Part shown: piece by piece, positions 1-64,000 of the stretch
Layout of the letters: each line of letters opens with the position of its first letter
How positions within the stretch are numbered: position 1 is the first letter of the stretch
Virus record (IMG/VR): IMGVR_UViG_3300021185_003040
Coordinates: 1 to 64,000 of that record
Reading direction: 5' to 3' (one strand)
DNA length: 64,000 bases
Source: a virus
Position numbers and translations under genes: made by a program
The notes under the pieces: generated by a model
The model's database searches: none
What the model saw: the letters and a program-made list of their open reading frames with translations, nothing else
Told to the model about the DNA's origin: nothing

Positions 1-1307
1 CCAGGATCATCAATACATTCTAATCCAGTTTCACAATCAATAGAAATATACTCATAAACCGTATCTGTTAAGAATTCATATACAATAACTTCAACTGTAT
101 CGACAGTTGTAATAAAAAGAGTGTCAGTAACATATTCTGTAATGTACTCAATTTCAGTAATAGTATCGGTGATAAAAACCTCAACGAAAACTTCAACATC
201 AACGTATACTGTGTCAATGGTTTCTACATAAAGAGTATCAGTAATAAAATTGTCTACATATTCAATAATAGTATCATTAGGTAATTCAACAAAAAGAGTA
301 TCTGTTTCATATATGGTGGTGAAAATAGAATCTATCTGGTAAATATACGTTAGAACTTCAACAGTATCTGGTTCACATACATCTGGACAGGTTTCCCATT
401 CATCAGGATAATAGACAGTTGTGTTATTATTGCCAGTGATAATTTCATCATTAACATTATCTACTGAAACTACAAAAAATCCACCCGGAACGCCAGTAAA
501 TTCAAAAAATTGAGTAGTAAATAATTGACCCTCACCTGGCGGAATTTCATAATTACCAAATAAATCACTGTCAAAGCATTGATAATAATCTTCATTCCAT
601 AATTCAATACAGTAATCGGTAATAGGTTCTTCACCAATATTAACAACGGTATATTGTACATTATAAACTGGAAGATCTCCAATACATCCTGTTTGAATTT
701 GAATATTATTTACAATAGCATCTGGCCCGAGTGGAGGTGGACACTGTGCTACACTATTATCTAAAATATTAAAATCTGGATAATTTTGAGTTTGATTTCC
801 CGTGTTTGGATTAACTGCCCATCCTCCATCTTCAACTAAAGAAGTTTGAGATAGATTAATTTGCCAAATTACTAATTCTACGCACATTTCTTCATTGGAT
901 AAAATATCTGCCCAGCAATTGTTATTAATATCCCAAAAATCATAGATATTAGTATTCCATGTGTCTCCTGTTTCTAGAACAGAATTACCAAAAAAACTTT
1001 TATTTTTAAAAGTCCATCCTGGATGGTTATTTGCAGAAGTACATCCCCAGTTGTAATCATACCCGGGTGAGTGTAATCCTAAAACAATATGGCTTACAGT
1101 CTCATTATTTTGAATAGAACTACTACCCGACGCATTACATGTAGTTTCAATATCGGTAAGGTCGTTACAACCGCAGTTTTCTGAGTTAATAACTTCTATA
1201 GCAAGATCCCCTGTTGTAAAGTTAAAGTCTGTAATAGCAAGATCGCATTGGCCATAGGTCAAGAACCCATGAAATATGAGCAATGCGATGAATATACGTT
1301 TCATCAT
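1..1307 (-). CDS. Large secreted cysteine-containing protein, C-terminus off window
   Basis: An open frame runs from an ATG at 1307 (a second ATG follows at once) to the left edge without a stop, giving about 435 residues. The start reads MMKRIFIALLIFHGFLTYGQ: a charged N-terminus, a hydrophobic core and a G-Q junction, which is the usual look of a Bacteroidota Sec signal peptide. The mature part has many Asn, Thr and Cys residues, and residues about 330-430 are a low-complexity stretch built on D-T-[LVI]-[YF]-V. The protein should be exported and may be a surface adhesin or a beta-rich passenger; a C-terminal sorting domain, if any, lies beyond the window. I do not recognise a specific family. 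Signal peptides are unusual on phage structural proteins, so it probably acts on the infected cell envelope or was acquired from a host. Confidence 0.8.
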   Translation of the reverse strand, partial: MMKRIFIALLIFHGFLTYGQCDLAITDFNFTTGDLAIEVINSENCGCNDLTDIETTCNASGSSSIQNNETVSHIVLGLHSPGYDYNWGCTSANNHPGWTFKNKSFFGNSVLETGDTWNTNIYDFWDINNNCWADILSNEEMCVELVIWQINLSQTSLVEDGGWAVNPNTGNQTQNYPDFNILDNSVAQCPPPLGPDAIVNNIQIQTGCIGDLPVYNVQYTVVNIGEEPITDYCIELWNEDYYQCFDSDLFGNYEIPPGEGQLFTTQFFEFTGVPGGFFVVSVDNVNDEIITGNNNTTVYYPDEWETCPDVCEPDTVEVLTYIYQIDSIFTTIYETDTLFVELPNDTIIEYVDNFITDTLYVETIDTVYVDVEVFVEVFITDTITEIEYITEYVTDTLFITTVDTVEVIVYEFLTDTVYEYISIDCETGLECIDDP

Positions 1308-1399
1308 GTGTAAAAATAAGTGTTTAATAGATTTCTGCCCAAGAAGTTAAATGTCAGCGCTCTGACGTGGGCTTAGGTTATATATCTGATATATACTAT

Positions 1400-1777
1400 A
1401 TGAAAACACCAATTATTAAATATAGTGACAGATTTTTAAACGCAGTAAGCTGGTTTATGTCAATTGGAGGAATTACCCTTTGGCCCTTTATCGTTCTAAG
1501 AGAAAAGTATGATTCTGGTAAATGGTGGAGAGGAAGAGCGAAGAGGATTATTAATCATGAATCTATACATATAAAGCAGCAGGAAGAACTTCTAGTGATT
1601 CCTTTCTATATTTTATATGTTACTGAATGGTTTATAAAATTGTTCATCTATGGAACCGGAGCATATCGTAACATCTCATTTGAAAGAGAGGCGTATGCCA
1701 ATGAAAAGAATTATAAATACTTAGAATCCAGAAAAAGATATAACTGGATTAAGCTTATATTTAAGCGTGAGGTATAA
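1400..1777 (+). CDS. Small membrane-associated HExxH zincin-like protein
   Basis: This is one of only two plus-strand genes. The ATG at 1400 (MKTPIIKYSD) is preferred over a GTG at 1367. The 125-residue product carries H-E-S-I-H at about residues 55-59, an exact HExxH zinc-protease signature, and a downstream F-E-R-E-A-Y that could supply a third Glu ligand. Two hydrophobic stretches (around SWFMSIGGITLWPFIVL and IPFYILYVTEWFIKLF) flank the motif, suggesting membrane association. The family could not be named with certainty. Its 3' end overlaps the convergent nucleotidase gene by 17 bases. It is transcribed divergently from the secreted protein at 1-1307, so the pair may share a control region at 1308-1399. 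A protease role is inferred from the motif only. Confidence 0.75.
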   Translation: MKTPIIKYSDRFLNAVSWFMSIGGITLWPFIVLREKYDSGKWWRGRAKRIINHESIHIKQQEELLVIPFYILYVTEWFIKLFIYGTGAYRNISFEREAYANEKNYKYLESRKRYNWIKLIFKREV

Positions 1778-2318
1778 GATAATCTAATGTAGCCTTCCAA
1801 TCTGGCCACTTATCTGTTCCAAAATGAATATGTTCTCCTGTAAATTGACCAGCTCCGTTTGCAGTTCTATCATCGATTAAAAAGTCTCCAACATTTAAAT
1901 GTTTATTGTGAGAAAGGATTAATCTTTTATATGCATTTTTTCCTAGATGCTTTTCAACCCATAGTCTTTTGTGCATTAAAGCTTCAGGATTATCCCATGG
2001 TGCAGTTGATAAAATATACACATCGAATAAAGAACAAAGAATGTTAAAAGCTTCAATCGCACCTTCCATTGGAGGAGGATCGAGGAAAAGAGCAGGTAAT
2101 TTATCAATATCGTTTCCTAGAGATTTTACAACGTCTTCAGGATATTCTCTGAGTTTTGCATGTAAATCTACTAAGACGCCATCCATATCCACATAAACTA
2201 TCTTCTTGCTTTTTTTAGAAGAAGAACATAGTACAGAAAATAGAGTATCGATTGCCTTCTCAGTTGTACTTTGAGGAGCTGATTCTAATTTTTCTATTGA
2301 TGTTTCTTGATGATTCAT
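1761..2318 (-). CDS. 5'(3')-deoxyribonucleotidase, HAD superfamily
   Basis: The 185-residue protein has HAD motif I as VYVDMDGVLVDL (about residues 41-52), motif II as ILSTAPWDNP and motif III/IV as FLIDDRTANG. The STAPW signature is typical of the NT5C-type deoxyribonucleotidases found in phages and cells. They remove phosphate from deoxyribonucleoside monophosphates and so adjust dNTP pools. The roughly 40 N-terminal residues are polar and extra to the domain. The gene lies 23 bases downstream of a conserved 32-base promoter-like element and is probably the first gene of its own transcript. Confidence 0.85.
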   Translation of the reverse strand: MNHQETSIEKLESAPQSTTEKAIDTLFSVLCSSSKKSKKIVYVDMDGVLVDLHAKLREYPEDVVKSLGNDIDKLPALFLDPPPMEGAIEAFNILCSLFDVYILSTAPWDNPEALMHKRLWVEKHLGKNAYKRLILSHNKHLNVGDFLIDDRTANGAGQFTGEHIHFGTDKWPDWKATLDYLIPHA

Positions 2319-2341
2319 TACTTGTTTAATTAATTACTTAT

Positions 2342-2373
2342 CTAATATAAGCAAAAAAACTGAGATAAAAAAA
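2342..2373 (-). promoter_or_regulatory. Conserved 32-base promoter-like element, copy A
   Basis: Read on the minus strand it has a T-run, ATCTC, a 12-base spacer and TATATTAG. It lies between the stop of the small gene at 2378 and the nucleotidase start at 2318. Five other copies have the same length and boxes. Promoter function is inferred from the fixed spacing and position. Confidence 0.6.
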
Positions 2374-2377
2374 CTTT

Positions 2378-2518
2378 TTACTGTTTATTTTCAATATCTT
2401 TTCTTTTTTTGCTTGCTAGCGATTTTTCAACGTCTTTCATTTTAGGCAATTTACCCTTCCTAGGACGATCTTCATAAAGTTCTTCGTCCCATTCGTCAAT
2501 TTGATTACGCCAATTCAT
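2378..2518 (-). CDS. Small charged hypothetical protein (46 aa)
   Basis: The ATG at 2518 gives a 46-residue, strongly charged product beginning MNWRNQIDEWDEELYEDRPR and ending in a Lys-rich tail. Its start overlaps the 3' end of the upstream gene (2505-2717) by 14 bases, a typical phage arrangement suggesting coupled translation. No family recognised. Confidence 0.55.
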   Translation of the reverse strand: MNWRNQIDEWDEELYEDRPRKGKLPKMKDVEKSLASKKRKDIENKQ

Positions 2519-2717
2519 GTTTTTTAATTTTATGCTTGTCTTTATACCACTTAATAAAACTTGATCCCATTCCTAATTCTACGATTTCATATTCATTCGG
2601 AATTAGGGGCTTTCTTGCTTTCGCATTTATTATCCTGTCCGGTGTTGCTTCGTTTTCGAACACTGTCATGTATAATTTCTTTGCCGTCTTGCTCTTTTTG
2701 TAAACTACTACTATCAT
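2505..2717 (-). CDS. Small basic hypothetical protein (70 aa)
   Basis: A 70-residue protein starting MIVVVYKKSKTAKKLYMTVF, with a beta-rich looking N-terminal half and a basic tail (WYKDKHKIKK). Its composition looks like a folded protein, unlike a shadow frame. It overlaps another open frame (2593-2793) by 125 bases; either or both may be expressed. No family recognised. Confidence 0.6.
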   Translation of the reverse strand: MIVVVYKKSKTAKKLYMTVFENEATPDRIINAKARKPLIPNEYEIVELGMGSSFIKWYKDKHKIKKHELA

Positions 2718-2793
2718 CTTTTTCTACGTTAGGTTTAAATTCGTCCCAATAACAGAACACAAACTCTGGATCATTCTTCTTTCCTTCTTGCAT
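2593..2793 (-). CDS. Small hypothetical protein overlapping its neighbour (66 aa)
   Basis: An ATG 20 bases after the sigma-factor stop opens a 66-residue frame. The first half (PEFVFCYWDEFKPN) looks protein-like, while the second half is a polar stretch lying inside 2505-2717. It fits the gene-to-gene spacing of the region, but the long overlap makes it uncertain. Confidence 0.4.
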   Translation of the reverse strand: MQEGKKNDPEFVFCYWDEFKPNVEKDDSSSLQKEQDGKEIIHDSVRKRSNTGQDNKCESKKAPNSE

Positions 2794-2812
2794 GTTGTGC
2801 TTCCTTTCATAT

Positions 2813-3412
2813 TTATTTTTCTACAGCTTCAACGATTAAAGCTTTACCTCTACGAATTCTATTTTTAATAGTTTGTAGCGGGAGTTTATATTTAATTGCT
2901 AGTTGGTCATATTTCATATGATTTACCATTCTGTCCACTAGAATATCTCTATACATTTCTTTTAGATTTTGCATAGCTTCTAAGGTTTTAATGTATTTGT
3001 CTTGAAGAGCATCATCTTCTTCTAGATAATCCTGTTCAGTTTTTTCTTCGTGATCTAAGACTAAATCCTTTAGAGTATTTGAAACTGATCCAGTGCCACT
3101 TACTTCTACGCCATATTCTGATAATTTACTCAAAGACGTAGTTTGATTTCTTTTCTTAATATAACCTAAAGAGTCGTTAAATGCGATTCTATATAACCAA
3201 GTAGTAATTCCATAGCTTGGGTTATATTGTTCGATTTTAGTCCACATCTTAGTTAAAGTATTAACTGCGATGTCTTCGGCCATTTCACGATCTTTAACTA
3301 TCTTATAAATATAAGAAGTTAGACCTGGCTTTATCTTATTGTAAAGAGCTGCGAAGTCTTGATCTGATCCTGTTTCTAGAAAGTTTTGAGTTAGTTGTTT
3401 GTAGGTAGACAT
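2813..3412 (-). CDS. ECF-type RNA polymerase sigma factor
   Basis: The 199-residue protein has a sigma region 2 at about residues 20-92 (helices around YKIVKDREMAEDIAVNTLTK and TTWLYRIAFNDSLGYIKKR) and a region 4 helix-turn-helix at about 145-195 (YDQLAIKYKLPLQTIKNRIR), joined by an acidic linker. This is the two-domain layout of extracytoplasmic-function sigma factors, which direct host RNA polymerase to a particular promoter class. It is distinct from the gp55-like sigma at 37901-38284, so this phage may use two sigma factors in turn. It is preceded by its own copy of the 32-base element, 35 bases upstream, which hints at early or middle expression. Which promoters it reads cannot be told from the sequence. 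Confidence 0.85.
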   Translation of the reverse strand: MSTYKQLTQNFLETGSDQDFAALYNKIKPGLTSYIYKIVKDREMAEDIAVNTLTKMWTKIEQYNPSYGITTWLYRIAFNDSLGYIKKRNQTTSLSKLSEYGVEVSGTGSVSNTLKDLVLDHEEKTEQDYLEEDDALQDKYIKTLEAMQNLKEMYRDILVDRMVNHMKYDQLAIKYKLPLQTIKNRIRRGKALIVEAVEK

Positions 3413-3446
3413 ACGTTATGTTTTTTATTAATTAATTATTACTAAG

Positions 3447-3478
3447 CTAATATAAGCAAAATATCTGAGATAAAAAAA
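3447..3478 (-). promoter_or_regulatory. Conserved 32-base promoter-like element, copy B
   Basis: Same T-run, ATCTC and TATATTAG layout as the other copies, read on the minus strand. It starts four bases after the stop of the phosphoesterase-like gene and lies 35 bases before the sigma-factor start codon. Confidence 0.6.
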
Positions 3479-3482
3479 CTTT

Positions 3483-4013
3483 TTACTGTTTATTTTCACT
3501 TTTTTTCAAATTATTTTCCTCAAACAGCCCGATCAGTGATTTTATATTAACTGGTTTATAAGACCATTGATCACATGATACATTAATTATCTTTTTAGAA
3601 GGACTTGTTTTAATTTTCTTAGAAGGATGACCGCTTAATAAGTATTTACCAGGCCAAATTGAAAGAGGCCAATAAGACATACACGCGTCCATTTCTGGTA
3701 AAAAGTCTATTTGTCCTATTTCTTCCATCTTCTTATCTGCGTTAGGAAGCATAGAAACATCAACAGTCGCTTTATCAAATTCTCCTTCTATAAAATATAT
3801 ATGGCCATTTAGTGTATTAATACAATTCTCTACGGTAGTTGGATCCCATCCAAAATTACCTAAAACATATACTACATCTTCAGGTGAAACTGTAAGGTTC
3901 CAGTTCTCTGTTAATGTTTTGTTCATTTCTTCTAGCGAAGAAAAGGGTCTATCATACTTCTTGATAGCCCCAGGTCTCCCAAACTGTTGGTTTGATGTTA
4001 CGAATATTTGCAT
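3483..4013 (-). CDS. Metallophosphoesterase-fold protein with lost metal ligands
   Basis: The 176-residue protein follows the outline of the small phage-type calcineurin-like phosphoesterases: the block I position (residues 6-11), YDRPF at 20-24, a block II LG-x-F at 51-54, a GN-HD-like block at 77-80, SGH at 127-129 and the C-terminal W-x-YKPV at 150-155. The metal ligands are changed in nearly every block: TSNQQFG where TSD-x-HFG is usual, LGNFGW for LGDF, and EGEFD for GNHD. The fold is therefore probably kept while two-metal catalysis is lost. It may have become a binding or structural protein. The fold call is from motif order; inactivity is inferred. Confidence 0.65.
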   Translation of the reverse strand: MQIFVTSNQQFGRPGAIKKYDRPFSSLEEMNKTLTENWNLTVSPEDVVYVLGNFGWDPTTVENCINTLNGHIYFIEGEFDKATVDVSMLPNADKKMEEIGQIDFLPEMDACMSYWPLSIWPGKYLLSGHPSKKIKTSPSKKIINVSCDQWSYKPVNIKSLIGLFEENNLKKSENKQ

Positions 4014-4023
4014 ATATGGTTTG

Positions 4024-4539
4024 TTATACTAATGTAAACTTTACGTTAAAATTATCCCAAAGGTTGTTTAAAAAATAATGTTCTGTGATTGAAGAAGATC
4101 CTCCTTTAATTCTTTTATCATCGGTTGAATCTAAAAATACACACATTACAAAATCATACGCCGTTGAGTATATCATTGATTGTCCGATAGCTTCTCTTAA
4201 ATCTGAGCCTCTATCTCCTTTAATAAATTCTATAGCAACCTTAATTCCAGCACTCTCTACGGTAAGAGTGGGCTTGTTAGTAGTTCCCATAAAATGCATA
4301 CTCCTTGCACCTGTTGTTTTACTACTATCAAATTTAATCATTGTTTTAGCTTTCTCTTTTGCAAGACCTCCACTAAAACCTTTCTTTTCAGTAACCCATC
4401 CACTTACCTTTTCTAAAAGGCTAGGATAGGCTAATTGCTTAATCTTTTCAACAGATAGGGTCGTATCTTCGACCGTAATTCCTTCTTGAATTACGTCTAA
4501 GAGTTCTAATCTGTTTTTAGATTTACTTGCTAACTTCAT
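4024..4539 (-). CDS. Hypothetical protein, possible PD-(D/E)XK-like core (171 aa)
   Basis: The C-terminal half has a strand-helix pattern, KVAIEFIKGDRGSDLREAIGQ, followed by a second strand FVMCVFLDS. This resembles the Glu/Lys strand and Gln helix of restriction-endonuclease-like folds, but the E-x-K spacing is not exact, so nuclease activity is only a suggestion. The start overlaps the 3' end of the upstream coiled-coil gene by 17 bases, so the two are probably co-translated and may work together. Confidence 0.55.
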   Translation of the reverse strand: MKLASKSKNRLELLDVIQEGITVEDTTLSVEKIKQLAYPSLLEKVSGWVTEKKGFSGGLAKEKAKTMIKFDSSKTTGARSMHFMGTTNKPTLTVESAGIKVAIEFIKGDRGSDLREAIGQSMIYSTAYDFVMCVFLDSTDDKRIKGGSSSITEHYFLNNLWDNFNVKFTLV

Positions 4540-5035
4540 CCGGTGTTACTGTTTCTACGTTATTCTCTTCTATTTCTTTTTCAACTTCAGCTAAAGAAAC
4601 ATGAAGAGTTTGTATTTCTTTATTTGATTCCTGCATAGTTTTCATGGCTTCACTAATATTGAAACCAACTTGCGTAAGAAGAGTTGTAAATGCTTTTGCC
4701 TGAGATACACCTGTTCCTTCAAGTGTTGTCAGAGCACTATATAGTGTATTAAGTGGAACTGTTTTTAGGGCTACTATCGCATCTCCACCTTCTTTTGAAA
4801 TTCTAGTTTTTTCAGCCTTTAGAGCTTCGTAAAGATTAATTAAAAGAGCAGCATTCTTAACTGTCCATTTGTAATTTTTATCTAGATGAGATAATGTTTT
4901 GTTAATATTAGAGTTACTTATAAAATCAACATCATAGGTTTTATTAGTCATATCCTTTGAAGTCGCATCAATTTCTTTGATAAGTTCGTCTCTCTTTGTT
5001 TCTAGTTGTGATAAGTTCATCTTTAAATCTGCCAT
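4523..5035 (-). CDS. Coiled-coil hypothetical protein (170 aa)
   Basis: The protein begins with a heptad-rich helix (MNLSQLETKRDELIKEID) and ends with another (VSLAEVEKEIEENN), with a helical middle. It lacks recognisable enzymatic motifs. It is translationally coupled (17-base overlap) to the protein at 4024-4539. No family recognised. Confidence 0.6.
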   Translation of the reverse strand: MADLKMNLSQLETKRDELIKEIDATSKDMTNKTYDVDFISNSNINKTLSHLDKNYKWTVKNAALLINLYEALKAEKTRISKEGGDAIVALKTVPLNTLYSALTTLEGTGVSQAKAFTTLLTQVGFNISEAMKTMQESNKEIQTLHVSLAEVEKEIEENNVETVTPDEVSK

Positions 5036-5057
5036 CTTATTATTATTTATTGTTGTT

Positions 5058-5549
5058 TTAAAAGTTGTGGTTAGTTATTCTACAATCAAAATTAGAAAAG
5101 TTTCTAAATTGATCTTCATCTGCCTGTATTCTTCTTTCGAAATTGTCGTCTGGATCGTTTCTTTCAACAATTCTTGATCTTCTTACTTCAATTGGTATAT
5201 CTATATAAGTTACAAAGCATCTGCTTCGATATTCTTCATTTAATAAATCGACTGCTTCCGCGTTTAAAATCATTACGTCACATCTTTCAAATTCTTCCTT
5301 TGTGATTCCGTAATACCATCCGTTAAATTTTTGATACTCAACGAATTCATCATTATCGATCATATTTTTAAAGCTATCTTCGTTTACAAAATAGTAGTCT
5401 ACTCCTTCTTGTTCGTTTGCCTTCTTACGAGGAGGACGAGTAGTATAAGAGACTCCAAAAACGAAACCTCTATTTTCATATCTAGTTCTTAAATAATCTT
5501 TTCCGGCAGCTGCCTTTCCTACTAATACTATTTTACCTTTTTTATGCAT
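5058..5549 (-). CDS. Guanylate kinase-like (d)NMP kinase
   Basis: The 163-residue protein has a P-loop GKAAAGKDYL near residues 12-21 and the guanylate-kinase nucleotide-binding strand SYTTRPPR followed by GVDYYFV, then EFVEYQKFNGWYYG. It should transfer phosphate from ATP to a (deoxy)nucleoside monophosphate for DNA synthesis. It is shorter than bacterial Gmk (about 200 residues), and the P-loop has Lys-Asp where Gmk has Lys-Ser/Thr, a change also seen in some phage dNMP kinases. Its start overlaps the epimerase gene by 8 bases. Confidence 0.8.
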   Translation of the reverse strand: MHKKGKIVLVGKAAAGKDYLRTRYENRGFVFGVSYTTRPPRKKANEQEGVDYYFVNEDSFKNMIDNDEFVEYQKFNGWYYGITKEEFERCDVMILNAEAVDLLNEEYRSRCFVTYIDIPIEVRRSRIVERNDPDDNFERRIQADEDQFRNFSNFDCRITNHNF

Positions 5550-6435
5550 TAATTTTTTCTTGTTTTGATGATGTTACTAAATTTACCCAATCTTGTAATT
5601 TCCACGTTGGTTTCCAGCCTAATTTTTCTTCAGTATCTGATGGGAAGTCTTCACTTGTAAACCTTTCACCTCTTCTTTCAGGAATCATTACCCAATCGCC
5701 ATACATTTCTGCTAATTCTATCATTGTAGTATTAACTCCACTTCTCAAGTGCCATTCATGATTGTCTTTTCTCTGTGCTGCTAATCCAAGTGCTGTAACT
5801 ACGTCTTCAACATGTGTAAAGTCTCTACTTTGATTTCCAGGAGAAACTACTGAACACTTTTCGCCTGCTTTAAATTGTCTTTCAAAAATACCGACAACTG
5901 TTGCATAATCGCCTGATGTAATTTGACCAGGTCCATATACATTAAAGAAATAACAGATCTCATATTGAAGATCATACCATGTATTATAGTTTTTGATTAA
6001 TTCTACCATCTTAGATTTCATCCAAGCATAAGGAGAAAGATTCTCATCTTCACCGTTGTTACCGAATTTAGAACTAGATGCAGAATAAATTAACTTTGAA
6101 TTCCATTTTCTACATAGTTCTAATATAACAGGTGTTCCAGATAGAATAGACCTATGAACAAAATCAATATCTTCAAACGATTGAACAATCCTACTATATT
6201 CTCCAAAGTGGAATACTGTATCAAAATATTCTTCTTCTGTTAATTTTTCAAAAATAGTATCTGCTTCCCAAGTATGTCCTCTATAATAAGTTGCACCTGG
6301 AACATGATTTTCTTCTTTTCCTGTAAAGTAATTATCTAATGAAGTTATTTTAATTTTTGGGTAGGTTTCCTGTAGGTGTTTAATGAGGTTGCTTCCGACA
6401 AATCCTGCACCACCTGTGACTAATACGTTTTTCAT
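5542..6435 (-). CDS. NAD-dependent nucleotide-sugar epimerase/dehydratase (extended SDR)
   Basis: The 297-residue protein opens with the NAD-binding glycine motif TGGAGFVGSNL, has YSASSSKFG in place of the usual catalytic Ser region, and Y-A-W-M-K as the YxxxK active-site pair. NVYGPGQ and SRDFTHVEDV are substrate-side signatures of the GalE/GDP-mannose/dTDP-glucose family. It should act on a nucleotide sugar; the exact one cannot be read. Together with RmlC (11267-11845) and RmlB (58602-59531) it forms a scattered set of sugar-nucleotide enzymes. Confidence 0.85.
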   Translation of the reverse strand: MKNVLVTGGAGFVGSNLIKHLQETYPKIKITSLDNYFTGKEENHVPGATYYRGHTWEADTIFEKLTEEEYFDTVFHFGEYSRIVQSFEDIDFVHRSILSGTPVILELCRKWNSKLIYSASSSKFGNNGEDENLSPYAWMKSKMVELIKNYNTWYDLQYEICYFFNVYGPGQITSGDYATVVGIFERQFKAGEKCSVVSPGNQSRDFTHVEDVVTALGLAAQRKDNHEWHLRSGVNTTMIELAEMYGDWVMIPERRGERFTSEDFPSDTEEKLGWKPTWKLQDWVNLVTSSKQEKINA

Positions 6436-6441
6436 ATAATA

Positions 6442-6693
6442 TTATACTGATTTATTTATTTTTGTTTCTTTATTACCACTACACATGTCATATACTTCAC
6501 CGTTTATTAAAAAACCTCTAAGAGAAATATCATTGCGTTTAGCAAAGCGAATAGAAGAAATATACGAATAAGGAGATTTGATGTTTGTAAATTCAACGGC
6601 GTAATTATCGTAAATCACCGTTACCGTAGATCCTCCCTCCTGTAAGGAAAGTGGATTAATTCTCATTTCTTTTGTGGGTCTATATACTTTCAT
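6442..6693 (-). CDS. Small hypothetical protein (83 aa)
   Basis: An 83-residue, probably beta-rich protein (TVTVIYDNYAVEFTNI) whose start overlaps the end of the flavodoxin-fold gene by 14 bases. No family recognised. Confidence 0.55.
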   Translation of the reverse strand: MKVYRPTKEMRINPLSLQEGGSTVTVIYDNYAVEFTNIKSPYSYISSIRFAKRNDISLRGFLINGEVYDMCSGNKETKINKSV

Positions 6694-7312
6694 GTTGCAT
6701 AGGTAATGTTTGATGTTTTTTAAGATCTCTCTTAATATCTTTTTTAACTCTGTCTAAATATTTCTTTCTTTTTGAATCGCTCACGAAGGGAACTGACCAA
6801 AATTGTTTTGTCTTTAACCATCTTGAAATATTCCATCCAAATACAAATGTAAATACTCCCATCACTAAACGTAATTTAACTGAGTTTAAATATAGAGTTC
6901 TTACCGGTAATGAAGGAGCTCCATGGGTTATATATGTCCTTACCTTTTTGTCACTCAAGAATGGCTTTGGATATGCGTATGCTCCGAAAAGGGGAACAAA
7001 CTTATATGCAAAACCTGGGGTAAATACTTCGTCAAAGAATATTTCCATTCTGGGTGTTAATCTAAACCACCAAACAGGGGATACGAAGTAAATTCTATCC
7101 GCCCATGTTACAGCATCTTGATATTCCTTAATAAGATCTTTTCTTGGCTGAGAAAAATCATCTCTATATAAATCTATTACCTGTATTTCATTTAGGTAAT
7201 CACTATCTAATAGAGATTCTTGGATTGTTTTAAAAATTCCGTTGTAACAAAATGATTTTTTATCAGGATGTCCAACTACGATTAAGTTTTGCATGCGTTC
7301 TAGTTTCTTCAT
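6680..7312 (-). CDS. Flavodoxin-fold NAD(P)H:quinone oxidoreductase-like protein
   Basis: The 210-residue protein begins with a flavin-phosphate strand-loop (NLIVVGHPDKKSFCYNG), then has DRIYFVSPVWWFRLTPRMEIFFDEVF, which is the P-x-WW-x-x-P-x-x-[LM]-x-x-[WF] signature of the Flavodoxin_2/NQO family (MdaB, KefF, NQO1). Such enzymes bind FMN or FAD and reduce quinones by two electrons using NAD(P)H. A phage copy is uncommon; it might support redox balance in the infected cell. Start choice: ATG at 7312, with an alternative at Met7. Confidence 0.8.
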   Translation of the reverse strand: MKKLERMQNLIVVGHPDKKSFCYNGIFKTIQESLLDSDYLNEIQVIDLYRDDFSQPRKDLIKEYQDAVTWADRIYFVSPVWWFRLTPRMEIFFDEVFTPGFAYKFVPLFGAYAYPKPFLSDKKVRTYITHGAPSLPVRTLYLNSVKLRLVMGVFTFVFGWNISRWLKTKQFWSVPFVSDSKRKKYLDRVKKDIKRDLKKHQTLPMQHESI

Positions 7313-7494
7313 AAGAACTTTTTAAATTGTGTTACTTCTTTTTTTCGAGCTTCTTCTAATTTCTTAGCATGATATTCTCTGGCATATTGTTCCATGATAC
7401 TACTCATTTTAGTGTAATGAGAAAATGCATCACTGTCTATATTATTATCTGGCCATTCGTTTTCGTTAAGCCACTTCTTAGCTTCTATCGCCAT
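7309..7494 (-). CDS. Small helical hypothetical protein (61 aa)
   Basis: A 61-residue charged protein rich in Glu, Lys and Ala. It overlaps the next gene by 4 bases (ATGA-type junction) and the upstream glycosylase gene by 17 bases, so it is probably translated as part of the same operon. No family recognised. Confidence 0.6.
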   Translation of the reverse strand: MAIEAKKWLNENEWPDNNIDSDAFSHYTKMSSIMEQYAREYHAKKLEEARKKEVTQFKKFL

Positions 7495-8311
7495 GGAAAT
7501 ATTCTTTTAAATCGTCTCTACTTGTAGGAACATTGTCCCATTTAGGATCATACCAAAACATCCTTCCGTTTCTATCTTTTCTTTTTGACATTTCACTATT
7601 ACCGTAACATAACATAAATCTTTCTTGAACTGCATTTTCTCCGAAAGGATTATCCCAATCCCTAATGCTTCCTCCTCCTTTTGCGTATGCTAACATTGGG
7701 ATATCTTTACATAGTTCTAGTATTTTAGGATATTTAGCTAGTTGCATTCCTGCTGGTAAAAAAGGATCTACGTCACCTGCTCTAAAAATTATCTCTGCTC
7801 TTAAGTAATTGCCTATTCCATTAAAATATTTTTGGTTCATCAGGACTTCATAGAGTGGTTTCTTGAAAGCGCGTGACGTTAGATTAGTCATTATATCTTT
7901 CCAAAAAGAATCAAAGGAGGTCGTTGGATCCTCTCCTCGTGTATCATTCCACCATAACCCTTGTTTCCACTTGCCAAATCGGCGAACATCTACAAATGAG
8001 AGTGTAGTTCCATCCCTTCTATTAAATTTTAGATGTGAGTGCTTAGGTTCTTGTCCTGAATTAGTAAGTTTAAAATATCCACTCATTCCCATTGTCATTC
8101 TAATAGGAATAATCTGATCTGAATTATTATCTAAAATCATAAGGACCATTTCCTTTCCCTTAGATTCTGCCTTAACTCTGAAAGATTTAAATGGAATATC
8201 GAGGTCTTCGCACTTATGTTCTGGGTTTTTAGAAACATTAACATAGTTTGCACCTTCTGATACTTGATTGACGTAGTCTGCTGTAAATTTTAATTCTGCT
8301 AATTCTGGCAT
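7478..8311 (-). CDS. Fpg/Nei-family DNA glycosylase-AP lyase
   Basis: The 277-residue protein starts MPELAE, matching the MPEL catalytic N-terminus in which Pro (residue 2 before Met removal) is the nucleophile and Glu3 assists. It continues with MTMGMSGYF, FVDVRRFGKW and the helix-two-turn-helix NQKYFNGIGNYLRAEIIF. The C-terminal part (SKRKDRNGRMFWYDPKW) lacks the four zinc cysteines and looks like the zincless finger of NEIL1-type enzymes. It should excise oxidised bases. A late-type promoter box lies just upstream at 8316-8327. Confidence 0.9.
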   Translation of the reverse strand: MPELAELKFTADYVNQVSEGANYVNVSKNPEHKCEDLDIPFKSFRVKAESKGKEMVLMILDNNSDQIIPIRMTMGMSGYFKLTNSGQEPKHSHLKFNRRDGTTLSFVDVRRFGKWKQGLWWNDTRGEDPTTSFDSFWKDIMTNLTSRAFKKPLYEVLMNQKYFNGIGNYLRAEIIFRAGDVDPFLPAGMQLAKYPKILELCKDIPMLAYAKGGGSIRDWDNPFGENAVQERFMLCYGNSEMSKRKDRNGRMFWYDPKWDNVPTSRDDLKEYFHGDRS

Positions 8312-8315
8312 ATTA

Positions 8316-8327
8316 TTTATATATGGG
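8316..8327 (-). promoter_or_regulatory. Late-promoter-like ATATATAAA box
   Basis: On the minus strand this reads CCCATATATAAA, five bases before the glycosylase ATG. It matches the recurrent box seen ahead of structural genes, but the short distance to the start makes it one of the weaker members. Confidence 0.4.
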
Positions 8328-8340
8328 TTTTACAAAAAGT

Positions 8341-8520
8341 TTATTCGAAAAATCCTTTGATAAAATGAAATAAGTAAAATGGCCATGCTAGTGTCAAGAA
8401 AATAGATTCTAAAAGGGTAAATCTTTTTCCATCATAGTCTTCAATATATTTCGACTGAATATCATGAGATATGTGTAAAAATAAAGAGAATAAAACGCCA
8501 ATGTACAAATAGGTCATCAT
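8341..8520 (-). CDS. Small membrane protein (59 aa)
   Basis: A 59-residue ORF from an ATG at 8520, one base from the stop of the upstream gene. It has two hydrophobic segments (about residues 2-17 and 38-57) separated by a charged loop (DIQSKYIEDYDGKR), consistent with a two-pass inner-membrane protein. No family recognised. Confidence 0.6.
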   Translation of the reverse strand: MMTYLYIGVLFSLFLHISHDIQSKYIEDYDGKRFTLLESIFLTLAWPFYLFHFIKGFFE

Positions 8521-8521
8521 A

Positions 8522-8755
8522 TTAAAATGGTAATGGATCTTCTTCTATTGATTTAATCATTTGCTCCGTTCTAAGTTTTTGAATATCTACTTTCTTTGTG
8601 TTAAAGGAAGCGAAAGGAGTTTGGTGTAATTGTGTTACGTCCCATGATTGGCCGTACTTATTTTCTTGATTGTCAGCGATAAGTTCACCCTTTGAAAGAG
8701 CATGTTTATCGTTATCTGCATCAATGTATACTTCAAATGTTACTGTATATCTCAT
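8522..8755 (-). CDS. Small hypothetical protein (77 aa)
   Basis: A 77-residue protein starting with strands (RYTVTFEVYIDADNDKHALSK), a layout common in small phage proteins of the alpha-beta type. Its ATG shares one base with the stop of the upstream membrane peptide. Function unknown. Confidence 0.65.
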   Translation of the reverse strand: MRYTVTFEVYIDADNDKHALSKGELIADNQENKYGQSWDVTQLHQTPFASFNTKKVDIQKLRTEQMIKSIEEDPLPF

Positions 8756-8871
8756 TAGTTTACCATTTTTAAAAGGTTAGAAACAAGTAGAATCATATAA
8801 AGTCCAAATGCAGTAATTAGGACGATGTCTACGCTATCAATCTGCTTAAGTGTATGTTTTAGTTTACGCAT
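8755..8871 (-). CDS. Single-pass membrane peptide (38 aa)
   Basis: A 38-residue ORF, too short for routine ORF calling, with a basic N-terminus (MRKLKHTLKQ) and one membrane segment (VLITAFGLYMILLVSNLL). It overlaps the upstream gene by 8 bases and the next gene by one base, the tight packing expected of a real phage gene. Confidence 0.5.
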   Translation of the reverse strand: MRKLKHTLKQIDSVDIVLITAFGLYMILLVSNLLKMVN

Positions 8872-9208
8872 TCTTACTAAGAGTTTTTCTATAGTTAACT
8901 ACGGCTTTTGCAAGTCTGTCTAAACGCTCGCTTGGATCTTCGATCATAATCCTTTCAGTTGAAGGCCATGTGGTTCCATTCCATTCATGCATTGATTTCT
9001 TAGTAGGATTTAATTGATAGATCGTTCGATGAGACCATTCATATCCTTTGTAATTTTCGTAATTACGAGTATATGCTCTACGAATATATCCACTTTCATA
9101 AGAAAGATAGTCAGTATTCGTGATAGGATCGTGGTAACAAATAGTTCCATTGTCGGCTTGCGTCTGTGAAGTTACTTCAACGCATTTGAGTGATTGTAGT
9201 TTATTCAT
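8864..9208 (-). CDS. Hypothetical protein (114 aa)
   Basis: The ATG at 9208 (MNKLQSLKCVEV) is chosen over the longer frame reaching 9280, which would run into the upstream gene. The 114-residue protein has Tyr- and Trp-rich strands (ICYHDPITNTDYLSYESGY). No family recognised. Confidence 0.65.
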   Translation of the reverse strand: MNKLQSLKCVEVTSQTQADNGTICYHDPITNTDYLSYESGYIRRAYTRNYENYKGYEWSHRTIYQLNPTKKSMHEWNGTTWPSTERIMIEDPSERLDRLAKAVVNYRKTLSKNA

Positions 9209-9218
9209 TTTATTTTTT

Positions 9219-9419
9219 TTAGTAGAAAAGAGACATTGCAACACGAAGACCTTCTTCGGTAGCTTTATGAAAAGAATCAATACGAGGATTCAAAGAATCT
9301 GAATCTTTGTATTCTTTAAGAGCGGCTTTAATTGCACCGCGTTTAGTTTTGGCCCACACTGTGTTCCAACCGCCACCTTCAAAGGTGAACATATATTGTT
9401 TGTTTTTTAATTCTGCCAT
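9219..9419 (-). CDS. Small hypothetical protein (66 aa)
   Basis: A 66-residue protein with a strand-strand-helix pattern (YMFTFEGGGWNTVWAKTKRGAIKAALKEY), reminiscent of small phage DNA-binding or inhibitor folds, though no named family is recognised. It is the first gene after the 32-base element copy C, 30 bases upstream. Confidence 0.65.
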   Translation of the reverse strand: MAELKNKQYMFTFEGGGWNTVWAKTKRGAIKAALKEYKDSDSLNPRIDSFHKATEEGLRVAMSLFY

Positions 9420-9448
9420 AATGGTTTCTTTTATTAATTATTACTCTA

Positions 9449-9480
9449 CTAATATAAGCAAAAAATCTGAGATAAAAAAA
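9449..9480 (-). promoter_or_regulatory. Conserved 32-base promoter-like element, copy C
   Basis: Minus-strand T-run, ATCTC, 12-base spacer and TATATTAG, located 12 bases after the stop of 9492-9719 and 30 bases before the gene ending at 9219. Confidence 0.6.
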
Positions 9481-9491
9481 TTCTAGGCTGT

Positions 9492-9719
9492 TTATTTTTG
9501 ATTTTTTTTTCTTTTTTTATTAAACTTAGCCCATTGCTTAGCCGCTTCCTTCTCCTCTTCGTATTTTTCAAGAACGTTAAAGAAGCCTTCATAGTCATAT
9601 TCTTCTGACCTGAAAGCTTCTCTAATTCTCGATTGCTCGTCTTCACATCCTTTCATCCATCCCATTATGAATGCAAATGCTCCTAAGAAAATCGTTAAAA
9701 ATAATCCTTCTATTCCCAT
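9492..9719 (-). CDS. Small membrane-anchored protein (75 aa)
   Basis: The 75-residue protein has one N-terminal membrane segment (LFLTIFLGAFAFIMGWM) followed by a charged, probably cytoplasmic helix rich in Glu and Lys. Start and upstream stop share one base. No family recognised. Confidence 0.6.
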   Translation of the reverse strand: MGIEGLFLTIFLGAFAFIMGWMKGCEDEQSRIREAFRSEEYDYEGFFNVLEKYEEEKEAAKQWAKFNKKRKKNQK

Positions 9720-10003
9720 TATTTCAATTTTTGTAAAAGATTATCAATATCTTTTTTAGAAGTCCATCCTGCAACTTCGTCTTCAGTATCTATAAATTTA
9801 GAAGTGACAAAACTTCCGTCTTTGGAGTTCTCCCATATAGCAACTTCGAATGAAGAGTATTGTGTAGAGTCTAAGCCATCCTCTCGAGGATTACTGTAAA
9901 CAAACTTACCAGCCTGAATACTCACTGTAACTTCTTTGAATTTTGCAGTAGCTCCTACGCCACCGTGCGTTTGTTTGTTAAATGTTAAATCTTTGAATTT
10001 CAT
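9719..10003 (-). CDS. Hypothetical protein (94 aa)
   Basis: A 94-residue protein with alternating strands (VTVSIQAGKFVYSN; SFEVAIWENS) and a short C-terminal helix. It sits between a HAD phosphatase and a membrane protein in a tight minus-strand operon. Function unknown. Confidence 0.65.
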   Translation of the reverse strand: MKFKDLTFNKQTHGGVGATAKFKEVTVSIQAGKFVYSNPREDGLDSTQYSSFEVAIWENSKDGSFVTSKFIDTEDEVAGWTSKKDIDNLLQKLK

Positions 10004-10013
10004 ATCTTTTATT

Positions 10014-10472
10014 TTAAAAATTACCGTCAGCTACTTGAAAGCAAGTGATACCATTATCTCTCCACATTTGAACTACTTTATCTCTATCGTCAAAGACACA
10101 TGTAATATCGTCAGTGTTTGGAAATAAATCATCAAGCCACTTTTTCTTTAATACATCATCTTTCATAAACTTAAAACCTCCAGCAGTTGGTCGCATCTTT
10201 AAAACATCAAATGGAATATCAAGATCGTTTAACCAATCTTTCGTTGCGTCTTTAGTAGCTTTAGATCTTCCACTAAAAATTACAACACGATGTCCATCTT
10301 TTTTAAGAAGTCGTGCCATGTGAATAACTGGCCAATTCGGTTTATCTAATTGAATGTTTGCTGGATCGAAGAAAGTGTCCCAATCCATTTTACCATTATC
10401 TTTTGTGGAAATAGCTCTCCTATCGTCGATAAGAGCGAGAGTTCCATCTAAATCGAAAATTACTGTTTTCAT
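10014..10472 (-). CDS. HAD-family phosphatase, polynucleotide-kinase 3'-phosphatase-like
   Basis: The 152-residue protein starts MKTVIFDLDGTLA (motif I DxDGT), has VVIFSGRSKATKD (motif II, with the S-G-R typical of phage PNK phosphatase domains), and CVFDDRDKVVQMWRDNG (motif IV). This resembles the C-terminal phosphatase domain of T4 PseT-type enzymes, which removes 3'-phosphates from nucleic acid ends. No kinase domain is attached. An alternative is a nucleotidase of similar fold. Confidence 0.75.
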   Translation of the reverse strand: MKTVIFDLDGTLALIDDRRAISTKDNGKMDWDTFFDPANIQLDKPNWPVIHMARLLKKDGHRVVIFSGRSKATKDATKDWLNDLDIPFDVLKMRPTAGGFKFMKDDVLKKKWLDDLFPNTDDITCVFDDRDKVVQMWRDNGITCFQVADGNF

Positions 10473-10482
10473 TTTTATATTT

Positions 10483-10710
10483 TTAAAGGTTATCTCTTAC
10501 TGAGTTTTTAATTAACATTTGAGAAGTAGGAGCGATTCCAAAACTAACCCAATTGTCAGAGTCATTAAATTGTTTTCTACAATGGTCCATGATTTCGTCT
10601 GACCAGTCTAAATGGTTTCCAAGAACGTCTGTTACTGGATGCCAAACGCTTTCCCAACCATCATTTAAGAAGGTTACCCAAGCTTTTTCTAAGTTTAAAT
10701 TAAGTGACAT
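10483..10710 (-). CDS. Small hypothetical protein (75 aa)
   Basis: A 75-residue protein with several Trp residues (WVTFLNDGWESVWHP; DNWVSFGIAP). First gene after the 32-base element copy D. No family recognised. Confidence 0.6.
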   Translation of the reverse strand: MSLNLNLEKAWVTFLNDGWESVWHPVTDVLGNHLDWSDEIMDHCRKQFNDSDNWVSFGIAPTSQMLIKNSVRDNL

Positions 10711-10738
10711 ATCTTTTGCTTTATTGATTATTACTATA

Positions 10739-10770
10739 CTAATATAAGCAAAATATCTGAGATAAAAAAA
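10739..10770 (-). promoter_or_regulatory. Conserved 32-base promoter-like element, copy D
   Basis: Same conserved blocks and length as the other copies, read on the minus strand, 29 bases before the start codon at 10710 and 28 bases after the upstream stop at 10798. Confidence 0.6.
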
Positions 10771-10797
10771 TATTTAGGCAATTATTTTCAAATTATT

Positions 10798-11283
10798 TTA
10801 ATCCCACCATCCTCGGATGTTATGGGATATAAATTTCCATACTAATTTCTCTGCTTTAATTTGCTTTTCTTTAGACTGTTTAAATAGTTTATCAAAGGTT
10901 TCTTTAACTTTATCTTTGTTTTCCCACTTCTCGTATTCATAATTAATATATGAAGTTCCATCTCTTCTTCCAGTGTCTTCAAAGTTCCAATCTAATACGT
11001 TATCACCATAAATCTTTTTCATCTGATCTTGGTATTCCATTCCATATTCTTCATCGTAAACTTTATCAAGAAGTTCGATAGCGGTTTTAATTCTCTTAGC
11101 TCTCATATCGGAATCGATGGCATACGCTCTATCTGATTCCATAAAATTAGAAGTACGTATTAATTGATGTTTAAATAAATCAATTGCGTATCTATAATCA
11201 AAATCATAACCTTTCCAAATAATTGGCAAGTAATCTAAGACTCTTTTAATTTGTCTGTATTTTCTTTTAAACCAGTACGCCAT
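10798..11283 (-). CDS. Hypothetical protein, aromatic and charged (161 aa)
   Basis: A 161-residue mostly helical protein (FKRKYRQIKRVLDYLPIIWKG at the start; a KVKETFDKLFKQSKEKQ helix near the end). This resembles conserved uncharacterised phage proteins that I cannot name. It overlaps the upstream RmlC gene by 17 bases. Confidence 0.65.
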   Translation of the reverse strand: MAYWFKRKYRQIKRVLDYLPIIWKGYDFDYRYAIDLFKHQLIRTSNFMESDRAYAIDSDMRAKRIKTAIELLDKVYDEEYGMEYQDQMKKIYGDNVLDWNFEDTGRRDGTSYINYEYEKWENKDKVKETFDKLFKQSKEKQIKAEKLVWKFISHNIRGWWD

Positions 11284-11845
11284 ATTTTTTAGTATATTCC
11301 TTTAGCGTAATACCTTCTTTATCCTTTTCGGAGACTAAGATGTCTGATATATTGAATTGTGTAAGTATACTCTTATCTATAGTCAGATCTATATCCTTGT
11401 CGGTCCATAGGAGACACTCCTCTGCACTCTTATCATATTCTTTAGTACATTTATATGAAAAGATTGTATCATCCTCAAGGGCAAGAAACGCATGGCCAAA
11501 TCCGGCTGGAATCCAAAATTGATTTCCTATGTGCGCACTTAATAATACATAAGTCCATTCTCCATAGGATGGAGAACCAGGTCTAAGATCTACCGCGAAA
11601 TCTACAACAGCTCCTTTAGAAACTCTTACTAATTTTCCTTGAGCACTATCTCCGGTTTGTAAATGTATTCCTCTAAATACTCCTTTCTTAGAAACAGATT
11701 GATTATCTTGTAGAAATTCTTCTGTAATTCCAAGTTCTTTAATTTTTGAAGATTTGAATGTTTCTATAAACTCTCCTCTTTCATCTTCAAATTTTCCAGG
11801 TCTTAATTCTAATAATCCTGAAATGCTAAATTTTCTTGATTTCAT
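11267..11845 (-). CDS. rfbC: dTDP-4-dehydrorhamnose 3,5-epimerase-like (RmlC)
   Basis: The 192-residue cupin protein follows the RmlC pattern: DERGEFIETFK, DNQSVSKKGVFRGIHLQ (with the catalytic His in RG-x-H), KLVRVSKGAVVDFAVDLR, WIPAGFGHAFLALEDDT and the C-terminal WTDKDIDL. It would epimerise dTDP-4-keto-6-deoxyglucose at C3 and C5, using the product of RmlB, encoded far away at 58602. RmlA and RmlD are not seen in the window, so the substrate may come from the host or the product may be another deoxy sugar. Confidence 0.9.
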   Translation of the reverse strand: MKSRKFSISGLLELRPGKFEDERGEFIETFKSSKIKELGITEEFLQDNQSVSKKGVFRGIHLQTGDSAQGKLVRVSKGAVVDFAVDLRPGSPSYGEWTYVLLSAHIGNQFWIPAGFGHAFLALEDDTIFSYKCTKEYDKSAEECLLWTDKDIDLTIDKSILTQFNISDILVSEKDKEGITLKEYTKKYGVLV

Positions 11846-11848
11846 ATT

Positions 11849-12247
11849 TTATCTTTTTCCTCCATTATAAGGTTTTGCTAAACCTTCGTTTAATAATACT
11901 TGATTTATACTAATTGATATAGGTCTAGTTTCACCTTCATGGACATGAACTTCATGATAACCATTATATAGTTCTCCTAGCGCTCTTCCATATTTATCCA
12001 CTTCTTTAGAAACCAATACGAATTCATTGTTTCCTTGTTCTAGTAACTGCACTAGTCTTTCTTTAGATTTAAGACCTGCTCTTTTTTCTACTAGATCTCT
12101 AGTCCTAGTTTCAGGAGTATCGATTCCATGTAGTCTAACGTTTACTTTTTTCCAAATATCAAATCCTAAATCTACATGTGCCCATACAGTATCTCCGTCT
12201 ACTACTCTAATTAGTTTTGCGTTAAAGGTGTAGTTAGGCGTTATCAT
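11849..12247 (-). CDS. Staphylococcal nuclease (thermonuclease) homologue
   Basis: The 132-residue protein has the SNase core: VVDGDTVWA near residue 16, VRLHGIDTPE, then VSKEVDKYGRALGELY and a C-terminal LLNEGLAKPYNGG. The Asp, Arg and Glu that bind calcium and cleave phosphodiesters appear kept. No signal peptide is present, so it should act inside the cell, perhaps in host DNA breakdown. Its ATG lies within the end of the upstream small ORF. Confidence 0.85.
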   Translation of the reverse strand: MITPNYTFNAKLIRVVDGDTVWAHVDLGFDIWKKVNVRLHGIDTPETRTRDLVEKRAGLKSKERLVQLLEQGNNEFVLVSKEVDKYGRALGELYNGYHEVHVHEGETRPISISINQVLLNEGLAKPYNGGKR

Positions 12248-12413
12248 GTGTCGATGTTGTAAACCAATAAGGATCTGTTCCTCGCTGTGGTTGGTAAGGT
12301 AAATAAGTTGTAGGACGAGTGTATGAATCCTCTGGTGTAAGAAGAACGACAGCTTCCGCTGCTGTTATCTTATTTTCGTCTAGTAGTTTTTGAACTAGTT
12401 CCGCTCTTGTCAT
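12234..12413 (-). CDS. Small hypothetical protein (59 aa)
   Basis: The ATG at 12413 opens a 59-residue ORF with a helical N-terminus (MTRAELVQKLLDENKITAAE) and a Pro/Tyr-rich C-terminus. The helix resembles short phage peptides that bind protein partners. It overlaps both neighbours (44 bases with the PspC gene, 14 with the nuclease gene), supporting coupled translation. Confidence 0.6.
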   Translation of the reverse strand: MTRAELVQKLLDENKITAAEAVVLLTPEDSYTRPTTYLPYQPQRGTDPYWFTTSTHDNA

Positions 12414-12606
12414 TTGTTTTTGTTTTTTTATTTGCTGGCAATATTAACCAAAATATAATGTATATTAATATTGATGGGATTGTGGGTGTAAAGAAAGCTA
12501 ATATGAATAGAAGTCTGAATATTAATGGATCAATTCCAAAATAATATCCGAAACCGTCACATATTCCAGCAATCTTTCCTCTACTACCTCTGTGTACTTT
12601 TCTCAT
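12370..12606 (-). CDS. PspC-domain membrane protein
   Basis: The 78-residue protein matches the PspC fold: a short N-terminal RGSRGKIAGICDGFGYYFGIDPLIFR-type segment (residues 7-32) followed by a membrane segment FILAFFTPTIPSILIYIIFWLI and a Lys-rich tail. PspC domains sense or respond to membrane stress in bacteria. In a phage it may protect or remodel the host inner membrane. The C-terminal coding end overlaps the next ORF by 44 bases. Confidence 0.85.
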   Translation of the reverse strand: MRKVHRGSRGKIAGICDGFGYYFGIDPLIFRLLFILAFFTPTIPSILIYIIFWLILPANKKTKTNDKSGTSSKTTRRK

Positions 12607-12665
12607 TTTAAATTATTTTCTATTAGTTATACCCCCTAAAAGCACAATGTTTCATGTGCTTTGAG

Positions 12666-12742
12666 TGGCGGCCTGGACGAGACTCGAACTCGCGACCTCA
12701 TGCGTGACAGGCATGCATTCTAACCAGCTGAACTACCAGGCC
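12666..12742 (-). tRNA. tRNA-Asp (GTC)
   Basis: Minus-strand cloverleaf with acceptor stem GGCCTGG/CCAGGCC, anticodon stem CATGC/GCATG enclosing CTGTCAC (anticodon GTC), and T-loop TTCGAGT. The 3' CCA is encoded. It lies just after the PspC-to-nuclease operon on the right side. Confidence 0.93.
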
Positions 12743-12748
12743 AATTTG

Positions 12749-12833
12749 CGGAGAAGAAGGGATTCGAACCCCTGGAACCGTGAAGTTCGCTGGTTTTCAA
12801 GACCAGTGCATTCGACCACTCTGCCACTTCTCC
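12749..12833 (-). tRNA. tRNA-Ser (TGA)
   Basis: Minus-strand class II cloverleaf with acceptor stem GGAGAAG/CTTCTCC, anticodon stem CTGGT/ACCAG enclosing CTTGAAA (anticodon TGA), an extended variable arm and T-loop TTCGAAT. CCA is not encoded (the sequence after the discriminator is CAA). It is six bases from tRNA-Asp, so the two are probably co-transcribed. Confidence 0.93.
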
Positions 12834-12873
12834 TATTCTTCAACAACTATGAGTTAATGTTTATTTATTTAAA

Positions 12874-13203
12874 TTAATTAGGAATGTTTTCCTTTTCTTT
12901 GGATTTTTGAAGATTAAAACTATCAATAATTTTATCTAATCTTAAATCCATTTCTTCTATTTCTTTCTCAAATTGAGAAATTGCTTTATCTACTCTAGAA
13001 TCTAATCTTCTATCTAGATCATCTATGCAATTATCTAAATAGTGTTCGACTGAATCTATTCTATTTTGAATTTCACTTTCGATGTGATTAATCGCCGAAT
13101 CTAATTCACCGATTTTTTTAGTTGACCTGAACAATGACACTGTCCCTAAAATAATTAGAGTTAGCACCACACCCAGACCGAATGTAATAATAGTTGTTTC
13201 CAT
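12874..13203 (-). CDS. Membrane-anchored coiled-coil protein (109 aa)
   Basis: The ATG at 13203 (METTIITFG) is chosen; an upstream in-frame ATG at 13227 is possible. A single membrane segment (FGLGVVLTLIILGTVSLF) is followed by a long heptad-patterned helix rich in Asp, Arg and Ile (DSAINHIESEIQNRIDSV; RRLDSRVDKAISQFEKEIEE). It probably forms a membrane-tethered oligomer. It follows the tape-measure candidate, so a tail- or lysis-related role is possible, but no spanin or holin motif is clear. Confidence 0.65.
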   Translation of the reverse strand: METTIITFGLGVVLTLIILGTVSLFRSTKKIGELDSAINHIESEIQNRIDSVEHYLDNCIDDLDRRLDSRVDKAISQFEKEIEEMDLRLDKIIDSFNLQKSKEKENIPN

Positions 13204-13288
13204 ATACTTATGTTTATTTTTAAGCATAGCTGTCAAAGAACTATTAATTATACTAAATAAGAGGGGGTTGTTTCAGTTAAAGTTGGAA

Positions 13289-16018
13289 TTACCAACCTGA
13301 ATTCTTTTTAACTTTGATTCCAGATGAGGTTAATGTTTCTTCTAACTCTGATATAGCGTCAACGACCGGAGATAGGTCCATTTTAGGAGCTCCTCCTGTT
13401 GGGGTATTCTTTTTAACTTCTGCAGTATTGCTCGTGACTAGATCTTTAACTTTATTAAGTGCCTTACCAATTACACTAGTGGCTTCGCCAGAAGTTTTAC
13501 CTTGTCTAGCAACTGCTTTATCCAGGGCGTCAACTGCAGTTGATAATTCTGCAACAGCTTTCAATAGATCATCAGCTAGGACTTTCATTGGATTATTATC
13601 CTGTTCTGCTAATTTACGTAAAGAATCGAACATCTTTGTGGTTGCGTTGATTGCACCAATATTCATCTTGTTAGATTCCTTTGCAAGTAAACCATAATTC
13701 TTAGCAAGCGTTCCAACATGTTTTGCTGAACTTCTTAGGTAGTCTACTCTACTGTAGTTAGAGAATGGTAATAGTGCGTTAAGAGCTTTAATTCCTTTGT
13801 TTTGATATTTAGCTAATTCTGCAAAACCTTTTCCAGCAGCAGCTACAGCTGGTCCTAAACTAGTAATACCCTTTTTTCTGCTTATTAATTTATCTAGGAC
13901 TTCAAATGGTCCATCTGTTTTAGTCAACCCACCAGTCACAAAATCTAACACCTTTCCGGCACCTGAAGCTACGCCAGTTAATAGTCCACCAACTGCTTGT
14001 CCAGCCAATGCACCAACTAATGCTAACCAACCGCCTGCAATTGAAACTAAACCGGCGCCTAGGGCTGATAAATTTTCTATTCCAAGTTCTTCTTTTATTC
14101 TAACAAATGAATCTATCATTCCGTTAACAGGAGCTAATAACATATCCGTGAAATTTTTACCAATTGCTCCTAAATCTGGTAATTTGCTAAATATCCAAGC
14201 AACTGCCCATATAGTACCTGCTAATAATATCATACCAAGGGCACCTAATCCTAGTGCTGCTGCACCTACACCTGACGTAGCAATTAAGCCGACAACACCA
14301 AGTGGAACTGCAAATGCAGAAATAGCAAACACAGCGCCTATAGTCCATTCAATAGGTATTGGTACAAAACTTCCTGGTAAAACTGAGAATATCCATGCAG
14401 TTGCAAGTACTGCGATACCAATCGCTGCTATGCCGACTAGTCCCATTGCCAAGTCTTTAAGGCCAACTCCAAATGTTTTCATCAGTTTAACTACTATCAT
14501 AAACCCAAGGCCAAAGATAGCTACCGCTAATCCTGTTTTTAATGACCATTCAACTGGTACTGTTTTAAATTCATCTGGTAGATATTGGAATATGAATGCG
14601 ACTGCTAATATACCTAAAGCTATGAATCCCATGGCTAATGCTGCAAGTCCAATTTCCTTTATATCCATTCCTCGAGTTGCTTTAGAAATAAAATAAAATG
14701 CTATACCAAATACTGCCATAGCCAAACCTACCTTTAAACTCCATTTTGCTGGGGGTGCATTATATGCCTTTACTTTTGCTAAAAAAGTAAACATTAAAGC
14801 TACAGCAACAATAGTACCCGCAAGTAGAGGGACGGCTAAAGATGCATAGAGTATCTCCTTTAATGTTTTTCCTTTAATACTTCTTAATATCATCACTAAT
14901 GGAATAGAAAATATGAAAAGAGCAAAACCTGCCTTTAGAGTCCATGATGCAGGTGGAGCCACATAATTACCGCTTAATCCTTCCATTGCGTAAGAAACTC
15001 CAGCAATTGCTAAAGCTATTAATGGTATTGCAAGTGCAGCAAATATCATTTGTTTAAGATTTAATCCTTTGACCGATCTTAGTATTATAGCAAGTGGAAT
15101 TGAAAAAACAAAAAGCATTAACCCTGTCATAAAAATCCAATCTAATGGAGGTCCTGCGATAAAGGTTTCTGGCATCATGGCCATGGCTCCTGCGACACCT
15201 GCTATTGCAAGTGTAATTGCTACCATAACTAACATCGACATTGCTATTGTTTTTGCTCCATTTTTATCCATTCCTATTCCGCCCTTCTTTAATGCCATTA
15301 CGACACCTAAAAATGCCATTGCCATGGGTTGTAGTGCAAATCCTATTACAGCGGCTGATATTAATTTCTTTAATTGAACGGGTTGTACTGCTGATAAAAT
15401 ATAACTTGAAACAGTTATTAATACAGCTGCACCTAATACAACCATAAATGCCATTTTCATCGCTCCATTTTTAGACATTTCATCTCCACCTGGACCTAGT
15501 GCGCTTTTACCGGCAGCTCCTCCAAATTTAGATATCGCAAATTTACCTGCCATGAAACCCAACCCTCTGACGGGTGAAAGTAACATTAACATTTCTACCA
15601 TTGCTTTAACCAATGGAATTAATGCAAGTGATATAAGAATGGCTGTTGCTAACTGAGCAACCGAAACTGGAGCAATTCCTTGCATAATATAAGAAGCGAG
15701 TGTAACAGCGCCAGCGGCTAACACTACCATAATTCCTAGCTTAGCAGCACCTCCAAGGCCAAAGCCTCCTTTTTCTCCTCCTGCTTTACCAGCTGCCTTG
15801 CCTCCCTTAATATCATTATGTAAATCTGTAATTGCAGTCTTAATATCTAATAATACATCAGTTTGTCTTTCTAATATACTTTTAACATTATCGCTACCCT
15901 TGATTAGAACATCTACGCCTAACGCGACAGCAGACATTTTATTGTCTGTATTTTCACTTGCCTTAGCTATCCTCTGTAAAGGAGATAACAGTATGTTGTC
16001 CTTTGCGTTATTGGCCAT
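13289..16018 (-). CDS. Putative tail tape-measure protein with tandem hydrophobic repeats
   Basis: At 909 residues this is the largest product of the tail block. Polar coiled-coil ends (residues 1-75 and about 690-909) flank a very hydrophobic centre containing tandem repeats. Two units of about 100 residues share K-x-x-x-MVVL...VSSYI/ASYI followed by V-x-L/A-x-L; then five units of about 65 residues share P-x-x-W-[ST/I]-x-K-x-G-x-[AM] followed by an LKEI/LKDL-like turn and a hydrophobic segment ending before the next PP-x-W. It lies directly after the gp26-like protein and its frameshifted extension, the position of tape-measure genes in tailed phages. If extended as alpha-helix, 909 residues could span about 136 nm. 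The tape-measure call is from context, size and repeats; no direct match to T4 gp29 is visible. Confidence 0.6.
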   Translation of the reverse strand: MANNAKDNILLSPLQRIAKASENTDNKMSAVALGVDVLIKGSDNVKSILERQTDVLLDIKTAITDLHNDIKGGKAAGKAGGEKGGFGLGGAAKLGIMVVLAAGAVTLASYIMQGIAPVSVAQLATAILISLALIPLVKAMVEMLMLLSPVRGLGFMAGKFAISKFGGAAGKSALGPGGDEMSKNGAMKMAFMVVLGAAVLITVSSYILSAVQPVQLKKLISAAVIGFALQPMAMAFLGVVMALKKGGIGMDKNGAKTIAMSMLVMVAITLAIAGVAGAMAMMPETFIAGPPLDWIFMTGLMLFVFSIPLAIILRSVKGLNLKQMIFAALAIPLIALAIAGVSYAMEGLSGNYVAPPASWTLKAGFALFIFSIPLVMILRSIKGKTLKEILYASLAVPLLAGTIVAVALMFTFLAKVKAYNAPPAKWSLKVGLAMAVFGIAFYFISKATRGMDIKEIGLAALAMGFIALGILAVAFIFQYLPDEFKTVPVEWSLKTGLAVAIFGLGFMIVVKLMKTFGVGLKDLAMGLVGIAAIGIAVLATAWIFSVLPGSFVPIPIEWTIGAVFAISAFAVPLGVVGLIATSGVGAAALGLGALGMILLAGTIWAVAWIFSKLPDLGAIGKNFTDMLLAPVNGMIDSFVRIKEELGIENLSALGAGLVSIAGGWLALVGALAGQAVGGLLTGVASGAGKVLDFVTGGLTKTDGPFEVLDKLISRKKGITSLGPAVAAAGKGFAELAKYQNKGIKALNALLPFSNYSRVDYLRSSAKHVGTLAKNYGLLAKESNKMNIGAINATTKMFDSLRKLAEQDNNPMKVLADDLLKAVAELSTAVDALDKAVARQGKTSGEATSVIGKALNKVKDLVTSNTAEVKKNTPTGGAPKMDLSPVVDAISELEETLTSSGIKVKKNSGW

Positions 16019-16032
16019 TGATTAAACTAAAT

Positions 16033-16263
16033 TTATCTGATCTCTTTTAGGGCGCCTTGTACACCTTGATCTTTTGATGATTTCATAGAACCTAGAACTT
16101 CCTTTAAGGCATCTGGATTTTCATGAAAATAACTTATTATTGCAGAAACGGCATGGCGACCAAGTGAACTCATAAATTTCTTAAATTTATTCTCTAAAAT
16201 TAATGAGGTACCGAGTTCTTGTTTTTCGGAAATAATTTCTTCATATGTTTTTACACGTTTCAT
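16033..16263 (-). CDS. Small helical hypothetical protein (76 aa)
   Basis: A 76-residue helical protein (YEEIISEKQELGTSLILENK) 14 bases upstream of the tape-measure candidate. It has its own late-type box at 16293 and is preceded by a terminator hairpin. Probably a small tail or assembly component; no family recognised. Confidence 0.6.
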   Translation of the reverse strand: MKRVKTYEEIISEKQELGTSLILENKFKKFMSSLGRHAVSAIISYFHENPDALKEVLGSMKSSKDQGVQGALKEIR

Positions 16264-16292
16264 AATAATCTTATAATTTTATTTAGTTTATA

Positions 16293-16305
16293 GTCTATAT
16301 ATTAA
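16293..16305 (-). promoter_or_regulatory. Late-promoter-like ATATATAGA box
   Basis: Minus strand TTAATATATAGAC, 30 bases before the start at 16263 and overlapping the descending side of the terminator. It matches the recurrent late-type box. Confidence 0.5.
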
Positions 16306-16334
16306 AGGAATAACGGGACAGTTCCCATTATTCC
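16303..16334 (-). terminator. Terminator hairpin after the gp26-like/frameshift unit
   Basis: A 12-bp stem (GGAATAATGGGA with TCCCGTTATTCC on the minus strand, one G-U pair) with a four-base loop, followed by TTTAATATA. The stem is better paired as minus-strand RNA than as plus-strand RNA, supporting a minus-strand terminator. Confidence 0.6.
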
Positions 16335-16345
16335 TCTAAAGTTTA

Positions 16346-16648
16346 TTATAATTTAGGAACTGATATTTTTGGAATATTCATTTTTGGAATTTTCATATTC
16401 TGTTGCATCTGTTCACTTTGTTCCTGTTGTCCCTTATTAGCTTCATTTTCTTTCTGTAAATGATCAGTTAGATCTTTCACGAGATAGTAAAATTCATAAT
16501 AATCCATGTTTTCCAATTCGGAAGGTTGTACATGTAAGACCCTATAGATATGAAACTTCGTTTTAAAGAAGTTCTCCAGAGAGATCTTGAACAATGAATA
16601 AAGATTTGATTCCGTCACGAAACCCAATCGGAACGAGGACCTCGTCAT
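16346..16648 (-). CDS. +1-frame extension of the gp26-like tail assembly protein
   Basis: This 100-codon frame overlaps the last 86 bases of the upstream gene. The upstream frame ends CTT CTT TAA, and a +1 slip on CUU-U would continue as K-T-K-F-H-I-Y, adding 72 residues (helix SELENMDYYEFYYLVKDL, a Gln/Glu-rich linker and a K-x-N-I-P-K-I tail) for a 392-residue fusion. The site is the same CUU-U slip used in bacterial prfB, and GGAG lies just upstream. Overlapping, frameshifted chaperone genes directly ahead of the tape-measure gene are a conserved feature of tailed phages. It could instead be an independent gene from the ATG at 16648, but its first 28 residues look like shadow sequence. Confidence 0.6.
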   Translation of the reverse strand: MTRSSFRLGFVTESNLYSLFKISLENFFKTKFHIYRVLHVQPSELENMDYYEFYYLVKDLTDHLQKENEANKGQQEQSEQMQQNMKIPKMNIPKISVPKL

Positions 16649-17525
16649 CCTCGTGCGGTACCAACATCTCAGGCTGGATTCCGACTTTTAATTTTTCTGC
16701 TAATTTGTATACTAAACTATATTTCTTATTTGACCAACCATTAACTTCCATTTCGAAATTAAAAATAGTCTTATCAGTATATTGTCTCCAATCATTTACG
16801 ATGTAAGGAATTATTTGTAGAATAGATTGATCTGCTATTTCTCCTTTTTCCTGCTTATCTTTAATATGTTTAGTCATTTTTTGCATCACTCCAATACTAG
16901 GTGGAGTCATTTCAATTATACCGAAAGATTTTGTTTCAATTTTAAAACTCTTAGATTCTTGATCATAATACTTATCTAATTCTGCTGGTATTTTAAAATA
17001 TTGAAAATACTTCTTATTTACCTCAGCCGTATGTCTACCTCCTTTTTTATCTTGATAAGGAACTGTCAATTGGCTTTCAGGTTCTGGGAAAGTAAGATCT
17101 CTAATAGCTAAAACTAAATAGAATCTATCTTCCTCTAAAATATCTCTATAAGACATTCTTTTAGCTCCTGATGTAATTCTTACACATGATTCAATTATGT
17201 TATTTAATTTTTCATCAATATCTAGTACATTATTCTCGTCTACTGTAGAAAAGTGTCTAATTTCTGAAACTTTTGCAGCTCTAATAGAAATTTCTGATTT
17301 TTCATTGTAGAACATTCCACCTGAAGGAAGTTCTGCATGAGAAACACTATGATATCCTAAATGAAAATCTGCTTCCTTAGCTTCCTGTGGTTTAAACTTA
17401 TTCATATCCACCTTTCCTAGATCAGCTGGTTCTTCAGCTTCTACGGGTGCATTGTTTTCGTTATCCTCTATCATAGCTTTATATTGCTCGTCAAGGTTAA
17501 CCGGTTTGTTTTTGTCTTCGCTCAT
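16563..17525 (-). CDS. T4 gp26-like baseplate/tail assembly protein
   Basis: The 320-residue protein has an acidic N-terminal arm (1-50), then HAELPSGGMFYNEKSEISIR and VSEIRHFSTVDENNVLDID, followed by DRFYLVLAIRDLTFPEPE. The LPS-x-G-x-x-Y start followed by an E-x-x-x-x-T segment is the pattern I associate with the T4 gp26-type base-plate protein family. T4 gp26 is about 208 residues, so this copy is longer. Its C-terminus contains the putative +1 frameshift site. The position upstream of the tape-measure candidate supports a role as chaperone or hub assembly factor. Family assignment is from motif memory. Confidence 0.55.
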   Translation of the reverse strand: MSEDKNKPVNLDEQYKAMIEDNENNAPVEAEEPADLGKVDMNKFKPQEAKEADFHLGYHSVSHAELPSGGMFYNEKSEISIRAAKVSEIRHFSTVDENNVLDIDEKLNNIIESCVRITSGAKRMSYRDILEEDRFYLVLAIRDLTFPEPESQLTVPYQDKKGGRHTAEVNKKYFQYFKIPAELDKYYDQESKSFKIETKSFGIIEMTPPSIGVMQKMTKHIKDKQEKGEIADQSILQIIPYIVNDWRQYTDKTIFNFEMEVNGWSNKKYSLVYKLAEKLKVGIQPEMLVPHEDDEVLVPIGFRDGIKSLFIVQDLSGELL

Positions 17526-17531
17526 GTTTTA

Positions 17532-17750
17532 TTATTTAGATTTGAGTTGTTTAATTCTATTTCGATCCCAACTCTTTTGAAGATCGCTTTTTTTATCTAT
17601 TTCTTGTCTTATTAAGTCTCTGATAAACGCCGAAACTGAAACCGGTCTCTCTCCATTTTCAATCGCCTCGTTTAGTATAATCCTGTTTATTATAAACACT
17701 TCTTCTTCAGAGAGTAATACCTGTAATTTCTTAGTTAGTTTACTGGACAT
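17532..17750 (-). CDS. Ribbon-helix-helix-like small protein (72 aa)
   Basis: The start KLQVLLSEEEVFIINRIIL is followed by helices with VSAFIRDLIRQEID, the strand-helix-helix pattern of CopG/Arc-type DNA-binding proteins. Residues around SVSAFIRDLI resemble the second helix. It sits between the tube protein and the gp26-like gene in a late operon. It may be a regulator, or a small assembly protein that looks similar. Confidence 0.55.
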   Translation of the reverse strand: MSSKLTKKLQVLLSEEEVFIINRIILNEAIENGERPVSVSAFIRDLIRQEIDKKSDLQKSWDRNRIKQLKSK

Positions 17751-17784
17751 ATTATTATATCATTATATTATATTTTAGTTTCAT

Positions 17785-17816
17785 AAAAATAGGACGGACT
17801 AATTAAAGCCGTCCTA
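17785..17816 (-). terminator. Terminator after tail tube gene
   Basis: Minus-strand stem TAGGACGG/CCGTCCTA with an 11-base loop followed by TTTTTATG, starting 11 bases after the tube gene stop. A clear rho-independent type structure. Confidence 0.8.
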
Positions 17817-17827
17817 CTCTTAATAAA

Positions 17828-18382
17828 TTAAGCTAATACTTCTTTAAAAGTATCACATTTCCATGTTACTTCTAAAGCAGCTGCTTCTGGAGATTCATAA
17901 CTTAAATCGTTAGTGAATGGAAGTCCAGAATTAATCCAGCAATCTTCTAATGTTATAGTTCTGTAAATATCACCAGCTCTATTGAATTGTACGATTACGA
18001 TTGTTCCAGTATAGTCTTTCTTTAAGCCCATTACACCAGTCTGTGGATCGTAAGCTAAGTTATACCATTGTCTCATTGTTTTATATAAATAAGCTTGGTT
18101 TGCCTCGTTTAAATTTAACGAAAAGTTAATACCCACCGTAAGTGTAGTATCATCTGGCATTCCAGCGTATGAACGTGAAGAGAATTTGTATTTCTGTGCT
18201 ACCTCTCCAGGTGCTTTATATAATTCCAACCCGCTAACAGAGTTAACATGTTGAAGTAATAGCGGTGCGTCAGCAACTCCAGCAGGAGGTAAAATAGTTA
18301 CCTCAAATAAGTTTCCTTGTACTGGTTCGAATTGTCTACCCGCCTTACTAGTTTGATCTTGTGAATAGTGTGGTAAAGCCAT
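17828..18382 (-). CDS. 19: Tail tube protein gp19
   Basis: The 184-residue protein has the tail-tube layout: an N-terminal arm, NLFEVTILPP strand, HVNSVSGLELYKAPGEVAQKYKFSSRSYAG and the C-terminal VTWKCDTFKEV. T4 gp19 is 163 residues. It stacks as hexamer rings on the baseplate under the sheath and conducts DNA. It is directly downstream of the sheath gene, as in T4, with a late-type box between and a terminator after it. Confidence 0.9.
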   Translation of the reverse strand: MALPHYSQDQTSKAGRQFEPVQGNLFEVTILPPAGVADAPLLLQHVNSVSGLELYKAPGEVAQKYKFSSRSYAGMPDDTTLTVGINFSLNLNEANQAYLYKTMRQWYNLAYDPQTGVMGLKKDYTGTIVIVQFNRAGDIYRTITLEDCWINSGLPFTNDLSYESPEAAALEVTWKCDTFKEVLA

Positions 18383-18405
18383 AAGTCTTTATTGTTTTAT
18401 TTTTT

Positions 18406-18417
18406 ATTATATATCTT
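18406..18417 (-). promoter_or_regulatory. Late-promoter-like ATATATAAT box before gp19
   Basis: Minus strand AAGATATATAAT, 24 bases before the tube start. A variant of the recurrent late-type box. Confidence 0.55.
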
Positions 18418-18418
18418 T

Positions 18419-21082
18419 TTAACTAAAGTTTCCTGTTGAAATTTCACCAGTATTTAAAATCGTCGTTCTGTGTACAACTATTTCTAAACCTTTAACTGGC
18501 TCAACAAATGTATCTATGATACCGATGTTGTTATCAATTACCTCACCTGTGTTATTTGATTGATCCATTACGTTTTTGAAATCATATACACCACCATCTT
18601 GTCTAACTGATTCCATTAATGAATCTGCTAGAGTTTTGATTTCTAATCTAGTTTGTGCATTGTTAAATTCGAATACGTAATCCTTAAGGATATCTGCCAT
18701 TGCATCTTGAATGTAAATTAACACTTCTCTAACATGAGCTGAAGATAGTGATGATTTAATAGATTGCTGTGCAGTTTTATTTCCTAAGATAGTTAAACCA
18801 ACTCCTCTTTGGAATACAATTGGGTTATAACCAAATGGCTCTAAAATGTCTCTATCTGATTTGTCAAAAGAATATTCAGCTCCTGCAACGTTAGTTCCAG
18901 CAACAACACCTCTTCTAGGACCAGCGACAATTGACCATGGTAAAGCGTCTGTGTATTTATCAATATAGTTATTAGATACATAAGCAGCTGGTGGAACGAT
19001 TAAATCTTTTCCATTTTCTCTTACAATAAGACCAGGACCATAGTAGAATGCAAAGTTTGCACCATCTGCGATACTCGGTAATGTATATAGTGATGTTGGA
19101 TTTTGATCTAAGTTACCTCCATCTTTAATGTATGAAGTTTTAAATGAGCCAAATTGATCTTTAAATGAAGGATCCGTAGATTCTTTAAAGTCTTTTACCA
19201 TTGGTGCATTTAATATAGCTGCTGCGTTTTGTCTTTCTTTTGCTAATTGAGATAATTGAATTTTATTTTGTAATCCATTTAAATCGTAAGATCCAAATGT
19301 ATCAACAATATATCTAAAGTCAATTGCATCTTTATCTACTAAACCAGTTGCCAATCCTGTTCCTAATGAAATAGCCTGTAAACATGAAGTAATAGTTTCT
19401 GCTTCAATATCTGCGCCATTTAATACGAATGGAGTATATGAAACTGCTGCATCTTCTAAAGATTCAACAAATGCAGTAGGGGCAACTAAAGGAGCCGCTT
19501 CTGATAATTTAATAGTCCATACTATTTGTTCGCTTTCGTTTTTAGAAACAGAAACCTGCTCAACTAGAGCTAATCTTTCACCTGTTCTGATATAATTTCC
19601 TTTTTTAACTTCAGGATTAAATGTAGATAGTGCACCAGTGTATGTAAATATTGCATTAGTTCCATCAGCAGAGTATGTTAAATCCGACCCAGGGAATAAT
19701 ATTGTTCTATTTGCAATGTCGTAAGATAATACTACTTGATCTTGAGCGGCTTCGTCAAATGTGTGACCAACTAAATCGATTGGAGTATCTCCAGATTCGT
19801 CAGTTACTAAATCTTCAGCAATTGCACAGAATAAACCTGTTCTTCTTGCTTCAGCGTTAATCATTGTTTCGATATATACGTTTCTTCCTTCTAAGTCTTT
19901 AAAACCTGGAAGCATTGAACCTGTATAAGAACCTATCATTTCAACTTGTCTTAAGTTTGCAAATTGTTCTATTAGCTCTTTTCTTAAACCTTTATTGTCA
20001 AAGTAATATCCATAAACTGGATCAGTGTCCATTGCCGCAGCATCAAATTTACCTTTGAATACAAATACGTCAATCATATAATCTGACATTAAATCTTTAT
20101 TATCTAAATATGCTGGAACATTTCCTTCTCCATACCATTCTCTTGCAGTAACATCAAAGCCAGCAGTATCTTGTGCTTTTCTTGTGAAAACTGTGATTGG
20201 GGTTTGTTTAATATTTACAAAGTTTAAAACTTGATTAGAATCCTGTCCTAGTGTTTGTAATACTTTTTCGTCAGAAGGAATCATGAATTTATCCGTGTCA
20301 AAGAAATTAGCATAAGCATAGTCTCCAGTTTGGTGACCTAATTCAGGATATGTTGCAATAGTAAAGTCTGCTAAATATTCTGCTTCTGTATATAATTGTT
20401 CTTCAGTTCCTGCATTGTAAATATCAAATGTAGTTGCTCCAATGTAAGATGCATCTAATACATCACTACTAGGTGCGATACCTATCATAGTATTTCCACT
20501 AGAGAATGACACTCCAGTTATTTGTGCAACAGTTCCATCTGATTGTAATAAGTAATCGTTAGTTGAAATAGATCCAGTAAAATCTTCTCCAACGATCTCT
20601 ACACCCTGTCCTGATATACCACTCGCTACCGTTAGAGATGCAAGTGTAAGAGTATTAGTAATTGCCGGAGCAACATAAGCGACTTTTACATCACCTTCAA
20701 CCCATGTGTTTCCAGCTGGTCTTTCCATTAAGGGATCAGTTTTATATGATCCATTTGTTGAAATTTGTGCAGCTGAAGCTAAATCATTTTCTCCAAAATG
20801 AGCAAGGTTAAGAGCTAGGATAGGTCCTCTTGAAAGAGCAGCCTTAGCTGATCTGTGGAAGAACATTCCTTTTTTCTCTAACGACTTGTCGATGTTTCCA
20901 TATACTTGAATGAATGCTTCAACGTTTTCGATTAATACTGGTGTATTATAAGGTCCCTTTCTTGAGTGACCAACAACCAGCCTAAGAGTAGAAACGTCAA
21001 TATTAGCAGTTTGGGATTTATCAAATTCCAATCTGTAAACGCCTGAACTCTTGAATTGTAATAATTGAGGACTTAGTGCCAT
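18419..21082 (-). CDS. 18: Tail sheath protein gp18
   Basis: The 887-residue protein begins with a conserved beta segment (FKSSGVYRLEFDKSQ), and the C-terminal 250 residues hold the sheath core signatures: YGPGLIVRENGKDLIVPPAAYVS..., AGPRRGVVAGT, and a final domain with REVLIYIQDAMADILKDYVFEFN and NTGEIS. T4 gp18 is 659 residues, so this copy has more than 200 extra residues, probably surface domains inserted in the first half (about 130-560). It forms the contractile outer tube. A late-type box lies 32 bases upstream. Confidence 0.92.
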   Translation of the reverse strand: MALSPQLLQFKSSGVYRLEFDKSQTANIDVSTLRLVVGHSRKGPYNTPVLIENVEAFIQVYGNIDKSLEKKGMFFHRSAKAALSRGPILALNLAHFGENDLASAAQISTNGSYKTDPLMERPAGNTWVEGDVKVAYVAPAITNTLTLASLTVASGISGQGVEIVGEDFTGSISTNDYLLQSDGTVAQITGVSFSSGNTMIGIAPSSDVLDASYIGATTFDIYNAGTEEQLYTEAEYLADFTIATYPELGHQTGDYAYANFFDTDKFMIPSDEKVLQTLGQDSNQVLNFVNIKQTPITVFTRKAQDTAGFDVTAREWYGEGNVPAYLDNKDLMSDYMIDVFVFKGKFDAAAMDTDPVYGYYFDNKGLRKELIEQFANLRQVEMIGSYTGSMLPGFKDLEGRNVYIETMINAEARRTGLFCAIAEDLVTDESGDTPIDLVGHTFDEAAQDQVVLSYDIANRTILFPGSDLTYSADGTNAIFTYTGALSTFNPEVKKGNYIRTGERLALVEQVSVSKNESEQIVWTIKLSEAAPLVAPTAFVESLEDAAVSYTPFVLNGADIEAETITSCLQAISLGTGLATGLVDKDAIDFRYIVDTFGSYDLNGLQNKIQLSQLAKERQNAAAILNAPMVKDFKESTDPSFKDQFGSFKTSYIKDGGNLDQNPTSLYTLPSIADGANFAFYYGPGLIVRENGKDLIVPPAAYVSNNYIDKYTDALPWSIVAGPRRGVVAGTNVAGAEYSFDKSDRDILEPFGYNPIVFQRGVGLTILGNKTAQQSIKSSLSSAHVREVLIYIQDAMADILKDYVFEFNNAQTRLEIKTLADSLMESVRQDGGVYDFKNVMDQSNNTGEVIDNNIGIIDTFVEPVKGLEIVVHRTTILNTGEISTGNFS

Positions 21083-21113
21083 AGTTATTTAATTTTATTT
21101 TTTTATTTGTTAA

Positions 21114-21124
21114 TCTATATATCC
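21114..21124 (-). promoter_or_regulatory. Late-promoter-like GGATATATAGA box before gp18
   Basis: Minus strand GGATATATAGA, 32 bases before the sheath ATG. One of the best matches to the recurrent late-type box. Confidence 0.65.
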
Positions 21125-21144
21125 GTGTAAATCTGGAGTTTAGT

Positions 21145-22971
21145 CTATATAAGATCATAAATATCATACTGCATATCTCCGGCTGAATCGTTTTGTTGAT
21201 ATAGAGTAGTTTCCATTAATTTATACTTTTCAGGATCTATAAAATCTAGCAATTCTTCGATGTAATCTGCATAATCTGTAGTGTTAAAAAATTCAGTGGC
21301 AGTGATTCCTGTCATAATGATATCATCATTACCCATTTGAGCACCATAGCTTCCATTTTTAAGACTACCGAAAAGACTTGCTTCATTTACAGTTTCTGTG
21401 TCATTTATTTTTATTCTATTATTTTCAATTAATTTTTTAAAATTTTGGCAAAACACTGATTTGTTATCTGCTTTTAATTTTATACCTGGTTTTAAGGCTC
21501 TTGAATCATGTCTATGTTTAAACCTTAATACCATTTCGTCTTCAAATTCATTTCTTGAAGGATATACTGTTTGTAAATATTTTAATAAGATAGAACCGTA
21601 TGTATTGAATTCTATAATCATCTTAACATTTTCAGGATTAAATATCTCAACAGCTAATGTATATAGAACCTTTGCAAAATCTTCTATAACATGTTCATTA
21701 GATCTAAAGACTGCAACTTGATTCAATCTAAAAAAGTCATACATTGCACCCGGTGTCACTGCATCAATAATGTGCTTATCTTCCATTGGTTCTACTTCGA
21801 AAACATTAATTACCGAGTAATCACCCCCATTGCCTTCTGCAATGTCTACTGAAAACAAATAAAATCTATTAGATTCTTTTGCTCCTTCAGGATCAAAATC
21901 TTTATGAAATCCTAAAACTCCTTTTGTATCTATTTGTATGTTTTCAAAATCTTCTAAATCGTGCCAAATAAACTCATGTGAATTTTTTCTCATAGTTTTC
22001 ATAACCATTGGGCTTAATAATAGATTTGAAGAGCTTACGAATTCATTTCCATATTGTCTATTGAATGCTTCTTCAGAACCAAGGTTACCAAGTTCTCTCT
22101 TATACCATTCATCGTCTCTGTCTGGGTGTTGCCACCAATCGATTCTCGTAGCGTTATATTCGTTATCTCCTCTTTCGGCAGCTGCGTATATTTCATAGAA
22201 CTTATTAAAACCGTTTGGAGTTGAAGTGATGTTAATTCTTGATACTTTCGAAGCTGAGAGTGTTGGATATACGTTTTCATAAAATGAATTTACTATTGTT
22301 GGATGAACGTGAGCAAACTCATCAAGGTATAAATTATGAATTGTAAAACCAATACCTGATTTTGCAGTAGTCGATTGACCTACTAAACGACATCCATTAT
22401 CCGAACGGACATTCATTACATCATACTTGATAATACCCGGTTTCATAAAGAAAGGAAGGTTTTCAATAACCACCTTTGCTTTATCTATAATTTCCTTTGT
22501 TGAGTCAGATTTATTAGCTAATAACAAGGTTGTCTTGTCATAATTAAAGGTTAAATACCATGCGTTAAAGATAGAAGCTGTTACGGTTTTACCCATTTGC
22601 CTAGAAGCAAGAACAATATTAAATCTTTCATTTTGAAAATCGTGCAATAATTCTTTTTGATATTCTCTAAGTTTTACTTGTTGAATACCTTCATCTGTCA
22701 TTACTACTGCATATTTTTCTGCAAAATAAACAATGTCATTGGCGCATTTAGCCAACTCTGCAATTTCTTCTTCAGTATATTCAAATACAATATTACCTTT
22801 ACGTAAGAATTGCTTACCTTCATAAAATGGCATAGAAACCTGTGGACGATATCCTTTGTCTAATGCTACTAAAAGGTCATTAACGTTCTTAGTTGACCAT
22901 ACTAGCTTTTGACCAGGATCGTTTTTGTCTCCTTTCGGAATCCACATATTATCTCCTACGTAATCGCTCAT
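21145..22971 (-). CDS. 17: Terminase large subunit gp17
   Basis: The 608-residue protein has an ATPase domain with Walker A LASRQMGKTVTAS (about residues 121-133) and Walker B LYLDEFAHVHP, then a nuclease domain starting FSVDIAEGNGGDYSV and with MIIEFNTYG and NDDIIMTG acid clusters. It powers DNA packaging into the prohead and cuts the concatemer. T4 gp17 is 610 residues, so the size agrees. The gene lies two bases downstream of the gp16-like gene, the usual terminase pair. Confidence 0.96.
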   Translation of the reverse strand: MSDYVGDNMWIPKGDKNDPGQKLVWSTKNVNDLLVALDKGYRPQVSMPFYEGKQFLRKGNIVFEYTEEEIAELAKCANDIVYFAEKYAVVMTDEGIQQVKLREYQKELLHDFQNERFNIVLASRQMGKTVTASIFNAWYLTFNYDKTTLLLANKSDSTKEIIDKAKVVIENLPFFMKPGIIKYDVMNVRSDNGCRLVGQSTTAKSGIGFTIHNLYLDEFAHVHPTIVNSFYENVYPTLSASKVSRINITSTPNGFNKFYEIYAAAERGDNEYNATRIDWWQHPDRDDEWYKRELGNLGSEEAFNRQYGNEFVSSSNLLLSPMVMKTMRKNSHEFIWHDLEDFENIQIDTKGVLGFHKDFDPEGAKESNRFYLFSVDIAEGNGGDYSVINVFEVEPMEDKHIIDAVTPGAMYDFFRLNQVAVFRSNEHVIEDFAKVLYTLAVEIFNPENVKMIIEFNTYGSILLKYLQTVYPSRNEFEDEMVLRFKHRHDSRALKPGIKLKADNKSVFCQNFKKLIENNRIKINDTETVNEASLFGSLKNGSYGAQMGNDDIIMTGITATEFFNTTDYADYIEELLDFIDPEKYKLMETTLYQQNDSAGDMQYDIYDLI

Positions 22972-22973
22972 TG

Positions 22974-23627
22974 TTATTCTTCGTTAGGTTCTACGTCTTC
23001 AATATCTTCGACCTCAGAATCATTAATACCGGAGCGAATCATTCTCATAAGGTCTTTAGTTCCTCTTTGAACAGCAGAATCACCAGTGGAACCTCCTGAT
23101 TCTTCTATTTCTCTAACATCATCTCTCTTTTTGTAAATCTCTATATCTCTAGAAATTCTTTTAGCACTTTCCTCAGTTGCCATTAAATACATTGTTTGAG
23201 ATTTAATAATATCTAGCATTGATTTCTGTAACGTTGCAAGAACTTCAAACATTCTTGGAGCTAATTCACCATCTTCGATAGTTTCTAATAGAGTTGTAAG
23301 AGCTCTTTCACCGGCTTGTAATTGATAAACTAAAGAAGACATTGTCATCTCATCCATCTTTTTCTTAGCAGCAATATATTCGTCTTTTTCAATTATATCT
23401 TCTGCAAGATAAAATTTCATAAGAGCTGTTATAGTTTTCTTAGCTGTTTTAGTAGATCTTGTTTTAAGTTCTCCAAATGATGGAAGAACTTCCTTTGGTT
23501 GAAGTGGAAGAAACGCCGGATCAGTATCCGTAGCCTCTGTTATATCTACACTTTCACCAATAAGTTCATCAAGCTCTTTTCTAATATCTTCTGCTTGGTC
23601 TTTTATTGACTTCTTTTCTTCTGACAT
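22974..23627 (-). CDS. 16: Terminase small subunit gp16-like
   Basis: The 217-residue helical protein is placed immediately upstream of gp17. It has an acidic first 60 residues, a central helical region (TALMKFYLAEDIIEKDEYI and YQLQAGERALTTLLETI) and an acidic tail. This matches the coiled-coil nature and gene position of T4 gp16, which recognises the packaging site and regulates gp17. T4 gp16 is 164 residues. Sequence motifs are weak, so the call leans on position and size. Confidence 0.75.
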   Translation of the reverse strand: MSEEKKSIKDQAEDIRKELDELIGESVDITEATDTDPAFLPLQPKEVLPSFGELKTRSTKTAKKTITALMKFYLAEDIIEKDEYIAAKKKMDEMTMSSLVYQLQAGERALTTLLETIEDGELAPRMFEVLATLQKSMLDIIKSQTMYLMATEESAKRISRDIEIYKKRDDVREIEESGGSTGDSAVQRGTKDLMRMIRSGINDSEVEDIEDVEPNEE

Positions 23628-23643
23628 AAATTATTGTTTTATA

Positions 23644-23656
23644 GGATTATATATCC
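23644..23656 (-). promoter_or_regulatory. Late-promoter-like palindromic GGATATATAATCC box
   Basis: Minus strand GGATATATAATCC, 17 bases before the gp16 start. It is a near-palindrome centred on TATATA and a variant of the late-type box. Confidence 0.5.
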
Positions 23657-23659
23657 TAA

Positions 23660-25609
23660 TTACTTAGAATGAAAGAATTTCTGAAATCCAATACTAGGTA
23701 TTGCATTATCGATCATCTTCGCAAGTTGGTTATCTCTGACAACATATTGATTTAATACGTTTGATCTCTGCTCCTCTTCTATAGTCTGTTCAAATATTCT
23801 AAGATTTGTCATATACATTCCATTTCCTCTTAATTGGAAATTAGAATTTGAATTCCAAATCATTCCTGATGATTTAACTTCGTTAAATAATTCTATTAAT
23901 TGTGTAGGACTATTTTGAGGAAGACCTACTTCATTTAAATTATAAATACTTAAACTCATTGAAGAAAATTCATTACTTATATTCAATACAAATGCATACC
24001 ATTCTTTTTGTAAATTTATTCCATGATTAAACGTTATGGTATTACCATTAGACATTACTTTGAATTCTGAATCATTTATATATGATTTAAATCCTGTTAG
24101 TGCAGTCGAATCTCCAATTATGAAATGATCTCCGGATCCTGTATTAAATCTAGGATTAAACCATCCTGAAATTGCCATATTTTCACCAATACCTAATTGG
24201 GAAGGTATTTCATACTCTATACATAGTTCTTCATTTGCTAAAGTAGATAGGTCATAGTAATTTTTACTGACGATTGTCCATCTATTTTTTAATTCAAAAT
24301 CCTTTATTTCTAGAGAAGTATTATAGAATTTTCTAATTCCATCATTATACGTTGATAATGTTGTTTTAAATTGCTGAGGATTTGTATCTTTCTCCTGCTC
24401 TTCCCTTTGTCTTTCTCCGAAAACTTCTTCGATTCCAGTTGTTAATGTGTCGGTGGCAGCGTCAAACGTATTTTTATTAACTGAAGTTCTTTCTTGATAT
24501 TTCTTCAACATTACTCTCCAGTATGAATTGGTTTTATTGAACTCATCGGCTAAAGCTATAGTATGAACTTCATACATTCTATTAATAATAGGAATATACA
24601 TATAATCCTTAGATCTAGGGTATCTGCTTTTTATTAAATTTCCTTGAGAATCTCTTTCTCCAAACGCTCTATCAAATTCTTCTTGAGTAATATGAATTTC
24701 AAAGTCTGCGAAATCCATTCCGAATATATCAAAAGTTATACTTTCTTCAGGAAATTCATTTCCTGGGACTAATATCTTTATGTTTTTATTATCTACTACA
24801 TCATGTAAACTATATTCCATAAGAGTAACGTCTTCTGTTCTCATATCTGGTTCAGTTCTAAAATAGTTTACTTCATGACCAAAGATATTGCTTACTAATC
24901 CTGTAATTTGTTTTACGAATTTAGTAGATTTACTTAAATTATATGGATTAAATAAATTATCATTACATTCTTCTACGATAATGTTTGCACATCCGTCCAT
25001 TGAAAAGGGATCTAAACACTCAACACAAAAGTTAGGGCATGCTTCAATAATACCGTCTTCCGTTTGTGTAGTATATGTGATCGAGATCAATGAAAGAGAA
25101 TTTCCACCCGATATTTCAGTTATTTCTGCTTTTAAATCAATATAGAGTGGTAGTGTATTATTAAAATCTAAACTGAATAAATCTCCGATGTTTGAAGTTT
25201 TATTTAATTCTGAAAATTCTGAAAAAGATCCACCAGTCTGTGACCATCTAAATTCATAATCAAATTTATTTAATTCATTAGGAACTAAGAAAAATTCTAT
25301 TCCAGATGGTTGTGTTGAAAACTGGGGTGACGTTGTTAATTCCAGGGTGTATGCGTCTGGTACGGAACTAATTTGAAATATCTTATTTCCTAATACAATT
25401 TCATCACCATTGGCTAGAAATGTAAAATCTGTTCCCATTCCTATTACTGTTGGAGATCCTGCATTCAATATAACTACACCCTTTGTCTGTGGTGTTGTTA
25501 AACCTGCTATAATTTCCCAATCCGTAATCTTTATTACGTTCTGAAAAGGATCTTGTAGGGATGCTATGAGTTGATCTCCGTTTGCGTTTGCAGTATATCC
25601 TGTTACCAT
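23660..25609 (-). CDS. Virion structural protein with LamG/lectin-like C-terminal domain
   Basis: The 649-residue protein has a beta-rich N-terminus (about 1-190; DWEIIAGLTTPQTKGVVIL, EFRWSQTGGSFSEFSELN resembling a fibronectin-like strand set), a Cys-rich insert (CPNFCVECLDPFSMDGCA), and a C-terminal jelly-roll pattern at about 430-610 (SGWFNPRF...HFIIGDS, EWYAFVLNISNEFSSMSLSIYN) like concanavalin/LamG domains. It lies between the terminase genes and head-neck region, is late-type promoted, and is probably a capsid, neck or tail surface protein that may bind glycans. No specific T4 equivalent is recognised. Confidence 0.65.
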   Translation of the reverse strand: MVTGYTANANGDQLIASLQDPFQNVIKITDWEIIAGLTTPQTKGVVILNAGSPTVIGMGTDFTFLANGDEIVLGNKIFQISSVPDAYTLELTTSPQFSTQPSGIEFFLVPNELNKFDYEFRWSQTGGSFSEFSELNKTSNIGDLFSLDFNNTLPLYIDLKAEITEISGGNSLSLISITYTTQTEDGIIEACPNFCVECLDPFSMDGCANIIVEECNDNLFNPYNLSKSTKFVKQITGLVSNIFGHEVNYFRTEPDMRTEDVTLMEYSLHDVVDNKNIKILVPGNEFPEESITFDIFGMDFADFEIHITQEEFDRAFGERDSQGNLIKSRYPRSKDYMYIPIINRMYEVHTIALADEFNKTNSYWRVMLKKYQERTSVNKNTFDAATDTLTTGIEEVFGERQREEQEKDTNPQQFKTTLSTYNDGIRKFYNTSLEIKDFELKNRWTIVSKNYYDLSTLANEELCIEYEIPSQLGIGENMAISGWFNPRFNTGSGDHFIIGDSTALTGFKSYINDSEFKVMSNGNTITFNHGINLQKEWYAFVLNISNEFSSMSLSIYNLNEVGLPQNSPTQLIELFNEVKSSGMIWNSNSNFQLRGNGMYMTNLRIFEQTIEEEQRSNVLNQYVVRDNQLAKMIDNAIPSIGFQKFFHSK

Positions 25610-25627
25610 TTAATATCTAGTTCTTTT

Positions 25628-25640
25628 GTCTATATATTCG
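25628..25640 (-). promoter_or_regulatory. Late-promoter-like CGAATATATAGAC box
   Basis: Minus strand CGAATATATAGAC, 19 bases before the structural gene ending at 23660. Confidence 0.6.
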
Positions 25641-25650
25641 TTAAAGAAAG

Positions 25651-26304
25651 CTAGTAATCAGTGATTAACATTATTTTGGGATTATCATCTTGGATCTTAG
25701 CTTCTATGCAGTCCATTAGATCTAATGCAGTATCAAATTCTTTTCCATCTGAACCTTCTCTCGATCTTACAAAAGAATCTAAAGCATTAAATATATGAGA
25801 AGCATGGTGCCTTGCATAAGGAACATTCTTTTTCATAAGACCTAGCGAAATTAAAATAGAGTTTATTTCTTGTAAATCTTTTTCTTGTTGAAATATATCA
25901 TATAGCCTTAATGTTCCTGCCAATACTTTAAAATTAAATCGAAGAGTCTTAATTCCATCTATGTCAGATAATCTACTATAAGATTTATTTTTATTGATAG
26001 TCAGCTTAATATATTCTAAGTTTGTAAAATCTGTTAAGATCTTGTGTAGAAAATAAATAGTAGTTGCTTCTTTATGAAATTGTTCAAAACCAGTTGCGTT
26101 GATTCTATTAATATCGGATTGAAAGTTTTCCTTTAAAAACAAAGATAATTGCTCTTTACTTACAAGAAGAGATCCATCATTAACGACCCTATAGTCCAAT
26201 TGATTCTTTACTAATGTAAGAATCTTATTGTCGATATAATTATATTTGAATAGAGTGGCGTCAACGACAGTGGCCACATCATTAAAGTCGTAGTAGCTAA
26301 TCAT
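25651..26304 (-). CDS. Helical hypothetical protein (217 aa)
   Basis: A 217-residue mainly helical protein directly following the clamp-loader-like small protein, with one base between stop and start. No motif recognised. T4 gp59, the helicase loader, has the same length and is helical, but I see no sequence agreement, so this is not claimed. A role in head-neck assembly or replication is equally possible from context. Confidence 0.6.
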   Translation of the reverse strand: MISYYDFNDVATVVDATLFKYNYIDNKILTLVKNQLDYRVVNDGSLLVSKEQLSLFLKENFQSDINRINATGFEQFHKEATTIYFLHKILTDFTNLEYIKLTINKNKSYSRLSDIDGIKTLRFNFKVLAGTLRLYDIFQQEKDLQEINSILISLGLMKKNVPYARHHASHIFNALDSFVRSREGSDGKEFDTALDLMDCIEAKIQDDNPKIMLITDY

Positions 26305-26736
26305 TTAATATACCTGCATTGTGTTTTCTAATTCCAATAGATTCTTATTTAATTCAACAGGGTTAAATTTCTTAAGATCATTGAACTCTCTCATTCCAAT
26401 TTCATTTCTTTGTAAAAAGAATTTAATTGTTTCTTCTTTAGGTATATATTCTTTTTTTGATTTTTTAGGTTTTGGAGCTGCCTTCTTAGTTTTAGTATAG
26501 ATCCATCCTGGAACTGACCTAAATCTTGAAGATACCATGTGCCAGCTGTCGATAACTGCATTGCCATTAATTCCATTCACATTAAATAACTGTGCATTTG
26601 ATGGATATTTAATAGCAAAAAATCTGTTAATCATGAAGTGGTGTCTCTTCTTATTAAAGTTCTTTACGTTCTTGTATTGATTAGGTTTTGTAAACATGAT
26701 CTTTACAAAATCAAATAATTTTGTTTCGTCTAGCAT
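26305..26736 (-). CDS. Small basic protein, candidate clamp-loader small subunit (gp62-like)
   Basis: The 143-residue basic protein has a central HHFMINRFFAIKYPSNAQLFN helix region, then DSWHMVSSRF and PGWIYTKTKK. Proteins with this pattern sit next to gp44 in other divergent T4-like phages and are annotated as clamp-loader subunits, as far as I recall. Here it follows RNase H and gp44. gp62 connects the gp44 ATPase ring to the clamp. No T4 gp62 signature is visible, so the call is tentative. Confidence 0.45.
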   Translation of the reverse strand: MLDETKLFDFVKIMFTKPNQYKNVKNFNKKRHHFMINRFFAIKYPSNAQLFNVNGINGNAVIDSWHMVSSRFRSVPGWIYTKTKKAAPKPKKSKKEYIPKEETIKFFLQRNEIGMREFNDLKKFNPVELNKNLLELENTMQVY

Positions 26737-26768
26737 ATAAATTATACTGTAAACTTGCTATAAGTTTA

Positions 26769-27995
26769 TTAAAAAAGTTCGTTCAATTTCTTAGTAGAAG
26801 GTCTTTCCTTGCTACTATCTTCTTTTAATCCTGCGAAGGCATCATACTTTTTAGGAGCACCCTGTGATTTCTTTGCCATCCAATCTGTTCCTTCTAAGAT
26901 CTTTTCCATCTGAGTGATATTAGAGAACTCTGGTAAAACATTTCTATCTGCTTCAATATTATTATAAATACCCTTTTGAATTGCAAGGGGAATAGTATTA
27001 TAGTGAAGAAGAACTAGATCTAAGTTTTGATTAAATCTAATTCTGATTTCCTTAGGATCAGATTTACCAACAACTCTATAAATAATATCTACTAGCTTAT
27101 TTACTTGACCTCTATTGAAAAAGTGTTCTATTGTAAATTCGCTTTCTTCTTTCTTATATTGTTCTAAGATCTTTACACAATGTTTTTCTGTAAGTGAATA
27201 GTTTCTGATCTTGCCATTAGATGCAGCTTTAGTCCATGTAATAACTGAAGGAATATTATCTGATTTGTCACCTTGTAGGATTTTACCGAATACAAAGTCG
27301 TCACAGTTAATTTCTTGAACTTCTACTCTATTCTTATCCATCCATGTTTGGAAGTCTTCTTTTAGCTTGTCGTATGTTGCTTCTTCTGAGGCAATGTTGA
27401 ATAATAATTCGTCATTGGTCATTGTAGATGTTTTTCTAGATGCCATTACATCTTCGAAACCTTCAAAGGCAATAAGCTTTTTCTTAGAATTATAATACCA
27501 TAGAGTATATGCATCTGTTGCTTGATTGTAGTTTACAAGTTGAATTAAATCTCTATCACCTGTCCATGCAATGCAATTTTTACCTTCGCTATTTAATTGA
27601 GTAGACCAACCGTACATTACATCATCTGCTTCTGCACCTTGAACTTGGTGGATAATAATACCTTTTTGTTCTAGTATTTTTTGCCATTCAGCATAAACAC
27701 CAAACACTGCTTTCCAATTAATAGAATCGTCATGTGTTCTAGTTCCTTTATACTGTGCATCTGGAAAAAGATCTTTACGCCAAGATTTAGCATCTACTGC
27801 TACGACAATTTGATCTACGAAAGGAGCCATTTTACGAACTTCTGAAGCAAAGTCAATGCATAGCTTTCTCATAAGCTGGGATTGTGATTCTTTGTCACCT
27901 AACAATTGTTTACCTTTAGGCCTAGGTAGAACGAATAGTCTACTGTGTAAAAAATAGTTACCGTCAATTAACAATGTATGTTTTCCTAGTTTCAT
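26769..27995 (-). CDS. rnh: RNase H / 5'-3' exonuclease (FEN-like)
   Basis: The 408-residue protein has the FEN/T4 RNase H acidic motifs: LLIDGNYFLHSR at residues 8-19, VVAVDAKSWRKDLFP, QGAEADDVMYGWS, WTGDRDLIQLV and QGDKSDNIP. It removes RNA primers and flaps from lagging-strand fragments. T4 Rnh is 305 residues; the extra 100 include a C-terminal linker ending K-L-N-E-L-F, a possible sliding-clamp motif also found at the polymerase C-terminus. It is preceded by the 32-base element copy E, 19 bases upstream, so it is separately promoted from the clamp loader. Confidence 0.9.
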   Translation of the reverse strand: MKLGKHTLLIDGNYFLHSRLFVLPRPKGKQLLGDKESQSQLMRKLCIDFASEVRKMAPFVDQIVVAVDAKSWRKDLFPDAQYKGTRTHDDSINWKAVFGVYAEWQKILEQKGIIIHQVQGAEADDVMYGWSTQLNSEGKNCIAWTGDRDLIQLVNYNQATDAYTLWYYNSKKKLIAFEGFEDVMASRKTSTMTNDELLFNIASEEATYDKLKEDFQTWMDKNRVEVQEINCDDFVFGKILQGDKSDNIPSVITWTKAASNGKIRNYSLTEKHCVKILEQYKKEESEFTIEHFFNRGQVNKLVDIIYRVVGKSDPKEIRIRFNQNLDLVLLHYNTIPLAIQKGIYNNIEADRNVLPEFSNITQMEKILEGTDWMAKKSQGAPKKYDAFAGLKEDSSKERPSTKKLNELF

Positions 27996-28013
27996 GTGTT
28001 TTGTTTTATATTA

Positions 28014-28045
28014 CTAATATAAGCAAAATTTCTGAGATAAAAAAA
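28014..28045 (-). promoter_or_regulatory. Conserved 32-base promoter-like element, copy E
   Basis: Same boxes and length as the other copies, read on the minus strand, located between the clamp-loader stop and the RNase H start. Upstream bases GCTGAAATA can pair with ATCTCAG in an imperfect hairpin across the T-run, so it may also weakly terminate the clamp-loader transcript. Confidence 0.6.
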
Positions 28046-28056
28046 TATTTCAGCAA

Positions 28057-29007
28057 TTAATTTCTAATTATTTCTTGTAGCTTATATATACAACTTAGCA
28101 TGGTTATCGCTGGGTCAATTACATGAACCCTTTGTGCCTGATGTTCTGCTACAGTTACTGCAATTTGAGGAATATGCTTTGCGCTATTTCCCTTCTCTGA
28201 TTGAATATATTCTATGAACTCTTCTCCTAATGTTTGAAGTATTTCATCTGTTCTATTTGAATATTCGCCTACTAAATACTTATAGTTTTTAACAGGGTCG
28301 GTTTCATTAAAGATTAATTCAAAAACATCTTTATAGACTGAGTTGAACTTTTTAACATCATTTAATGTAATCTTACTCGTTCCTTCTGACTTATATCCTT
28401 GTAATTTATTAAGTGTCGAGCGAAGATCTGGGAAGTTTCTACGGACAAATTCAACCAATGCTGGTTTTTCTATTGTCATTTCTTCTTTTCCACATATATC
28501 ATATACTCGTCTAATATATTTCTTTGTCAATTCGCTCTCTTCTTCTTTATCAAAGTCGAAATTAATTACTTCGAACCTTGAAAGAATTGGATCTGGAATT
28601 TTATTTACATAATTACAAGTTGCAATAAACCTTGAATTAGATGCAAATTGTTCCATAGTAGCACGAAGCGCTTTAAAGAATTGATCAGATACACCATCTA
28701 CCTCATCGAGGATAACTATTTTCATCTTACCCTGATCATCTAAGATAGACATAGTAGAACAGAAATCCATAATCCTGGTTCTAATAACATCTACTGAAGT
28801 ATCAGTTGATGCATTGATGTAAATATAAGGAAGTTCGAATTGCTTAACAATCGCCTTCGCAGTAGATGTCTTACCGGTACCAGGGCTTCCAGCTAAAAGT
28901 ACATTTTGAGTTAGACCATCTTTAAATTTTGACATTACTCTTTCTGGTAAAATCAATTCGTCTAAGTTGCTTGGACGATATTTTTCTGTGAACAGTGTGT
29001 GAACCAT
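28057..29007 (-). CDS. 44: Clamp loader large subunit gp44
   Basis: The ATG at 29007 (MVHTLFTEKYRP) is preferred to a longer frame from 29034, because T-x-KYRP is the conserved start of clamp-loader ATPases. The 316-residue AAA+ protein has Walker A AGSPGTGKTS (residues 39-48), Walker B VILDEVDGV and an SRF arginine-finger segment (PDPILSRFEV). It opens and loads the gp45 clamp on primed DNA. T4 gp44 is 319 residues. Confidence 0.95.
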   Translation of the reverse strand: MVHTLFTEKYRPSNLDELILPERVMSKFKDGLTQNVLLAGSPGTGKTSTAKAIVKQFELPYIYINASTDTSVDVIRTRIMDFCSTMSILDDQGKMKIVILDEVDGVSDQFFKALRATMEQFASNSRFIATCNYVNKIPDPILSRFEVINFDFDKEEESELTKKYIRRVYDICGKEEMTIEKPALVEFVRRNFPDLRSTLNKLQGYKSEGTSKITLNDVKKFNSVYKDVFELIFNETDPVKNYKYLVGEYSNRTDEILQTLGEEFIEYIQSEKGNSAKHIPQIAVTVAEHQAQRVHVIDPAITMLSCIYKLQEIIRN

Positions 29008-29066
29008 GTAAATTTGTTTAATAATTATACACAAAAGGGCAGTTTTGTTTCAAGAATAAATACTAT

Positions 29067-29579
29067 ATGGCATATAATAAAAAATATCCTAAATTAGAAA
29101 GGGTTTCCCCTCATTCTCCTTACTCTAATAGATTTGGAATTAAGTTATCGAATCTTGCAAGACAGCAGAAGAGACTATTAATAGAAAATCCTATTTTAGG
29201 CGAGAGGTGTGAAAGTGATCAGTTCGTTCATATCATATTCAATATATGTCAACATAGATATACTTCCTCTAAAAATAAGTATTATTATGATTGGTCTACT
29301 GATTCGTTTGTGAAGATGGAAGATCTTAAAGAAAACTATAATACGATAGATTGGGTCTGTGCACTATCTGGTAAACCTATCAGATCTAAGACTGATAACT
29401 TTAGCTTGGAAAACTTTGTACATCCAGAGTATCATGATGCATTACTGGCTCCTATGGTGGATGCTAGAATACTTAAGTCATCAATAGAGTTTCGTAAGCA
29501 CATAAAAAAACTCCTATTGAATCAACAACAGGAGTTTCTAAATTTAGCTCGTAAAAATTCTAAAAAGAATTTAGATTAA
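29067..29579 (+). CDS. Hypothetical protein on the plus strand (170 aa)
   Basis: One of two plus-strand genes, divergent from gp44 across a 59-base gap and convergent with the 476-residue gene, overlapping it by 9 bases. The protein has a basic N-terminus, CQHRYTSSKNKYYYDWSTDSF, and WVCALSGKPIRSK, which resembles half of a Cys-type metal site without a clear partner. No family recognised. Orientation suggests separate regulation or a later insertion. Confidence 0.7.
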   Translation: MAYNKKYPKLERVSPHSPYSNRFGIKLSNLARQQKRLLIENPILGERCESDQFVHIIFNICQHRYTSSKNKYYYDWSTDSFVKMEDLKENYNTIDWVCALSGKPIRSKTDNFSLENFVHPEYHDALLAPMVDARILKSSIEFRKHIKKLLLNQQQEFLNLARKNSKKNLD

Positions 29580-31001
29580 CTTAGAGAAACGATCTTTAAC
29601 TGAAATAGACTCCTGTATTAAAGATTCCATTTCCATTTTTCTAAGATCAGATTCAAATATTAAACCTAATTTAGTATTGTTTAATTGCCATGATTCTTTT
29701 GCAAGAATTTTAGCTTTAAGTTCTTTAGCCTTTTTGATTTTAGCTTCATCTCCACTTTCTTCTGCTTTCGCAATAACAGCATCAACTCTTTTAGTCATAC
29801 CTTCTTTTGAATTATCCGTTTTATCGACTTCTTCAGTTTCTTCTTCAGTTTCTTCTTCCTTTTCAGATTCTTCATCGTCATTAGATGTTCCAAACGCATC
29901 GAAATCATCTTCTTTTTCTGGAGTTTCTTCTGGAGTCTCCGTTGGATTTTCTTCTTCAGTTTCTTCAGGCGTTGTTTCTTTCGCTTTATTCTTCTCTTGC
30001 TCTGCCTTTACTTTTTCTAATTCAGCCTTAACCTTTTCATCGTTTGCAGCTGCATCATCTAGTTTTTTTGCATTCTTCTCCTGCTCAGCCTTGATTTTGT
30101 CCATTCTCTCCTTTTGAGCCTGTTTAGATTTTGTAATTCTTTCTTTTAGATCTTTCTTAGTTTCAGGACTCATCTTATCTCCCATTGCATCTAATTTATA
30201 TGTTGCAATTTCTTGAGCAGTGGAATCTTTAATATCTGCTATTAGGGTTTTTACTTTACCAGATCCAAATCCGCTTACTTCAGCATATTTAGCTTCAGTC
30301 GATGCTTCAAAATCAGAAGTGGCCTGTTTAATTCCGTCTCTTTTCTTTGTCATTGCAGATATTTGATTATCTAATTTGACTTTCATTTTTGCTAAAGCAT
30401 CTTTTTTAGCCTTAGCCGAAGCAGCTTCCTTATCCTTTTTAACTTTAGCCTTAACTTTAGCCTTTGCATCCTTTGTAGGAGCATCAGCTTCTTCAACAGA
30501 TTCAGTAGTACTTAATTCTGCCTTTTTAGTTTCTAATGAAGAAACAGCTACTTCCATTTTAACAGTTTGCATTTTCAGCTGCTTAAGTTTAGTGTAATCT
30601 TTTTCAGCGCTCTTCATGACCTTCTTATTTTTAGAAGTATCTTTAATAGCCTTTGCACCTAAACCAACCGTACCGATAATTGCCGTTAATCCTAAAACTG
30701 CTCCCATGATAATAGGATCTTGCATAAGAACAGCTCCCATTGGATTTTGTTCATTTAATACCTGATCTTCTGACTCTGTAAGTTGATCGGAAAGAGTTTT
30801 TAATGAATTGATAATATCATCACAGTCTTGCATCATCTTAGAATAACCTTCTTCTCCTGTTGTTTCTGGAGATGCTACTACAGTAACTGCGTCTGATTCT
30901 ATTGAAGTTGATGATTTAGCTACAGGTATATTATCTTCGGTTGATTCATCTATTGAATTAGCCTTTTTTGTATGATTATACCATTGTTCGAATGTTTTCA
31001 T
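29571..31001 (-). CDS. Highly charged coiled-coil head protein with capsid-targeting-like N-terminus
   Basis: The 476-residue protein begins MKTFEQWYNHTKKANSIDE, which resembles T4 internal-protein targeting sequences and offers an I-D-E protease site. A membrane-like stretch (PIIMGAVLGLTAIIGTVGLGA, about residues 94-114) precedes a very long Lys/Glu/Ala coiled coil (about 120-350), an acidic region (350-400) and a C-terminal helix. It lies immediately downstream of the capsid gene, with its own late-type box. It may be an internal head or core protein; no T4 homologue is recognised. Confidence 0.65.
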   Translation of the reverse strand: MKTFEQWYNHTKKANSIDESTEDNIPVAKSSTSIESDAVTVVASPETTGEEGYSKMMQDCDDIINSLKTLSDQLTESEDQVLNEQNPMGAVLMQDPIIMGAVLGLTAIIGTVGLGAKAIKDTSKNKKVMKSAEKDYTKLKQLKMQTVKMEVAVSSLETKKAELSTTESVEEADAPTKDAKAKVKAKVKKDKEAASAKAKKDALAKMKVKLDNQISAMTKKRDGIKQATSDFEASTEAKYAEVSGFGSGKVKTLIADIKDSTAQEIATYKLDAMGDKMSPETKKDLKERITKSKQAQKERMDKIKAEQEKNAKKLDDAAANDEKVKAELEKVKAEQEKNKAKETTPEETEEENPTETPEETPEKEDDFDAFGTSNDDEESEKEEETEEETEEVDKTDNSKEGMTKRVDAVIAKAEESGDEAKIKKAKELKAKILAKESWQLNNTKLGLIFESDLRKMEMESLIQESISVKDRFSKLI

Positions 31002-31032
31002 CTTTTATATTGATTTGTTTATAAACTTATAA

Positions 31033-31043
31033 TCTATATATCC
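31033..31043 (-). promoter_or_regulatory. Late-promoter-like GGATATATAGA box
   Basis: Minus strand CGGATATATAGATTAT, 32 bases before the start at 31001 and identical in its core to the box before gp18. Confidence 0.65.
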
Positions 31044-31062
31044 GTTTAAGTTTCAGCGAAAC

Positions 31063-31093
31063 AAAAAAAGGTCCTCTAAAATAGAGGACCTTT
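31063..31093 (-). terminator. Terminator after major capsid gene
   Basis: A 12-bp perfect stem (AAAGGTCCTCTA/TAGAGGACCTTT) with a short loop and a T-run on the minus strand, 29 bases after the gp23 stop. Strong rho-independent type terminator. Confidence 0.85.
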
Positions 31094-31121
31094 AATATTA
31101 AAATCTAAAAGTTAGTTCTAA

Positions 31122-32549
31122 TTAAAGAGCTAATTTAGATACATTGTATGTAACATATTGAGTTTCTGGGTGGAAACCTGCTTCAACTAATGCGAATCTA
31201 GATTTAACAGCAACTTTAGGAGCCATAGTTCCTTCAGCGATTGTTTGTACTGATTCAGCCATTAAGTAAGGCATGAATACTAATCCAGGACCGTTACCAT
31301 CACCTTTTCTACCAACTACTACTTCATAAGTATTGTCAGCAGCACCTTCCCATGCTTGTCTTGGGTCAGTGTATACATTTACACCAGCTACAGAACCTAC
31401 TGGGTAGATTGCACCTGCTGCTTGTGATAATGTGTTAGCCATTGGGTTAGCAACGAAACCAGCAACTGATTGTAAAGCTGTAGCCACTTTAGGACCTACA
31501 ACACAGAAGTTACCTGCACCTCTTCTACCTCTGTTTGCGATAAAGTTCGCAGCAGCAAGGATTGAAGTTAAGATTCTTCTATGGTTAGAAGCGATAGTCT
31601 CACCACCTAATGTAGCATCAGATAAGTCTAAGTCTAAGTTAGCACCTGAAGCTGTAACGTTAGCTTTACCTAAAGAATTAAGTTTAGCTAAGATTAAGTT
31701 GTTGATTGACTGAGTTAATTCGTTAGTTAATACTGACTCAACTTGAGCAACAGCATCTACACCGAATTGTTTAAGATCTTGTACTTGTTCTCTAGTAACT
31801 GCAGCAGCAACTTGGAAAGTTTCAGCAGCAACACTTTTTGAGAATAAAGAAAGACCCATAACTTTGTCAGGAGTTTGTTCACCAACACCTCTTGAGAATG
31901 CATTACCATCCTTGTCAGCAGCAGCGAATCCTTTAATATGATCTTCTAAAGCTTTCACTAATTCGATCTTTAAAGTAGAAATACCATCAGCGTCGTCAGC
32001 TGAGAAACAATCTGCAACTGCACCAGCATCAGCTTTCGCTTCACCAGCTACAGTGATTTTGTAAATTTCCATACCGTCTAATCTAGAAGCACCTTGAGCA
32101 ATTGCAAAAGTATCTCCTTCAGCAGTAGCACCAACAACTACGTTAGTACCTGATACTTTTACATAAGTTGGAGCAGTTGATCCGATTAATTTACCACCTT
32201 CGTAAACGAAGTCTAAGTAAGATAAAAGACCCATTGGTCCAGCCATTGGTACAACTGGTACTAAGTCTAAACCGATAGTTTGTGCAGCAACTTGCATTGC
32301 TAATGGTAATAATGTAGGAGCTTTATCACCTGAACCGTCTGCAGTTGCAGAAGGTAAAGATACATCACCCATACCGTAGATGTTACCAGCAGTCCCTAAA
32401 GACATGATGTGTGCATCTTCGTAAAGTTTGTGGTTATGACAGTATTCTGACATCCACGCTAGTTTTTCTGCTTCGTTGATACCTGTAGCTGATTCGATGA
32501 TCGGAGCCCAAGTTTCTCTAACTTCTGCAGAGTTAATTAAATTTGCCAT
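31122..32549 (-). CDS. 23: Major capsid protein gp23
   Basis: The 475-residue protein carries the T4-type capsid pattern: LINSAEVRETWAPIIESATG at the start, an N-terminal region ending near GNIYGMGDVSLPSATADGSG, PVVPMAGPMGLLSYLDFVYE, and the C-terminal GFVANPMANTLSQAAG...VNVYTDP and PYLMAESVQTIAEGTMAPK. It forms the HK97-fold shell; the first 50-60 residues are expected to be trimmed by the gp21 protease. T4 gp23 is 521 residues. It has a 155-base leader with a late-type box and is closed by a strong terminator. Confidence 0.96.
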   Translation of the reverse strand: MANLINSAEVRETWAPIIESATGINEAEKLAWMSEYCHNHKLYEDAHIMSLGTAGNIYGMGDVSLPSATADGSGDKAPTLLPLAMQVAAQTIGLDLVPVVPMAGPMGLLSYLDFVYEGGKLIGSTAPTYVKVSGTNVVVGATAEGDTFAIAQGASRLDGMEIYKITVAGEAKADAGAVADCFSADDADGISTLKIELVKALEDHIKGFAAADKDGNAFSRGVGEQTPDKVMGLSLFSKSVAAETFQVAAAVTREQVQDLKQFGVDAVAQVESVLTNELTQSINNLILAKLNSLGKANVTASGANLDLDLSDATLGGETIASNHRRILTSILAAANFIANRGRRGAGNFCVVGPKVATALQSVAGFVANPMANTLSQAAGAIYPVGSVAGVNVYTDPRQAWEGAADNTYEVVVGRKGDGNGPGLVFMPYLMAESVQTIAEGTMAPKVAVKSRFALVEAGFHPETQYVTYNVSKLAL

Positions 32550-32704
32550 TTTATTATTTGTTTTTTTTTAATGGTTGTTTAAATTTGATCGATTGAACGA
32601 TCTTCTCGATGTTTGTCAGATTTTTTCTTCTTATCTGATTATCGATATACTATATATTGTTATTATATTTACGTTTTTTACGTTTTTCCTAAAATATTAA
32701 GATA
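32550..32704 (-). promoter_or_regulatory. Capsid gene leader region with late-type box
   Basis: This 155-base gap holds a late-type box ACAATATATAGT at 32649-32660 on the minus strand, and an inverted repeat GATCG...CGATC (32588-32603) that would form a short hairpin in the leader RNA. The long leader is unusual here, where most gaps are under 60 bases, and may raise stability or translation of the capsid message. Confidence 0.5.
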
Positions 32705-34753
32705 CTACTTGTTAAATCTCTTGTTAATAGACTTCTTAACATCAGTTAAATCGTATAAAGGTTTCTTATCTTCAATAACAGGAGCAGCTTCATTTACTGT
32801 CTCTACTTTTTCCATAACTACAGCAACATCTCTAAGATCTCTAGTTTGCCAGAAGTTTCTTACTTGGTAAGCAGTTTCTAGTTTATGGTATTTAGATTGA
32901 GCTAAAAGAGCTGTTTTCTTGTTATCTGATAATTTAGACCATGTTTCTTTATATTCTTCTGGCATCATTTCAATAACATTAGGTTCGTTAGTTTTAACGC
33001 TATTTAATAATGAAGAGTTCCATAATGTAAGAATTTGTCCTTCAGTTAAGAATCCTTTTCCTTCGATTGATTTTAATACTTTAGATTGATCTTCAGTATT
33101 TAATTCGTTGTATTCTGCTTTCTTAGCTTCAGAAATAAATCTAAAGAAATGAGGGTTAGTATTTTCTTTAACGGTTGCTTTTTCGATTAAAGCAGATAAT
33201 TTAGAACTAATTTCAGATTTGTAAGCATCTAGTGAATCTACTGCTTCTTCAACTTCTTCAGTTTCTTCAACTTCTTCAGTTTCTTCAACTTCTTCAGTAG
33301 CTTCAATTTCTTCTTCTACGAATTCTTCTGCATTTTCTTTATCTTCAGCATCAACGTCTTTAACTTTGAAAGTTTCACCGTCTACTGTAAATTCTGTTTC
33401 TCCGTCTGCGATTGCTTTAGCTCTTGCAGCACCGAATGCATTTCCTTCTTCAACTTCTTCAGTTTCTTCAACTTCTTCAGTTTCTTCAACTTCTTCAGCA
33501 GCCTCTTCTTCAGAAATTTCTTCGTCACCGGCATCGTCAACTGTATCTTCTAACTCGTCTTCTAACTCGTCAGATTTGTCTTCAACTTCTGCACCGTGAT
33601 CTAATTCATTATCTTCAGCATCAACAGTAGGTTCAGTAACATCTGTAGAATCGTCTTCATCTTCAATTTCTTCAACTTCTTTACCAGCTTCATCTTCTAG
33701 TAATAAGTTAGAATTAACTGTTTCTGCAACGTATTCTGCATATTCAGTAACTTTTTCTAAATTTTCTTTTAAGTATTCAATATACTTTAATAAGCCTTCA
33801 TGGGTTGTTGCACCTTCATTATAAGATTCTGCTAAGTAATTAGTATAGTCTTTAATTGATTCAACACCTTCAGCAACATGCTCAGTATATGCAACGCTAT
33901 TATCTAATTTCTCAGATATTTCGTTATTTGTAGTTATTGTATTATCTAAGTTTTCAGCAAGGTATGCAGAATACTCGATAGTCTTTTCTAATTTCTCAGC
34001 AAGATAGTTTGAATATTCTTTAACGCTTTCAACTTCAGACTTTACAGATTCATCACTATTTAAAGATTCCATTCCCTCTTTAATAGTTTTTATTTCGCTT
34101 GATAAATACTGTGAATATTTATTAAAATCATCAGTACTTACGAATTTTGATTCAGCCATTTTGTTTTCAGTTTTATTTTCGGTTGTTAAAAGTTCTTTTG
34201 TATTTCCAATTTCATAAATTTGAATGCTAGAATCGTTATCAAATCCGAAAGATTCGTTAACTCTTTTTAATTCAGCATTTTCAAAACCAGGATCTGCAAC
34301 TAAATCATAAGTGAATAATTGCTTAATTTTAACAGTCCCGTTAGATTCAACTGTACCAGCTGCTCTAGATGAAATTTGTAAAGGAACACCAGCATCAACC
34401 AAAGCTTTAGCCTGACGACCAGCTTCAGTATCAAGTAATCTGATTTTACCTTTTACTTGTTTTGTTTCGCTATCATAGGATAATTCTTCAATAACGTGAG
34501 ATACGTTTTTTAAAGATACATCAAATGTTTGTGGGTGATCTAATTCTCCTAAAAGTTTAGAAGAACCTATTTTAGATTGAAGAGCTTCAATTTGTGGAAC
34601 ATATTCTGACTCAGTATAGATTCTATTATTTCTATTCTTTTTGTCAATTTCTCCAAATATACCTTCAAGGACATAAGCCCCATCACCATCTTGTTTGAAT
34701 TCTAATTCACTAGAAGATCTTTCTAGGATTAATAGATTGTTTTTTGTATTCAT
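32705..34753 (-). CDS. 21: Prohead protease (gp21) fused to scaffold (gp22-like)
   Basis: Residues 1-190 match the gp21/herpesvirus-type prohead protease: VLEGIFGEIDKKNRNNRIY, GELDHPQTFD with catalytic His73, and LQISSRAAGTV with the Ser pair at 128-129. Residues 199-370 are repeated coiled-coil units with Y-[ST]-x-Y-[LV]-[AS]-E, and 370-560 are extremely acidic with E-E-V-E-E-T repeats; the C-terminal 130 residues are helical. In T4 the protease and scaffold are separate genes (21, 22). An in-frame ATG at 34159 (MAESKFVSTDD) after an A-rich stretch could yield the scaffold alone (484 residues), as in lambda C/Nu3. Confidence 0.85.
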   Translation of the reverse strand: MNTKNNLLILERSSSELEFKQDGDGAYVLEGIFGEIDKKNRNNRIYTESEYVPQIEALQSKIGSSKLLGELDHPQTFDVSLKNVSHVIEELSYDSETKQVKGKIRLLDTEAGRQAKALVDAGVPLQISSRAAGTVESNGTVKIKQLFTYDLVADPGFENAELKRVNESFGFDNDSSIQIYEIGNTKELLTTENKTENKMAESKFVSTDDFNKYSQYLSSEIKTIKEGMESLNSDESVKSEVESVKEYSNYLAEKLEKTIEYSAYLAENLDNTITTNNEISEKLDNSVAYTEHVAEGVESIKDYTNYLAESYNEGATTHEGLLKYIEYLKENLEKVTEYAEYVAETVNSNLLLEDEAGKEVEEIEDEDDSTDVTEPTVDAEDNELDHGAEVEDKSDELEDELEDTVDDAGDEEISEEEAAEEVEETEEVEETEEVEEGNAFGAARAKAIADGETEFTVDGETFKVKDVDAEDKENAEEFVEEEIEATEEVEETEEVEETEEVEEAVDSLDAYKSEISSKLSALIEKATVKENTNPHFFRFISEAKKAEYNELNTEDQSKVLKSIEGKGFLTEGQILTLWNSSLLNSVKTNEPNVIEMMPEEYKETWSKLSDNKKTALLAQSKYHKLETAYQVRNFWQTRDLRDVAVVMEKVETVNEAAPVIEDKKPLYDLTDVKKSINKRFNK
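33245..33298 (-). repeat. Three tandem 18-base repeats in scaffold coding region
   Basis: Three back-to-back copies of an 18-base unit (plus strand ttcttcaacttcttcagt) encode E-E-T-E-E-V on the minus strand. The near-identity at DNA level points to recent expansion or recombination. Confidence 0.85.
33446..33499 (-). repeat. Second array of the same 18-base repeat
   Basis: Another three copies of the 18-base unit, about 150 bases from the first array in the same gene, again encoding E-E-T-E-E-V. Recombination between arrays could delete or duplicate the intervening segment. Confidence 0.85.
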
Positions 34754-34773
34754 ATATTTTAATACTATGTTTG

Positions 34774-34785
34774 TTTATATATCTT
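34774..34785 (-). promoter_or_regulatory. Late-promoter-like AAGATATATAAA box
   Basis: Minus strand AAGATATATAAA, 21 bases before the protease-scaffold start. Confidence 0.6.
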
Positions 34786-34811
34786 TTGAAGAATAATGAT
34801 TTTTCATTTTT

Positions 34812-35180
34812 CTATATTTCTAAGTCTCCTAGTTCATCTTCTAGGCTTGAGCCTTCTTCTCCTTCTCCACCATCATCTCCACCGGCTTCTTCTTCTTCAG
34901 TTTCCTTTTCAGTTTCTTCAGTTTCAACCTCTAAAAAATACTTTAATAATGTCTGCATATCTTCTTCAGTAAATGCATTATTACCATATTCTTTATAGAA
35001 ATATTCTTTAAATTCCTTTTCAGTTTTACTAGTTTTAATAACGCCGATAATTTCAGCTGATTTAATCTTTTCACCTGAATCTAAAAGAATATCATCTACT
35101 ATTACATCTGAATCGTCTCCGACCTCTATTGCGTCTTCTGTTAAATTAGAAAAATTTTTAAATGTTTGTAAGTGTTTCAT
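34812..35180 (-). CDS. Acidic prohead core protein (gp67/68-like position)
   Basis: The 122-residue protein lies between portal and protease genes, where T4 has core genes 67 and 68. It starts MKHLQTFKNFSNLTEDA, a capsid-targeting-like segment with an L-T-E site, and ends in a highly acidic tail of Glu and Gly. It is probably an internal core protein cleaved by the protease. No direct sequence match to gp67 is claimed. Confidence 0.65.
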   Translation of the reverse strand: MKHLQTFKNFSNLTEDAIEVGDDSDVIVDDILLDSGEKIKSAEIIGVIKTSKTEKEFKEYFYKEYGNNAFTEEDMQTLLKYFLEVETEETEKETEEEEAGGDDGGEGEEGSSLEDELGDLEI

Positions 35181-35185
35181 TGCTA

Positions 35186-35198
35186 TTTATATATTCTT
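35186..35198 (-). promoter_or_regulatory. Late-promoter-like AGAATATATAAA box
   Basis: Minus strand AAGAATATATAAA, six bases before the core-protein ATG region; close to the start but identical in core to the box before the portal gene. Confidence 0.5.
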
Positions 35199-35207
35199 TT
35201 TTCTGGA

Positions 35208-36797
35208 TTACATTGCCATAGGATCAACGTCCGGTTCTTCTGCGTCAATATTAGCTTGTCTTTGTTTATATGCTAAATTAGCTGCTTTATCGTCCGGTGA
35301 TAATTTTAAATATCTGTCTACTAAGAATTCCATATCAAAGTAAGGCATTTCTTCCATGGTAACTGGATCTGTTTTCATTAGAGAATCTTGCATTGTAGAT
35401 ATAAAGTCTAATCGTTTCTCCATGATTTCCATTTGTTTTAATTCAGCAAACATATTCTCTTCATTAAATTGAATAGCTATTTGAGTTCTGAAACCTGCAT
35501 CATCTTTGAATTCAGGAAATTTAAGACACATCTGTAGCCATAGTGGTTTTACTAAAATTTCTTGGAAAGAAGAACGTAATCTTTTAATAAATTTAGAAAA
35601 CTTAATTTCATCTCTAATCATACCATCAGCTGCAAGGTTAAAGTCACCACCACCGTCTTCATACATAAATCTATTGAATGGTATTTTAGAAACCATTTTT
35701 AATTTATCATTAAAATATTTAAGTGCTTCTGTATCTGATAATTCGGGACCGTCTCCTCCTAAAGTTTCAATCTCTGGAGATTCTCCTTCTTTGGATGGTA
35801 ACCAATATTCTTTGTTAAATTGGAGCATTGGTTTTCCATTAGTTGCCAATGTAGCTGAATCCCAATCAAAATCTACAACTTCTTTATAATTACCCATTAA
35901 TTGAGCAAGAGATTGCTTAGCTCTTGTTTTAGATTTACCACCAACTGGAATAATAAACTTCATTCTATATGATGAGTTTGTAACCGCCCAGATAACTCTA
36001 GTATGTTCCATTATTCTCATCAGGTTAAATGATCTTATAAGTCTTTCTAAGTAACTTACTCTCGAGGCAGTGGTTATTGAAGAATAAGAAAGATAGATAA
36101 TCTGTGAATCATACAGGACTCTCTCCTTAACAGGATCGTCCTTAAATTGAACCCATACTTTTTTACCATCATCTTTATTATAACCTGGCATTAGTGTAAT
36201 AGGATCTATTTCTTTAAATCCTATAATCTGATCTTGCTCAGGGCTGTAAATAATTTCAAAAGAAAGATATCCGTCAATTAAGAATTTTCTAAAGAAGTAC
36301 CATGCCGATTGATCTGAATTAAATCCAAAATATTGATATAAATCTCTGTATGATTTATTTAAGTACTTTGTAACTTCTTCTGAAACATCCATTCCTATAA
36401 GTTCTGGATTTCCAATAAAGTTCTTATTGTCATATACTATAGATTCGTCACATAGAATATCTAATATATCTTCTATTTCATCATGTGTGGAAAATCTTCT
36501 TAATTCGTCTCTTTTACCTTCATAGCCTTGGTCAAAGAAAGGAATATTTTTTCTCATGTTGGTATCTGCCATCGATAATGCGGCAAATGCTCCATACATG
36601 TTATCGTCGTCTAGTCCCATTTGATTCATTTGGCCGTAACCAAATTCATCTTCTACAGGACCTATTGCCTGAGATTGTCTTAAGACTAAATCATCATAAT
36701 ACATTCCGAAAGACGAGAGTCTTTTTAATGTATCACTTAAAGTGAATGATCTTTTACCAGTACTTAATGGTCCGTTTCTTTCTATAAATCCTGCCAT
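35208..36797 (-). CDS. 20: Portal vertex protein gp20
   Basis: The 529-residue protein has portal signatures including DEIEDILDILCDESIVYD, a wing/stem segment with LIRSFNLMRIMEHTRVIWAV, and IPFNRFMYEDGGGDFNLA followed by RDEIKFSKFIKRLR. T4 gp20 is 524 residues. It forms the dodecameric ring at one capsid vertex through which DNA enters and to which the neck attaches. It is the first large gene of the head operon, with a late-type box 31 bases upstream. Confidence 0.94.
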   Translation of the reverse strand: MAGFIERNGPLSTGKRSFTLSDTLKRLSSFGMYYDDLVLRQSQAIGPVEDEFGYGQMNQMGLDDDNMYGAFAALSMADTNMRKNIPFFDQGYEGKRDELRRFSTHDEIEDILDILCDESIVYDNKNFIGNPELIGMDVSEEVTKYLNKSYRDLYQYFGFNSDQSAWYFFRKFLIDGYLSFEIIYSPEQDQIIGFKEIDPITLMPGYNKDDGKKVWVQFKDDPVKERVLYDSQIIYLSYSSITTASRVSYLERLIRSFNLMRIMEHTRVIWAVTNSSYRMKFIIPVGGKSKTRAKQSLAQLMGNYKEVVDFDWDSATLATNGKPMLQFNKEYWLPSKEGESPEIETLGGDGPELSDTEALKYFNDKLKMVSKIPFNRFMYEDGGGDFNLAADGMIRDEIKFSKFIKRLRSSFQEILVKPLWLQMCLKFPEFKDDAGFRTQIAIQFNEENMFAELKQMEIMEKRLDFISTMQDSLMKTDPVTMEEMPYFDMEFLVDRYLKLSPDDKAANLAYKQRQANIDAEEPDVDPMAM

Positions 36798-36827
36798 GTG
36801 TTAAAATTACAATTGTATTATACTTCT

Positions 36828-36840
36828 CTTTATATATTCT
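36828..36840 (-). promoter_or_regulatory. Late-promoter-like AGAATATATAAAG box before portal gene
   Basis: Minus strand AGAATATATAAAG, 31 bases before the gp20 ATG, overlapping the stop of the upstream gene. Confidence 0.6.
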
Positions 36841-37426
36841 TTTTTCTACGATGATCTTCAAATAATTTAATAAGCTGCTGTTTATTGATTCCCTGTAAGG
36901 AATTAAAGTCAATAATTGCCATTTTACACCAATCCTTATATGCAACTACAGCTTGATTAGATTTACCAATTCTCTTATATCTTCTTATCGCAAAATCATA
37001 TCCGGATTTCTCTAAGTACTTTTTTGCACCTATATATGAAAATTTAGGTAATCCTCTTTGTGCATTTGCACTTTTTGTTTTAGATGCTGCCTTTATTATC
37101 GCAGAATACTTTTCGTATACTTCGTCTAAAAAATCTTCTCTGATGTTAGGAGGAAGTATTGTTATATTTACTCCTATATCATCTCCATTATAAGGATCTA
37201 ATGCAAGAACTACTGGCTTATCATCAAACCACATTAAATTTTCTGAGACTGGTTTATAATTAAATACATATAATTTACCTGGTGTAAACTTGCCTCTAGT
37301 AGATCCTACTGCCTTTTCTTTTCTATCTTTAAGACCACTTTCAAACCAAGCTATCGATTCTTTCGAAGCCTTAGCCCTTCCTTTGCCCTTTATTAATTTT
37401 TTTATTTCTTCTTTAATGTAGCCCAT
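36830..37426 (-). CDS. Conserved phage hypothetical protein (198 aa)
   Basis: The 198-residue protein has PGKLYVFNYKPV...MWFDDKPVVLALDPYNGDDIGVNITILPP, a pattern seen in uncharacterised proteins of other T4-like phages (short beta domain with a conserved LPP before a helix). Position between gp4 and portal suggests a virion or assembly role. It overlaps the gp4 gene by 14 bases, indicating coupling. No T4 name could be assigned. Confidence 0.65.
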   Translation of the reverse strand: MGYIKEEIKKLIKGKGRAKASKESIAWFESGLKDRKEKAVGSTRGKFTPGKLYVFNYKPVSENLMWFDDKPVVLALDPYNGDDIGVNITILPPNIREDFLDEVYEKYSAIIKAASKTKSANAQRGLPKFSYIGAKKYLEKSGYDFAIRRYKRIGKSNQAVVAYKDWCKMAIIDFNSLQGINKQQLIKLFEDHRRKKNI

Positions 37427-37901
37427 TGATTATAGTTTCTTCTGTTAGAACTATGAAATTCCAATTTCTTTGAGAGCAGAATTCTTTAGCTGCATTATAT
37501 TTATCCATATTTTTAACATATTGCTCTGCTAAAAATTTATATGACTTAAGAGCCTTCTTAGAATTTACTTTAGGAGGCTCTGGTTTTTGTATCTGTTGCT
37601 TTGGTTTGATTTCTACTAGATATTCTTTAGTAGTTTTATCGGGCTGAATTGCCTTAAAATAAAAATCAGGGTAATATTTTCTTTTGGTAGAATCTTGTCT
37701 TGACCAATATGGTATTTCAACCGGTTCGCTTGACCACATACTTACCTTTTCATTTTTGTCACACCACATCATAAACTTACGTTCCCAGGAACTTCTATAT
37801 ATGATAGGAGTAGGTCCTGCATATTTAGAAGGATTATTAGGTTTATAATAACCTTGATTGAATCCTGAATTTTTAGTTGGTTTGACATTCTTTATTGACA
37901 T
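37413..37901 (-). CDS. 4: Head completion nuclease gp4
   Basis: The 162-residue protein follows T4 gp4 closely in pattern: an N-terminal PSKYAGPTPIIYRSSWERKF, MWSSEPVEIPYW, then RKYYPDFYF and EYLVEIKPKQQ, which form the PD-(D/E)XK acidic and Lys residues. gp4 acts after packaging to finish heads before tail joining, possibly trimming DNA ends. Its stop/start with the gp55-like gene share one base. Confidence 0.9.
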   Translation of the reverse strand: MSIKNVKPTKNSGFNQGYYKPNNPSKYAGPTPIIYRSSWERKFMMWCDKNEKVSMWSSEPVEIPYWSRQDSTKRKYYPDFYFKAIQPDKTTKEYLVEIKPKQQIQKPEPPKVNSKKALKSYKFLAEQYVKNMDKYNAAKEFCSQRNWNFIVLTEETIINGLH

Positions 37902-38284
37902 TAGATGCTATAAATTCCTGTTTGATTTTCAGAGTTACCTGATCCTTTGTCTATAGATAAAGTTCCTTTATATTTTTGAGGGTGAATCTTATTCCATCCT
38001 TTAGCATATCCTCTCTTTGCTATCTCCGTAAAATATGCAAATGCATTTGGGTATTTAGGATTGAAATTTCTCCAATATTTTAAAAGGTCTAATATAGCAA
38101 ATTGTAGACAATCGTTCCTATCATCTTCGCTAACATACCTCATTCTATTGATCGCCTTTTCTGCCAAGAGAATTAACATTTTTTCAGCATCTCTTGTTAA
38201 TTTATCCTGTTCTTTTGAAAGAACCATCTGATCAAAGAGGTCTCTGTTATTTAAGTAGTTTTTTGATTTTCTTCTTTTAGCCAC
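37901..38284 (-). CDS. 55: Late sigma factor gp55-like
   Basis: The 127-residue protein has KSKNYLNNRDLFDQM at the start, a sigma region 2-like helix pair (DDRNDCLQFAILDLLKYWRNFN) and NAFAYFTEIAKRGYAKGWNKI, matching the NPHAYIT-type region 2.3-2.4 of T4 gp55. It should recruit host RNA polymerase to late promoters that have only a -10 box. T4 gp55 is 185 residues; here the C-terminal clamp-binding tail is short and ends YSI with no obvious hydrophobic-acidic motif. An exact TATAAATA lies upstream of it. Confidence 0.82.
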   Translation of the reverse strand: MAKRRKSKNYLNNRDLFDQMVLSKEQDKLTRDAEKMLILLAEKAINRMRYVSEDDRNDCLQFAILDLLKYWRNFNPKYPNAFAYFTEIAKRGYAKGWNKIHPQKYKGTLSIDKGSGNSENQTGIYSI

Positions 38285-38297
38285 AGTGTTGTTGGTT

Positions 38298-38305
38298 TAT
38301 TTATA
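38298..38305 (-). promoter_or_regulatory. Exact T4-type late box TATAAATA before gp55
   Basis: Minus strand TATAAATA, 14 bases before the gp55 ATG, equal to the T4 late promoter consensus; in A+T-rich DNA a chance match is possible. Confidence 0.45.
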
Positions 38306-38343
38306 GAGATTATACTCAAAAATGTTAAAAAGTTTATTAACCT

Positions 38344-38366
38344 AAAAAAGGGACCATTGGTCCCTT
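38344..38366 (-). terminator. Terminator after the 250-residue gene
   Basis: Minus-strand AAGGGACC/GGTCCCTT stem with a three-base loop followed by a T-run, 23 bases after the stop at 38389. Separates this gene from the gp55 operon. Confidence 0.75.
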
Positions 38367-38388
38367 CTCTATTTTACGATGATACGTC

Positions 38389-39141
38389 TTATGCGTTTAA
38401 AGCTTCGATCTTATCTTCCCATATTTTGATCTCTGAATTAATTAAAGCATCAGCAGCTTTAATTTCTTCAATTGATTTATCAGCCTCAGCTAATAAACCT
38501 CTTTGATCTTTTAAGAAAGAAATCATTTCTTCAAACTTTGAAATTTCTTCAGATTTCTTAGCAAGTTCTAAAGTTTCTCCTTCTAACATTTCAATTAATA
38601 CAGCTGAAGCGTCTTCTGAAGTTTCTGCCTTAATATAAGATACTGCTTCATTAGCGGTCGCTGTAAAGAATTTATTTAATTTGGTGTCTTTGTTGAATCT
38701 TGAAACAAATAGATTTTCATCTAATTTGAATAAATCAACAGTGACACCTCCCTTCTTATACGTGGTAGCGAAGTCTAAATGCATGAAATTTTCTACAATT
38801 GTAGAAAGGTTTTCAAATAATTCAGCTTTATTTTTGTTTTCATATCTAACTAGTCCGCTGGCTAATACGTATGTTGAGAATGATTCTTTAATTTCAGATG
38901 TTCCATTGTAGAATTTTCCTTCTTCAATGTTGTAAATAAATTTTGAACCTTTGTTATACCATTTGATATCGTTTCCTACTATATCGAAATTTTCAAAAGC
39001 ATCGATTGCGTTTAAAAATTCTTTATTAGTTGGTCTTTCGATAATTTCAATGTTGTTTTCTTTTATTTCGTAAGCTCTATTGTTTAAATAGAATTGAATA
39101 CTTTCTTCAATTTGTACGAAAGGTGCTAACATGTTTGTCAT
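38389..39141 (-). CDS. Hypothetical late protein (250 aa)
   Basis: A 250-residue protein with an alpha-beta first half (EIIERPTNKEFLNAIDAFEN) and a C-terminal coiled coil (LAKKSEEISKFEEMISFLKD). It is monocistronic: a late-type box overlaps the gp15 stop upstream and a terminator follows. Such isolation often marks abundant structural proteins. No family recognised. Confidence 0.65.
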   Translation of the reverse strand: MTNMLAPFVQIEESIQFYLNNRAYEIKENNIEIIERPTNKEFLNAIDAFENFDIVGNDIKWYNKGSKFIYNIEEGKFYNGTSEIKESFSTYVLASGLVRYENKNKAELFENLSTIVENFMHLDFATTYKKGGVTVDLFKLDENLFVSRFNKDTKLNKFFTATANEAVSYIKAETSEDASAVLIEMLEGETLELAKKSEEISKFEEMISFLKDQRGLLAEADKSIEEIKAADALINSEIKIWEDKIEALNA

Positions 39142-39170
39142 TTTATTATTCGTTTAATTTTATTGTTTAA

Positions 39171-39180
39171 CTATATATCT
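39171..39180 (-). promoter_or_regulatory. Late-promoter-like AGATATATAG box
   Basis: Minus strand AGATATATAG, 30 bases before the start at 39141; it includes the stop codon of gp15. Confidence 0.55.
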
Positions 39181-39986
39181 AGATTGTTCTCATCAATTAC
39201 GTTAGGATCGTCTGGTTGTGCCTGTATTTGCTCATCCTTTGCTTCTCCCTTATTAGATGTAATTGATTTTTGTTTTATTTCAAACATTCTATTTCCTGCA
39301 TGAACTTCTGTTTCAAATTCAAAGGAAGGAATAAATGAATTTACCTCGATAGGAAATGATATTTTATAATTTTCTTTGTCGTCAAATCCAAAGTCTATTG
39401 GATTTTCTTGACCATAATCTTCAGGTAGCGAATAGTATGAAGCCAATCTATATGTTGCCTCGTCTAAATGACCTACCTCTACGTTAAAATAATTTGACTT
39501 ATATAATCTTTTGATAATCATTTCTGTGATCTTAAATGAATCAAGGCTAGAAGATACTAATATTTCTATATCAAAACTAACTGTCACTGGGATCATTTCC
39601 ACTTCAGCTGCAAAAGCCTGTAAAGCTCCATCTTTATCTAGTTTAGAATAATTTCCCATTATTCTTTTATTAACTAGCTTAGAAGATTCTATTGCCATTG
39701 ATGTTATTCTAGCTACTCCTCTAGGAATTGCATCATAATTTCCATCTGCAAAACCAGGATCAGGATAACAATCTTCTCCAGTTGGTGTAGTAAATAAGAA
39801 AGTATCTCTTAGAAATTGATCATCTCCTGTAACTGAATAATAAAAAGGAACATCAATTATTTTTCTTTCGCTCTCGCTAGACTGTCTATAAAAATATACT
39901 TTATTATTTAAGTCTGCTATTAAGCCAATTATAATGTGCCTAACAACCGAATCGTCTGAATTATATTTAAGATTATATGTAGCCAT
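39171..39986 (-). CDS. 15: Tail completion / sheath terminator protein gp15
   Basis: The 271-residue protein aligns by pattern with T4 gp15 (272 residues): HIIIGLIADLNNKVYFYRQ, IDVPFYYSVTGDDQFLRD, IPRGVARITSMAIESSKL, MIPVTVSFDIEILVSSSLDSF and YKISFPIEVNSFIPSFEFE. gp15 caps the tail tube and sheath and joins the tail to the neck. It is three bases downstream of the AAA+ ATPase gene. Confidence 0.82.
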   Translation of the reverse strand: MATYNLKYNSDDSVVRHIIIGLIADLNNKVYFYRQSSESERKIIDVPFYYSVTGDDQFLRDTFLFTTPTGEDCYPDPGFADGNYDAIPRGVARITSMAIESSKLVNKRIMGNYSKLDKDGALQAFAAEVEMIPVTVSFDIEILVSSSLDSFKITEMIIKRLYKSNYFNVEVGHLDEATYRLASYYSLPEDYGQENPIDFGFDDKENYKISFPIEVNSFIPSFEFETEVHAGNRMFEIKQKSITSNKGEAKDEQIQAQPDDPNVIDENNLDI

Positions 39987-39989
39987 TTA

Positions 39990-41327
39990 TTATAGGTATC
40001 TTGTCGCTGCTCTTTGCCAGTTTGGTAAACCAGACATTTTTAAACCAGCTGCTTTAACGAATGTTCTCATAGAAATATCGTTTGCGTTTTTCATGAATTC
40101 GTAGATTTCTTCCTTTTCTTTAAGTGGCATCTCAGTAGGTTCTAAATAAGGTAATAACCTTTCCATTCTTTCCATTAAAGTTGCATCATCCGGATTTACA
40201 TCTACTAAAATAGATCTAGATCTGATAGCTCCATCTGGATCTGCCTTTTCTTTTGCTAAATTAGAAATAAAGATTACTCTTCCTGCAAATTCAAATGAGT
40301 TAGGAACAATTCCATTTTCTTCTAGTGTGAATGCTTCTTCAGGACTCACGTCTTTAGGATCATATACTGCTTTAGTCTTTTTTAAATAAGAAATCTTTCT
40401 TATTTTCTTTGTATCTAAAGCCGCTTTCATTAGGTTTCTACCATTTTCATCTCTAAATACTGCGTCACAATCATCAAAGATTAATGTTTTATTTCTATAT
40501 TGATAGAATTTCTTATACATCATAATAACAGATGCTGCACCTGAAACCATAACATAATCTTCTTCGTCAACAAGACCTTCATCTTTCATTGCTCTTTCTA
40601 CATTATATGTTTTACCAGTACCCGCTCTACCCGAAATAAATAAAGAGTTAAATGCACCAGCAGCCACTCTTCTAGATATTTCATAAATATCTTCCATTGT
40701 TTCTTCAAGATATTTAACCTTATCATTAAGGGTCATATCATTTTGTGTTTCGGCGGCAGTAGGCTTTATTGCAACCTGCTGTCCTTTCTTAATATTCATG
40801 ATTGAAGAATAAGGAACTTCTAATTCGTCTGCTATTTTATTAACGGCCATTCCAGCTGCTAATTTAGCCTCGATCATTTTAATTTCTTCTTTAGAGAATG
40901 CTCTTTTAGTTCTTCTTTCTAATAACATTGACTCTTGTATAGATGCAACGTATTTTTTATCCATTAATCTAACAAATTCTCCAACTAATTTAACGATTGG
41001 GAATGTTTCAGATGAAATAGAAAAATCAGATTTAGCGTCTGCTGCATCTGAGAAATAGATTATAGAACCTACAATACCAGGGTTTTTTGCAGTAGCGGGA
41101 GTTACCATAAATGCCTCTGTACCTTTACTTGAGTAAAACATTACTCCAGAACCCATATCAGTTATCATTTCGAATGGAAACTTTTTAAAGTCCTTCTTTG
41201 TTTTCTTATTTACAAATCTTGCGATTATCGTAGCTGCTTTATTTAGAGAAGGATTTACAAGTTCTATTGAACCCGTTTTCATAGCTTCATTTAAATACTG
41301 ATCGTATTTTAAGATTTTATTATTCAT
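39990..41327 (-). CDS. AAA+ ATPase with capsid-targeting-like N-terminus and HTH
   Basis: The 445-residue protein starts NNKILKYDQYLNEAMKTG, resembling a T4 capsid-targeting sequence with an L-N-E protease site. An N-terminal domain (20-130) is followed by a helix-turn-helix-like segment (residues about 137-175; SKEEIKMIEAKLAAGMAVNK) and an AAA+ core with Walker A FISGRAGTGKTYN, Walker B TLIFDDCDAVF and an arginine pair IRSRSI. It follows gp46/gp47 and precedes gp15, under its own late-type box. It may be a remodelling ATPase packaged in or attached to the virion. No named family assigned. Confidence 0.75.
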   Translation of the reverse strand: MNNKILKYDQYLNEAMKTGSIELVNPSLNKAATIIARFVNKKTKKDFKKFPFEMITDMGSGVMFYSSKGTEAFMVTPATAKNPGIVGSIIYFSDAADAKSDFSISSETFPIVKLVGEFVRLMDKKYVASIQESMLLERRTKRAFSKEEIKMIEAKLAAGMAVNKIADELEVPYSSIMNIKKGQQVAIKPTAAETQNDMTLNDKVKYLEETMEDIYEISRRVAAGAFNSLFISGRAGTGKTYNVERAMKDEGLVDEEDYVMVSGAASVIMMYKKFYQYRNKTLIFDDCDAVFRDENGRNLMKAALDTKKIRKISYLKKTKAVYDPKDVSPEEAFTLEENGIVPNSFEFAGRVIFISNLAKEKADPDGAIRSRSILVDVNPDDATLMERMERLLPYLEPTEMPLKEKEEIYEFMKNANDISMRTFVKAAGLKMSGLPNWQRAATRYL

Positions 41328-41352
41328 GTTTAAGTGAAATCTTTTTATTTGA

Positions 41353-41364
41353 TTTATATATCTT
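41353..41364 (-). promoter_or_regulatory. Late-promoter-like AAGATATATAAA box before AAA+ gene
   Basis: Minus strand AAGATATATAAATC, 26 bases before the AAA+ ATPase start and touching the gp46 stop codon. It implies late expression for the ATPase although it follows recombination genes. Confidence 0.6.
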
Positions 41365-43037
41365 TATTCTATAACCTCTATCTCGAGTTTAGAGAATCCA
41401 TTTTCTCTATATATTTGTATCTTTTTATCAAATAATTCATGGGGAAGAACAGTGTGATTAATTACGAAAGTATTAATCTTACTATCTTTGATAACTTGTG
41501 ATAGAATTTTAAGAATATTGTGGACTCCATCTGCATCCACTGAAGATAATAGCTCATCTAAGAATAAAAGATTTAATTGTGGAAATCTTAATTTAAGTAT
41601 TTTGATGATAGCAATAATTATAATAAAGTCTGCCTTCTTTCTTTCACCTGTTGATAATGTAAGTGGATTGATCTCTTCTCCTAAATGATTAATAAGACAA
41701 TTAAACTTTTCATCGAATCTTATATGGAAAGGTAAGTGCATTGTCTGACCCATTGCAGCAATATTAGCATTAAGACCTGGTAAAATAGTTTGAATTGCAA
41801 GGTTCTTAACGCCATCTTCACCTAGAACCTCTTCTATTATTTCTAAGAAATTATAGTTACCAGAAGTTTCATCCTTTAAATTTGACTTTGATGATTCTTG
41901 TATTTCGAATTCTTCAATGATTTGCTTTAAGTGTGAAAAATCATTATTAGAATTTAAAGAATCTTTTATCTTTACTAATTCATTCTTTAAATTTCTAATG
42001 TTAGTATTAATAGTAGACACTTTATCGTTAATTGCCTTGTCCTTAATTCTTAAATCTGAAATATTAGTTTTAATATCATTCACCTTTGTTTCTGCCTTTG
42101 AGATATCAGAAGGAAGAGATTCTGCCTTAGACTCTATTTCTTTTTTTCTTTCTTGGTGAAAAGAAGAGGTTAGTTCGCCTTCACATGTTGGACATTTATC
42201 GGTTTCATATAACGCTAGCTTTTTCTTTAATTCTACTAACTCATATTTAAGTGAAGTATATTTAGATTGTTTTTCCTGTAAGTCAGAAGAATTAGAAGTA
42301 ATCATTTTAGATACTTTGGTGCTTGCCTCTTCTAATTTAATTCTATTAGAATCATATTTTTTAAGACTAGTTTTCAAAGATTCTATTTCTTCTTTGTTTT
42401 TAGTGTCAGCTTCTGCTAGTAATTGATTTAATTTCATATTAACTGAAACTATATTTTCACTAAGCTGACTTAATTCTTTTTCATAAGAATCTAATTCTAT
42501 TTTAAGATCTCTTCTTTCATCTTTAATCTGCTTTTGCATATCATTAAGGATGGAGAATCCAAACATTTTATCGATGATTTGTCTTTTATCATGATTTGTC
42601 ATTGTTAAGAACGACTTAAAATCATTTACAGATAAAATTATAATGTTTTTAAATACGTGGTATGGGATTCCGAATATCTCTTCTTCTAAATAATCTTGAA
42701 CTGATTTCTTACCTGCTTTATCAAATTCAATTCCATTTAAAAGAACTTTAAATCTATTAGGCATTAGGCCTCTCTCAATTTCTACTGTAGTTCCTTTACA
42801 TTGAAGTTCTATTCTTACCCATAGTTCCTTATTGATTCTATTGGGAAGGTCTGCCATCTTAACACCTTCAACTTTACCATATAATGCATATACGATTGCA
42901 TTGGCAATAGTGGTTTTACCGTGGCCATTTTTACCAAGAGTTAATAACAACTCTGCCTTATCATCTTCGAAATCTATCCTTTGAATTGAATTTCCGTATG
43001 ATGCAAAGTTTTTAAATTCTATTGATTTGATTTTCAT
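41364..43037 (-). CDS. 46: Recombination nuclease subunit gp46 (Rad50/SbcC-like)
   Basis: The 557-residue SMC-type ATPase has Walker A LGKNGHGKTTIAN near residue 34, a central coiled coil interrupted by a zinc hook C-P-T-C, the ABC signature LSTGERKKADF and Walker B LLFLDELLSSVD. It pairs with gp47 to resect DNA ends for recombination-dependent replication and host DNA degradation. T4 gp46 is 560 residues. Its start overlaps the gp47 stop by four bases. Confidence 0.95.
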   Translation of the reverse strand: MKIKSIEFKNFASYGNSIQRIDFEDDKAELLLTLGKNGHGKTTIANAIVYALYGKVEGVKMADLPNRINKELWVRIELQCKGTTVEIERGLMPNRFKVLLNGIEFDKAGKKSVQDYLEEEIFGIPYHVFKNIIILSVNDFKSFLTMTNHDKRQIIDKMFGFSILNDMQKQIKDERRDLKIELDSYEKELSQLSENIVSVNMKLNQLLAEADTKNKEEIESLKTSLKKYDSNRIKLEEASTKVSKMITSNSSDLQEKQSKYTSLKYELVELKKKLALYETDKCPTCEGELTSSFHQERKKEIESKAESLPSDISKAETKVNDIKTNISDLRIKDKAINDKVSTINTNIRNLKNELVKIKDSLNSNNDFSHLKQIIEEFEIQESSKSNLKDETSGNYNFLEIIEEVLGEDGVKNLAIQTILPGLNANIAAMGQTMHLPFHIRFDEKFNCLINHLGEEINPLTLSTGERKKADFIIIIAIIKILKLRFPQLNLLFLDELLSSVDADGVHNILKILSQVIKDSKINTFVINHTVLPHELFDKKIQIYRENGFSKLEIEVIE

Positions 43038-44149
43038 GCTTCGTTATCGTAATTATATGCACACTTATCATGCAAGTTTTTTAAACTAGTCTTAACTCTT
43101 TTTCGAGTTTCTTCATCATGTGGAAGACCATCAACGAATGTATTACATAAATGTAGAATGTTATAGTTCTTATAAAGATCTTCTATTTCATCCATGTCAT
43201 ATAGATCCTTATCTAAAAAAGAATCAGATTCGTATATGTTTGGTTCTATTCTTCTACCTATTTTTTGTATTTTGTTTATTAATCTAGATAGTGCACTTGT
43301 CGTTGCGATATTAGAAGGAACATATAAGTCTACGTAGTTATTTCTAATCTTATCTTTAAATTCACCGAGAGAAACATTGTAAAGACTTGTAAGATAGAAC
43401 TTTACGAACTTAGGTGATATAGTATTTTCGTAAAAGGTTTCTTCCATGGTTCCTAGATCAACCATATCAAAGCCCTTAGTGTTACCTGAATCAGATCTTG
43501 TTAATTCGTAAGGAGTTCCTACTAATCTTAACTTTCCTTTAGTTTGTCTATAATGAATATGTCCTGAATAAACTGCATCATAGTTTTTATAAGAAATCGT
43601 ATCTGTTCCGTGGTGGTTTTTAACTTTAGAATTTAAAGAAACTCCTGAAACTTCAGAATGGCAAAATACAATATCTGAATTTGGAAATTGTGCAAGTGTT
43701 TCTGCCTCATGTATTGAATCTCTTCTCCATGGCATTAAGAGAACTTTCTTTCCTCCCCATTTAAATTCTTTAGGTTCCTTATATACTGCCACGTTAGGAA
43801 TCCACTTTAAAGAATCTATTGAACTTACATCATTAGATTTTTTAGCCCATATATCATGGTTACCACATATAACATGAACTGGTAAAATTTCACCTAGTCT
43901 TTCAAAAAGATCTACAGCATAGTGAAGAACTCTTAAGTTTATACTTTGTCTATTATCAAATGCATCTCCAACTTGAACTAAAATGTCACCTTCTTTGACA
44001 TCTCTTTTTAGTGTTGGAATAAATTGGTTTTCGTAAAAATCTTTCTGTGTCTGTAACCATTCCAGAGAATTAGAACGAACTCCAAGGTGCATATCTCCGA
44101 GAATCCAGATTCTATTTACTGGTTTCTCTAATACCTTTGACTCTATCAT
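43034..44149 (-). CDS. 47: Recombination nuclease subunit gp47 (Mre11/SbcD-like)
   Basis: The 371-residue metallophosphoesterase has intact motifs WILGDMHLGVRS, VQVGDAFDNRQS, VICGNHDIWA, FCHSEVSG and VYSGHIHYRQ. It is the nuclease partner of gp46. T4 gp47 is 339 residues. Compare the degenerate phosphoesterase at 3483-4013, where these ligands are lost. Confidence 0.95.
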   Translation of the reverse strand: MIESKVLEKPVNRIWILGDMHLGVRSNSLEWLQTQKDFYENQFIPTLKRDVKEGDILVQVGDAFDNRQSINLRVLHYAVDLFERLGEILPVHVICGNHDIWAKKSNDVSSIDSLKWIPNVAVYKEPKEFKWGGKKVLLMPWRRDSIHEAETLAQFPNSDIVFCHSEVSGVSLNSKVKNHHGTDTISYKNYDAVYSGHIHYRQTKGKLRLVGTPYELTRSDSGNTKGFDMVDLGTMEETFYENTISPKFVKFYLTSLYNVSLGEFKDKIRNNYVDLYVPSNIATTSALSRLINKIQKIGRRIEPNIYESDSFLDKDLYDMDEIEDLYKNYNILHLCNTFVDGLPHDEETRKRVKTSLKNLHDKCAYNYDNEA

Positions 44150-44151
44150 TT

Positions 44152-44598
44152 TTAGAAAAGTTTATTTATGTTCTTTCTTTTTAAGACGTTTGTTTTCTTG
44201 TCAAGTTCCTGAATAAGTGCTTCCTTATATTTGTTACTTAGTGAAGAATAAAATTTAGTTGGATTAATATTAAAGTAGTCGCATAATTCTGAAAATAAAT
44301 CTATTATAGAAAACTTTGCGCTTAGTTCGTCATACATAAACCCATACACTTCATTTATGTCTAATTTTCTTAGTTTCGTTATTTGTTGAAATTCATCTAC
44401 CTCATTAAACTTCTTAAATCTTGAAGCCTCTATTAATTCATGAATCTTATTTCTAATTTGTTCACTTTCTATTTTATCTTCTTCGTCTCTGTTATCCGTG
44501 TATTGTGGATTAAGGTTAAATGAAATAGTTCCATTTAGTTCAAAGTCTCCTCCGTCTTCGAAAGTGTTGTCAAATATTTTATCTCTTTTTGTTCTCAT
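44152..44598 (-). CDS. Hypothetical protein with C-terminal LF motif, possible gp33-like
   Basis: The 148-residue protein has a charged N-terminus, a helical domain (KLDINEVYGFMYDELSAKFSIIDLF) and ends KRKNINKLF. The terminal LF resembles the ends of the polymerase, RNase H and glycosyltransferase in this window and may bind the sliding clamp. Small clamp-binding proteins in this neighbourhood of T4-like genomes include the late co-activator gp33, but no sequence match is visible. The assignment is speculative. Confidence 0.5.
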   Translation of the reverse strand: MRTKRDKIFDNTFEDGGDFELNGTISFNLNPQYTDNRDEEDKIESEQIRNKIHELIEASRFKKFNEVDEFQQITKLRKLDINEVYGFMYDELSAKFSIIDLFSELCDYFNINPTKFYSSLSNKYKEALIQELDKKTNVLKRKNINKLF

Positions 44599-44600
44599 AA

Positions 44601-45914
44601 TTATAAGCTGTGTATGTTAGAATTAGTAACTTCATCGGTCTCTGTAAGTCTCATGTAATTATAGTTAATTCCTAATTTACATTTAGATCCTCTACCTTCA
44701 CCGTCTCGTATTTTCAATATTTTAAGCCAGTATTCATAACTAGCTCTCATCATATCGTCTTGTATAATACCAAGCATAATATCTGCAGTATGCGATAGAC
44801 CTGCTGATTCTGCAACATCTGTCATTGTGATATCGCTTGAATTATAACCGTTTCTTGTAATCTGTGTTGCTGTTACAATCAACCATCCGTTTCTTACACC
44901 CATTGCTCTAAGATCTTCCGCGATTTGCTTGATCTTAAGATATGTGTTTTCAGAATTAGGATTTCTAAAATTAGAAAGAATATTAATATAGTCAATAACT
45001 ACTGCACCGAGTTTTATCTTTCTTTCTTCTTCAATTTGCTTTAAGTATGCTTCAATATCTGGAACAGTTGCCTGTGATGTTGGAAATTGCTTTACAAATA
45101 ATTGACCAGGGGGAGTAAAGCCATCTCCTACTGTTTCTAATTTTCTTTTAATTAGATCAGAATTTTTAGATTTTTCTTCGTATTCTGAAATATCTATGCC
45201 TAGTAGATTTGAACCGATTCTTTTCATAAATTTAGGTGCTGACATTTCTGCAGTTATGACGGCAGTGTTAGTTCCCATCTTTACAAAATTAGCTGCATCG
45301 TTAGCAAGATAAATTGATTTACCAATATTCTGTTCACCTACATAAACAACTAGAGAGCCATCTTTATCATAACCACCATTTAATGCTCGATCTAAAAAGT
45401 TATATCCAGTAGATACTTTAACTGCATCTTCGAAAGAGTGATCCTCTGGTTTAAAGAAGTCTAATCCTAGGTCAGAGTTAAATACGATAGAGTTTCTATC
45501 ATTAATTAAAGTTTTAACCTTAGAAATGATAGAGTCTGCATTATCCGGTGTTACTTCAGTTGTTTTAATATACTCAATAGTATCTATAAGAGTGTTATCA
45601 AAATTACGCCATTTAATCCATGCTTCAGCAGTGGAAGTTAACCACTCTTCATCGTATTGATCTAGGTCTACATTATATACAATATCTATAATCGACTCTT
45701 CGACCTTTCCTGAAATCTTATCATTTTTAATAAGTAGTTTCATTTGCTCGCTAGAAGGAGTTTCATGAAACTTATCATAGAACTTAGTAGCAAGGAAGTG
45801 TATTAAGTCAATATCTTCTGAGGTGTAAAATCCTCGTTTAATATTTCCTAGATACTTAGGTTTCTGTAAAGATAACTTAAAGAATATTTTTTCAAAATCA
45901 GGTCCAAATTTCAT
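44601..45914 (-). CDS. 41: Replicative DNA helicase gp41 (DnaB-like)
   Basis: The 437-residue protein has an N-terminal helical domain and a RecA-type motor with Walker A VYVGEQNIGKSIYLAN, TAVITAEMSAPKFMKR, Walker B LGAVVIDYINILSNF and the DnaB motif ATQITRNGYNSSD. T4 gp41 is 475 residues. The usual Walker A G-x-x-x-x-GKS is kept as GEQNIGKS. It unwinds DNA 5'-3' on the lagging strand. A separate primase (gp61) is not seen in the window. Confidence 0.93.
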   Translation of the reverse strand: MKFGPDFEKIFFKLSLQKPKYLGNIKRGFYTSEDIDLIHFLATKFYDKFHETPSSEQMKLLIKNDKISGKVEESIIDIVYNVDLDQYDEEWLTSTAEAWIKWRNFDNTLIDTIEYIKTTEVTPDNADSIISKVKTLINDRNSIVFNSDLGLDFFKPEDHSFEDAVKVSTGYNFLDRALNGGYDKDGSLVVYVGEQNIGKSIYLANDAANFVKMGTNTAVITAEMSAPKFMKRIGSNLLGIDISEYEEKSKNSDLIKRKLETVGDGFTPPGQLFVKQFPTSQATVPDIEAYLKQIEEERKIKLGAVVIDYINILSNFRNPNSENTYLKIKQIAEDLRAMGVRNGWLIVTATQITRNGYNSSDITMTDVAESAGLSHTADIMLGIIQDDMMRASYEYWLKILKIRDGEGRGSKCKLGINYNYMRLTETDEVTNSNIHSL

Positions 45915-45930
45915 ATTATAGTTTTTATAC

Positions 45931-46512
45931 TTATTCTACCACCAAATCACCTTTTGTTTTCGCATAAGGTATTTCTGACCATAAATTAATCGCAATTGCT
46001 TTTCTTGTTCCCTTTGTAACGATGTCAACTGCATGCACATCTTCACCTGCCCTAAATATAATTAATCTATTAGGTCTGGTTTGTATTACATCTGGCTTTT
46101 TATCTTTACCCGCAGTATGAACAATAAGTTCACCTCCTTCAAAGTCTGCCTGTGGTGGATAATATACGGTCCCTATCACTGGTGTAATAATTTCTCCAGT
46201 TTCTTTAAACCATGATTCATCTTTGTCAAAATGAAAACCTAAATTATTTTTAAAACCTAGTTCTTTATTTGCAGTTTGAATACCTGTCCAATATTCAAAC
46301 CCTGATATATCCCACACCTCAGATATTGGGCAATCGTTTGCCCATATAGCTGATATAAGCCTTTGCTTTACCGTAGGTTCATGGCCTGGTTCTTCGTTGA
46401 ACCATCCTTTCCACCAGTAATAAACACCAGGATCTGCGAAAAATGTATTATCATTTGCAATATCCCTAAGCAGTTTTTCATCTTTAATAAAGTTGTCTCT
46501 AATTGTTATCAT
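45931..46512 (-). CDS. 2-oxoglutarate/Fe(II)-dependent oxygenase
   Basis: The 193-residue protein has the prolyl-4-hydroxylase-type facial triad: F-H-F-D-K-D (HxD) near residue 93, and a distal V-H-A-V near residue 158, with Arg at T-x-K-G-T-R-K for 2-oxoglutarate. The middle carries VIGTVYYPPQADFEGGELIV. Similar oxygenases are common in marine T4-like phages, where substrates are unknown. It lies between UvsX and helicase genes and overlaps its upstream neighbour by 4 bases. Confidence 0.8.
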   Translation of the reverse strand: MITIRDNFIKDEKLLRDIANDNTFFADPGVYYWWKGWFNEEPGHEPTVKQRLISAIWANDCPISEVWDISGFEYWTGIQTANKELGFKNNLGFHFDKDESWFKETGEIITPVIGTVYYPPQADFEGGELIVHTAGKDKKPDVIQTRPNRLIIFRAGEDVHAVDIVTKGTRKAIAINLWSEIPYAKTKGDLVVE

Positions 46513-46820
46513 AAGAATGGGTTAATTAATATTTTATAAGCTTCCTTTCCTTCCTTTGAATTGGTTTGTTCTATTAGTCCCATACCAATCGCTTCAATTA
46601 ATCCGGATTCTACATTTTCATTTTTTCCTTTTGCGAAATATTTATTAAGAGCATGTTTAGTGAAAGAAGCCTTTTGTCTGTCGGGCTGTCTCACTGCTCT
46701 AGTTATAAATATATGCATAATGTCAAATGCATCTGGAAAAGATTCTAATTCTTCTTGTATTCCTAGGATATATTTAATCGGAAGCTTGTCTTCGTTTATT
46801 TTGTTTATATTCAACTTCAT
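46509..46820 (-). CDS. Small hypothetical protein (103 aa)
   Basis: A 103-residue protein (IMHIFITRAVRQPDRQK; HALNKYFAKGKNENVESGLIE) resembling a small winged-helix in its helix spacing, though not recognised. It overlaps UvsX by one base and the oxygenase by 4 bases, so it belongs to the recombination operon. UvsY would fit this position but no UvsY signature is seen. Confidence 0.6.
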   Translation of the reverse strand: MKLNINKINEDKLPIKYILGIQEELESFPDAFDIMHIFITRAVRQPDRQKASFTKHALNKYFAKGKNENVESGLIEAIGMGLIEQTNSKEGKEAYKILINPFL

Positions 46821-47929
46821 TATGCCTCACTATCTTCTAACATTTCTTCTACGTCAATTTGAGAAATTTCAGTATTGTAATTAAATATTGGTTGAATGTG
46901 TGATTCGATTTGTTCTAAGACAGTTTGTGTAAATACCATTTCAGAAAAGAAATCTTTATTTGCAACAGTATGATCTAGGTGTTTACATATCCATGTTCTT
47001 GCTGTTGCCTTTGGAATCTTTTCTCCCTTTACGATATTTCCTCTAGTAATTCCACAAATATCCCATGTAGCATATTGTTCTAATCCAACGTAAGGATTCA
47101 TACCTTCTGTAAAGTTTAAGTGAAACTTAATAGGATGTGGCTTTGCAAATCTATTTTTATCAGGTTTAGCCGTAACTATGATACCTACCTTTTCAGCTCC
47201 GTCCTTTAATTGAGCCTTGTTTAACATCAATACAATTGATGCTGCATACTGTGGTCCTGTTCCACCACCTGCAATTTGCATAGGAATAAAGGACTGGGAT
47301 TGATATGTGTGGTTTGTAAATAAGAAAGGTATTTTAAGATCTGCTAATGGAGTCATTATAATTCTAAAGATAGATTTTAAAACCTTAGATCTAGTCATAT
47401 CTGATTTATCAGAACCGCTTGCTGCATCTGCTATTTCTTTCGCTGTTGCTAGGTTACCAGCAGAATCTAAAATAATCATTACTTTAGGAACTTCACCGCC
47501 GGCTCTTTTAGCTTCTTGCATTTTCTTAGTAATAGTGGTTACAGAAGTTCTAAAATCCTGAACAGTGTTTGTTGGCTGATAGTTAACTTTAGAAGTATCT
47601 ATGCCGAACTTTTCCATTTGTTCCTTATCAACTGCCGCTTCTGAATCATAATAGATTACGCTATACCCTTTATCGATGGCTTCTCTAACAGTGTTTAACA
47701 TTAAGAATGTTTTACCTGTTCCTGAAGGACCTGCAATAGATGATGATCTATTATTAGGCCATCCTTTAAAAAGTGAACCTGATACACATGCGTTTAAGTG
47801 ATAATTCCCCGTGTGAATCCAATCTGTTACTTCTGAAAAGTTAGAACTTTCCATAATAGAACCTAGTGGATTAATATTAGCTAATTCGCTATTTAAATCG
47901 TCGAATGTAAAATCTTTATTTTTTGCCAT
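46820..47929 (-). CDS. uvsX: Recombinase UvsX (RecA-like)
   Basis: The 369-residue protein has a Walker A SSIAGPSGTGKTFLML around residue 65, SVIYYDSEAAVDKEQM, Walker B VMIILDSAGNLAT and the L2-region FLFTNHTYQSQSFIPMQIAGGGTG. It forms filaments on single-stranded DNA for strand exchange. T4 UvsX is 391 residues. Its start overlaps the small coiled-coil gene by 14 bases. Confidence 0.95.
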   Translation of the reverse strand: MAKNKDFTFDDLNSELANINPLGSIMESSNFSEVTDWIHTGNYHLNACVSGSLFKGWPNNRSSSIAGPSGTGKTFLMLNTVREAIDKGYSVIYYDSEAAVDKEQMEKFGIDTSKVNYQPTNTVQDFRTSVTTITKKMQEAKRAGGEVPKVMIILDSAGNLATAKEIADAASGSDKSDMTRSKVLKSIFRIIMTPLADLKIPFLFTNHTYQSQSFIPMQIAGGGTGPQYAASIVLMLNKAQLKDGAEKVGIIVTAKPDKNRFAKPHPIKFHLNFTEGMNPYVGLEQYATWDICGITRGNIVKGEKIPKATARTWICKHLDHTVANKDFFSEMVFTQTVLEQIESHIQPIFNYNTEISQIDVEEMLEDSEA

Positions 47930-48104
47930 TTTTAAATATGTTTTTTTCTTTTTTTCTTAGTGTTTCTAGTTCTTTAATAAGAACACTGGATTCTTCTTTT
48001 ATAGAATCCATTTTTTCTTGAAGAGAAGTCAATTTATTGTAAATCATTTTGTATTTTACGACAAATTCCTGTTGTTCTTCGGTAAGTGTGTTTGGATCAA
48101 GCAT
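47916..48104 (-). CDS. Small coiled-coil protein (62 aa)
   Basis: A 62-residue protein that is a single long heptad helix (YNKLTSLQEKMDSIKEESSV) with a basic tail. Its ATG overlaps the stop of the upstream small frame (ATGCTTGA). It may be a partner of UvsX, but no family is recognised. Confidence 0.6.
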   Translation of the reverse strand: MLDPNTLTEEQQEFVVKYKMIYNKLTSLQEKMDSIKEESSVLIKELETLRKKEKNIFKNGKK

Positions 48105-48274
48105 TGTTTTTTCTTTCTTCTATTTCGTCAAAGATACTAATTTGTTTAGGATCATTTGAAATTGTTTTTTCTTTAAAAATTAAAGGCCAAATCATTTTTC
48201 TTACCTTATCTCCTAATTCATAATTATTAGGGGTTTGTTCAACCAACTCTATTATTTTACTTTTAAAATCCATT
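48097..48274 (-). pseudogene. Small gene interrupted by a one-base frameshift
   Basis: From the ATG at 48274, ten bases after the polymerase C-terminal gene, the frame reads MDFKSKIIELVG and then stops at codon 16. A second frame offset by one base continues EQTPNNYELGDKVRKMIWPL and further in a protein-like way to a stop at 48097, which overlaps the next start. The two together would make about a 58-residue protein. A single extra base near 48239-48243 (GGTTGG) explains the break. It may be a real frameshift, an assembly error, or a recoded gene. Confidence 0.5.
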
Positions 48275-48284
48275 TTGTTTATTT

Positions 48285-49484
48285 TTAGAATAATGAAGAT
48301 GAATATATTAGATTTCTGTTTAGTCTCTGAAGACCTACTGAAGATAATACTCTATTGATAGGATCTATTACAGATTTTTCAAATTGTGTTTCATAATCTA
48401 CCTGTGGTGCAATTTCATAAGGATGGGCACCTGGTTGATATGCATACATTTCACATACATTATGTTTACAATGATATAATTTTAGCTTTTCGCCATTACC
48501 AATCATTTTATACTTGTTTTTATATTTTGGATTCTGATTCATTAAGAAGTTATAGAATCCTGCTGCCTTGACGTTCGGAGGACATTTTAAACCATATTGA
48601 AATTCTATCGTATCATCTACAATGTATTTTTCAATATTATTAGTTCTTTTATTGAAAGCTATTTCATCAACATTAGACATCTTAAACTCTTTCTTTGCCG
48701 TTTTCAAAAAAGAAACTAATCTACTTAACATCTCTGCAGTTGGCTTTTCAGATAAAATCAATTTAAGAGCTTCAGTCAAATGCTTTCTTGCTAATGTAGG
48801 AGTAGAAGATTGAATAGTATCGAATCCGATCGTCTTAATCTTCTTAAGGGAAGGGTATCTGTCGTCTACTTCAAGCTTATCTTCCCATGCAATGTCTTGT
48901 AAATATTTCTTTTTAGCTAACCATATTCCTGAATATGCAATTGTTTCTAAATCGAAATATAAAAAGTTGTCCGTATTCGTAACTTCGGCATACTTTGCCA
49001 TACATTTCGTGATATAGTCTTTGATTCTGAACGTATATAATTCCATAATAAACTTATCAATTGGTAGTTTATTATCTCCTAGCCATTCAATAGATTCATA
49101 CATTTCTTCAAACTGAACGTAACATGAATCAGTATCTATATAGACCACGGAAGGTCTTACTAATTTATTCTTAATAGAAATATTAAAGTGCTCGTGGACT
49201 ACAGTATCTTTAGGCCAAAACTCTTGAAAATATTTATTAAGAATCTTTTCAGAATATAGAATTGCATTCTGTCCTTGTAATGTAATAGATTCTGCAATGT
49301 CTATATTAAAAAAGTGAAACCACTTATTACCAAATGCACCATAAATCGAGTTAAGAGTTACTTTAACGGCCTGTTCGTATGCAGTAAACTTGGCGGACAT
49401 CGTCTGATAGTGATCCGCCAAGATTTGCATTTCATCCCTTGTAAGGTCGTCTTCGGGCTTGTTAATTAGTGTGTTTATATCCAT
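48285..49484 (-). CDS. 43: DNA polymerase B family, C-terminal part (palm/thumb)
   Basis: The 399-residue protein begins in the fingers domain and has polymerase motif B KVTLNSIYGAFGN (residues 41-53), motif C VVYIDTDSCYVQF with Asp117 and Asp119, then a KKKYLQDIAW palm segment and a thumb ending SSSLF. It supplies half of the active site; the exonuclease and motif A are on the separate protein at 53404-54801. The two lengths add to 864, close to T4 gp43 (898). The terminal SLF resembles the T4 polymerase clamp-binding tail. It needs its partner for activity. Confidence 0.92.
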   Translation of the reverse strand: MDINTLINKPEDDLTRDEMQILADHYQTMSAKFTAYEQAVKVTLNSIYGAFGNKWFHFFNIDIAESITLQGQNAILYSEKILNKYFQEFWPKDTVVHEHFNISIKNKLVRPSVVYIDTDSCYVQFEEMYESIEWLGDNKLPIDKFIMELYTFRIKDYITKCMAKYAEVTNTDNFLYFDLETIAYSGIWLAKKKYLQDIAWEDKLEVDDRYPSLKKIKTIGFDTIQSSTPTLARKHLTEALKLILSEKPTAEMLSRLVSFLKTAKKEFKMSNVDEIAFNKRTNNIEKYIVDDTIEFQYGLKCPPNVKAAGFYNFLMNQNPKYKNKYKMIGNGEKLKLYHCKHNVCEMYAYQPGAHPYEIAPQVDYETQFEKSVIDPINRVLSSVGLQRLNRNLIYSSSLF

Positions 49485-49487
49485 AAA

Positions 49488-50243
49488 TTACTCTGCTGTT
49501 TGGCAAGTTGCAATCGTTAGCAAAGTTTCTGAATCATTAGATCTAAGAACTACTCTATTATCTAATACATGAGCAGTATAATCTTCTTTATCTAAAAGGT
49601 TAAGATATTTTTTGAATAATGTAACGTTAGTTCCTGATTCACCGTCATAATCTGGTGTTACTAACATGTTGTAGGTTTTTCCTAAAAGCTTTACACCGTT
49701 TCCGTTTGCATTAATCGAGAACGTTTCTTCTTTATCTAAAGAGAATAGGTTTCTTACCTTTGCAAGTGAAGTGTAATCTAAATCGAATTTAAAAGTAGAA
49801 GCTTCAGTGTTAAAGATACCTTGAATCTGTGCATCAGTTAGATCTTTATATCCTAAAGATGGTTCTGAACATGCGAGTGTAATTTCTAATTCATCGTTAA
49901 AGATCTTGAATGTAGTTGCAACACAATCTTCTTCGTTTTCAACAAATTCGATTTCTGCAGAAATAGCGTCATAGTCAAATTGTTTGAATGCATCTGTTAT
50001 TTTAGAAGCGTCAAAGAATGCAATCTTTAATTCCTTGTCTGTAGAGATTTCACCATCTTCGATTTGAAAAACTTGAGAAATCGGCATTCTGTGATGCTTA
50101 ACAGCATCTCTTTGTGGTAAATAAGCGGATGCCTGTACGACACCGTCTTTTAATTTAAAATAGACAAAAGAATCAATTACTTTAAGTCTATTAACGAAGC
50201 CGATGAAGTTGTTTGAATCGACCTTACTGATTGAAATTTTCAT
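49488..50243 (-). CDS. 45: Sliding clamp gp45
   Basis: The 251-residue protein follows the T4 gp45 pattern: SKVDSNNFIGFVNRLKVIDSFVYFKLKDGVVQASAY at the start (residues 5-40), repeated beta-alpha-beta units, and a C-terminal NRVVLRSNDSETLLTIATCQ. T4 gp45 is 228 residues. It forms the trimeric ring that tethers polymerase and late transcription proteins. It sits between the two polymerase fragments, and its leader carries GTAGAATAATAAAC, similar to the leader of gp44. Confidence 0.88.
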   Translation of the reverse strand: MKISISKVDSNNFIGFVNRLKVIDSFVYFKLKDGVVQASAYLPQRDAVKHHRMPISQVFQIEDGEISTDKELKIAFFDASKITDAFKQFDYDAISAEIEFVENEEDCVATTFKIFNDELEITLACSEPSLGYKDLTDAQIQGIFNTEASTFKFDLDYTSLAKVRNLFSLDKEETFSINANGNGVKLLGKTYNMLVTPDYDGESGTNVTLFKKYLNLLDKEDYTAHVLDNRVVLRSNDSETLLTIATCQTAE

Positions 50244-50300
50244 GAATGTATAATTTTTATTTGTTTATTATTCTACACAAAAATCACAAATAGTTTCAGT

Positions 50301-50339
50301 AAAAAAAGTGAGGCCAGGAAGTAGCGAACTCCTGGCCTC
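50301..50339 (-). terminator. Strong terminator after nrdA
   Basis: Minus-strand stem GAGGCCAGGA/TCCTGGCCTC (10 bp, G+C-rich in an A+T-rich genome) with a ten-base loop, followed by a T-run. Ends the nrdA transcript before the clamp gene. Confidence 0.9.
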
Positions 50340-50342
50340 GAT

Positions 50343-50358
50343 CCGAGAACTATCTCGG
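50343..50358 (-). other. Second hairpin upstream of the nrdA terminator
   Basis: A short stem CCGAGA/TCTCGG with a four-base loop lies directly ahead of the strong terminator. It may protect the 3' end or be a processing site. Confidence 0.5.
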
Positions 50359-50389
50359 TCCTAAGAAGTGGACTTAACCACAACTAATC

Positions 50390-52240
50390 TTATCCATCAC
50401 ATGCTAAACAATCTTCCATTGCTCGCTGTGCGATGTCTCCTCTTAATACAGATTCTGTTCTCATGTAATAAAGAGTTTTTATTCCCTGCTTATAAGCTTC
50501 TAAATGAACTTGATTAATATATTTAGGTTCAGCCTGTGTAGGAAAAGCTAAATTTAATGAAACTGCTTGATCAATATATTGTTGTCTTACACCAGCTTGT
50601 TTAACCAATTCCATTTGATTAATTTCTTTAAAGGTTCTAAATACATCTTTAACAGAAATATAAAGATCCTTTTCATGATCTATTAATTTGTCATAAGCAA
50701 GTTGCTTAATCGGAGCATCATTGCTTCCTTCCTTTACCCAATATTCTTCTAATATATCAACGCCTTGAACTGAACCACCGTCTTCTAGTATTTTGTCCCA
50801 TACTGTTTTCTTATTTTGCTTAATCTTAGTTAACATATCTTCTAGCGCAGGGTTCTTTCTGATAAAAGTTCCTTTTGCAGTTTGTTCAGTAAATACATTT
50901 GCTGCCCATGGTTCAATACCCGGTGAAACATTTCCTGCTAATTTAGAATTAGAAACAGTAGGAGCAATTGCTCTTAAGTGGGTGTTTCTCATTCCAGTTC
51001 CTACACACCAAAGAGGTTCTCCAAATTCTGTAGCTAAATCTCTACTTGCTCTTTCACTTTCTACTTTGATTTGTGAAAATATCTTTCTAGTTTCAAATTG
51101 AGCTGTTAAAGAATCGAATGGAATATTTCTATCTTGTAAATAAGTATGCCATCCAAGAACTCCTAAACCTAGTGCTCTACCCTTTTCAGCAGATCTTACT
51201 GCATTTTCAAAGCCTCTCATATATTTCGCTCTATGAATAAACTCTTGAAGAACTCCATCTAAAAAGTAAGTTGCAGTATAAATTAAATCAGTATCTTTCC
51301 ATTCTTCATATCTTTTAAGATTCACAGAAGATAAACAGCATACAAATGAATGATTTTCATCAGTGTGTAGAGTAATCTCAGAACAGATGTTAGTCATATA
51401 AACCTTTAAACCATTTTGTTTATATGCATCGGGATTCATTCTATTAATATTACCCTTAAACATTATATAAGGTTCTCCCGTTGCTCTTCTTTTTCTAATC
51501 ACGGCAGCCCATCTTTTACGAGCTTCTTTATCTCCAGCCTCGATCTTTTGCATAAACCCATCAGATACTACAATACATTGATGTACGTTTAAACATTGTC
51601 TGTTTACATCACCCTTAGGTTCTCTAACCTCTAACCATTCCCAGAAATCATCATGTTCTATATCTATATTGACTGATGCTGCACCTCTTCTTACTGAACC
51701 CTGATTAGTTGCTAAAATAGTAGAATCGTAAATTTTTATAAATGGAACTACTCCGTCTGAAGTTCCGTTTCCTGTAATAGTTGCTCCTGCCGGTCTTATT
51801 TGATTTACTCCGATGCCAACACCACCTCCATGTTTAGCAAGTAACATTAATTCTAAATTCTTTGAACCTATGTCGTGAATTGAATCTGCTACATCTATAC
51901 CAAAACATGAAATTGGAAGACCTCTTTCTGAACCTGTGTTTGAAAAAACTGGAGTTGCAAGATTTAACCATCCTTTCCACATATAATCAAAGAATTTACT
52001 TGCTAATTCTGGCTTTCTTAATCTTTGTGCAACTGTCGTTGATACTCTCCAGTATGCATCTTTTGGAGTTTCTCCTTCTAGTAAATATCCTTTGGAAACG
52101 GTCTTTACATAAACTTCAGTATTAGCCCATACTGGGAAGTCTACTCCTAATTTCCATCCTTCAGATTCTCCGAAGTTTCTTTCTTTTCCCTTTTCATTGT
52201 ATTCGGGGTTTGGTGCGTCGTTGTAATTTCTTATCATCAT
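50390..52240 (-). CDS. nrdA: Ribonucleotide reductase class I large subunit NrdA (short form)
   Basis: The 616-residue protein has the catalytic set: LPISCFG (Cys112), TNICSEI with the Asn-Cys-Glu trio, VCCLSSVNL, and LYYMRTESVL with the Tyr pair, plus a C-terminal C-L-A-C pair for reduction. The N-terminal ATP-cone domain (about 90 residues in E. coli, 761 in total) is missing, so overall activity control by dATP should be absent. It partners NrdB, encoded directly upstream. Confidence 0.95.
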   Translation of the reverse strand: MMIRNYNDAPNPEYNEKGKERNFGESEGWKLGVDFPVWANTEVYVKTVSKGYLLEGETPKDAYWRVSTTVAQRLRKPELASKFFDYMWKGWLNLATPVFSNTGSERGLPISCFGIDVADSIHDIGSKNLELMLLAKHGGGVGIGVNQIRPAGATITGNGTSDGVVPFIKIYDSTILATNQGSVRRGAASVNIDIEHDDFWEWLEVREPKGDVNRQCLNVHQCIVVSDGFMQKIEAGDKEARKRWAAVIRKRRATGEPYIMFKGNINRMNPDAYKQNGLKVYMTNICSEITLHTDENHSFVCCLSSVNLKRYEEWKDTDLIYTATYFLDGVLQEFIHRAKYMRGFENAVRSAEKGRALGLGVLGWHTYLQDRNIPFDSLTAQFETRKIFSQIKVESERASRDLATEFGEPLWCVGTGMRNTHLRAIAPTVSNSKLAGNVSPGIEPWAANVFTEQTAKGTFIRKNPALEDMLTKIKQNKKTVWDKILEDGGSVQGVDILEEYWVKEGSNDAPIKQLAYDKLIDHEKDLYISVKDVFRTFKEINQMELVKQAGVRQQYIDQAVSLNLAFPTQAEPKYINQVHLEAYKQGIKTLYYMRTESVLRGDIAQRAMEDCLACDG

Positions 52241-52267
52241 ATATTTTATATTAGAATTATTGATTTG

Positions 52268-53275
52268 TTATGAAAACAAATCGTCTTCATCCCAGTTTTC
52301 ATCTTCGCCTGCTTTAGAATAATCAGTAGGTCTTACTGCGAAGAAATCTGTATGTGTATGTCCACCTGTTAGGTGATAAAACCAATCTAATTCAGAAGCA
52401 CTTTCTTCGTTGTATTCAAAAATAGATTGATATCCTAGTTCTGCTAATTTCTCATTAGCTCTTTTCTTAATAAATTCTTTAAGATCTTCTTTCTTAAGAT
52501 TTTCTAAATCTCCCATCTCAAACATTTTATCAATAAATTTCATTTCCATTTCAACCATTAATCTAGCAGCTTCTTCAACCTGAGATTGAACTGAATCTCT
52601 AAGCTCAGTATATTCTTCACACATGTGGTTAAACAATTGACATCCCATTTTTGAATGAAGAGATTCATCTCTAACTGACCACTTCATTTGTTGTCCAATT
52701 CCCTTAAGTTTATTTCTCATTTGAAAGGAATAAAGAACAGCGAATGAAGAGTATAATGCAACTCCTTCTCCAAATGCACTAAATATAGCCAAAGATCTAG
52801 CAACATCTTTCCTGGCTGAAGGGTTTTTTAATAGATCTTCATGTGAATATTCTGCCTCTGTGTTCATTAAATAATCAAATCTTTCTGCAGTTGTCGGTTC
52901 ATGTAAGAATGCTTCAAAATCCTCAAGACCTAATGTTTCATTTAAATAAGAATAAGCGGTTGCATGAATAGTTTCTTGAGAACCAAACAACATTGCCATG
53001 TGTTTGATTTCCCATTTAGGAAACCAATTAGTAACCATTCCTGTCCAATAATCTGAAACTGCACATTCAGTTTGTGCAAACCCCAAAAGAATATTTCCAA
53101 CTAAATTCTTTTCAGAATCCGTAAGTGTTTCATTCCAATCCTTGACATCGCCTTGCATTGAAATTTCGGTATGTAACCAAAACGCTTGTGCTTGTTTTAA
53201 CCATCCTTCAGTATAATATACTGGATATTCAAATGGTTTGTATTCTATTCTTTCTTTAAATATTGATGGTTTCAT
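52268..53275 (-). CDS. nrdB: Ribonucleotide reductase class I small subunit NrdB
   Basis: The 335-residue ferritin-like protein has iron ligands in FAQTECAVSDYW, QETIHATAYSYL (with the radical Tyr at the position of E. coli Tyr122) and SVRDESLHSKMG. The C-terminus ends ENWDEDDLFS, a hydrophobic-acidic tail expected to dock into NrdA. It makes the tyrosyl radical for deoxynucleotide synthesis. A late-type box lies 81 bases upstream. Confidence 0.95.
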   Translation of the reverse strand: MKPSIFKERIEYKPFEYPVYYTEGWLKQAQAFWLHTEISMQGDVKDWNETLTDSEKNLVGNILLGFAQTECAVSDYWTGMVTNWFPKWEIKHMAMLFGSQETIHATAYSYLNETLGLEDFEAFLHEPTTAERFDYLMNTEAEYSHEDLLKNPSARKDVARSLAIFSAFGEGVALYSSFAVLYSFQMRNKLKGIGQQMKWSVRDESLHSKMGCQLFNHMCEEYTELRDSVQSQVEEAARLMVEMEMKFIDKMFEMGDLENLKKEDLKEFIKKRANEKLAELGYQSIFEYNEESASELDWFYHLTGGHTHTDFFAVRPTDYSKAGEDENWDEDDLFS

Positions 53276-53318
53276 AAATTATGTTTTCTTAAATTTTTTA
53301 ACTAGTTCCTAAAGTCTA

Positions 53319-53347
53319 CAAAAGACCAACTGGTAACAGATTGGTCT
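53319..53347 (-). terminator. Terminator-like hairpin after polymerase N-terminal gene
   Basis: Minus-strand AGACCAA/TTGGTCT stem with an 11-base loop followed by TTTTG; moderate strength. It may end the polymerase-exonuclease transcript before nrdB, but it lies downstream of the late-type box at 53356 and would also meet transcripts from it. Confidence 0.5.
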
Positions 53348-53355
53348 CGTTAGTA

Positions 53356-53368
53356 GTCTATATATTCA
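53356..53368 (-). promoter_or_regulatory. Late-promoter-like TGAATATATAGAC box
   Basis: Minus strand TGAATATATAGAC between the polymerase N-terminal gene and nrdB. Same core as the box at 25628. A late-type box before nrdB is unexpected and may allow late dNTP supply. Confidence 0.45.
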
Positions 53369-53403
53369 TGTAGAATAATAGACTGCCTCTCGAGACAAAA
53401 AGA

Positions 53404-54801
53404 TTATCTTAATCTTTTTTTAAGTCTGTCGGCTTTAGTGAAATATTCGTATGAGGTTTGTTTATAATCTTTACGCTGATCATATAAATCTCCTAGAATT
53501 TTCTTTAACATTGAAGTCTCTTGTTTATATACTACTCCGTTTTCACAAACGATTACTTCTTTATCTTTTCTTCGCTCAGCGACTTCATGCTTTGCTACCT
53601 TTTCAACAAAGGCGTCGGGTGAAATATTAAATTGTCTCATTATAGAAGGATATAGTGATGCGAAGTCAAATGCACTTACACCTGCATAATACCCTGTAAT
53701 GGGTTCTTTTACATAAGCACCTGCATATTGTGCATTCTTTTCACTGTCTTCCTTCTTTTCAGATCCAATTCGTTTACCTTCTTCTGATAGTTTTCGTGCA
53801 ATCAGGGATTCTGTAACTGCCACTGGTGATGCTGCTTTATATAGAGGCATCTTTGTAATGTTTGCCAAGGTTAAAAGAACTTCCATCGATTTCAACTTCT
53901 GATCTATATAATAAACCAGTACGGAATCGACTACATTGTAGTAAATGTATTTTACAAAATCATCTCTATATAAATCCTGTAGAGATCCTGTAAATTTAAT
54001 CTTGTTAACATTAAGAACTTGGCCTGAAACATAATCAAGTGCATTGGATTCTTTTACCTTTACACTTCTATCATATTTATCATATAATTGCATGTAATCT
54101 AAGATTCCAATATGTAAAGGTCTGCTATCATTTCTATCCAAAGACTGTGTCATAGAAACTTCAGCAATGTCTATTTGTAATCTTTTACATCTATTTACGA
54201 TATACTGCCAATCATAATTAATAAAGTTCCAGCCTGTCATCATTGGAAACTTAGGTAGGAACTTCATTAAGAACGTATAGACCATATCATATTCTGACTC
54301 GAATTTCTGATATTTGAATTCCCAATCCTGATCAAAGTCTTTAAAATACTTATTAGTATCGTCTTCTATTTTTTGAATGCTTTTAGAATCCATATCTTCC
54401 AATCCTAATACAATAGCCTTATGTTCTGGTGTAATTATGGAAAATGACAGGATTCTACTTTTAGCTTCTTCGGCTTTTGGAAAGCCATCTACGATTTCAG
54501 TTTCAATATCGACGAAGTATGTTTTAGGCATATTGTATGCAAAGATTTCTTCTTTATCCTTTGCGGGTAATGAATCTAAGAAATAAGTTAAAGAAAACTT
54601 ATTATATCTTCTTGCACTTCCTAGTTTGACTGATCTGCCATCCCAGTTTTTATGATCTAGACTTCTGCCTTTATCATTATCATTACATACATACCAGTTC
54701 TGATACTGTGAAATTGGATATTGTTTAAATGCTACTTTACCTTCGGTGTCGTAGTAAGAGATGATAACATCCCTGTCTCTCTGTTCAATATCTAATATCA
54801 T
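53404..54801 (-). CDS. 43: DNA polymerase B family, N-terminal part (exonuclease and motif A)
   Basis: The 465-residue protein has the proofreading exonuclease motifs TYFVDIETE (Asp98, Glu100), MTGWNFINYDWQY (Exo II) and YNVVDSVLVYY (Exo III), then polymerase motif A AFDFASLYPSIMRQF with Asp379, and ends in the first fingers helix at YDQRKDYKQ...KKRLR. The reading frame stops there; motifs B and C are on the protein at 48285-49484, about 3.9 kb away across nrdB, nrdA and the clamp gene. The product should assemble with that partner. Aeromonas T4-like phages also have a gene 43 split in the fingers. Confidence 0.93.
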   Translation of the reverse strand: MILDIEQRDRDVIISYYDTEGKVAFKQYPISQYQNWYVCNDNDKGRSLDHKNWDGRSVKLGSARRYNKFSLTYFLDSLPAKDKEEIFAYNMPKTYFVDIETEIVDGFPKAEEAKSRILSFSIITPEHKAIVLGLEDMDSKSIQKIEDDTNKYFKDFDQDWEFKYQKFESEYDMVYTFLMKFLPKFPMMTGWNFINYDWQYIVNRCKRLQIDIAEVSMTQSLDRNDSRPLHIGILDYMQLYDKYDRSVKVKESNALDYVSGQVLNVNKIKFTGSLQDLYRDDFVKYIYYNVVDSVLVYYIDQKLKSMEVLLTLANITKMPLYKAASPVAVTESLIARKLSEEGKRIGSEKKEDSEKNAQYAGAYVKEPITGYYAGVSAFDFASLYPSIMRQFNISPDAFVEKVAKHEVAERRKDKEVIVCENGVVYKQETSMLKKILGDLYDQRKDYKQTSYEYFTKADRLKKRLR

Positions 54802-55268
54802 TAATAGTTATTTTTCTGACGGTTAACATTCTCTTCTGCTTTTGCAAAGTAGTAGTTGTATGCTGTTTTAGCATCTAGCCCAATTGAAGCGGCGTAATTA
54901 ATAAAGAAGTGTAGAATGTCTACCCATTCCATATACAATTCTTTTTTGTCGCCTTCGGACATGTCAGAAATTTTTAACTTATCATACTTAGTGAAGTCTT
55001 TTTTCCAGTATTTCCATACTGCATTACCGCTTCCGTCTTTAATACCACCTAGAGCATCTGTCATTTCATGAATTTCGTCAACTACTGCATGTGTGTTACA
55101 GTGCCAGAAATCCATAATTTCTCGGATTGTCATATCATCAAAGTTTAAACCATAAGTCTGCTCTTGCATCTTCTTTTGGTTTTCCATGATATCTGCTAAG
55201 TGTGTTGTTGATTGGTCGTAAAAATCTTTTACTTCTAGATCTTTACATTCGTTGTCAATGTTTGCCAT
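54801..55268 (-). CDS. dUTPase, all-alpha dimeric type (MazG superfamily)
   Basis: The 155-residue helical protein has the dUTPase_2 metal-binding pattern: WHCNTHAVVDEIHEMTDALGG, then KELYMEWVDILHFFINYA, with acidic residues spaced as E-x-x-E and E-x-x-D, and a C-terminal A-Y-N-Y-Y-x-A-K-x-x-x-N-x-x-R-x-x-x-N-Y. It should hydrolyse dUTP to dUMP, limiting uracil in DNA and feeding thymidylate synthesis. It overlaps the polymerase N-terminal gene by one base. Confidence 0.82.
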   Translation of the reverse strand: MANIDNECKDLEVKDFYDQSTTHLADIMENQKKMQEQTYGLNFDDMTIREIMDFWHCNTHAVVDEIHEMTDALGGIKDGSGNAVWKYWKKDFTKYDKLKISDMSEGDKKELYMEWVDILHFFINYAASIGLDAKTAYNYYFAKAEENVNRQKNNY

Positions 55269-55303
55269 TTTTCGCTACTTTTTAATGTTACTTATTATTC
55301 TAC

Positions 55304-56527
55304 TTAAAATAATGAATCTGTTTTTAATTCTACTGGTTTTTCTACTGATCTTTTATTAACATTGTTAATAGCTTCAAAGAGATCATTGTTAACAACTTCT
55401 GGTGCGTTGTGTAATTTAGCTAATCTTAAAGAGTTTTTTCTAAACTCTTCTCTTCTTTCGTTATTGTTTGCTAATTCTAAAATCTGTGGAATAGAAGCTG
55501 CAATATCTTCTTTGTCTACGAAGATTGCAAAATCTTCAAGTTCTATGAAAGGAACTCCTTCTGTTCTGTGAATAACGTGAGTTCCCCAGTGTTTGTCAAA
55601 TAACGGTATAGTTCCCGCTGCAATAACTTCACACATTGCGTATTCAATCATTGAACCATAAAGTCTTTCTGGTAAGTTAAAGAATTCTGCACCAAACATT
55701 GATTTTCCAAGTTCTGCCATTCCTTCTGCTAAATTATAAGGCCCATACATATACATTCTGTCTTCGACTTGTGGATATGTAACAGGGTTTTTAATTTCAT
55801 GAACTTCAAAGATATCTTCTCTTAGAGTTTTTCTATCTTCTTGTAAAAACATAGGAAGAGCTCCAATAGATCTTTCAACTCCTCTACATTCTGTTACGAA
55901 ATTATTACCTTTCAATAGTTCCATAATATCGAACATTCTAAAAGGATCTTTAAATCCAGCGAATCTTCCGAAGTATGTGGTTCTTCTTTCTTGTTCTTCA
56001 ACTGGAACCACAATATTAGACCATGCATCATAGTCATAAGGATTAAGATTCATTTCAATTAATGGAGTATCAGGTGCATGTTCTCTTAATTTATTTGCAA
56101 AATTAGATCTTGCAGAATAGTTGAACATAGCGTCCATTGATTTCATGATTTCCCAATACTTATAATTCTTTGCTAAGTTTGCAGTGTTATGATCTAGGCA
56201 GTTTCCTATTTTAATAGGATTTTCTAAACCATAAATACAATGTTCAATAAAGTCTTCGTTGAATTCATCTCCTACTGATTTATGTGGATATGAAGTGTAA
56301 TATACTACATCGCTCTTTTCAAGTTCTTTAGCAATATTAGGAATATCCTTTCTTTTAAATTCAGTACAAACGATATCTGTAGTTTTATGGCGAGGCCATT
56401 TCTTTTCTACCGCTGCATAAATCGTGGCATCATGGCCTTCTTTTATAAGCCAATTATAAAATTCGATCGTGTGTCTTGTGAGTCCACAACCTTCAACTCC
56501 TTTTGCTAATACTAATGCTATTTTCAT
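55304..56527 (-). CDS. Glycosyltransferase, GT-B fold, with C-terminal LF motif
   Basis: The 407-residue protein has MKIALVLAKGVEGCGLTRHTIEFY at the start, typical of a GT-B N-terminal domain, RTTYFGRFAGFKDPFRMFDIM as the nucleotide-sugar domain entry, and MIEYAMCEVIAAGTIPLFDKHWGT, the donor-binding Glu region of GT4-type enzymes. It ends VELKTDSLF, like the polymerase C-terminus. T4 alpha-glucosyltransferase acts on hydroxymethylated DNA and binds the sliding clamp, so a DNA-modifying role is possible. Transfer to proteins or glycans is equally compatible. It lies in the replication operon beside dUTPase. Confidence 0.75.
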   Translation of the reverse strand: MKIALVLAKGVEGCGLTRHTIEFYNWLIKEGHDATIYAAVEKKWPRHKTTDIVCTEFKRKDIPNIAKELEKSDVVYYTSYPHKSVGDEFNEDFIEHCIYGLENPIKIGNCLDHNTANLAKNYKYWEIMKSMDAMFNYSARSNFANKLREHAPDTPLIEMNLNPYDYDAWSNIVVPVEEQERRTTYFGRFAGFKDPFRMFDIMELLKGNNFVTECRGVERSIGALPMFLQEDRKTLREDIFEVHEIKNPVTYPQVEDRMYMYGPYNLAEGMAELGKSMFGAEFFNLPERLYGSMIEYAMCEVIAAGTIPLFDKHWGTHVIHRTEGVPFIELEDFAIFVDKEDIAASIPQILELANNNERREEFRKNSLRLAKLHNAPEVVNNDLFEAINNVNKRSVEKPVELKTDSLF

Positions 56528-56877
56528 ATTTGTGATCCGTGTTTTATGTTAAATCCTCCATGTTTTCTGTATGATTGGTCTTCTTCTCCTATTTGTATTT
56601 CTCCTTCATATCCTTTTTCAGATGAATCAGAATATACGTCCATTTCGGAATAGACCAAATCTCCTAATGCGTTATGAGTTTCTTCGTCATTTACCCCGAT
56701 ATCAGTTCCTACTAATTCGTCCATTCCTTCAAGCTCCCAATAGTTTTCTGCTAAGTATTGAACGAATTCTTCTTCAGTTGTTCCTTTATAATTAGGGAAT
56801 TTTTCAGTGTCTAATGTTACGATAGGAGTTGCTTCGGCAATATATCGATACTCGGTTCTTCTTACCTGTACTTTCAT
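56524..56877 (-). CDS. Hypothetical acidic protein (117 aa)
   Basis: A 117-residue acidic protein (EEEFVQYLAENYWELEGMDEL). It overlaps the glycosyltransferase start by 4 bases, so it is probably co-translated with it. No family recognised. Confidence 0.65.
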   Translation of the reverse strand: MKVQVRRTEYRYIAEATPIVTLDTEKFPNYKGTTEEEFVQYLAENYWELEGMDELVGTDIGVNDEETHNALGDLVYSEMDVYSDSSEKGYEGEIQIGEEDQSYRKHGGFNIKHGSQI

Positions 56878-57144
56878 TTATTTTCCGTTTTCGTAATTAT
56901 CTAAACCTTGAATGTATGCTACTGCATCTAAGAGATTATCTCTTTTATGATTGTAACTTTCTCTTGAAAACTTAAGAGCAACTAATGCTTTAAACATATC
57001 AGCGCCACTTACATCATGGCCTGTCATACCTTTAAATATTAGGGCAGCTCTGTCCATGCCTTCTGAAAAAGGACCGTAATTACGATCCGCTTCTTCACTC
57101 CTGTTGTTTACAATTTCGTTTGCTTCTTCTAAGATACTTTTCAT
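56878..57144 (-). CDS. DUF6378-like small protein (88 aa)
   Basis: The 88-residue helical protein has EEANEIVNNRSEEADRNYGPF, then MFKALVALKFSRESYNHKRDNLLDAVAYIQG, a pattern I recall from the phage DUF6378 family (YG...F, LK-x-x-R, D-x-x-x-Y). Members are of unknown function and common in phage replication regions. Start overlaps nothing; the next stop is one base away. Confidence 0.65.
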   Translation of the reverse strand: MKSILEEANEIVNNRSEEADRNYGPFSEGMDRAALIFKGMTGHDVSGADMFKALVALKFSRESYNHKRDNLLDAVAYIQGLDNYENGK

Positions 57145-57166
57145 AAGAATGTGTTTAACTATTATA

Positions 57167-57179
57167 CTCTATATATGCG
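57167..57179 (-). promoter_or_regulatory. Late-promoter-like CGCATATATAGAG box
   Basis: Minus strand CGCATATATAGAG, 23 bases before the start at 57144 and overlapping the end of the small ORF 57169-57345. Confidence 0.45.
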
Positions 57180-57345
57180 TTTTGTTTACGGCTAATTTTT
57201 CTAATTTTGATTCTACTAGAATTATTAGATCTTCAATTCCTTCGTTATATGCAAATTGTGTTTCGTGGTCCATATTTGCATACTTAATTTCATCTGCTGC
57301 ATCGGTTAGTAGATTAACCAATACCTTTACGTCTTCTTTGCTCAT
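57169..57345 (-). CDS. Small acidic hypothetical protein (58 aa)
   Basis: An ATG at 57345 opens a 58-residue helical, acidic frame (DVKVLVNLLTDAADEIKYAN; EDLIILVESKLEKLA), seven bases after the nuclease-like gene. Its composition and spacing support a real gene. No family recognised. Confidence 0.6.
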   Translation of the reverse strand: MSKEDVKVLVNLLTDAADEIKYANMDHETQFAYNEGIEDLIILVESKLEKLAVNKTHI

Positions 57346-57352
57346 CTTTGTT

Positions 57353-58294
57353 TTATTTTAGTAAGTTTTCTATTCCTAATTCTTCGGCGAAAGCAACTGT
57401 GATATCCTTTAGCAACTTTATATTTTCTTCTGAGAAATCAGTGTTGTCAAATTTAAATGAAATTGTTTTATCATTGGCACCTGAACTTTCTTTTACGAAT
57501 TCAAATCCTGGAACTTTAGATTTTATACTATCAATTATCTTTCCTGTTTCATCTATGATTCTAGTAAGTCCATGATCTTTAACTAAATATCCTGATATTT
57601 TAATTCCAAGGTCATGGTTCTTTTGATTAATAACCCATTCGATACCTAATCTAGAACCAGTATAAGCCTTTCCAATATAAAGGTATCTACTACGGTGTGG
57701 TAATTCTTTTCTATTTTTGAATCCCATTTCAGATGAAGCGACTTTCATCCATTTTAAACCAAGCTCTTCAAGTGAAGCGAGTTTAACTGAAACCTTTTCC
57801 TTCTTTTCTTCTATTCCATATACATCTGCAAAATAACCTTGATCATTGAACCTTAGGTGTATAGCATAAGAATCTTCCATCTTAGAAAATTCATTAAGAT
57901 AGGGTGCGTCGAATTCTTTAAACGCGATTGCAAATGAATATACTTGTTCGTAGTCCTGTTTAAGTCTATTAGATTTAAGATAGAACTGTTCATGGTGATC
58001 ATTGTCCCATTTACCCTTTTGAGATTGACTCATCACTTCAAAATAATACATCTGTCCTTCGTCTTCAAACGTAAGATCAGCTCTTTTGGTTGCCATTCCA
58101 ATTGTGATAGGTGTTTCTAATTTTCTGTCTATATCTTCAATGCTGGATAAACCACATGCTTCGATTACAGTGTTCATTTCTTCTTTGCCAAAAAAGGCTT
58201 CTACGAATTGAGTTTCTCTATTACATTCATAGGCTGAAAATACATCTGTTAACGTGTGGTCGTTAGTTTTAATTCCTTTCGAATATCTTTTCAT
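57353..58294 (-). CDS. Nuclease-like protein, possible PD-(D/E)XK fold (313 aa)
   Basis: The N-terminal half has KRADLTFEDEGQMYYFEVMSQ, in which Asp and Glu on successive strands resemble the D...E-x-[KQ] core, followed by a helix with HHEQFYLKSNRL and the start ETQFVEAFFGKEE. Such an architecture is seen in restriction-like and DUF4268-type proteins. The C-terminal half (GLKWMKVASSEMGF; ISGYLVKDH) is a separate alpha-beta domain. It stands behind its own 32-base element with a strong terminator upstream, so it is an independent unit. Defence against other phages or host DNA attack are both possible. Confidence 0.6.
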   Translation of the reverse strand: MKRYSKGIKTNDHTLTDVFSAYECNRETQFVEAFFGKEEMNTVIEACGLSSIEDIDRKLETPITIGMATKRADLTFEDEGQMYYFEVMSQSQKGKWDNDHHEQFYLKSNRLKQDYEQVYSFAIAFKEFDAPYLNEFSKMEDSYAIHLRFNDQGYFADVYGIEEKKEKVSVKLASLEELGLKWMKVASSEMGFKNRKELPHRSRYLYIGKAYTGSRLGIEWVINQKNHDLGIKISGYLVKDHGLTRIIDETGKIIDSIKSKVPGFEFVKESSGANDKTISFKFDNTDFSEENIKLLKDITVAFAEELGIENLLK

Positions 58295-58321
58295 TTATTG
58301 CTTTGTTTATTAATTACTATA

Positions 58322-58353
58322 CTAATATAACAAAAAAACCCGAGATAAAAAAA
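58322..58353 (-). promoter_or_regulatory. Conserved 32-base promoter-like element, copy F
   Basis: The most diverged copy (TATATTAG box intact, ATCTCGGG instead of ATCTCAG), 28 bases before the gene ending at 57353. It shares its T-run and ATCTC block with the terminator stem. Confidence 0.55.
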
Positions 58354-58360
58354 TCTCGGG
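58332..58360 (-). terminator. Terminator merged with promoter element copy F
   Basis: Minus-strand CCCGAGAT/ATCTCGGG perfect 8-bp stem with a T-rich loop, followed by a seven-base T-run. It ends the transcript of the small gene at 58390 while the following box starts the next one. Confidence 0.85.
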
Positions 58361-58389
58361 CTGCTTTTTTTCAAAAAAAGTGCAATGTT

Positions 58390-58605
58390 TTACAAATCTT
58401 CTGGAAAATACTTGTCAAGTGCTTCTAACTTATCATCAGCGTCAACTAACATTGATAAAGCTTCTTCTGCATTTTTATAGAAATCACCAGTTGAGTGATC
58501 TCCAATACCAGATCCTTTATTTCCTAAAAGATCTAAAGATAAAAGTGCTTTTGATTTTTCAGCTAAGGCACTAGCTCTTAGCATTTCGATTAATTTCTTA
58601 TTCAT
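58390..58605 (-). CDS. Small conserved phage protein (71 aa)
   Basis: The 71-residue protein has AEKSKALLSLDLLGNKGSGIGDHSTG followed by an acidic helix. The G-x-G-I-G-x-H motif recalls small conserved proteins of marine T4-like phages. Function unknown. It overlaps the RmlB stop by 4 bases. Confidence 0.65.
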   Translation of the reverse strand: MNKKLIEMLRASALAEKSKALLSLDLLGNKGSGIGDHSTGDFYKNAEEALSMLVDADDKLEALDKYFPEDL

Positions 58606-59531
58606 AATTGAGTTTCTAGTAGTTTAAATGTTTCTTCTTTTAAAAATTCTTCAAAGGATAAAGGGATCATTTCTCCTAAAATAGCATTTACCTTTGAGCT
58701 ATTAAGTGCGTATCTTCTATCATGTCCGAGACGGTCTGCTACAAATTCAAATTCAGGAGTTTTGCCCATGATGTTTCCTATCATTTCAATAACTTCTAAA
58801 TTAGTGTATCTTTCCTCTGAACCAATATTAAATACTTCGTTAATTCGGTCTGACATCATTAAGTTATAAATAACTAAAGTGTTGTCTGTTACGTCCATCC
58901 ATTCTCTAACTTGCTTTCCATCTCCATAAACAGGAATTTTCTTTCCTTCTTTAATAGAGCGCATGATAGTTGGGATAAATTTTTCTTTATGTTGATGGGC
59001 ACCATAATTGTTACATGTTCTGGTAATAATATATGGAAGATCAAATGTTCTGTTAGCTGAAAGGACTAGCATGTCTGATGATGCTTTAGTCGCCGAATAA
59101 TAAGAAGAAGCTACTAGCGGAAATTCTTCATCCGCTACTACGTCCTTACTAATGTCGTCCATGTCGCCGTAAACTTCATCTGTAGAAATATGAATAAATT
59201 TTCTAAGATTAGGGTTTTGTCTAGCACACTCTAAAAGATTGAACGTTCCTTCAACGTTTGTTCTAACGAAAGGTCTACCGTCTTTTATAGAATTATCCAC
59301 ATGACTCTCAGCTGCGAAGTGAACAAGGAAATCATATTCTCCTAGATCTTCTACTGTTACTTCGCAAATATCTTTCTGAATTAATGTTACTTTAGTTTTA
59401 ATGTTATTTGGATTTGCAGCATAAGTCATTTTATCAACTACTACAATTTCTGCTGTTGGGTTTTTTCTACCAATCGTGTTTACAAATTCAGATCCTATAA
59501 ATCCAAATCCACCAGTTACTATTATTCTCAT
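58602..59531 (-). CDS. rfbB: dTDP-glucose 4,6-dehydratase (RmlB)
   Basis: The 309-residue SDR enzyme has VTGGFGFIGSEF, VHFAAESHVDNSI, ISTDEVYGD with catalytic Thr-Asp-Glu, SYYSATKASSDML with YxxxK, TRTCNNYG and KQVREWMDVTDN. It converts dTDP-glucose to dTDP-4-keto-6-deoxyglucose, the substrate of RmlC. Catalytic residues appear kept. The sugar made is probably used for phage DNA, virion or host glycan decoration. Confidence 0.92.
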   Translation of the reverse strand: MRIIVTGGFGFIGSEFVNTIGRKNPTAEIVVVDKMTYAANPNNIKTKVTLIQKDICEVTVEDLGEYDFLVHFAAESHVDNSIKDGRPFVRTNVEGTFNLLECARQNPNLRKFIHISTDEVYGDMDDISKDVVADEEFPLVASSYYSATKASSDMLVLSANRTFDLPYIITRTCNNYGAHQHKEKFIPTIMRSIKEGKKIPVYGDGKQVREWMDVTDNTLVIYNLMMSDRINEVFNIGSEERYTNLEVIEMIGNIMGKTPEFEFVADRLGHDRRYALNSSKVNAILGEMIPLSFEEFLKEETFKLLETQL

Positions 59532-60022
59532 TTGTTATTAATTATTTTAGCCGCTTCATCAGCTGTTAATGACTTTACGTTTTCTTCTACAATAGAAGGA
59601 TTCTGTAAGATGGTTTGCTTAGTTATTAAATCTTTAATTCTTGTCGTAGACCAATTATGTGATCTAGTTGTATAAAGAACCTCAATTGGCATGTGATCTC
59701 CTGTGAATCTTTTACCAATGTAATCATCTCCTAAAATTCTAACATCTGGTTTATAAAATTCCATTAAGTTAATAAGATCTTCTTCTGTTTGATATGTAAC
59801 TACTTCGTCTACATATTTAATAGCCATTAAAGTTTTATATCTTTCGTATAATGGAATTACTGGCTTGTATTTAGTAAATCTAGTTTCCGAAGGATCTCTT
59901 TGTAGAAATACCATAAAGTAATCGCAGTGTTCTTTTGCTGTTTCGAATGTGTAAATATATCCGGGGTGAAGAAGATCGAAGTTCCCTGCTGTAAATCCTA
60001 TTTTACCTTTATTTTGATCCAT
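59528..60022 (-). CDS. Cytidylyltransferase-like protein with altered HxGH motif
   Basis: The 164-residue protein has FTAGNFDLLHPGYIYTFETAK at the start, where the nucleotidyltransferase signature HxGH reads HPGY, and ILGDDYIGKRFTG and SHNWSTTRIKDLI (RTEGISTT-like). It resembles glycerol-3-phosphate or heptose cytidylyltransferases (TagD/RfaE type). The second His contributes to transition-state binding in this family, so its replacement by Tyr may lower or change activity. It overlaps RmlB by 4 bases. Confidence 0.75.
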   Translation of the reverse strand: MDQNKGKIGFTAGNFDLLHPGYIYTFETAKEHCDYFMVFLQRDPSETRFTKYKPVIPLYERYKTLMAIKYVDEVVTYQTEEDLINLMEFYKPDVRILGDDYIGKRFTGDHMPIEVLYTTRSHNWSTTRIKDLITKQTILQNPSIVEENVKSLTADEAAKIINNK

Positions 60023-60254
60023 TTATTTTATTTTCTTGTAACTTAATTCTGAGCCACAGTTGGTGAATAATTATTTCAATGGATTTTTCATCATCCTGTT
60101 CAAGCGCAGTAATTATAGAAAATTGATCAACTAGTTTTCTAGCAGAATCTAGATGATCAAAGGTAACGCAAGAATCAATGACAGCTTCGATTTTCTCTAT
60201 CGCCTTAATTGACCATGTTTTATAATTTCCGGGTCTGAAGATAATGTTATCCAT
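60009..60254 (-). CDS. Small helical hypothetical protein (81 aa)
   Basis: An 81-residue helical protein (SIKAIEKIEAVIDSCVTFDH; DDEKSIEIIIHQLWLRIKL) overlapping the cytidylyltransferase start by 14 bases. Upstream bases contain AAGTATAATATAATG, a possible -10-like sequence. No family recognised. Confidence 0.6.
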   Translation of the reverse strand: MDNIIFRPGNYKTWSIKAIEKIEAVIDSCVTFDHLDSARKLVDQFSIITALEQDDEKSIEIIIHQLWLRIKLQENKINGSK

Positions 60255-60284
60255 ATTATATTATACTTAAAAAGACTAAATTGT

Positions 60285-60677
60285 TTATATTTTATATTTA
60301 GATCTATACCACTTGATAAGAATACTTGCAGTGCTGTAGTTGGTAGCCAAGGGGATGTCATGGACATCGCAAAGTCTCATTAGCATTGATATATCTACAT
60401 CATGTGGATGTTTATCGAGAGGGTCTCTCATGAATATTACGCCTGTGATTTCTCCTCTAACTACCATTGCCGCTATTTCAGCATCTCCACCTAGAGGACC
60501 ACTTTGAACAGTAGAAACTCTATCAATTCCAGCATGCTCTACCTTTTTCCCCGTAGTTCCTGTCGTAACTATATCCACTGCATCGCTATTAAAGAAATCT
60601 AATCTCTTAGAGACAAATGCTACCATGTCTGCTTTTTTGTTATCGTGTGCAATTAATGCGAATCTCATCTTGTCCAT
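60285..60677 (-). CDS. mgsA: Methylglyoxal synthase (MgsA)
   Basis: The 130-residue protein matches MgsA: FALIAHDNKKADMV, TTGTTGKKVE (phosphate loop), VQSGPLGGDAEIA with the catalytic Asp in GGD, and FMRDPLDKHPHDVDISMLMRL with the PHD histidine, then IPLATNYSTA. It converts dihydroxyacetone phosphate to methylglyoxal plus phosphate. Bacterial MgsA is about 150 residues. It would release phosphate and relieve phosphosugar accumulation in the infected cell, or produce a toxic electrophile. Rarely seen in phages to my knowledge. Confidence 0.9.
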   Translation of the reverse strand: MDKMRFALIAHDNKKADMVAFVSKRLDFFNSDAVDIVTTGTTGKKVEHAGIDRVSTVQSGPLGGDAEIAAMVVRGEITGVIFMRDPLDKHPHDVDISMLMRLCDVHDIPLATNYSTASILIKWYRSKYKI

Positions 60678-60686
60678 ATCTTATTA

Positions 60687-60718
60687 ATAAAAAATGCTCT
60701 GTAGTTATACAGAGCATT
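60687..60718 (-). terminator. Terminator after the 682-residue gene
   Basis: Minus-strand 11-bp stem AATGCTCTGTA/TACAGAGCATT with a four-base loop followed by TTTTTTATT. A strong terminator, 26 bases after the stop at 60745 and before mgsA. Confidence 0.88.
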
Positions 60719-60744
60719 CTTAAATTGTTTAAATATTTTAAAGA

Positions 60745-62793
60745 TTACCAGCTAGCGGCCCATACAAATTCAAAGTTATGTTTCTTACAAAACTTTTCAA
60801 TCATATCTGAAATCTTAGCTTGGGCAGCTTCGTACTTAGCGTAATCTCTTCCATCTATAATATTATAAGCACTTTCACCATATTCATCAGGATGTCTTAA
60901 TTCTCTTGGCTCGTCAGTCTTATAATAAACTTTCTTTTCAGCTGTTCTAATATAAGGCATTCTTAATTCTATTCTTCTATGTGCTTTTCTTCCGCTTGCC
61001 TTTGCGATGTCATATTGCTTTTCGATTCTTGGCTTTAATCTAGTCCATTCGGCTAATATTTTATCATTAGCTTTAAAACCTGCTAAAATAGTTTTCATGT
61101 CAAATTCTACTCCGTTTACTCTTTTGTAATCTTTGAAAACTCCAACTACATCATCCATAAATTTATCAAAGCTAGAAATAGATTGATATGATCCATGGAC
61201 AATTCCCATACCCCATTCATCTTCTACCTTTCCAGTTGATACTTTTTTGGTTCCATTGAATAATTTTGCAAATGAATAATTAGGTCTACGAGTTGAGTTG
61301 TTAGAAGAAAACTTAAATACTTCATGTTTCCATGATTTTCCTCGAAGATCAATAGCTAAACACAAATTACCTCCATAATTCCATTCTGATCTATAAACTC
61401 TACATCTAAATTGAATTTTTGGAAATTCCTTTTTTAAACGCTCTGCCATTTGTAAACCATTACCGAAGTTAGATTCTCTTTTGTATGCTTCTTTACATTC
61501 TTTAGATTTTCTAGCAATAGCTAAAACCTTACTTATTGTATAGTATGTTTCTGAATCGAATATTTCATCATCTGTTTCTTTATCTAAAATAACATCTTCA
61601 TTAATAGATTTTAAATGAGTCAGTTTAGTGGATGTTGATTCTGCAAATGCTTCAATATCCCATTGGATTCTTTGCATTGGATCATCACCTCTAAAGTTTT
61701 TCTCAACCCAATCAATAAGACCTGGTTCGAATTGGGCGTTTTGTGCCATATCATAGGCATTCTTCCAACCGTCGTTTGATGCAACGTCTTCTAACCATTG
61801 GTCATATTTCCTTTGAGTCCATCTTACTTTCTTAACAGCTTTCTTATGAGGACCAGCTCCTAATGTTGACTTTACAGTATTGTAGTGTTCTGGACCTGCA
61901 AATACGCCTTCTGCCCATTCTTGATCTCTTTTATTACCGTCCCAATATTTAATTTCTTTTCTGAATCTTCTTAGTGAATAATTACCACCTTCAATTTGTT
62001 TACGCTTTGTTACTTCTCCTTGTCTGTAACCTATTTCAATCTTCTTTTCTTCGGCAGTTTTAGGATCCATTTCGAAATGTAAAGATTTTACTAAATCTCC
62101 AATACCATCAAATTTACCTTCAGTAACTACTGATTCATCTAAACCTAATGATTTATTAACTAGATCTTCAATAACAGTAGAATAATCGTCCTTCAAAGCC
62201 CATTTAATTGTTTGACCTTGACTTCTTGCTTTTTTGTTTATCCATTTAAGATGTGTTGCATCAGTAAGAAACTCGGAAGCTTCTTTTGCAATTCTCTTTG
62301 GATCCTTTTTCCATTCTTCAATAGTAGTGCCAAAGTTATTACCGTATGTAGAACCATTAGTTCTTTTAAGGTTATTGATTCCACCAATCTTAATGTATAT
62401 GTCATTATTAATAGGCATTGCTTCAAAGAAAACTACATCTCTTTCTTCTGGGTTGTTTTCACCAGATAATTGATCAATAGCATAAGTACTATGAACTCTC
62501 CAAGTAGGTTCGCCCTTTACATTGTATGCTGCTGAGTGCGTATCTCCACCAAATTCAGAAGCTTTTAACTTATATGCTTTAGCTTCATTGGTGGATCCGA
62601 AAGATTCAAATGATATAATGTTTTTCATTTCGCGTTGTTTCTTTTTATTTCTCTTCTTCTTATACTCTTCTTCGGCATCTCCCTTTCCGGCTGGAATATC
62701 CCCTGATCCAACTGATGTTTCAGTTGGTAAAGAGACTTCTCCCATTCCGGCCATATCGCCAAGTGATAAGTTTTCGTTTTCGTTTAATTCCAT
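60745..62793 (-). CDS. Large probable virion-internal protein with gp23-like N-terminal tag
   Basis: The 682-residue protein begins with a 55-residue arm containing GMGEVSLPTETSVGSGD, closely like the gp23 segment GMGDVSLPSATADGSGD, and a Lys/Arg-rich run (KKKRNKKKQR). An internal Met56 starts KNIISFESFGSTNEAK, another capsid-targeting-like motif, so translation might also start there (62628). The rest is alpha-beta with basic patches (RRFRKEIKYWDGNKRDQEW; YDIAKASGRKAHRRIELRM) of unknown fold. No catalytic motif is recognised. It is probably a processed, DNA-associated internal protein; this is inference. Confidence 0.65.
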   Translation of the reverse strand: MELNENENLSLGDMAGMGEVSLPTETSVGSGDIPAGKGDAEEEYKKKRNKKKQREMKNIISFESFGSTNEAKAYKLKASEFGGDTHSAAYNVKGEPTWRVHSTYAIDQLSGENNPEERDVVFFEAMPINNDIYIKIGGINNLKRTNGSTYGNNFGTTIEEWKKDPKRIAKEASEFLTDATHLKWINKKARSQGQTIKWALKDDYSTVIEDLVNKSLGLDESVVTEGKFDGIGDLVKSLHFEMDPKTAEEKKIEIGYRQGEVTKRKQIEGGNYSLRRFRKEIKYWDGNKRDQEWAEGVFAGPEHYNTVKSTLGAGPHKKAVKKVRWTQRKYDQWLEDVASNDGWKNAYDMAQNAQFEPGLIDWVEKNFRGDDPMQRIQWDIEAFAESTSTKLTHLKSINEDVILDKETDDEIFDSETYYTISKVLAIARKSKECKEAYKRESNFGNGLQMAERLKKEFPKIQFRCRVYRSEWNYGGNLCLAIDLRGKSWKHEVFKFSSNNSTRRPNYSFAKLFNGTKKVSTGKVEDEWGMGIVHGSYQSISSFDKFMDDVVGVFKDYKRVNGVEFDMKTILAGFKANDKILAEWTRLKPRIEKQYDIAKASGRKAHRRIELRMPYIRTAEKKVYYKTDEPRELRHPDEYGESAYNIIDGRDYAKYEAAQAKISDMIEKFCKKHNFEFVWAASW

Positions 62794-62796
62794 ATC

Positions 62797-63114
62797 TTAA
62801 TATTCAAATGGTGGAGTTCCATAATCACCTTGTTCGATGCCATACCATACTCCTGATACTTGTAAATACCACCATCCATATTTAGTGTCGTCTACTACTT
62901 TAAATTTCTTAGGTAATTTAACAGATTTTTTTGGAGCTCTAGCAATATACTTTAAAACTGGAACACCATCATCCCATGTTTTTTTAGTAGATCTTGCTTG
63001 AACTGATTGTCCATCTGAAAACGCATCAAATGCTTTTGCATCTTCTATTTCATCTGCTAATAAATCGATAGCTGATTCATTAATGTATTGTTCAAATAAT
63101 TTTACTTTTTTCAT
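62797..63114 (-). CDS. Small protein with capsid-targeting-like N-terminus (105 aa)
   Basis: The 105-residue protein begins KKVKLFEQYINESAIDLLADE, in which FEQYINES mimics the T4 internal-protein signal with an I-N-E cleavage site. The mature part is short and basic (RAPKKSVKLPKKFKVV) with an SH3-like strand pattern (YGWWYLQVSGVWYGIE). It lies directly before the 682-residue protein and may be packaged with it. No family recognised. Confidence 0.65.
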   Translation of the reverse strand: MKKVKLFEQYINESAIDLLADEIEDAKAFDAFSDGQSVQARSTKKTWDDGVPVLKYIARAPKKSVKLPKKFKVVDDTKYGWWYLQVSGVWYGIEQGDYGTPPFEY

Positions 63115-63115
63115 T

Positions 63116-64000
63116 TTACCAAACTATGTTTTTATTATCCCATTTAGCCATTCTTTGCTTAAGCTCTAGTGCTTTACGCTTAGCATCTCTCATATACCAA
63201 GAACTTGATGAACCGAATTTTTCTTCTTCAGTTTTCATATTAACGTATGCTGAAACATATCCTTGATAATCTGACAATATATTTGCAATATAATTGGTTA
63301 AATCTCTAGGTCTAATTTCTCTTCCTTTAGGGTCTTTTCCTATTGTTAATTCGTTATAGTTTCCTAATTCTTTTTTAGCTAAACCAGCCATTAAGAATTG
63401 GTGTGCATCTTCGATAATTTCTTTAACTTTCTTGTCTATTTTATCTGGGTTATCAGCTTTCTTCGCAAGAATATCGTTATACCTTGTTAAGTTATCCTCT
63501 TTGATTTTCTTAGGGTTTGTAAGTGCAGTAGCTCCAGATTTTGCCTCTGCTCTTGCAGATGTCTTATCATCGGTAGATAAAGAAGCTCTTAATGTGTCTA
63601 AATTAATAATGTAACATTCGTCAGACATTTCCGCAATTCTTTTAATGTTACCTAATCCCGTTCCACTATATTGGTTGTGTGATTTGTTAACACCGACAGT
63701 ATCTTTAGATCCAGGGTATTTACCCATGTTCTTAAGTCTTCTTGTGTTTTTCTTACCACCTATTGTGTCGCTGTTTCTATTCCATATTGAATCGTTCTGA
63801 AACATTTCATTTTTTCCATTAGAAACAGCTAATAAACAATTTCCAGGAATCATTTCAACATATCTTCCGGAAGAAGGAGCATATTCATTTTCTTTTTCAT
63901 TTCTAGAAATCCAAAATACAATTACGTTTCCGAATGTTTTTGCTTTCTTATAAACTTCAACTGGGTTGCTATTAGAAATTATCATATCATCGGTAACTTT
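63116..64000 (-). CDS. Hypothetical protein, start possibly beyond window (289+ aa)
   Basis: From an in-window ATG at 63985 the protein has 289 residues (MIISNSNPVEVYKKAKTFGN), but the frame stays open to the right edge (K-V-T-D-D before it), so the true start may be outside. It has PGNCLLAVSNGKNEMF, YIINLDTLRASLSTDDK and a C-terminal basic helix. It precedes two internal-protein candidates with a one-base gap. No family recognised. Confidence 0.65.
   Translation of the reverse strand, partial: KVTDDMIISNSNPVEVYKKAKTFGNVIVFWISRNEKENEYAPSSGRYVEMIPGNCLLAVSNGKNEMFQNDSIWNRNSDTIGGKKNTRRLKNMGKYPGSKDTVGVNKSHNQYSGTGLGNIKRIAEMSDECYIINLDTLRASLSTDDKTSARAEAKSGATALTNPKKIKEDNLTRYNDILAKKADNPDKIDKKVKEIIEDAHQFLMAGLAKKELGNYNELTIGKDPKGREIRPRDLTNYIANILSDYQGYVSAYVNMKTEEEKFGSSSSWYMRDAKRKALELKQRMAKWDNKNIVW

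What the first reader, a model, noticed from the sequence alone, without database searches (positions are those of the whole stretch)
16346..17525. CUU-UAA +1 frameshift candidate linking the gp26-like protein to a 72-residue extension ahead of the tape-measure gene
Sequence shows: the upstream frame ends CTT CTT TAA A, the +1 frame is open through it and continues to 16346, and the first 28 codons of the second frame look like shadow sequence. CUU-U is the slip used in prfB. GGAG lies a few bases upstream. Known: tail assembly chaperones before tape-measure genes often use programmed frameshifts, but most are -1. Inference: a +1 event in a T4-like phage would be unusual.
Basis: partly seen in the sequence, partly recalled or inferred. 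Interest (0 to 1): 0.75.

Follow-up and report, generated by a model that had tools for sequence, protein, structure and literature searches.

The report
Phage tail chaperone uses +1 frameshift

Summary
CTT CTT TAA is conserved, yet the +1 frame is already under protein-level selection for about 17 codons upstream of it, and so is the +1-frame homology to the T4/cyanophage gp51 tail. +1-frame stop codons in relatives come within two codons of one site: TTT CGY at window 16622-16617. TTT-C is invariant in 93 of 93 distinct core-clade sequences; every Phe there is TTT, and nearly every A-site codon is CGT/CGC although AGA makes up 82% of Arg codons in this window. TTT-C also sits at the aligned place in Lak megaphages, PAU, pT24, MaF61 and several huge phages, where the next amino acid differs.

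The short form (320 aa) is a T4 gp26-type tail assembly chaperone. The long form (302+90 = 392 aa) adds a gp51-type C-terminal domain. T4 makes the pair with two genes and cyanophages with a -1 frame arrangement at TTTTTTC; this lineage uses +1 at UUU_C, the influenza PA-X motif, with no stop codon in the A site and no detectable RNA structure. Evidence is comparative; no peptide or efficiency data exist.

The parts
16563..17525 (-). Short form: T4 gp26-type tail assembly chaperone, 320 aa, zero frame
   Evidence: ORF. Relatives PAU gp93 and LR756500 exceed the Pfam PF12322 (T4_baseplate) cut-off. The AlphaFold2 model matches predicted T4-like baseplate hub / gp51-like proteins and the PTm1 and pT24 homologues.
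16617..16622 (-). Slip site TTT CGT (P-site UUU slips to UUC; A-site codon CGU; TTT 16622-16620, C 16619)
   Evidence: TTTC in 93/93 distinct contexts; degenerate-pattern scan TTT 88/88 and CGY 88/88; TTT C at the aligned place in most distant relatives.
16346..16618 (-). +1-frame extension, 90 aa plus stop: gp51-type C-terminal domain (VTESNLYSLFKISLENFFKTKF...SVPKL*)
   Evidence: phrog_634 (gp51, baseplate hub assembly catalyst) matched by 28 of 33 extensions; hhalign to cyanophage/T4 gp51 tails prob 91%, E 9e-7; AF2 helix 5-28 at high pLDDT runs across the CTT TAA point.
16563..16618 (-). Dual-coded stretch: frame 0 RDGIKSLFIVQDLSGELL-stop, frame +1 VTESNLYSLFKISLENFFK
   Evidence: Synonymous-codon diversity collapses from codon -19 to -1 of ORF1 at most columns; substitution phase switches to the +1 frame.
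16563..16571 (-).
16646..16648 (-). ATG that would start ORF2 as a separate gene; not conserved
   Evidence: ATG in 16/46 representatives; 56/93 contexts have no +1 ATG upstream of the constrained stretch and 17/93 no ATG/GTG/TTG.
17828..18382 (-). Tail tube protein (context)
   Evidence: phrog_4542 tail tube E 2.7e-7.
18419..21082 (-). Tail sheath protein (context)
   Evidence: phrog_34521 tail sheath E 1.8e-126.
13289..16018 (-). Tape-measure candidate, 909 aa (context)
   Evidence: Inferred from position, length and hydrophobic composition; no family match.

Best explanation
The locus makes two forms of a T4 gp26/gp51-type tail assembly chaperone from one gene. Most ribosomes read ORF1 to its stop (short form, 320 aa, ending -ELL). 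Some pause with tRNA-Phe on UUU in the P site and a slow, rare Arg codon CGU in the A site. The tRNA slips forward one base from UUU to UUC, and translation goes on in the +1 frame through 90 codons. The result is a 392-aa long form ending in the gp51-type helical domain. By analogy with lambda G/GT, the short form would coat the tape-measure protein and the long-form tail would recruit tube or hub subunits. Shown by comparison: two overlapping coding frames, position of the switch, invariant TTT-C, homology of both halves. Inferred: slippage by tRNA-Phe, the role of the slow CGY codon, a minority long form, chaperone function.
For: Substitutions fall on frame-0 position 3 upstream of codon -19, and on +1-frame position 3 from about codon -13. 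Same-codon frequency rises to 0.9-1.0 from codon -19 onward at most columns. +1 stops lie one codon upstream of the slip codon in 5 contexts and 3-4 codons upstream in 4 more, so the shift must occur at or after it; codons -17 (+1 ACG 40/46) and -15 (+1 TCA 44/46) already show +1 constraint. The only conserved re-pairing site in that interval is TTT C: 93/93 and 88/88 in a scan that allowed every synonymous codon, although Phe is 69-77% TTT, TTT is followed by C only about 17% of the time elsewhere in ORF1 (81/472), and CGY is about 7% of Arg codons in this window. TTT C also occurs at the aligned place in Lak, PAU, pT24, LR745206, LR756501, LR756502, LR756500, MaF61 and L081, before Gln, Pro, Arg or Leu. 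Extensions match phrog_634 in 28/33 and cyanophage gp51 from residue 5 on. Some relatives have no start codon at all in the +1 frame upstream of the ORF1 stop (L030, L065, L036, L081). Neighbours are tail tube and sheath.
Against: No experiment and no efficiency figure. Codons -18, -16 and -14 still vary in the frame-0 manner, so +1 constraint on the first residues after the slip is weak. Three distant lineages lack TTT C at the aligned codon: PTm1 has TTT CAA some six codons upstream, MA9V-1/2 have TTT CTA some codons downstream, LR756504 has none nearby. The window's own ORF1 has no Pfam match; its gp26 kinship comes through relatives and the fold search. TTT CGY is not itself rare by chance in the window (2 found, 1.7 expected); the argument is conservation, not rarity.
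Confidence: 0.91

Rival explanations
1. One reading: +1 slip at CUU_UAA (prfB-like), fusing all 320 residues of ORF1 to a 72-residue extension.
For: CTT TAA R in 93/93 contexts; CUU to UUU re-pairing is the prfB slip (PMC10885494); a stop codon sits in the A site.
Against: The codons upstream are already under +1-frame selection. gp51 homology and the first helix of the domain run across the point. Conservation of CTT CTT TAA follows from dual coding (-ELL end / NFFK). GGAG is not conserved. Most distant relatives lack CTT there but keep TTT C upstream.
Confidence: 0.04
2. The shift occurs a few codons downstream of TTT C (between codons -17 and -12), for example at CTT TTC.
For: The fully +1 substitution pattern sets in at codon -13; cyanophages shift at the equivalent of the F in GLQSFF; MA9V has TTT C at that codon.
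Against: Codon -12 is CTT in only 33/46 and TTA in the window itself; -17 and -15 are already +1-constrained; no other codon there can re-pair +1 in all sequences.
Confidence: 0.04
3. ORF2 is a separate overlapping gene started independently (ATG 16648, GTG, TTG or re-initiation).
For: The window itself has an in-frame ATG at 16648; MaF61, PTm1 and the LR745206 group have ATG codons near the ORF1 stop.
Against: The ATG is in 16/46 representatives; 56/93 contexts have no ATG and 17/93 no ATG/GTG/TTG between the +1 stop and the constrained stretch. Several +1 stops lie one codon before the slip. MaF61 and LR745206 keep TTT C and the FSLF motif upstream of their ATGs.
Confidence: 0.03
4. Transcriptional (polymerase) slippage makes a mixed mRNA pool that fuses the frames.
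For: It can in principle give +1 products; nothing in the data speaks for it directly.
Against: There is no homopolymer run: the site is TTTC and the codon before it varies freely (AGY, GGG, ACC, AAC), whereas slippage needs long A or T runs (general knowledge).
Confidence: 0.01

Closest known systems
T4 gp26 / gp51 tail assembly chaperones (Vladimirov, Gautam & Davidson 2022, Virology 566:9-15; not held, known here only from its title and citations in PMC10885494 and PMC12846349)
   Same: Short/long pair sharing a PF12322 body, the long one with an extra C-terminal tail; T4 gp26 also ends -ELL.
   Different: T4 encodes the two forms as separate genes on opposite strands; here one gene with a +1 shift makes both.
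Cyanophage gp26-gp51 (P-SSM2, S-PM2)
   Same: Homologous domains, with the gp51 tail in another frame at the end of gp26.
   Different: Reached through the -1 frame with a TTTTTTC heptamer, not +1 at TTT C.
Phage lambda G/GT and other tail-chaperone frameshifts (reviewed in PMC5009743)
   Same: Same place between tube and tape-measure genes, short and long forms with a shared N-terminus.
   Different: Almost all are -1; Mu uses -2 and haloarchaeal HSTV-2 very likely +1 (PMC5009743).
Influenza A PA-X frameshift (UCC UUU CGU C, +1; PMC6165434)
   Same: Identical core: UUU followed by the rare codon CGU, +1 shift, no evident stimulator.
   Different: Eukaryotic ribosomes and an unrelated gene; resemblance by convergence only.
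SPP1 gp17.1* and Listeria PSA +1 frameshifts (PMC6316719, PMC5009743)
   Same: +1 shifts in phage tail genes.
   Different: They act on the major tail protein (PSA also capsid) at Pro codons; SPP1 and the PSA tail gene beside a stop codon.
prfB (release factor 2) CUU_UGA
   Different: Needs a stop codon in the A site; the site found here has a sense codon.

Membership tests
T4 gp26/gp51 (PF12322 / phrog_634) tail assembly chaperones | PF12322 body in the short form | tested here: met
   Met through relatives: window ORF1 itself does not match; 6 of 42 family members match PF12322, PAU and LR756500 over the cut-off; the fold search gives T4-like gp51/baseplate hub proteins.
T4 gp26/gp51 (PF12322 / phrog_634) tail assembly chaperones | Long form carries the gp51 C-terminal tail | tested here: met
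   phrog_634 in 28/33 extensions; hhalign prob 91%.
Lambda G/GT-type frameshifted tail chaperones | Gene lies between tail tube and tape-measure genes | tested here: met
   Tube 17828-18382 and sheath 18419-21082; the tape measure 13289-16018 is inferred.
Lambda G/GT-type frameshifted tail chaperones | Long form produced by programmed frameshift at a conserved site | tested here: met
   Comparative only: TTTC 93/93 and frame switch.
Lambda G/GT-type frameshifted tail chaperones | Both forms bind tape measure and help assembly but are absent from the virion | not testable with these tools
   Needs biochemistry.
UUU_CGU (PA-X-type) +1 frameshift site | UUU followed by C, slow A-site codon, +1 frame conserved downstream | tested here: met
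   motif of PA-X from PMC6165434.
UUU_CGU (PA-X-type) +1 frameshift site | No stimulatory RNA structure needed | tested here: inconclusive
   No consensus structure and z near 0, but a purine-rich upstream stretch is conserved.
prfB-type CUU_stop +1 site | The frame switches at the CUU stop | tested here: not met
   +1 constraint starts about 17 codons upstream.
prfB-type CUU_stop +1 site | Shine-Dalgarno-like element close upstream | tested here: not met
   GGAG varies (GGCG, GAAG, GACG, ACAG).

The most novel reading that the evidence does not exclude
A large lineage of T4-like phages, most of its named members on Bacteroidota and including megaphages, makes its gp26/gp51 tail chaperone pair by +1 frameshifting at a sense-codon site (UUU_CGY / UUU_C) with no stop codon and no RNA structure. 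Bacterial ribosomes would thus use the same bare motif as influenza PA-X. One homologous chaperone pair is then made in three ways: +1 shift, -1 shift, and two separate genes.
Probability: 0.78. Interest if true: 0.68.

Novelty: new variant of a known kind. Interest (0 to 1): 0.62.

Why it matters
T4-like phages have been described as making their tail chaperone pair by something other than frameshifting (title of Vladimirov et al. 2022). This locus and several hundred relatives indicate a +1 frameshift in a major branch, and give a clean comparison of three solutions to one assembly problem. It offers a simple, apparently stimulator-free +1 site (UUU_C with a rare CGY codon) to test on bacterial ribosomes. 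It also means the long chaperone is missing or truncated in the annotations of PAU, PTm1, pT24, MaF61 and Chryseobacterium phages.

Tried and rejected
Slip at CTT TAA: rejected from substitution phase, homology and helix continuity. Shine-Dalgarno GGAG as stimulator: not conserved. RNA structure: none. Independent initiation: rejected. -2 shift: no re-pairing at TTT C gives it. Rarity of TTT CGY in the window: not significant. Nucleotide search of GenBank phages: no match. The 16-row alignment A1 was too diverse to search with. A scan of genome contigs gave one small contig in a beta-proteobacterial bin, read as a binning artefact. Fold search of the extension alone gave nothing significant. 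Vladimirov et al. 2022 could not be read.

Full report
What is there. On the minus strand, ORF1 (17525-16563, 320 aa) ends GAA CTT CTT TAA A, and the +1 frame is open from upstream of the stop to 16346. Next to it lie a tail tube gene (17828-18382) and a tail sheath gene (18419-21082) upstream, and a 76-aa ORF and a 909-aa tape-measure candidate (13289-16018) downstream. The window is part of a 123,787-base virus record.

Where the frame switches. I aligned 46 representatives (clustered at 95%) around the ORF1 stop. Up to codon -20 substitutions fall mainly on frame-0 third positions. Over the last codons they fall on frame-0 first positions, which are third positions of the +1 frame. From codon -13 on, nearly all variation is silent in +1 and changes the frame-0 amino acid: ATA/ATT/ATC (Ile), TCG/TCT/TCA (Ser), TTG/TTA (Leu), AAC/AAT (Asn). 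Codons -17 and -15 already show it: Asp is GAC in 40 of 42, giving +1 ACG, and Ile is ATC in 41 of 42, giving +1 TCA, against backgrounds of 29% and 16%. The same-codon frequency per column jumps at codon -19 and stays high to -1 at most columns. So the last 17-18 codons of ORF1 are read in both frames, and the shift lies upstream of CTT TAA.

Bounding the site. In five distinct contexts a +1-frame stop lies one codon before the slip codon, in four more 3-4 codons before. The shift must therefore happen between there and codon -17. The one element conserved there is TTT C: 46/46 representatives, 93/93 distinct contexts, and 88/88 in a collection scan with a pattern that allowed TTY, MGN and all other synonymous codons. 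In that scan Arg was CGT or CGC in 88/88, whereas AGA is 82% of Arg codons in the window and CGY about 7%. Representatives thinned to 4 at 70% identity still all have TTTC, with CGT, CGC, CCT and CAA as next codon. In distant relatives TTT C stands at the aligned place before CAA (Lak, LR756500), CCC (PAU, pT24, LR745206, LR756501, LR756502), CGA (MaF61) and CTC (L081). PTm1 has TTT CAA some six codons upstream, MA9V-1/2 TTT CTA some codons downstream, and LR756504 has none nearby.

Homology of the two products. ORF1 relatives PAU gp93 and LR756500 exceed the cut-off of PF12322, the family of T4 gp26 and gp51. The AlphaFold2 model of ORF1 (pLDDT 80) matches PTm1, pT24, T4-like baseplate hub assembly proteins and a gp51-like protein of Campylobacter phage CP21. 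T4 gp51 is a gp26-like body plus a C-terminal tail that matches phrog_634. Of 33 +1-frame extensions, 28 match phrog_634. Profile comparison with the cyanophage and T4 gp51 tails gives probability 91% and E 9e-7 with alignment from extension residue 5, against 27% and 7e-4 when only residues after CTT TAA are used. The predicted first helix of the extension covers residues 5-28 and runs straight across that point. T4 gp26 ends GLKEFFELL and the short forms here end GIKSLFIVQD..GELL, so the frame-0 -ELL end is probably functional too. This explains why CTT CTT TAA is invariant.

Mechanism. P-site tRNA-Phe on UUU re-pairs one base forward on UUC while the rare codon CGY waits in the A site. This is the scheme described for influenza PA-X, UCC UUU CGU C (PMC6165434). 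There is no stop codon in the A site, no RNA structure and no conserved Shine-Dalgarno element next to it. Farther upstream, codons -29 to -26 keep GGG GAY GAG GAG in many members with fixed synonymous choices, a possible stimulator not fully present in the window. The phage fragment encodes tRNA-Asp and tRNA-Ser only, no tRNA-Arg. Slippage itself, its efficiency and the chaperone function are inferred.

Alternatives. Independent initiation fails: the codon at 16648 is ATG in 16/46, and some relatives have no ATG/GTG/TTG at all in the +1 frame. Polymerase slippage lacks a homopolymer. A CTT TAA slip might occur as a minor extra event, but it cannot explain the +1 selection upstream.

Known systems. 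Tail chaperone frameshifts are common, mostly -1; Mu uses -2, and +1 is proposed for HSTV-2 (PMC5009743). +1 shifts in the SPP1 and PSA tail genes use Pro codons (PMC6316719 and PMC5009743). P-SSM2 and S-PM2 carry the gp51 tail in the -1 frame with TTTTTTC near the end of gp26, and T4 has two separate genes. Literature searches in the open library found no report of this +1 event, but Vladimirov et al. 2022 on T4-like chaperones is not held. I call it a new variant of a known kind.

Noticed in passing
window 16641-16652 and homologous codons -29 to -26 in L104-L161: A purine-rich stretch (GGG GAY GAG GAG) about 20-30 nt upstream of the slip keeps fixed synonymous codons in many relatives (Glu GAG 40/40 at one column against 27% background). 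It may stimulate the frameshift; the window has only a partial match.
   Followed up: partly
L034 and L042 (Chryseobacterium phages MA9V-1/2), L040 (Tenacibaculum phage PTm1), L039 (LR756504): These relatives lack TTT C at the aligned codon; MA9V has TTT CTA farther downstream and PTm1 TTT CAA farther upstream, suggesting the slip site can move. LR756504 has no obvious site.
   Followed up: partly
L053 (P-SSM2) and L054 (S-PM2), about 2150-2370: Cyanophage gp26 ends with TTTTTTC and the gp51 domain follows in the -1 frame: a likely -1 frameshift.
   Followed up: partly
L033, L034, L038, L040, L041: GenBank annotations of PAU gp94, MA9V-1 007, MaF61 ORF156, PTm1 gp023 and pT24 gp131 appear to be fragments of the frameshift extension.
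   Followed up: partly
window 12666-12833, minus strand: Two adjacent tRNA genes, tRNA-Asp(gtc) and tRNA-Ser(tga), downstream of the tape-measure candidate.
   Followed up: no
window 17532-17750, minus strand: A 72-aa ORF with a weak ribbon-helix-helix resemblance sits between the tail tube and chaperone genes.
   Followed up: no

Follow-up and report, generated by a model that had tools for sequence, protein, structure and literature searches.

The locus analyzed here raises the question of why proteins of very different kinds, an AAA+ ATPase among them, begin with short sequences that resemble the capsid-targeting sequence of T4 internal proteins. The original prediction took them for packaged proteins, some of which may be injected. 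The window is a stretch of 64 kb, the first part of a 123,787-base virus record that carries T4-type head genes. Judged by its sequence, it belongs to an uncultured marine T4-like phage, with a Gp23 capsid protein, a T4 portal and an S77 protease-scaffold fusion. The genes for the three head proteins stand in T4 order:

31122 to 32549, minus strand: major capsid protein Gp23, which has, close to its N-terminus, ESATGINE/A, a site that fits the consensus of those described below
32705 to 34753, minus strand: fusion of the scaffold with the prohead protease (S77, T4 gp21-like), which is predicted to do the processing
35208 to 36797, minus strand: T4-type portal Gp20, which gives the context of the prohead gene block

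The nearest relatives of the head proteins are found in huge phages and in the Prevotella Lak phages, and the start codons lack a Shine-Dalgarno sequence, which together suggests a host among the Bacteroidota. A search of a phage collection for closely similar DNA gave no match. For comparison we used G001, a 178.7-kb record nearly identical to this one, and five further related ones (G002 to G006), whose ATPases are about 57-60% identical to the one studied here. The gene starts are the output of a mechanical ORF caller. As judged from sequence, the DNA polymerase is apparently split into two ORFs (48285-49484 and 53404-54801), and two ribonucleotide reductase genes (50390-52240 and 52268-53275) lie between them.

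We defined the T4-register motif as [FYW]xx[FYW][ILVM]xE at the start of the protein. In T4, mutagenesis has shown that residues 4 and 7 of the tag are needed for targeting and residues 8 and 10 for processing (PMC9026906). The tags described here have this 4-7-8-10 spacing (aromatic, aromatic, aliphatic, Glu) and the N-terminal position; the lead is often longer (MKxIKx), and 1-3 additional residues sometimes precede [LI]xE. The segment MNNKILKYDQYLNEA is a candidate head-targeting stretch of this kind. Throughout the 123.8-kb record the motif starts 6 of 125 proteins, the expectation being 0.97 by the interior rate and 0.23 by shuffling of the N-termini. In six related genomes, a count that omits the near-identical G001, it starts 35 proteins versus 3.3 expected. 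A regex of the same type applied to T4 as a control matched IPII, IPIII, gp61.1 (MKTFKEFIKE), gp61.4 and one other ORF, and therefore has power, yet is not perfectly specific. Relaxed forms also match clear non-members, and [LIVMF]xE is a short and common pattern. T4 gp61.1 (L142:167-331), annotated as a hypothetical protein, starts with the canonical tag MKTFKEFIKED. By sequence, at least ten proteins of the phage appear to carry a head-loading-type tag, including the ATPase and large multi-part proteins:

62797 to 63114, minus strand: 105-aa tagged protein, MKKVKLFEQYINES, quoted in the original prediction as LFEQYINES
63116 to 64000, minus strand: C-terminal part of a 444-aa tagged protein, MKLYTNFDNFINEA; the gene extends to record position 64450
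60745 to 62793, minus strand: 682-aa protein with a GMGEVSLP...GSGD segment and an internal tag FESFGSTNE/A (62584-62610)
39990 to 41327, minus strand: 445-aa tagged AAA+ ATPase, a T4 NrdC.10 homologue (phrog_1250)
34812 to 35180, minus strand: 122-aa acidic prohead-core protein with the tag FKNFSNLTE, in the T4 gp67/68 position
29571 to 31001, minus strand: 476-aa charged protein adjoining the capsid gene, with a diverged tag MKTFEQWYN...SIDE
16033 to 16263, minus strand: 76-aa protein with a weaker, tag-like start MKRVKTYEEIISE and a late-promoter-like octamer
Outside the window (record coordinates): 64485-67703, 72116-74242, 79555-79923, 120533-121435, 121491-121973 and 122308-122847

All strings quoted in the original prediction are present in the ORFs to which it had assigned them, and conservation among orthologues grades these examples as strong, moderate or not supported. 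The tag is strongly conserved in the ATPase and in the acidic gp67-like protein, which sits between portal and protease and whose orthologues carry MKIYNTFESFIKEA and MKYLRLFEQFIKEA (FESFIKEA, FEQFIKEA). Conservation is moderate in 60745-62793, where SFESFGSTNEA comprises residues 61-71, directly after an internal Met56; a partial homologue in G002 (77169) has the counterpart MKHLKNFEQFINES internally. This protein has a second site, ESVVTE/G, at 62119-62136, and its C-terminal domain is a separate protein in G002. For 29571-31001 the aromatic part of the proposed tag stands at a moderate grade, with FEEF kept in its positional counterparts downstream of the capsid gene, while the IDE cleavage part does not, since [LI]xE is not conserved there. 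FFRFISEA in the scaffold (in 32705-34753) had also been counted as a member and has to be dropped as a conserved tag, the relative reading FFRIVSSTTQ. The whole-genome search for more members that had been suggested yielded 63116-64450, the weaker 16033-16263 and the six outside the window. The 63116-64450 protein, whose start lies beyond the window, has an internal site ESLKLNE/A before its main domain, which in G002 and G003 is the C-terminal domain of polyproteins. For the 62797-63114 protein, relatives were found within the same species only. A GMG[DE]VSLP..T..GSGD segment is common to the capsid protein 31122-32549 (residues ~59-75) and 60745-62793 (residues 16-32); in G002 and G003 it follows a DUF3008-type domain and precedes a tag, and is perhaps a shared capsid-contact peptide.

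The ATPase was predicted to be a tagged AAA+ protein, and its assignment holds. Residues 130-442 match phrog_1250 (E 1e-39), residues ~203-445 are about 30% identical to T4 NrdC.10, and the region contains a P-loop GRAGTGKT and a DD motif FDDCD. Its N-terminal half has three parts:

41286 to 41306, minus strand: tag YDQYLNE, residues 8-14, with the protease cut predicted after E14
40953 to 41258, minus strand: extra alpha/beta N-domain, residues 24-125, absent from T4 NrdC.10
40917 to 40934, minus strand: ESMLLE, residues 132-137, a second site at which the prohead protease is predicted to cut, on the linker that joins the N-domain to the HTH/AAA+ part

Across 17 ATPase sequences (relatives 96-57% identical to the one studied here) no column ahead of residue 28 is invariant except E14. 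All 17 have a recognisable tag, in some cases with extra residues as in FEEFNMLSEG and YGDFKNSLNEA, and all 17 have a linker site of the type E[SA]..[LIVMF]xE ahead of the HTH/AAA+ part. In the AlphaFold model, of which only the outline was used because the mean pLDDT is 70, both sites lie in stretches with pLDDT below 50 (residues 1-23 and 126-140) and an ordered N-domain lies between them. A Foldseek search with this model gave AAA+ proteins as top matches at low TM-scores, and a profile search against solved structures gave a kinesin P-loop match only. The homologue in the 642-kb huge phage LR756502 retains an N-terminal region.

Where residues agree among 39 tags, they share the codon in 51.5% of cases, versus 53.7% expected from codon usage. 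The selection therefore acts on the protein, and copying of the tag at the DNA level was rejected. The genes for the portal, the protease, the gp67-like protein, the tail and the baseplate are preceded, within 40 bases, by an octamer [GA]ATATATA, which shows a strong coding-strand bias (34 vs 4, 43 vs 3 and 36 vs 0). It is found upstream of 28 of 83 tagged genes versus 68 of 655 others (p = 1.3e-7) and precedes the ATPase gene in all six genomes. Its positions include those upstream of 34812-35180, 32705-34753 and 39990-41327. The octamer resembles a late promoter and is likely one of this phage group.

Virion proteomes are available for two other T4-like phages, one of which links the tag to packaging. 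The proteome of the cyanophage S-CREM2 has been published (PMC10665884), and among its non-structural ORFs 4 of 5 carriers of the strict motif are in virions versus 22 of 188 non-carriers (Fisher p = 0.0012). A wider motif, picked after the data had been seen, gives 6 of 10 versus 20 of 183 (Fisher p = 0.0005). All four non-lysin enzymes in these virions carry the motif: a SAM hydrolase (MKDFDSFLEE), an APH-like kinase (VKRFDAFLTEE), a cytidylyltransferase (MKNFSSFLTEA) and a protein labelled 'Cas9' (LRFASFMAEA). In the available part of their report the authors propose that such enzymes may be carried in the capsid, name no signal, and caution that virion preparations may hold abundant contaminants (PMC10665884). 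In S-SCSM1 (PMC9602691) NMNAT, the sole metabolic enzyme in virions, is tagged MKSFLQFLKEA. A whole-genome test in this phage, based on three carriers only, found 1 of 3 in virions (p = 0.43, not significant), and a DNA-pattern scan of its genome for the tag performed no better than the control.

Two of the large tagged proteins, of 1072 aa (64485-67703) and 708 aa (72116-74242), have five ES..[LIVM]xE sites each, the most in the record, and by sequence look like polyproteins. Their modules recur elsewhere as separate tagged proteins or within the scaffold, in other arrangements. A GTRSQ module follows INYVINE in 72116-74242, ALLLE in G002 and GFILE in G003, and both G002 and G004 have a protein of its own that opens with it (MATRSR). 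The module RRYTENHPA comes after GLRE in 64485-67703 and DVNE in G002, and after the N-terminal tags FQDFLNE in G003 and DEFLLE in G005. In 64485-67703 the MDAMDPKSK module comes after NLNE, and in G004 after a tag; in G002 it starts a protein and lies also inside the protease-scaffold. The scaffold part of 32705-34753 in turn has a NAFGAARAKAIADG module that is present in a G002 polyprotein. In 23 proteins, a set selected after the matches had been seen, 29 of 43 internal module starts lie at [LIVMF]xE, where random placement gave 12.1 +- 2.9 and never more than 20 (about 400 draws). The excess shrinks to 48 vs 28.4 expected, of 252 ends, when every non-collinear alignment is counted, in a test that mixes in tail fibres and misplaced starts. 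We hold it to be an even proposition that these are polyprotein cargo, that is, tagged multi-module proteins that would be loaded in the prohead and cut to effectors by the capsid-maturing protease, with site plus tag as the unit exchanged between cargo and scaffold.

Pfam annotates hardly any of the cargo modules. Among the proteins of the group that are tagged or tag-adjacent are a poly(A) polymerase/CCA-type enzyme (G002), ATP-grasp ligases (G001, G003), DUF5661, DUF5824 and a DUF3008 protein. The 623-aa protein 68796-70667 (record; L002:5796-7667) contains a CTP_transf/NMNAT-type domain and, at the C-terminus, a sequence resembling the tag, LLTFKQFLENNG, which relatives keep as MTFxQFLK; it also has a KxxG nucleotidyltransferase-like start, EKIQGAS. 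The neighboring 70678-72048 (record; L002:7678-9048) belongs to a tagged 456-aa family with the motifs AGHMSHPFD and TEKTDGQN; an RNA ligase identity is not claimed for it, the fold similarity being weak (best E 0.097). The G002 gene L089:8532-9686, a poly(A) polymerase/CCA-type nucleotidyltransferase (E 4e-34), starts MQLKTFTEFQMVNEA and is possibly a packaged tRNA-end enzyme. Early counter-defence or RNA/NAD repair would be our guess for the role of the cargo.

We propose, with a probability of about 0.83, that the motif is a T4-type capsid-targeting sequence on proteins that are loaded in the prohead, cut there and most likely delivered. The T4 spacing, the tag kept in fast-changing N-termini, the S77 protease, the octamer and the S-CREM2 virion mass spectrometry all speak for the capsid-targeting claim of the original prediction. 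Packaging of tagged proteins is well supported; that it occurs in this phage itself, that the tagged proteins are cut and injected, and what they do, we infer. The tagged proteins would be made late, the two aromatic residues would bind the prohead core, and the proteins would be enclosed as the shell forms. The S77 prohead protease would then cut after the Glu of [LIVM]xE, taking off the tag and severing the linkers of multi-part proteins. For the AAA+ ATPase the three expected products are the tag (1-14), the N-domain (15-137) and an ATPase resembling NrdC.10 (138-445). The proteins 64485-67703, 72116-74242 and 63116-64450 would be polyprotein cargo, with modules swapped at protease sites among phages and even with the scaffold. 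Once freed, the proteins would most likely reach the host cell together with the DNA and be active immediately, probably in countering defence or in resetting nucleotide and RNA metabolism. Thus, the findings suggest that these phages carry, and probably inject, large enzyme cargo.

T4 gp67, gp68 and gp22 are cut up and expelled from the prohead. The tagged proteins might likewise be prohead-core or assembly factors that enter by means of the tag, build or mature the prohead and are then cut up and expelled, not injected. The tagged 34812-35180 in the gp67 position fits this, as do the cargo module in the G002 scaffold and the scaffold module of this record in a G002 polyprotein, and cutting at all of the numerous sites of the large proteins would yield small fragments. 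We nevertheless consider it unlikely. AAA+, poly(A) polymerase/CCA-type, ATP-grasp and cytidylyltransferase domains are without a known assembly role, the cargo varies among related phages, the sites lie between modules and leave these whole, and tagged enzymes are present in finished S-CREM2 virions.

Less probable still is some other N-terminal signal, for instance one that places the protein at a membrane, or one for the start of translation or for turnover. Short amphipathic N-termini serve many purposes, and the start regions may be unusually constrained because the genes lack a Shine-Dalgarno sequence, but the freely varying codons speak against a nucleic-acid signal, the spacing is that of the T4 residues required for targeting and cutting, the gp67-like core gene is tagged and the S-CREM2 virion content correlates with the motif. 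A short degenerate motif could also emerge by chance when many N-termini are scanned, and the relaxed regex does match non-members such as the clamp loader. This explanation is refuted for the group by 35 proteins versus 3.3 expected and by conservation with free codons, which leaves it next to no probability overall; for single members such as the scaffold FFRFISEA it may apply.

If the T4 targeting signal, so far associated chiefly with small anti-restriction proteins and with Alt, also marks enzymes and polyproteins in marine T4-like phages, then reading N-termini would predict which uncharacterized phage proteins ride in the head. It would also explain NMNAT and SAM hydrolase in cyanophage virions, for which the available parts of the reports give no mechanism. 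Polyprotein cargo cut by the prohead protease would be a new delivery route, with many effectors from one gene.

The closest known system is the T4 capsid-targeting sequence of IPI-IPIII (Mullaney and Black 1996, reviewed in PMC9026906), with the same N-terminal spacing of aromatic, aliphatic and Glu residues, the same class of protease and head genes, and late expression expected. Searches against Pfam and PHROG gave no match to T4 IPs among the tagged proteins, so that only the tag is in common. The kind of signal is already known, since internal proteins of T-even phages have been detected by it (PMC12373910). For marine T4-like phages, a limited literature search found no description of such capsid-targeting tags. 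Virion enzymes of S-CREM2 (PMC10665884) and S-SCSM1 (PMC9602691) carry the same tag, and NMNAT-type cytidylyltransferases occur in both this group and the T4-like cyanophages; the available parts of these papers name no targeting signal and describe no polyprotein arrangement. In phiKZ and SPN3US several head proteins have N-terminal propeptides that are cut after Glu by a gp21-like protease, but most of these exceed 100 residues, and they differ in type from the T4 tag (PMC5694885). Polyvalent proteins are likewise large and multidomain, with shuffled domains, and predicted to be packaged and injected, and their processing has been proposed to occur via built-in peptidase domains (PMC5512222). 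In contrast, the modules described here are bounded by predicted prohead-protease sites and carry T4-type tags. Domains known from conflict systems are a further mark of polyvalent proteins, for which the sparsely annotated modules here offered little to compare. T4 NrdC.10, a conserved hypothetical ATPase, starts MKTVTINKGMYFGKEISG, without tag, N-domain or linker site, whereas the ATPase here has all three. While the reported T4 cargo consists of small proteins and Alt, here it would comprise an AAA+ ATPase along with large enzymes and polyproteins that have several sites. What differs from the known systems is thus the enzyme cargo including the AAA+ protein, the second conserved site and the arrangement in polyproteins and modules.
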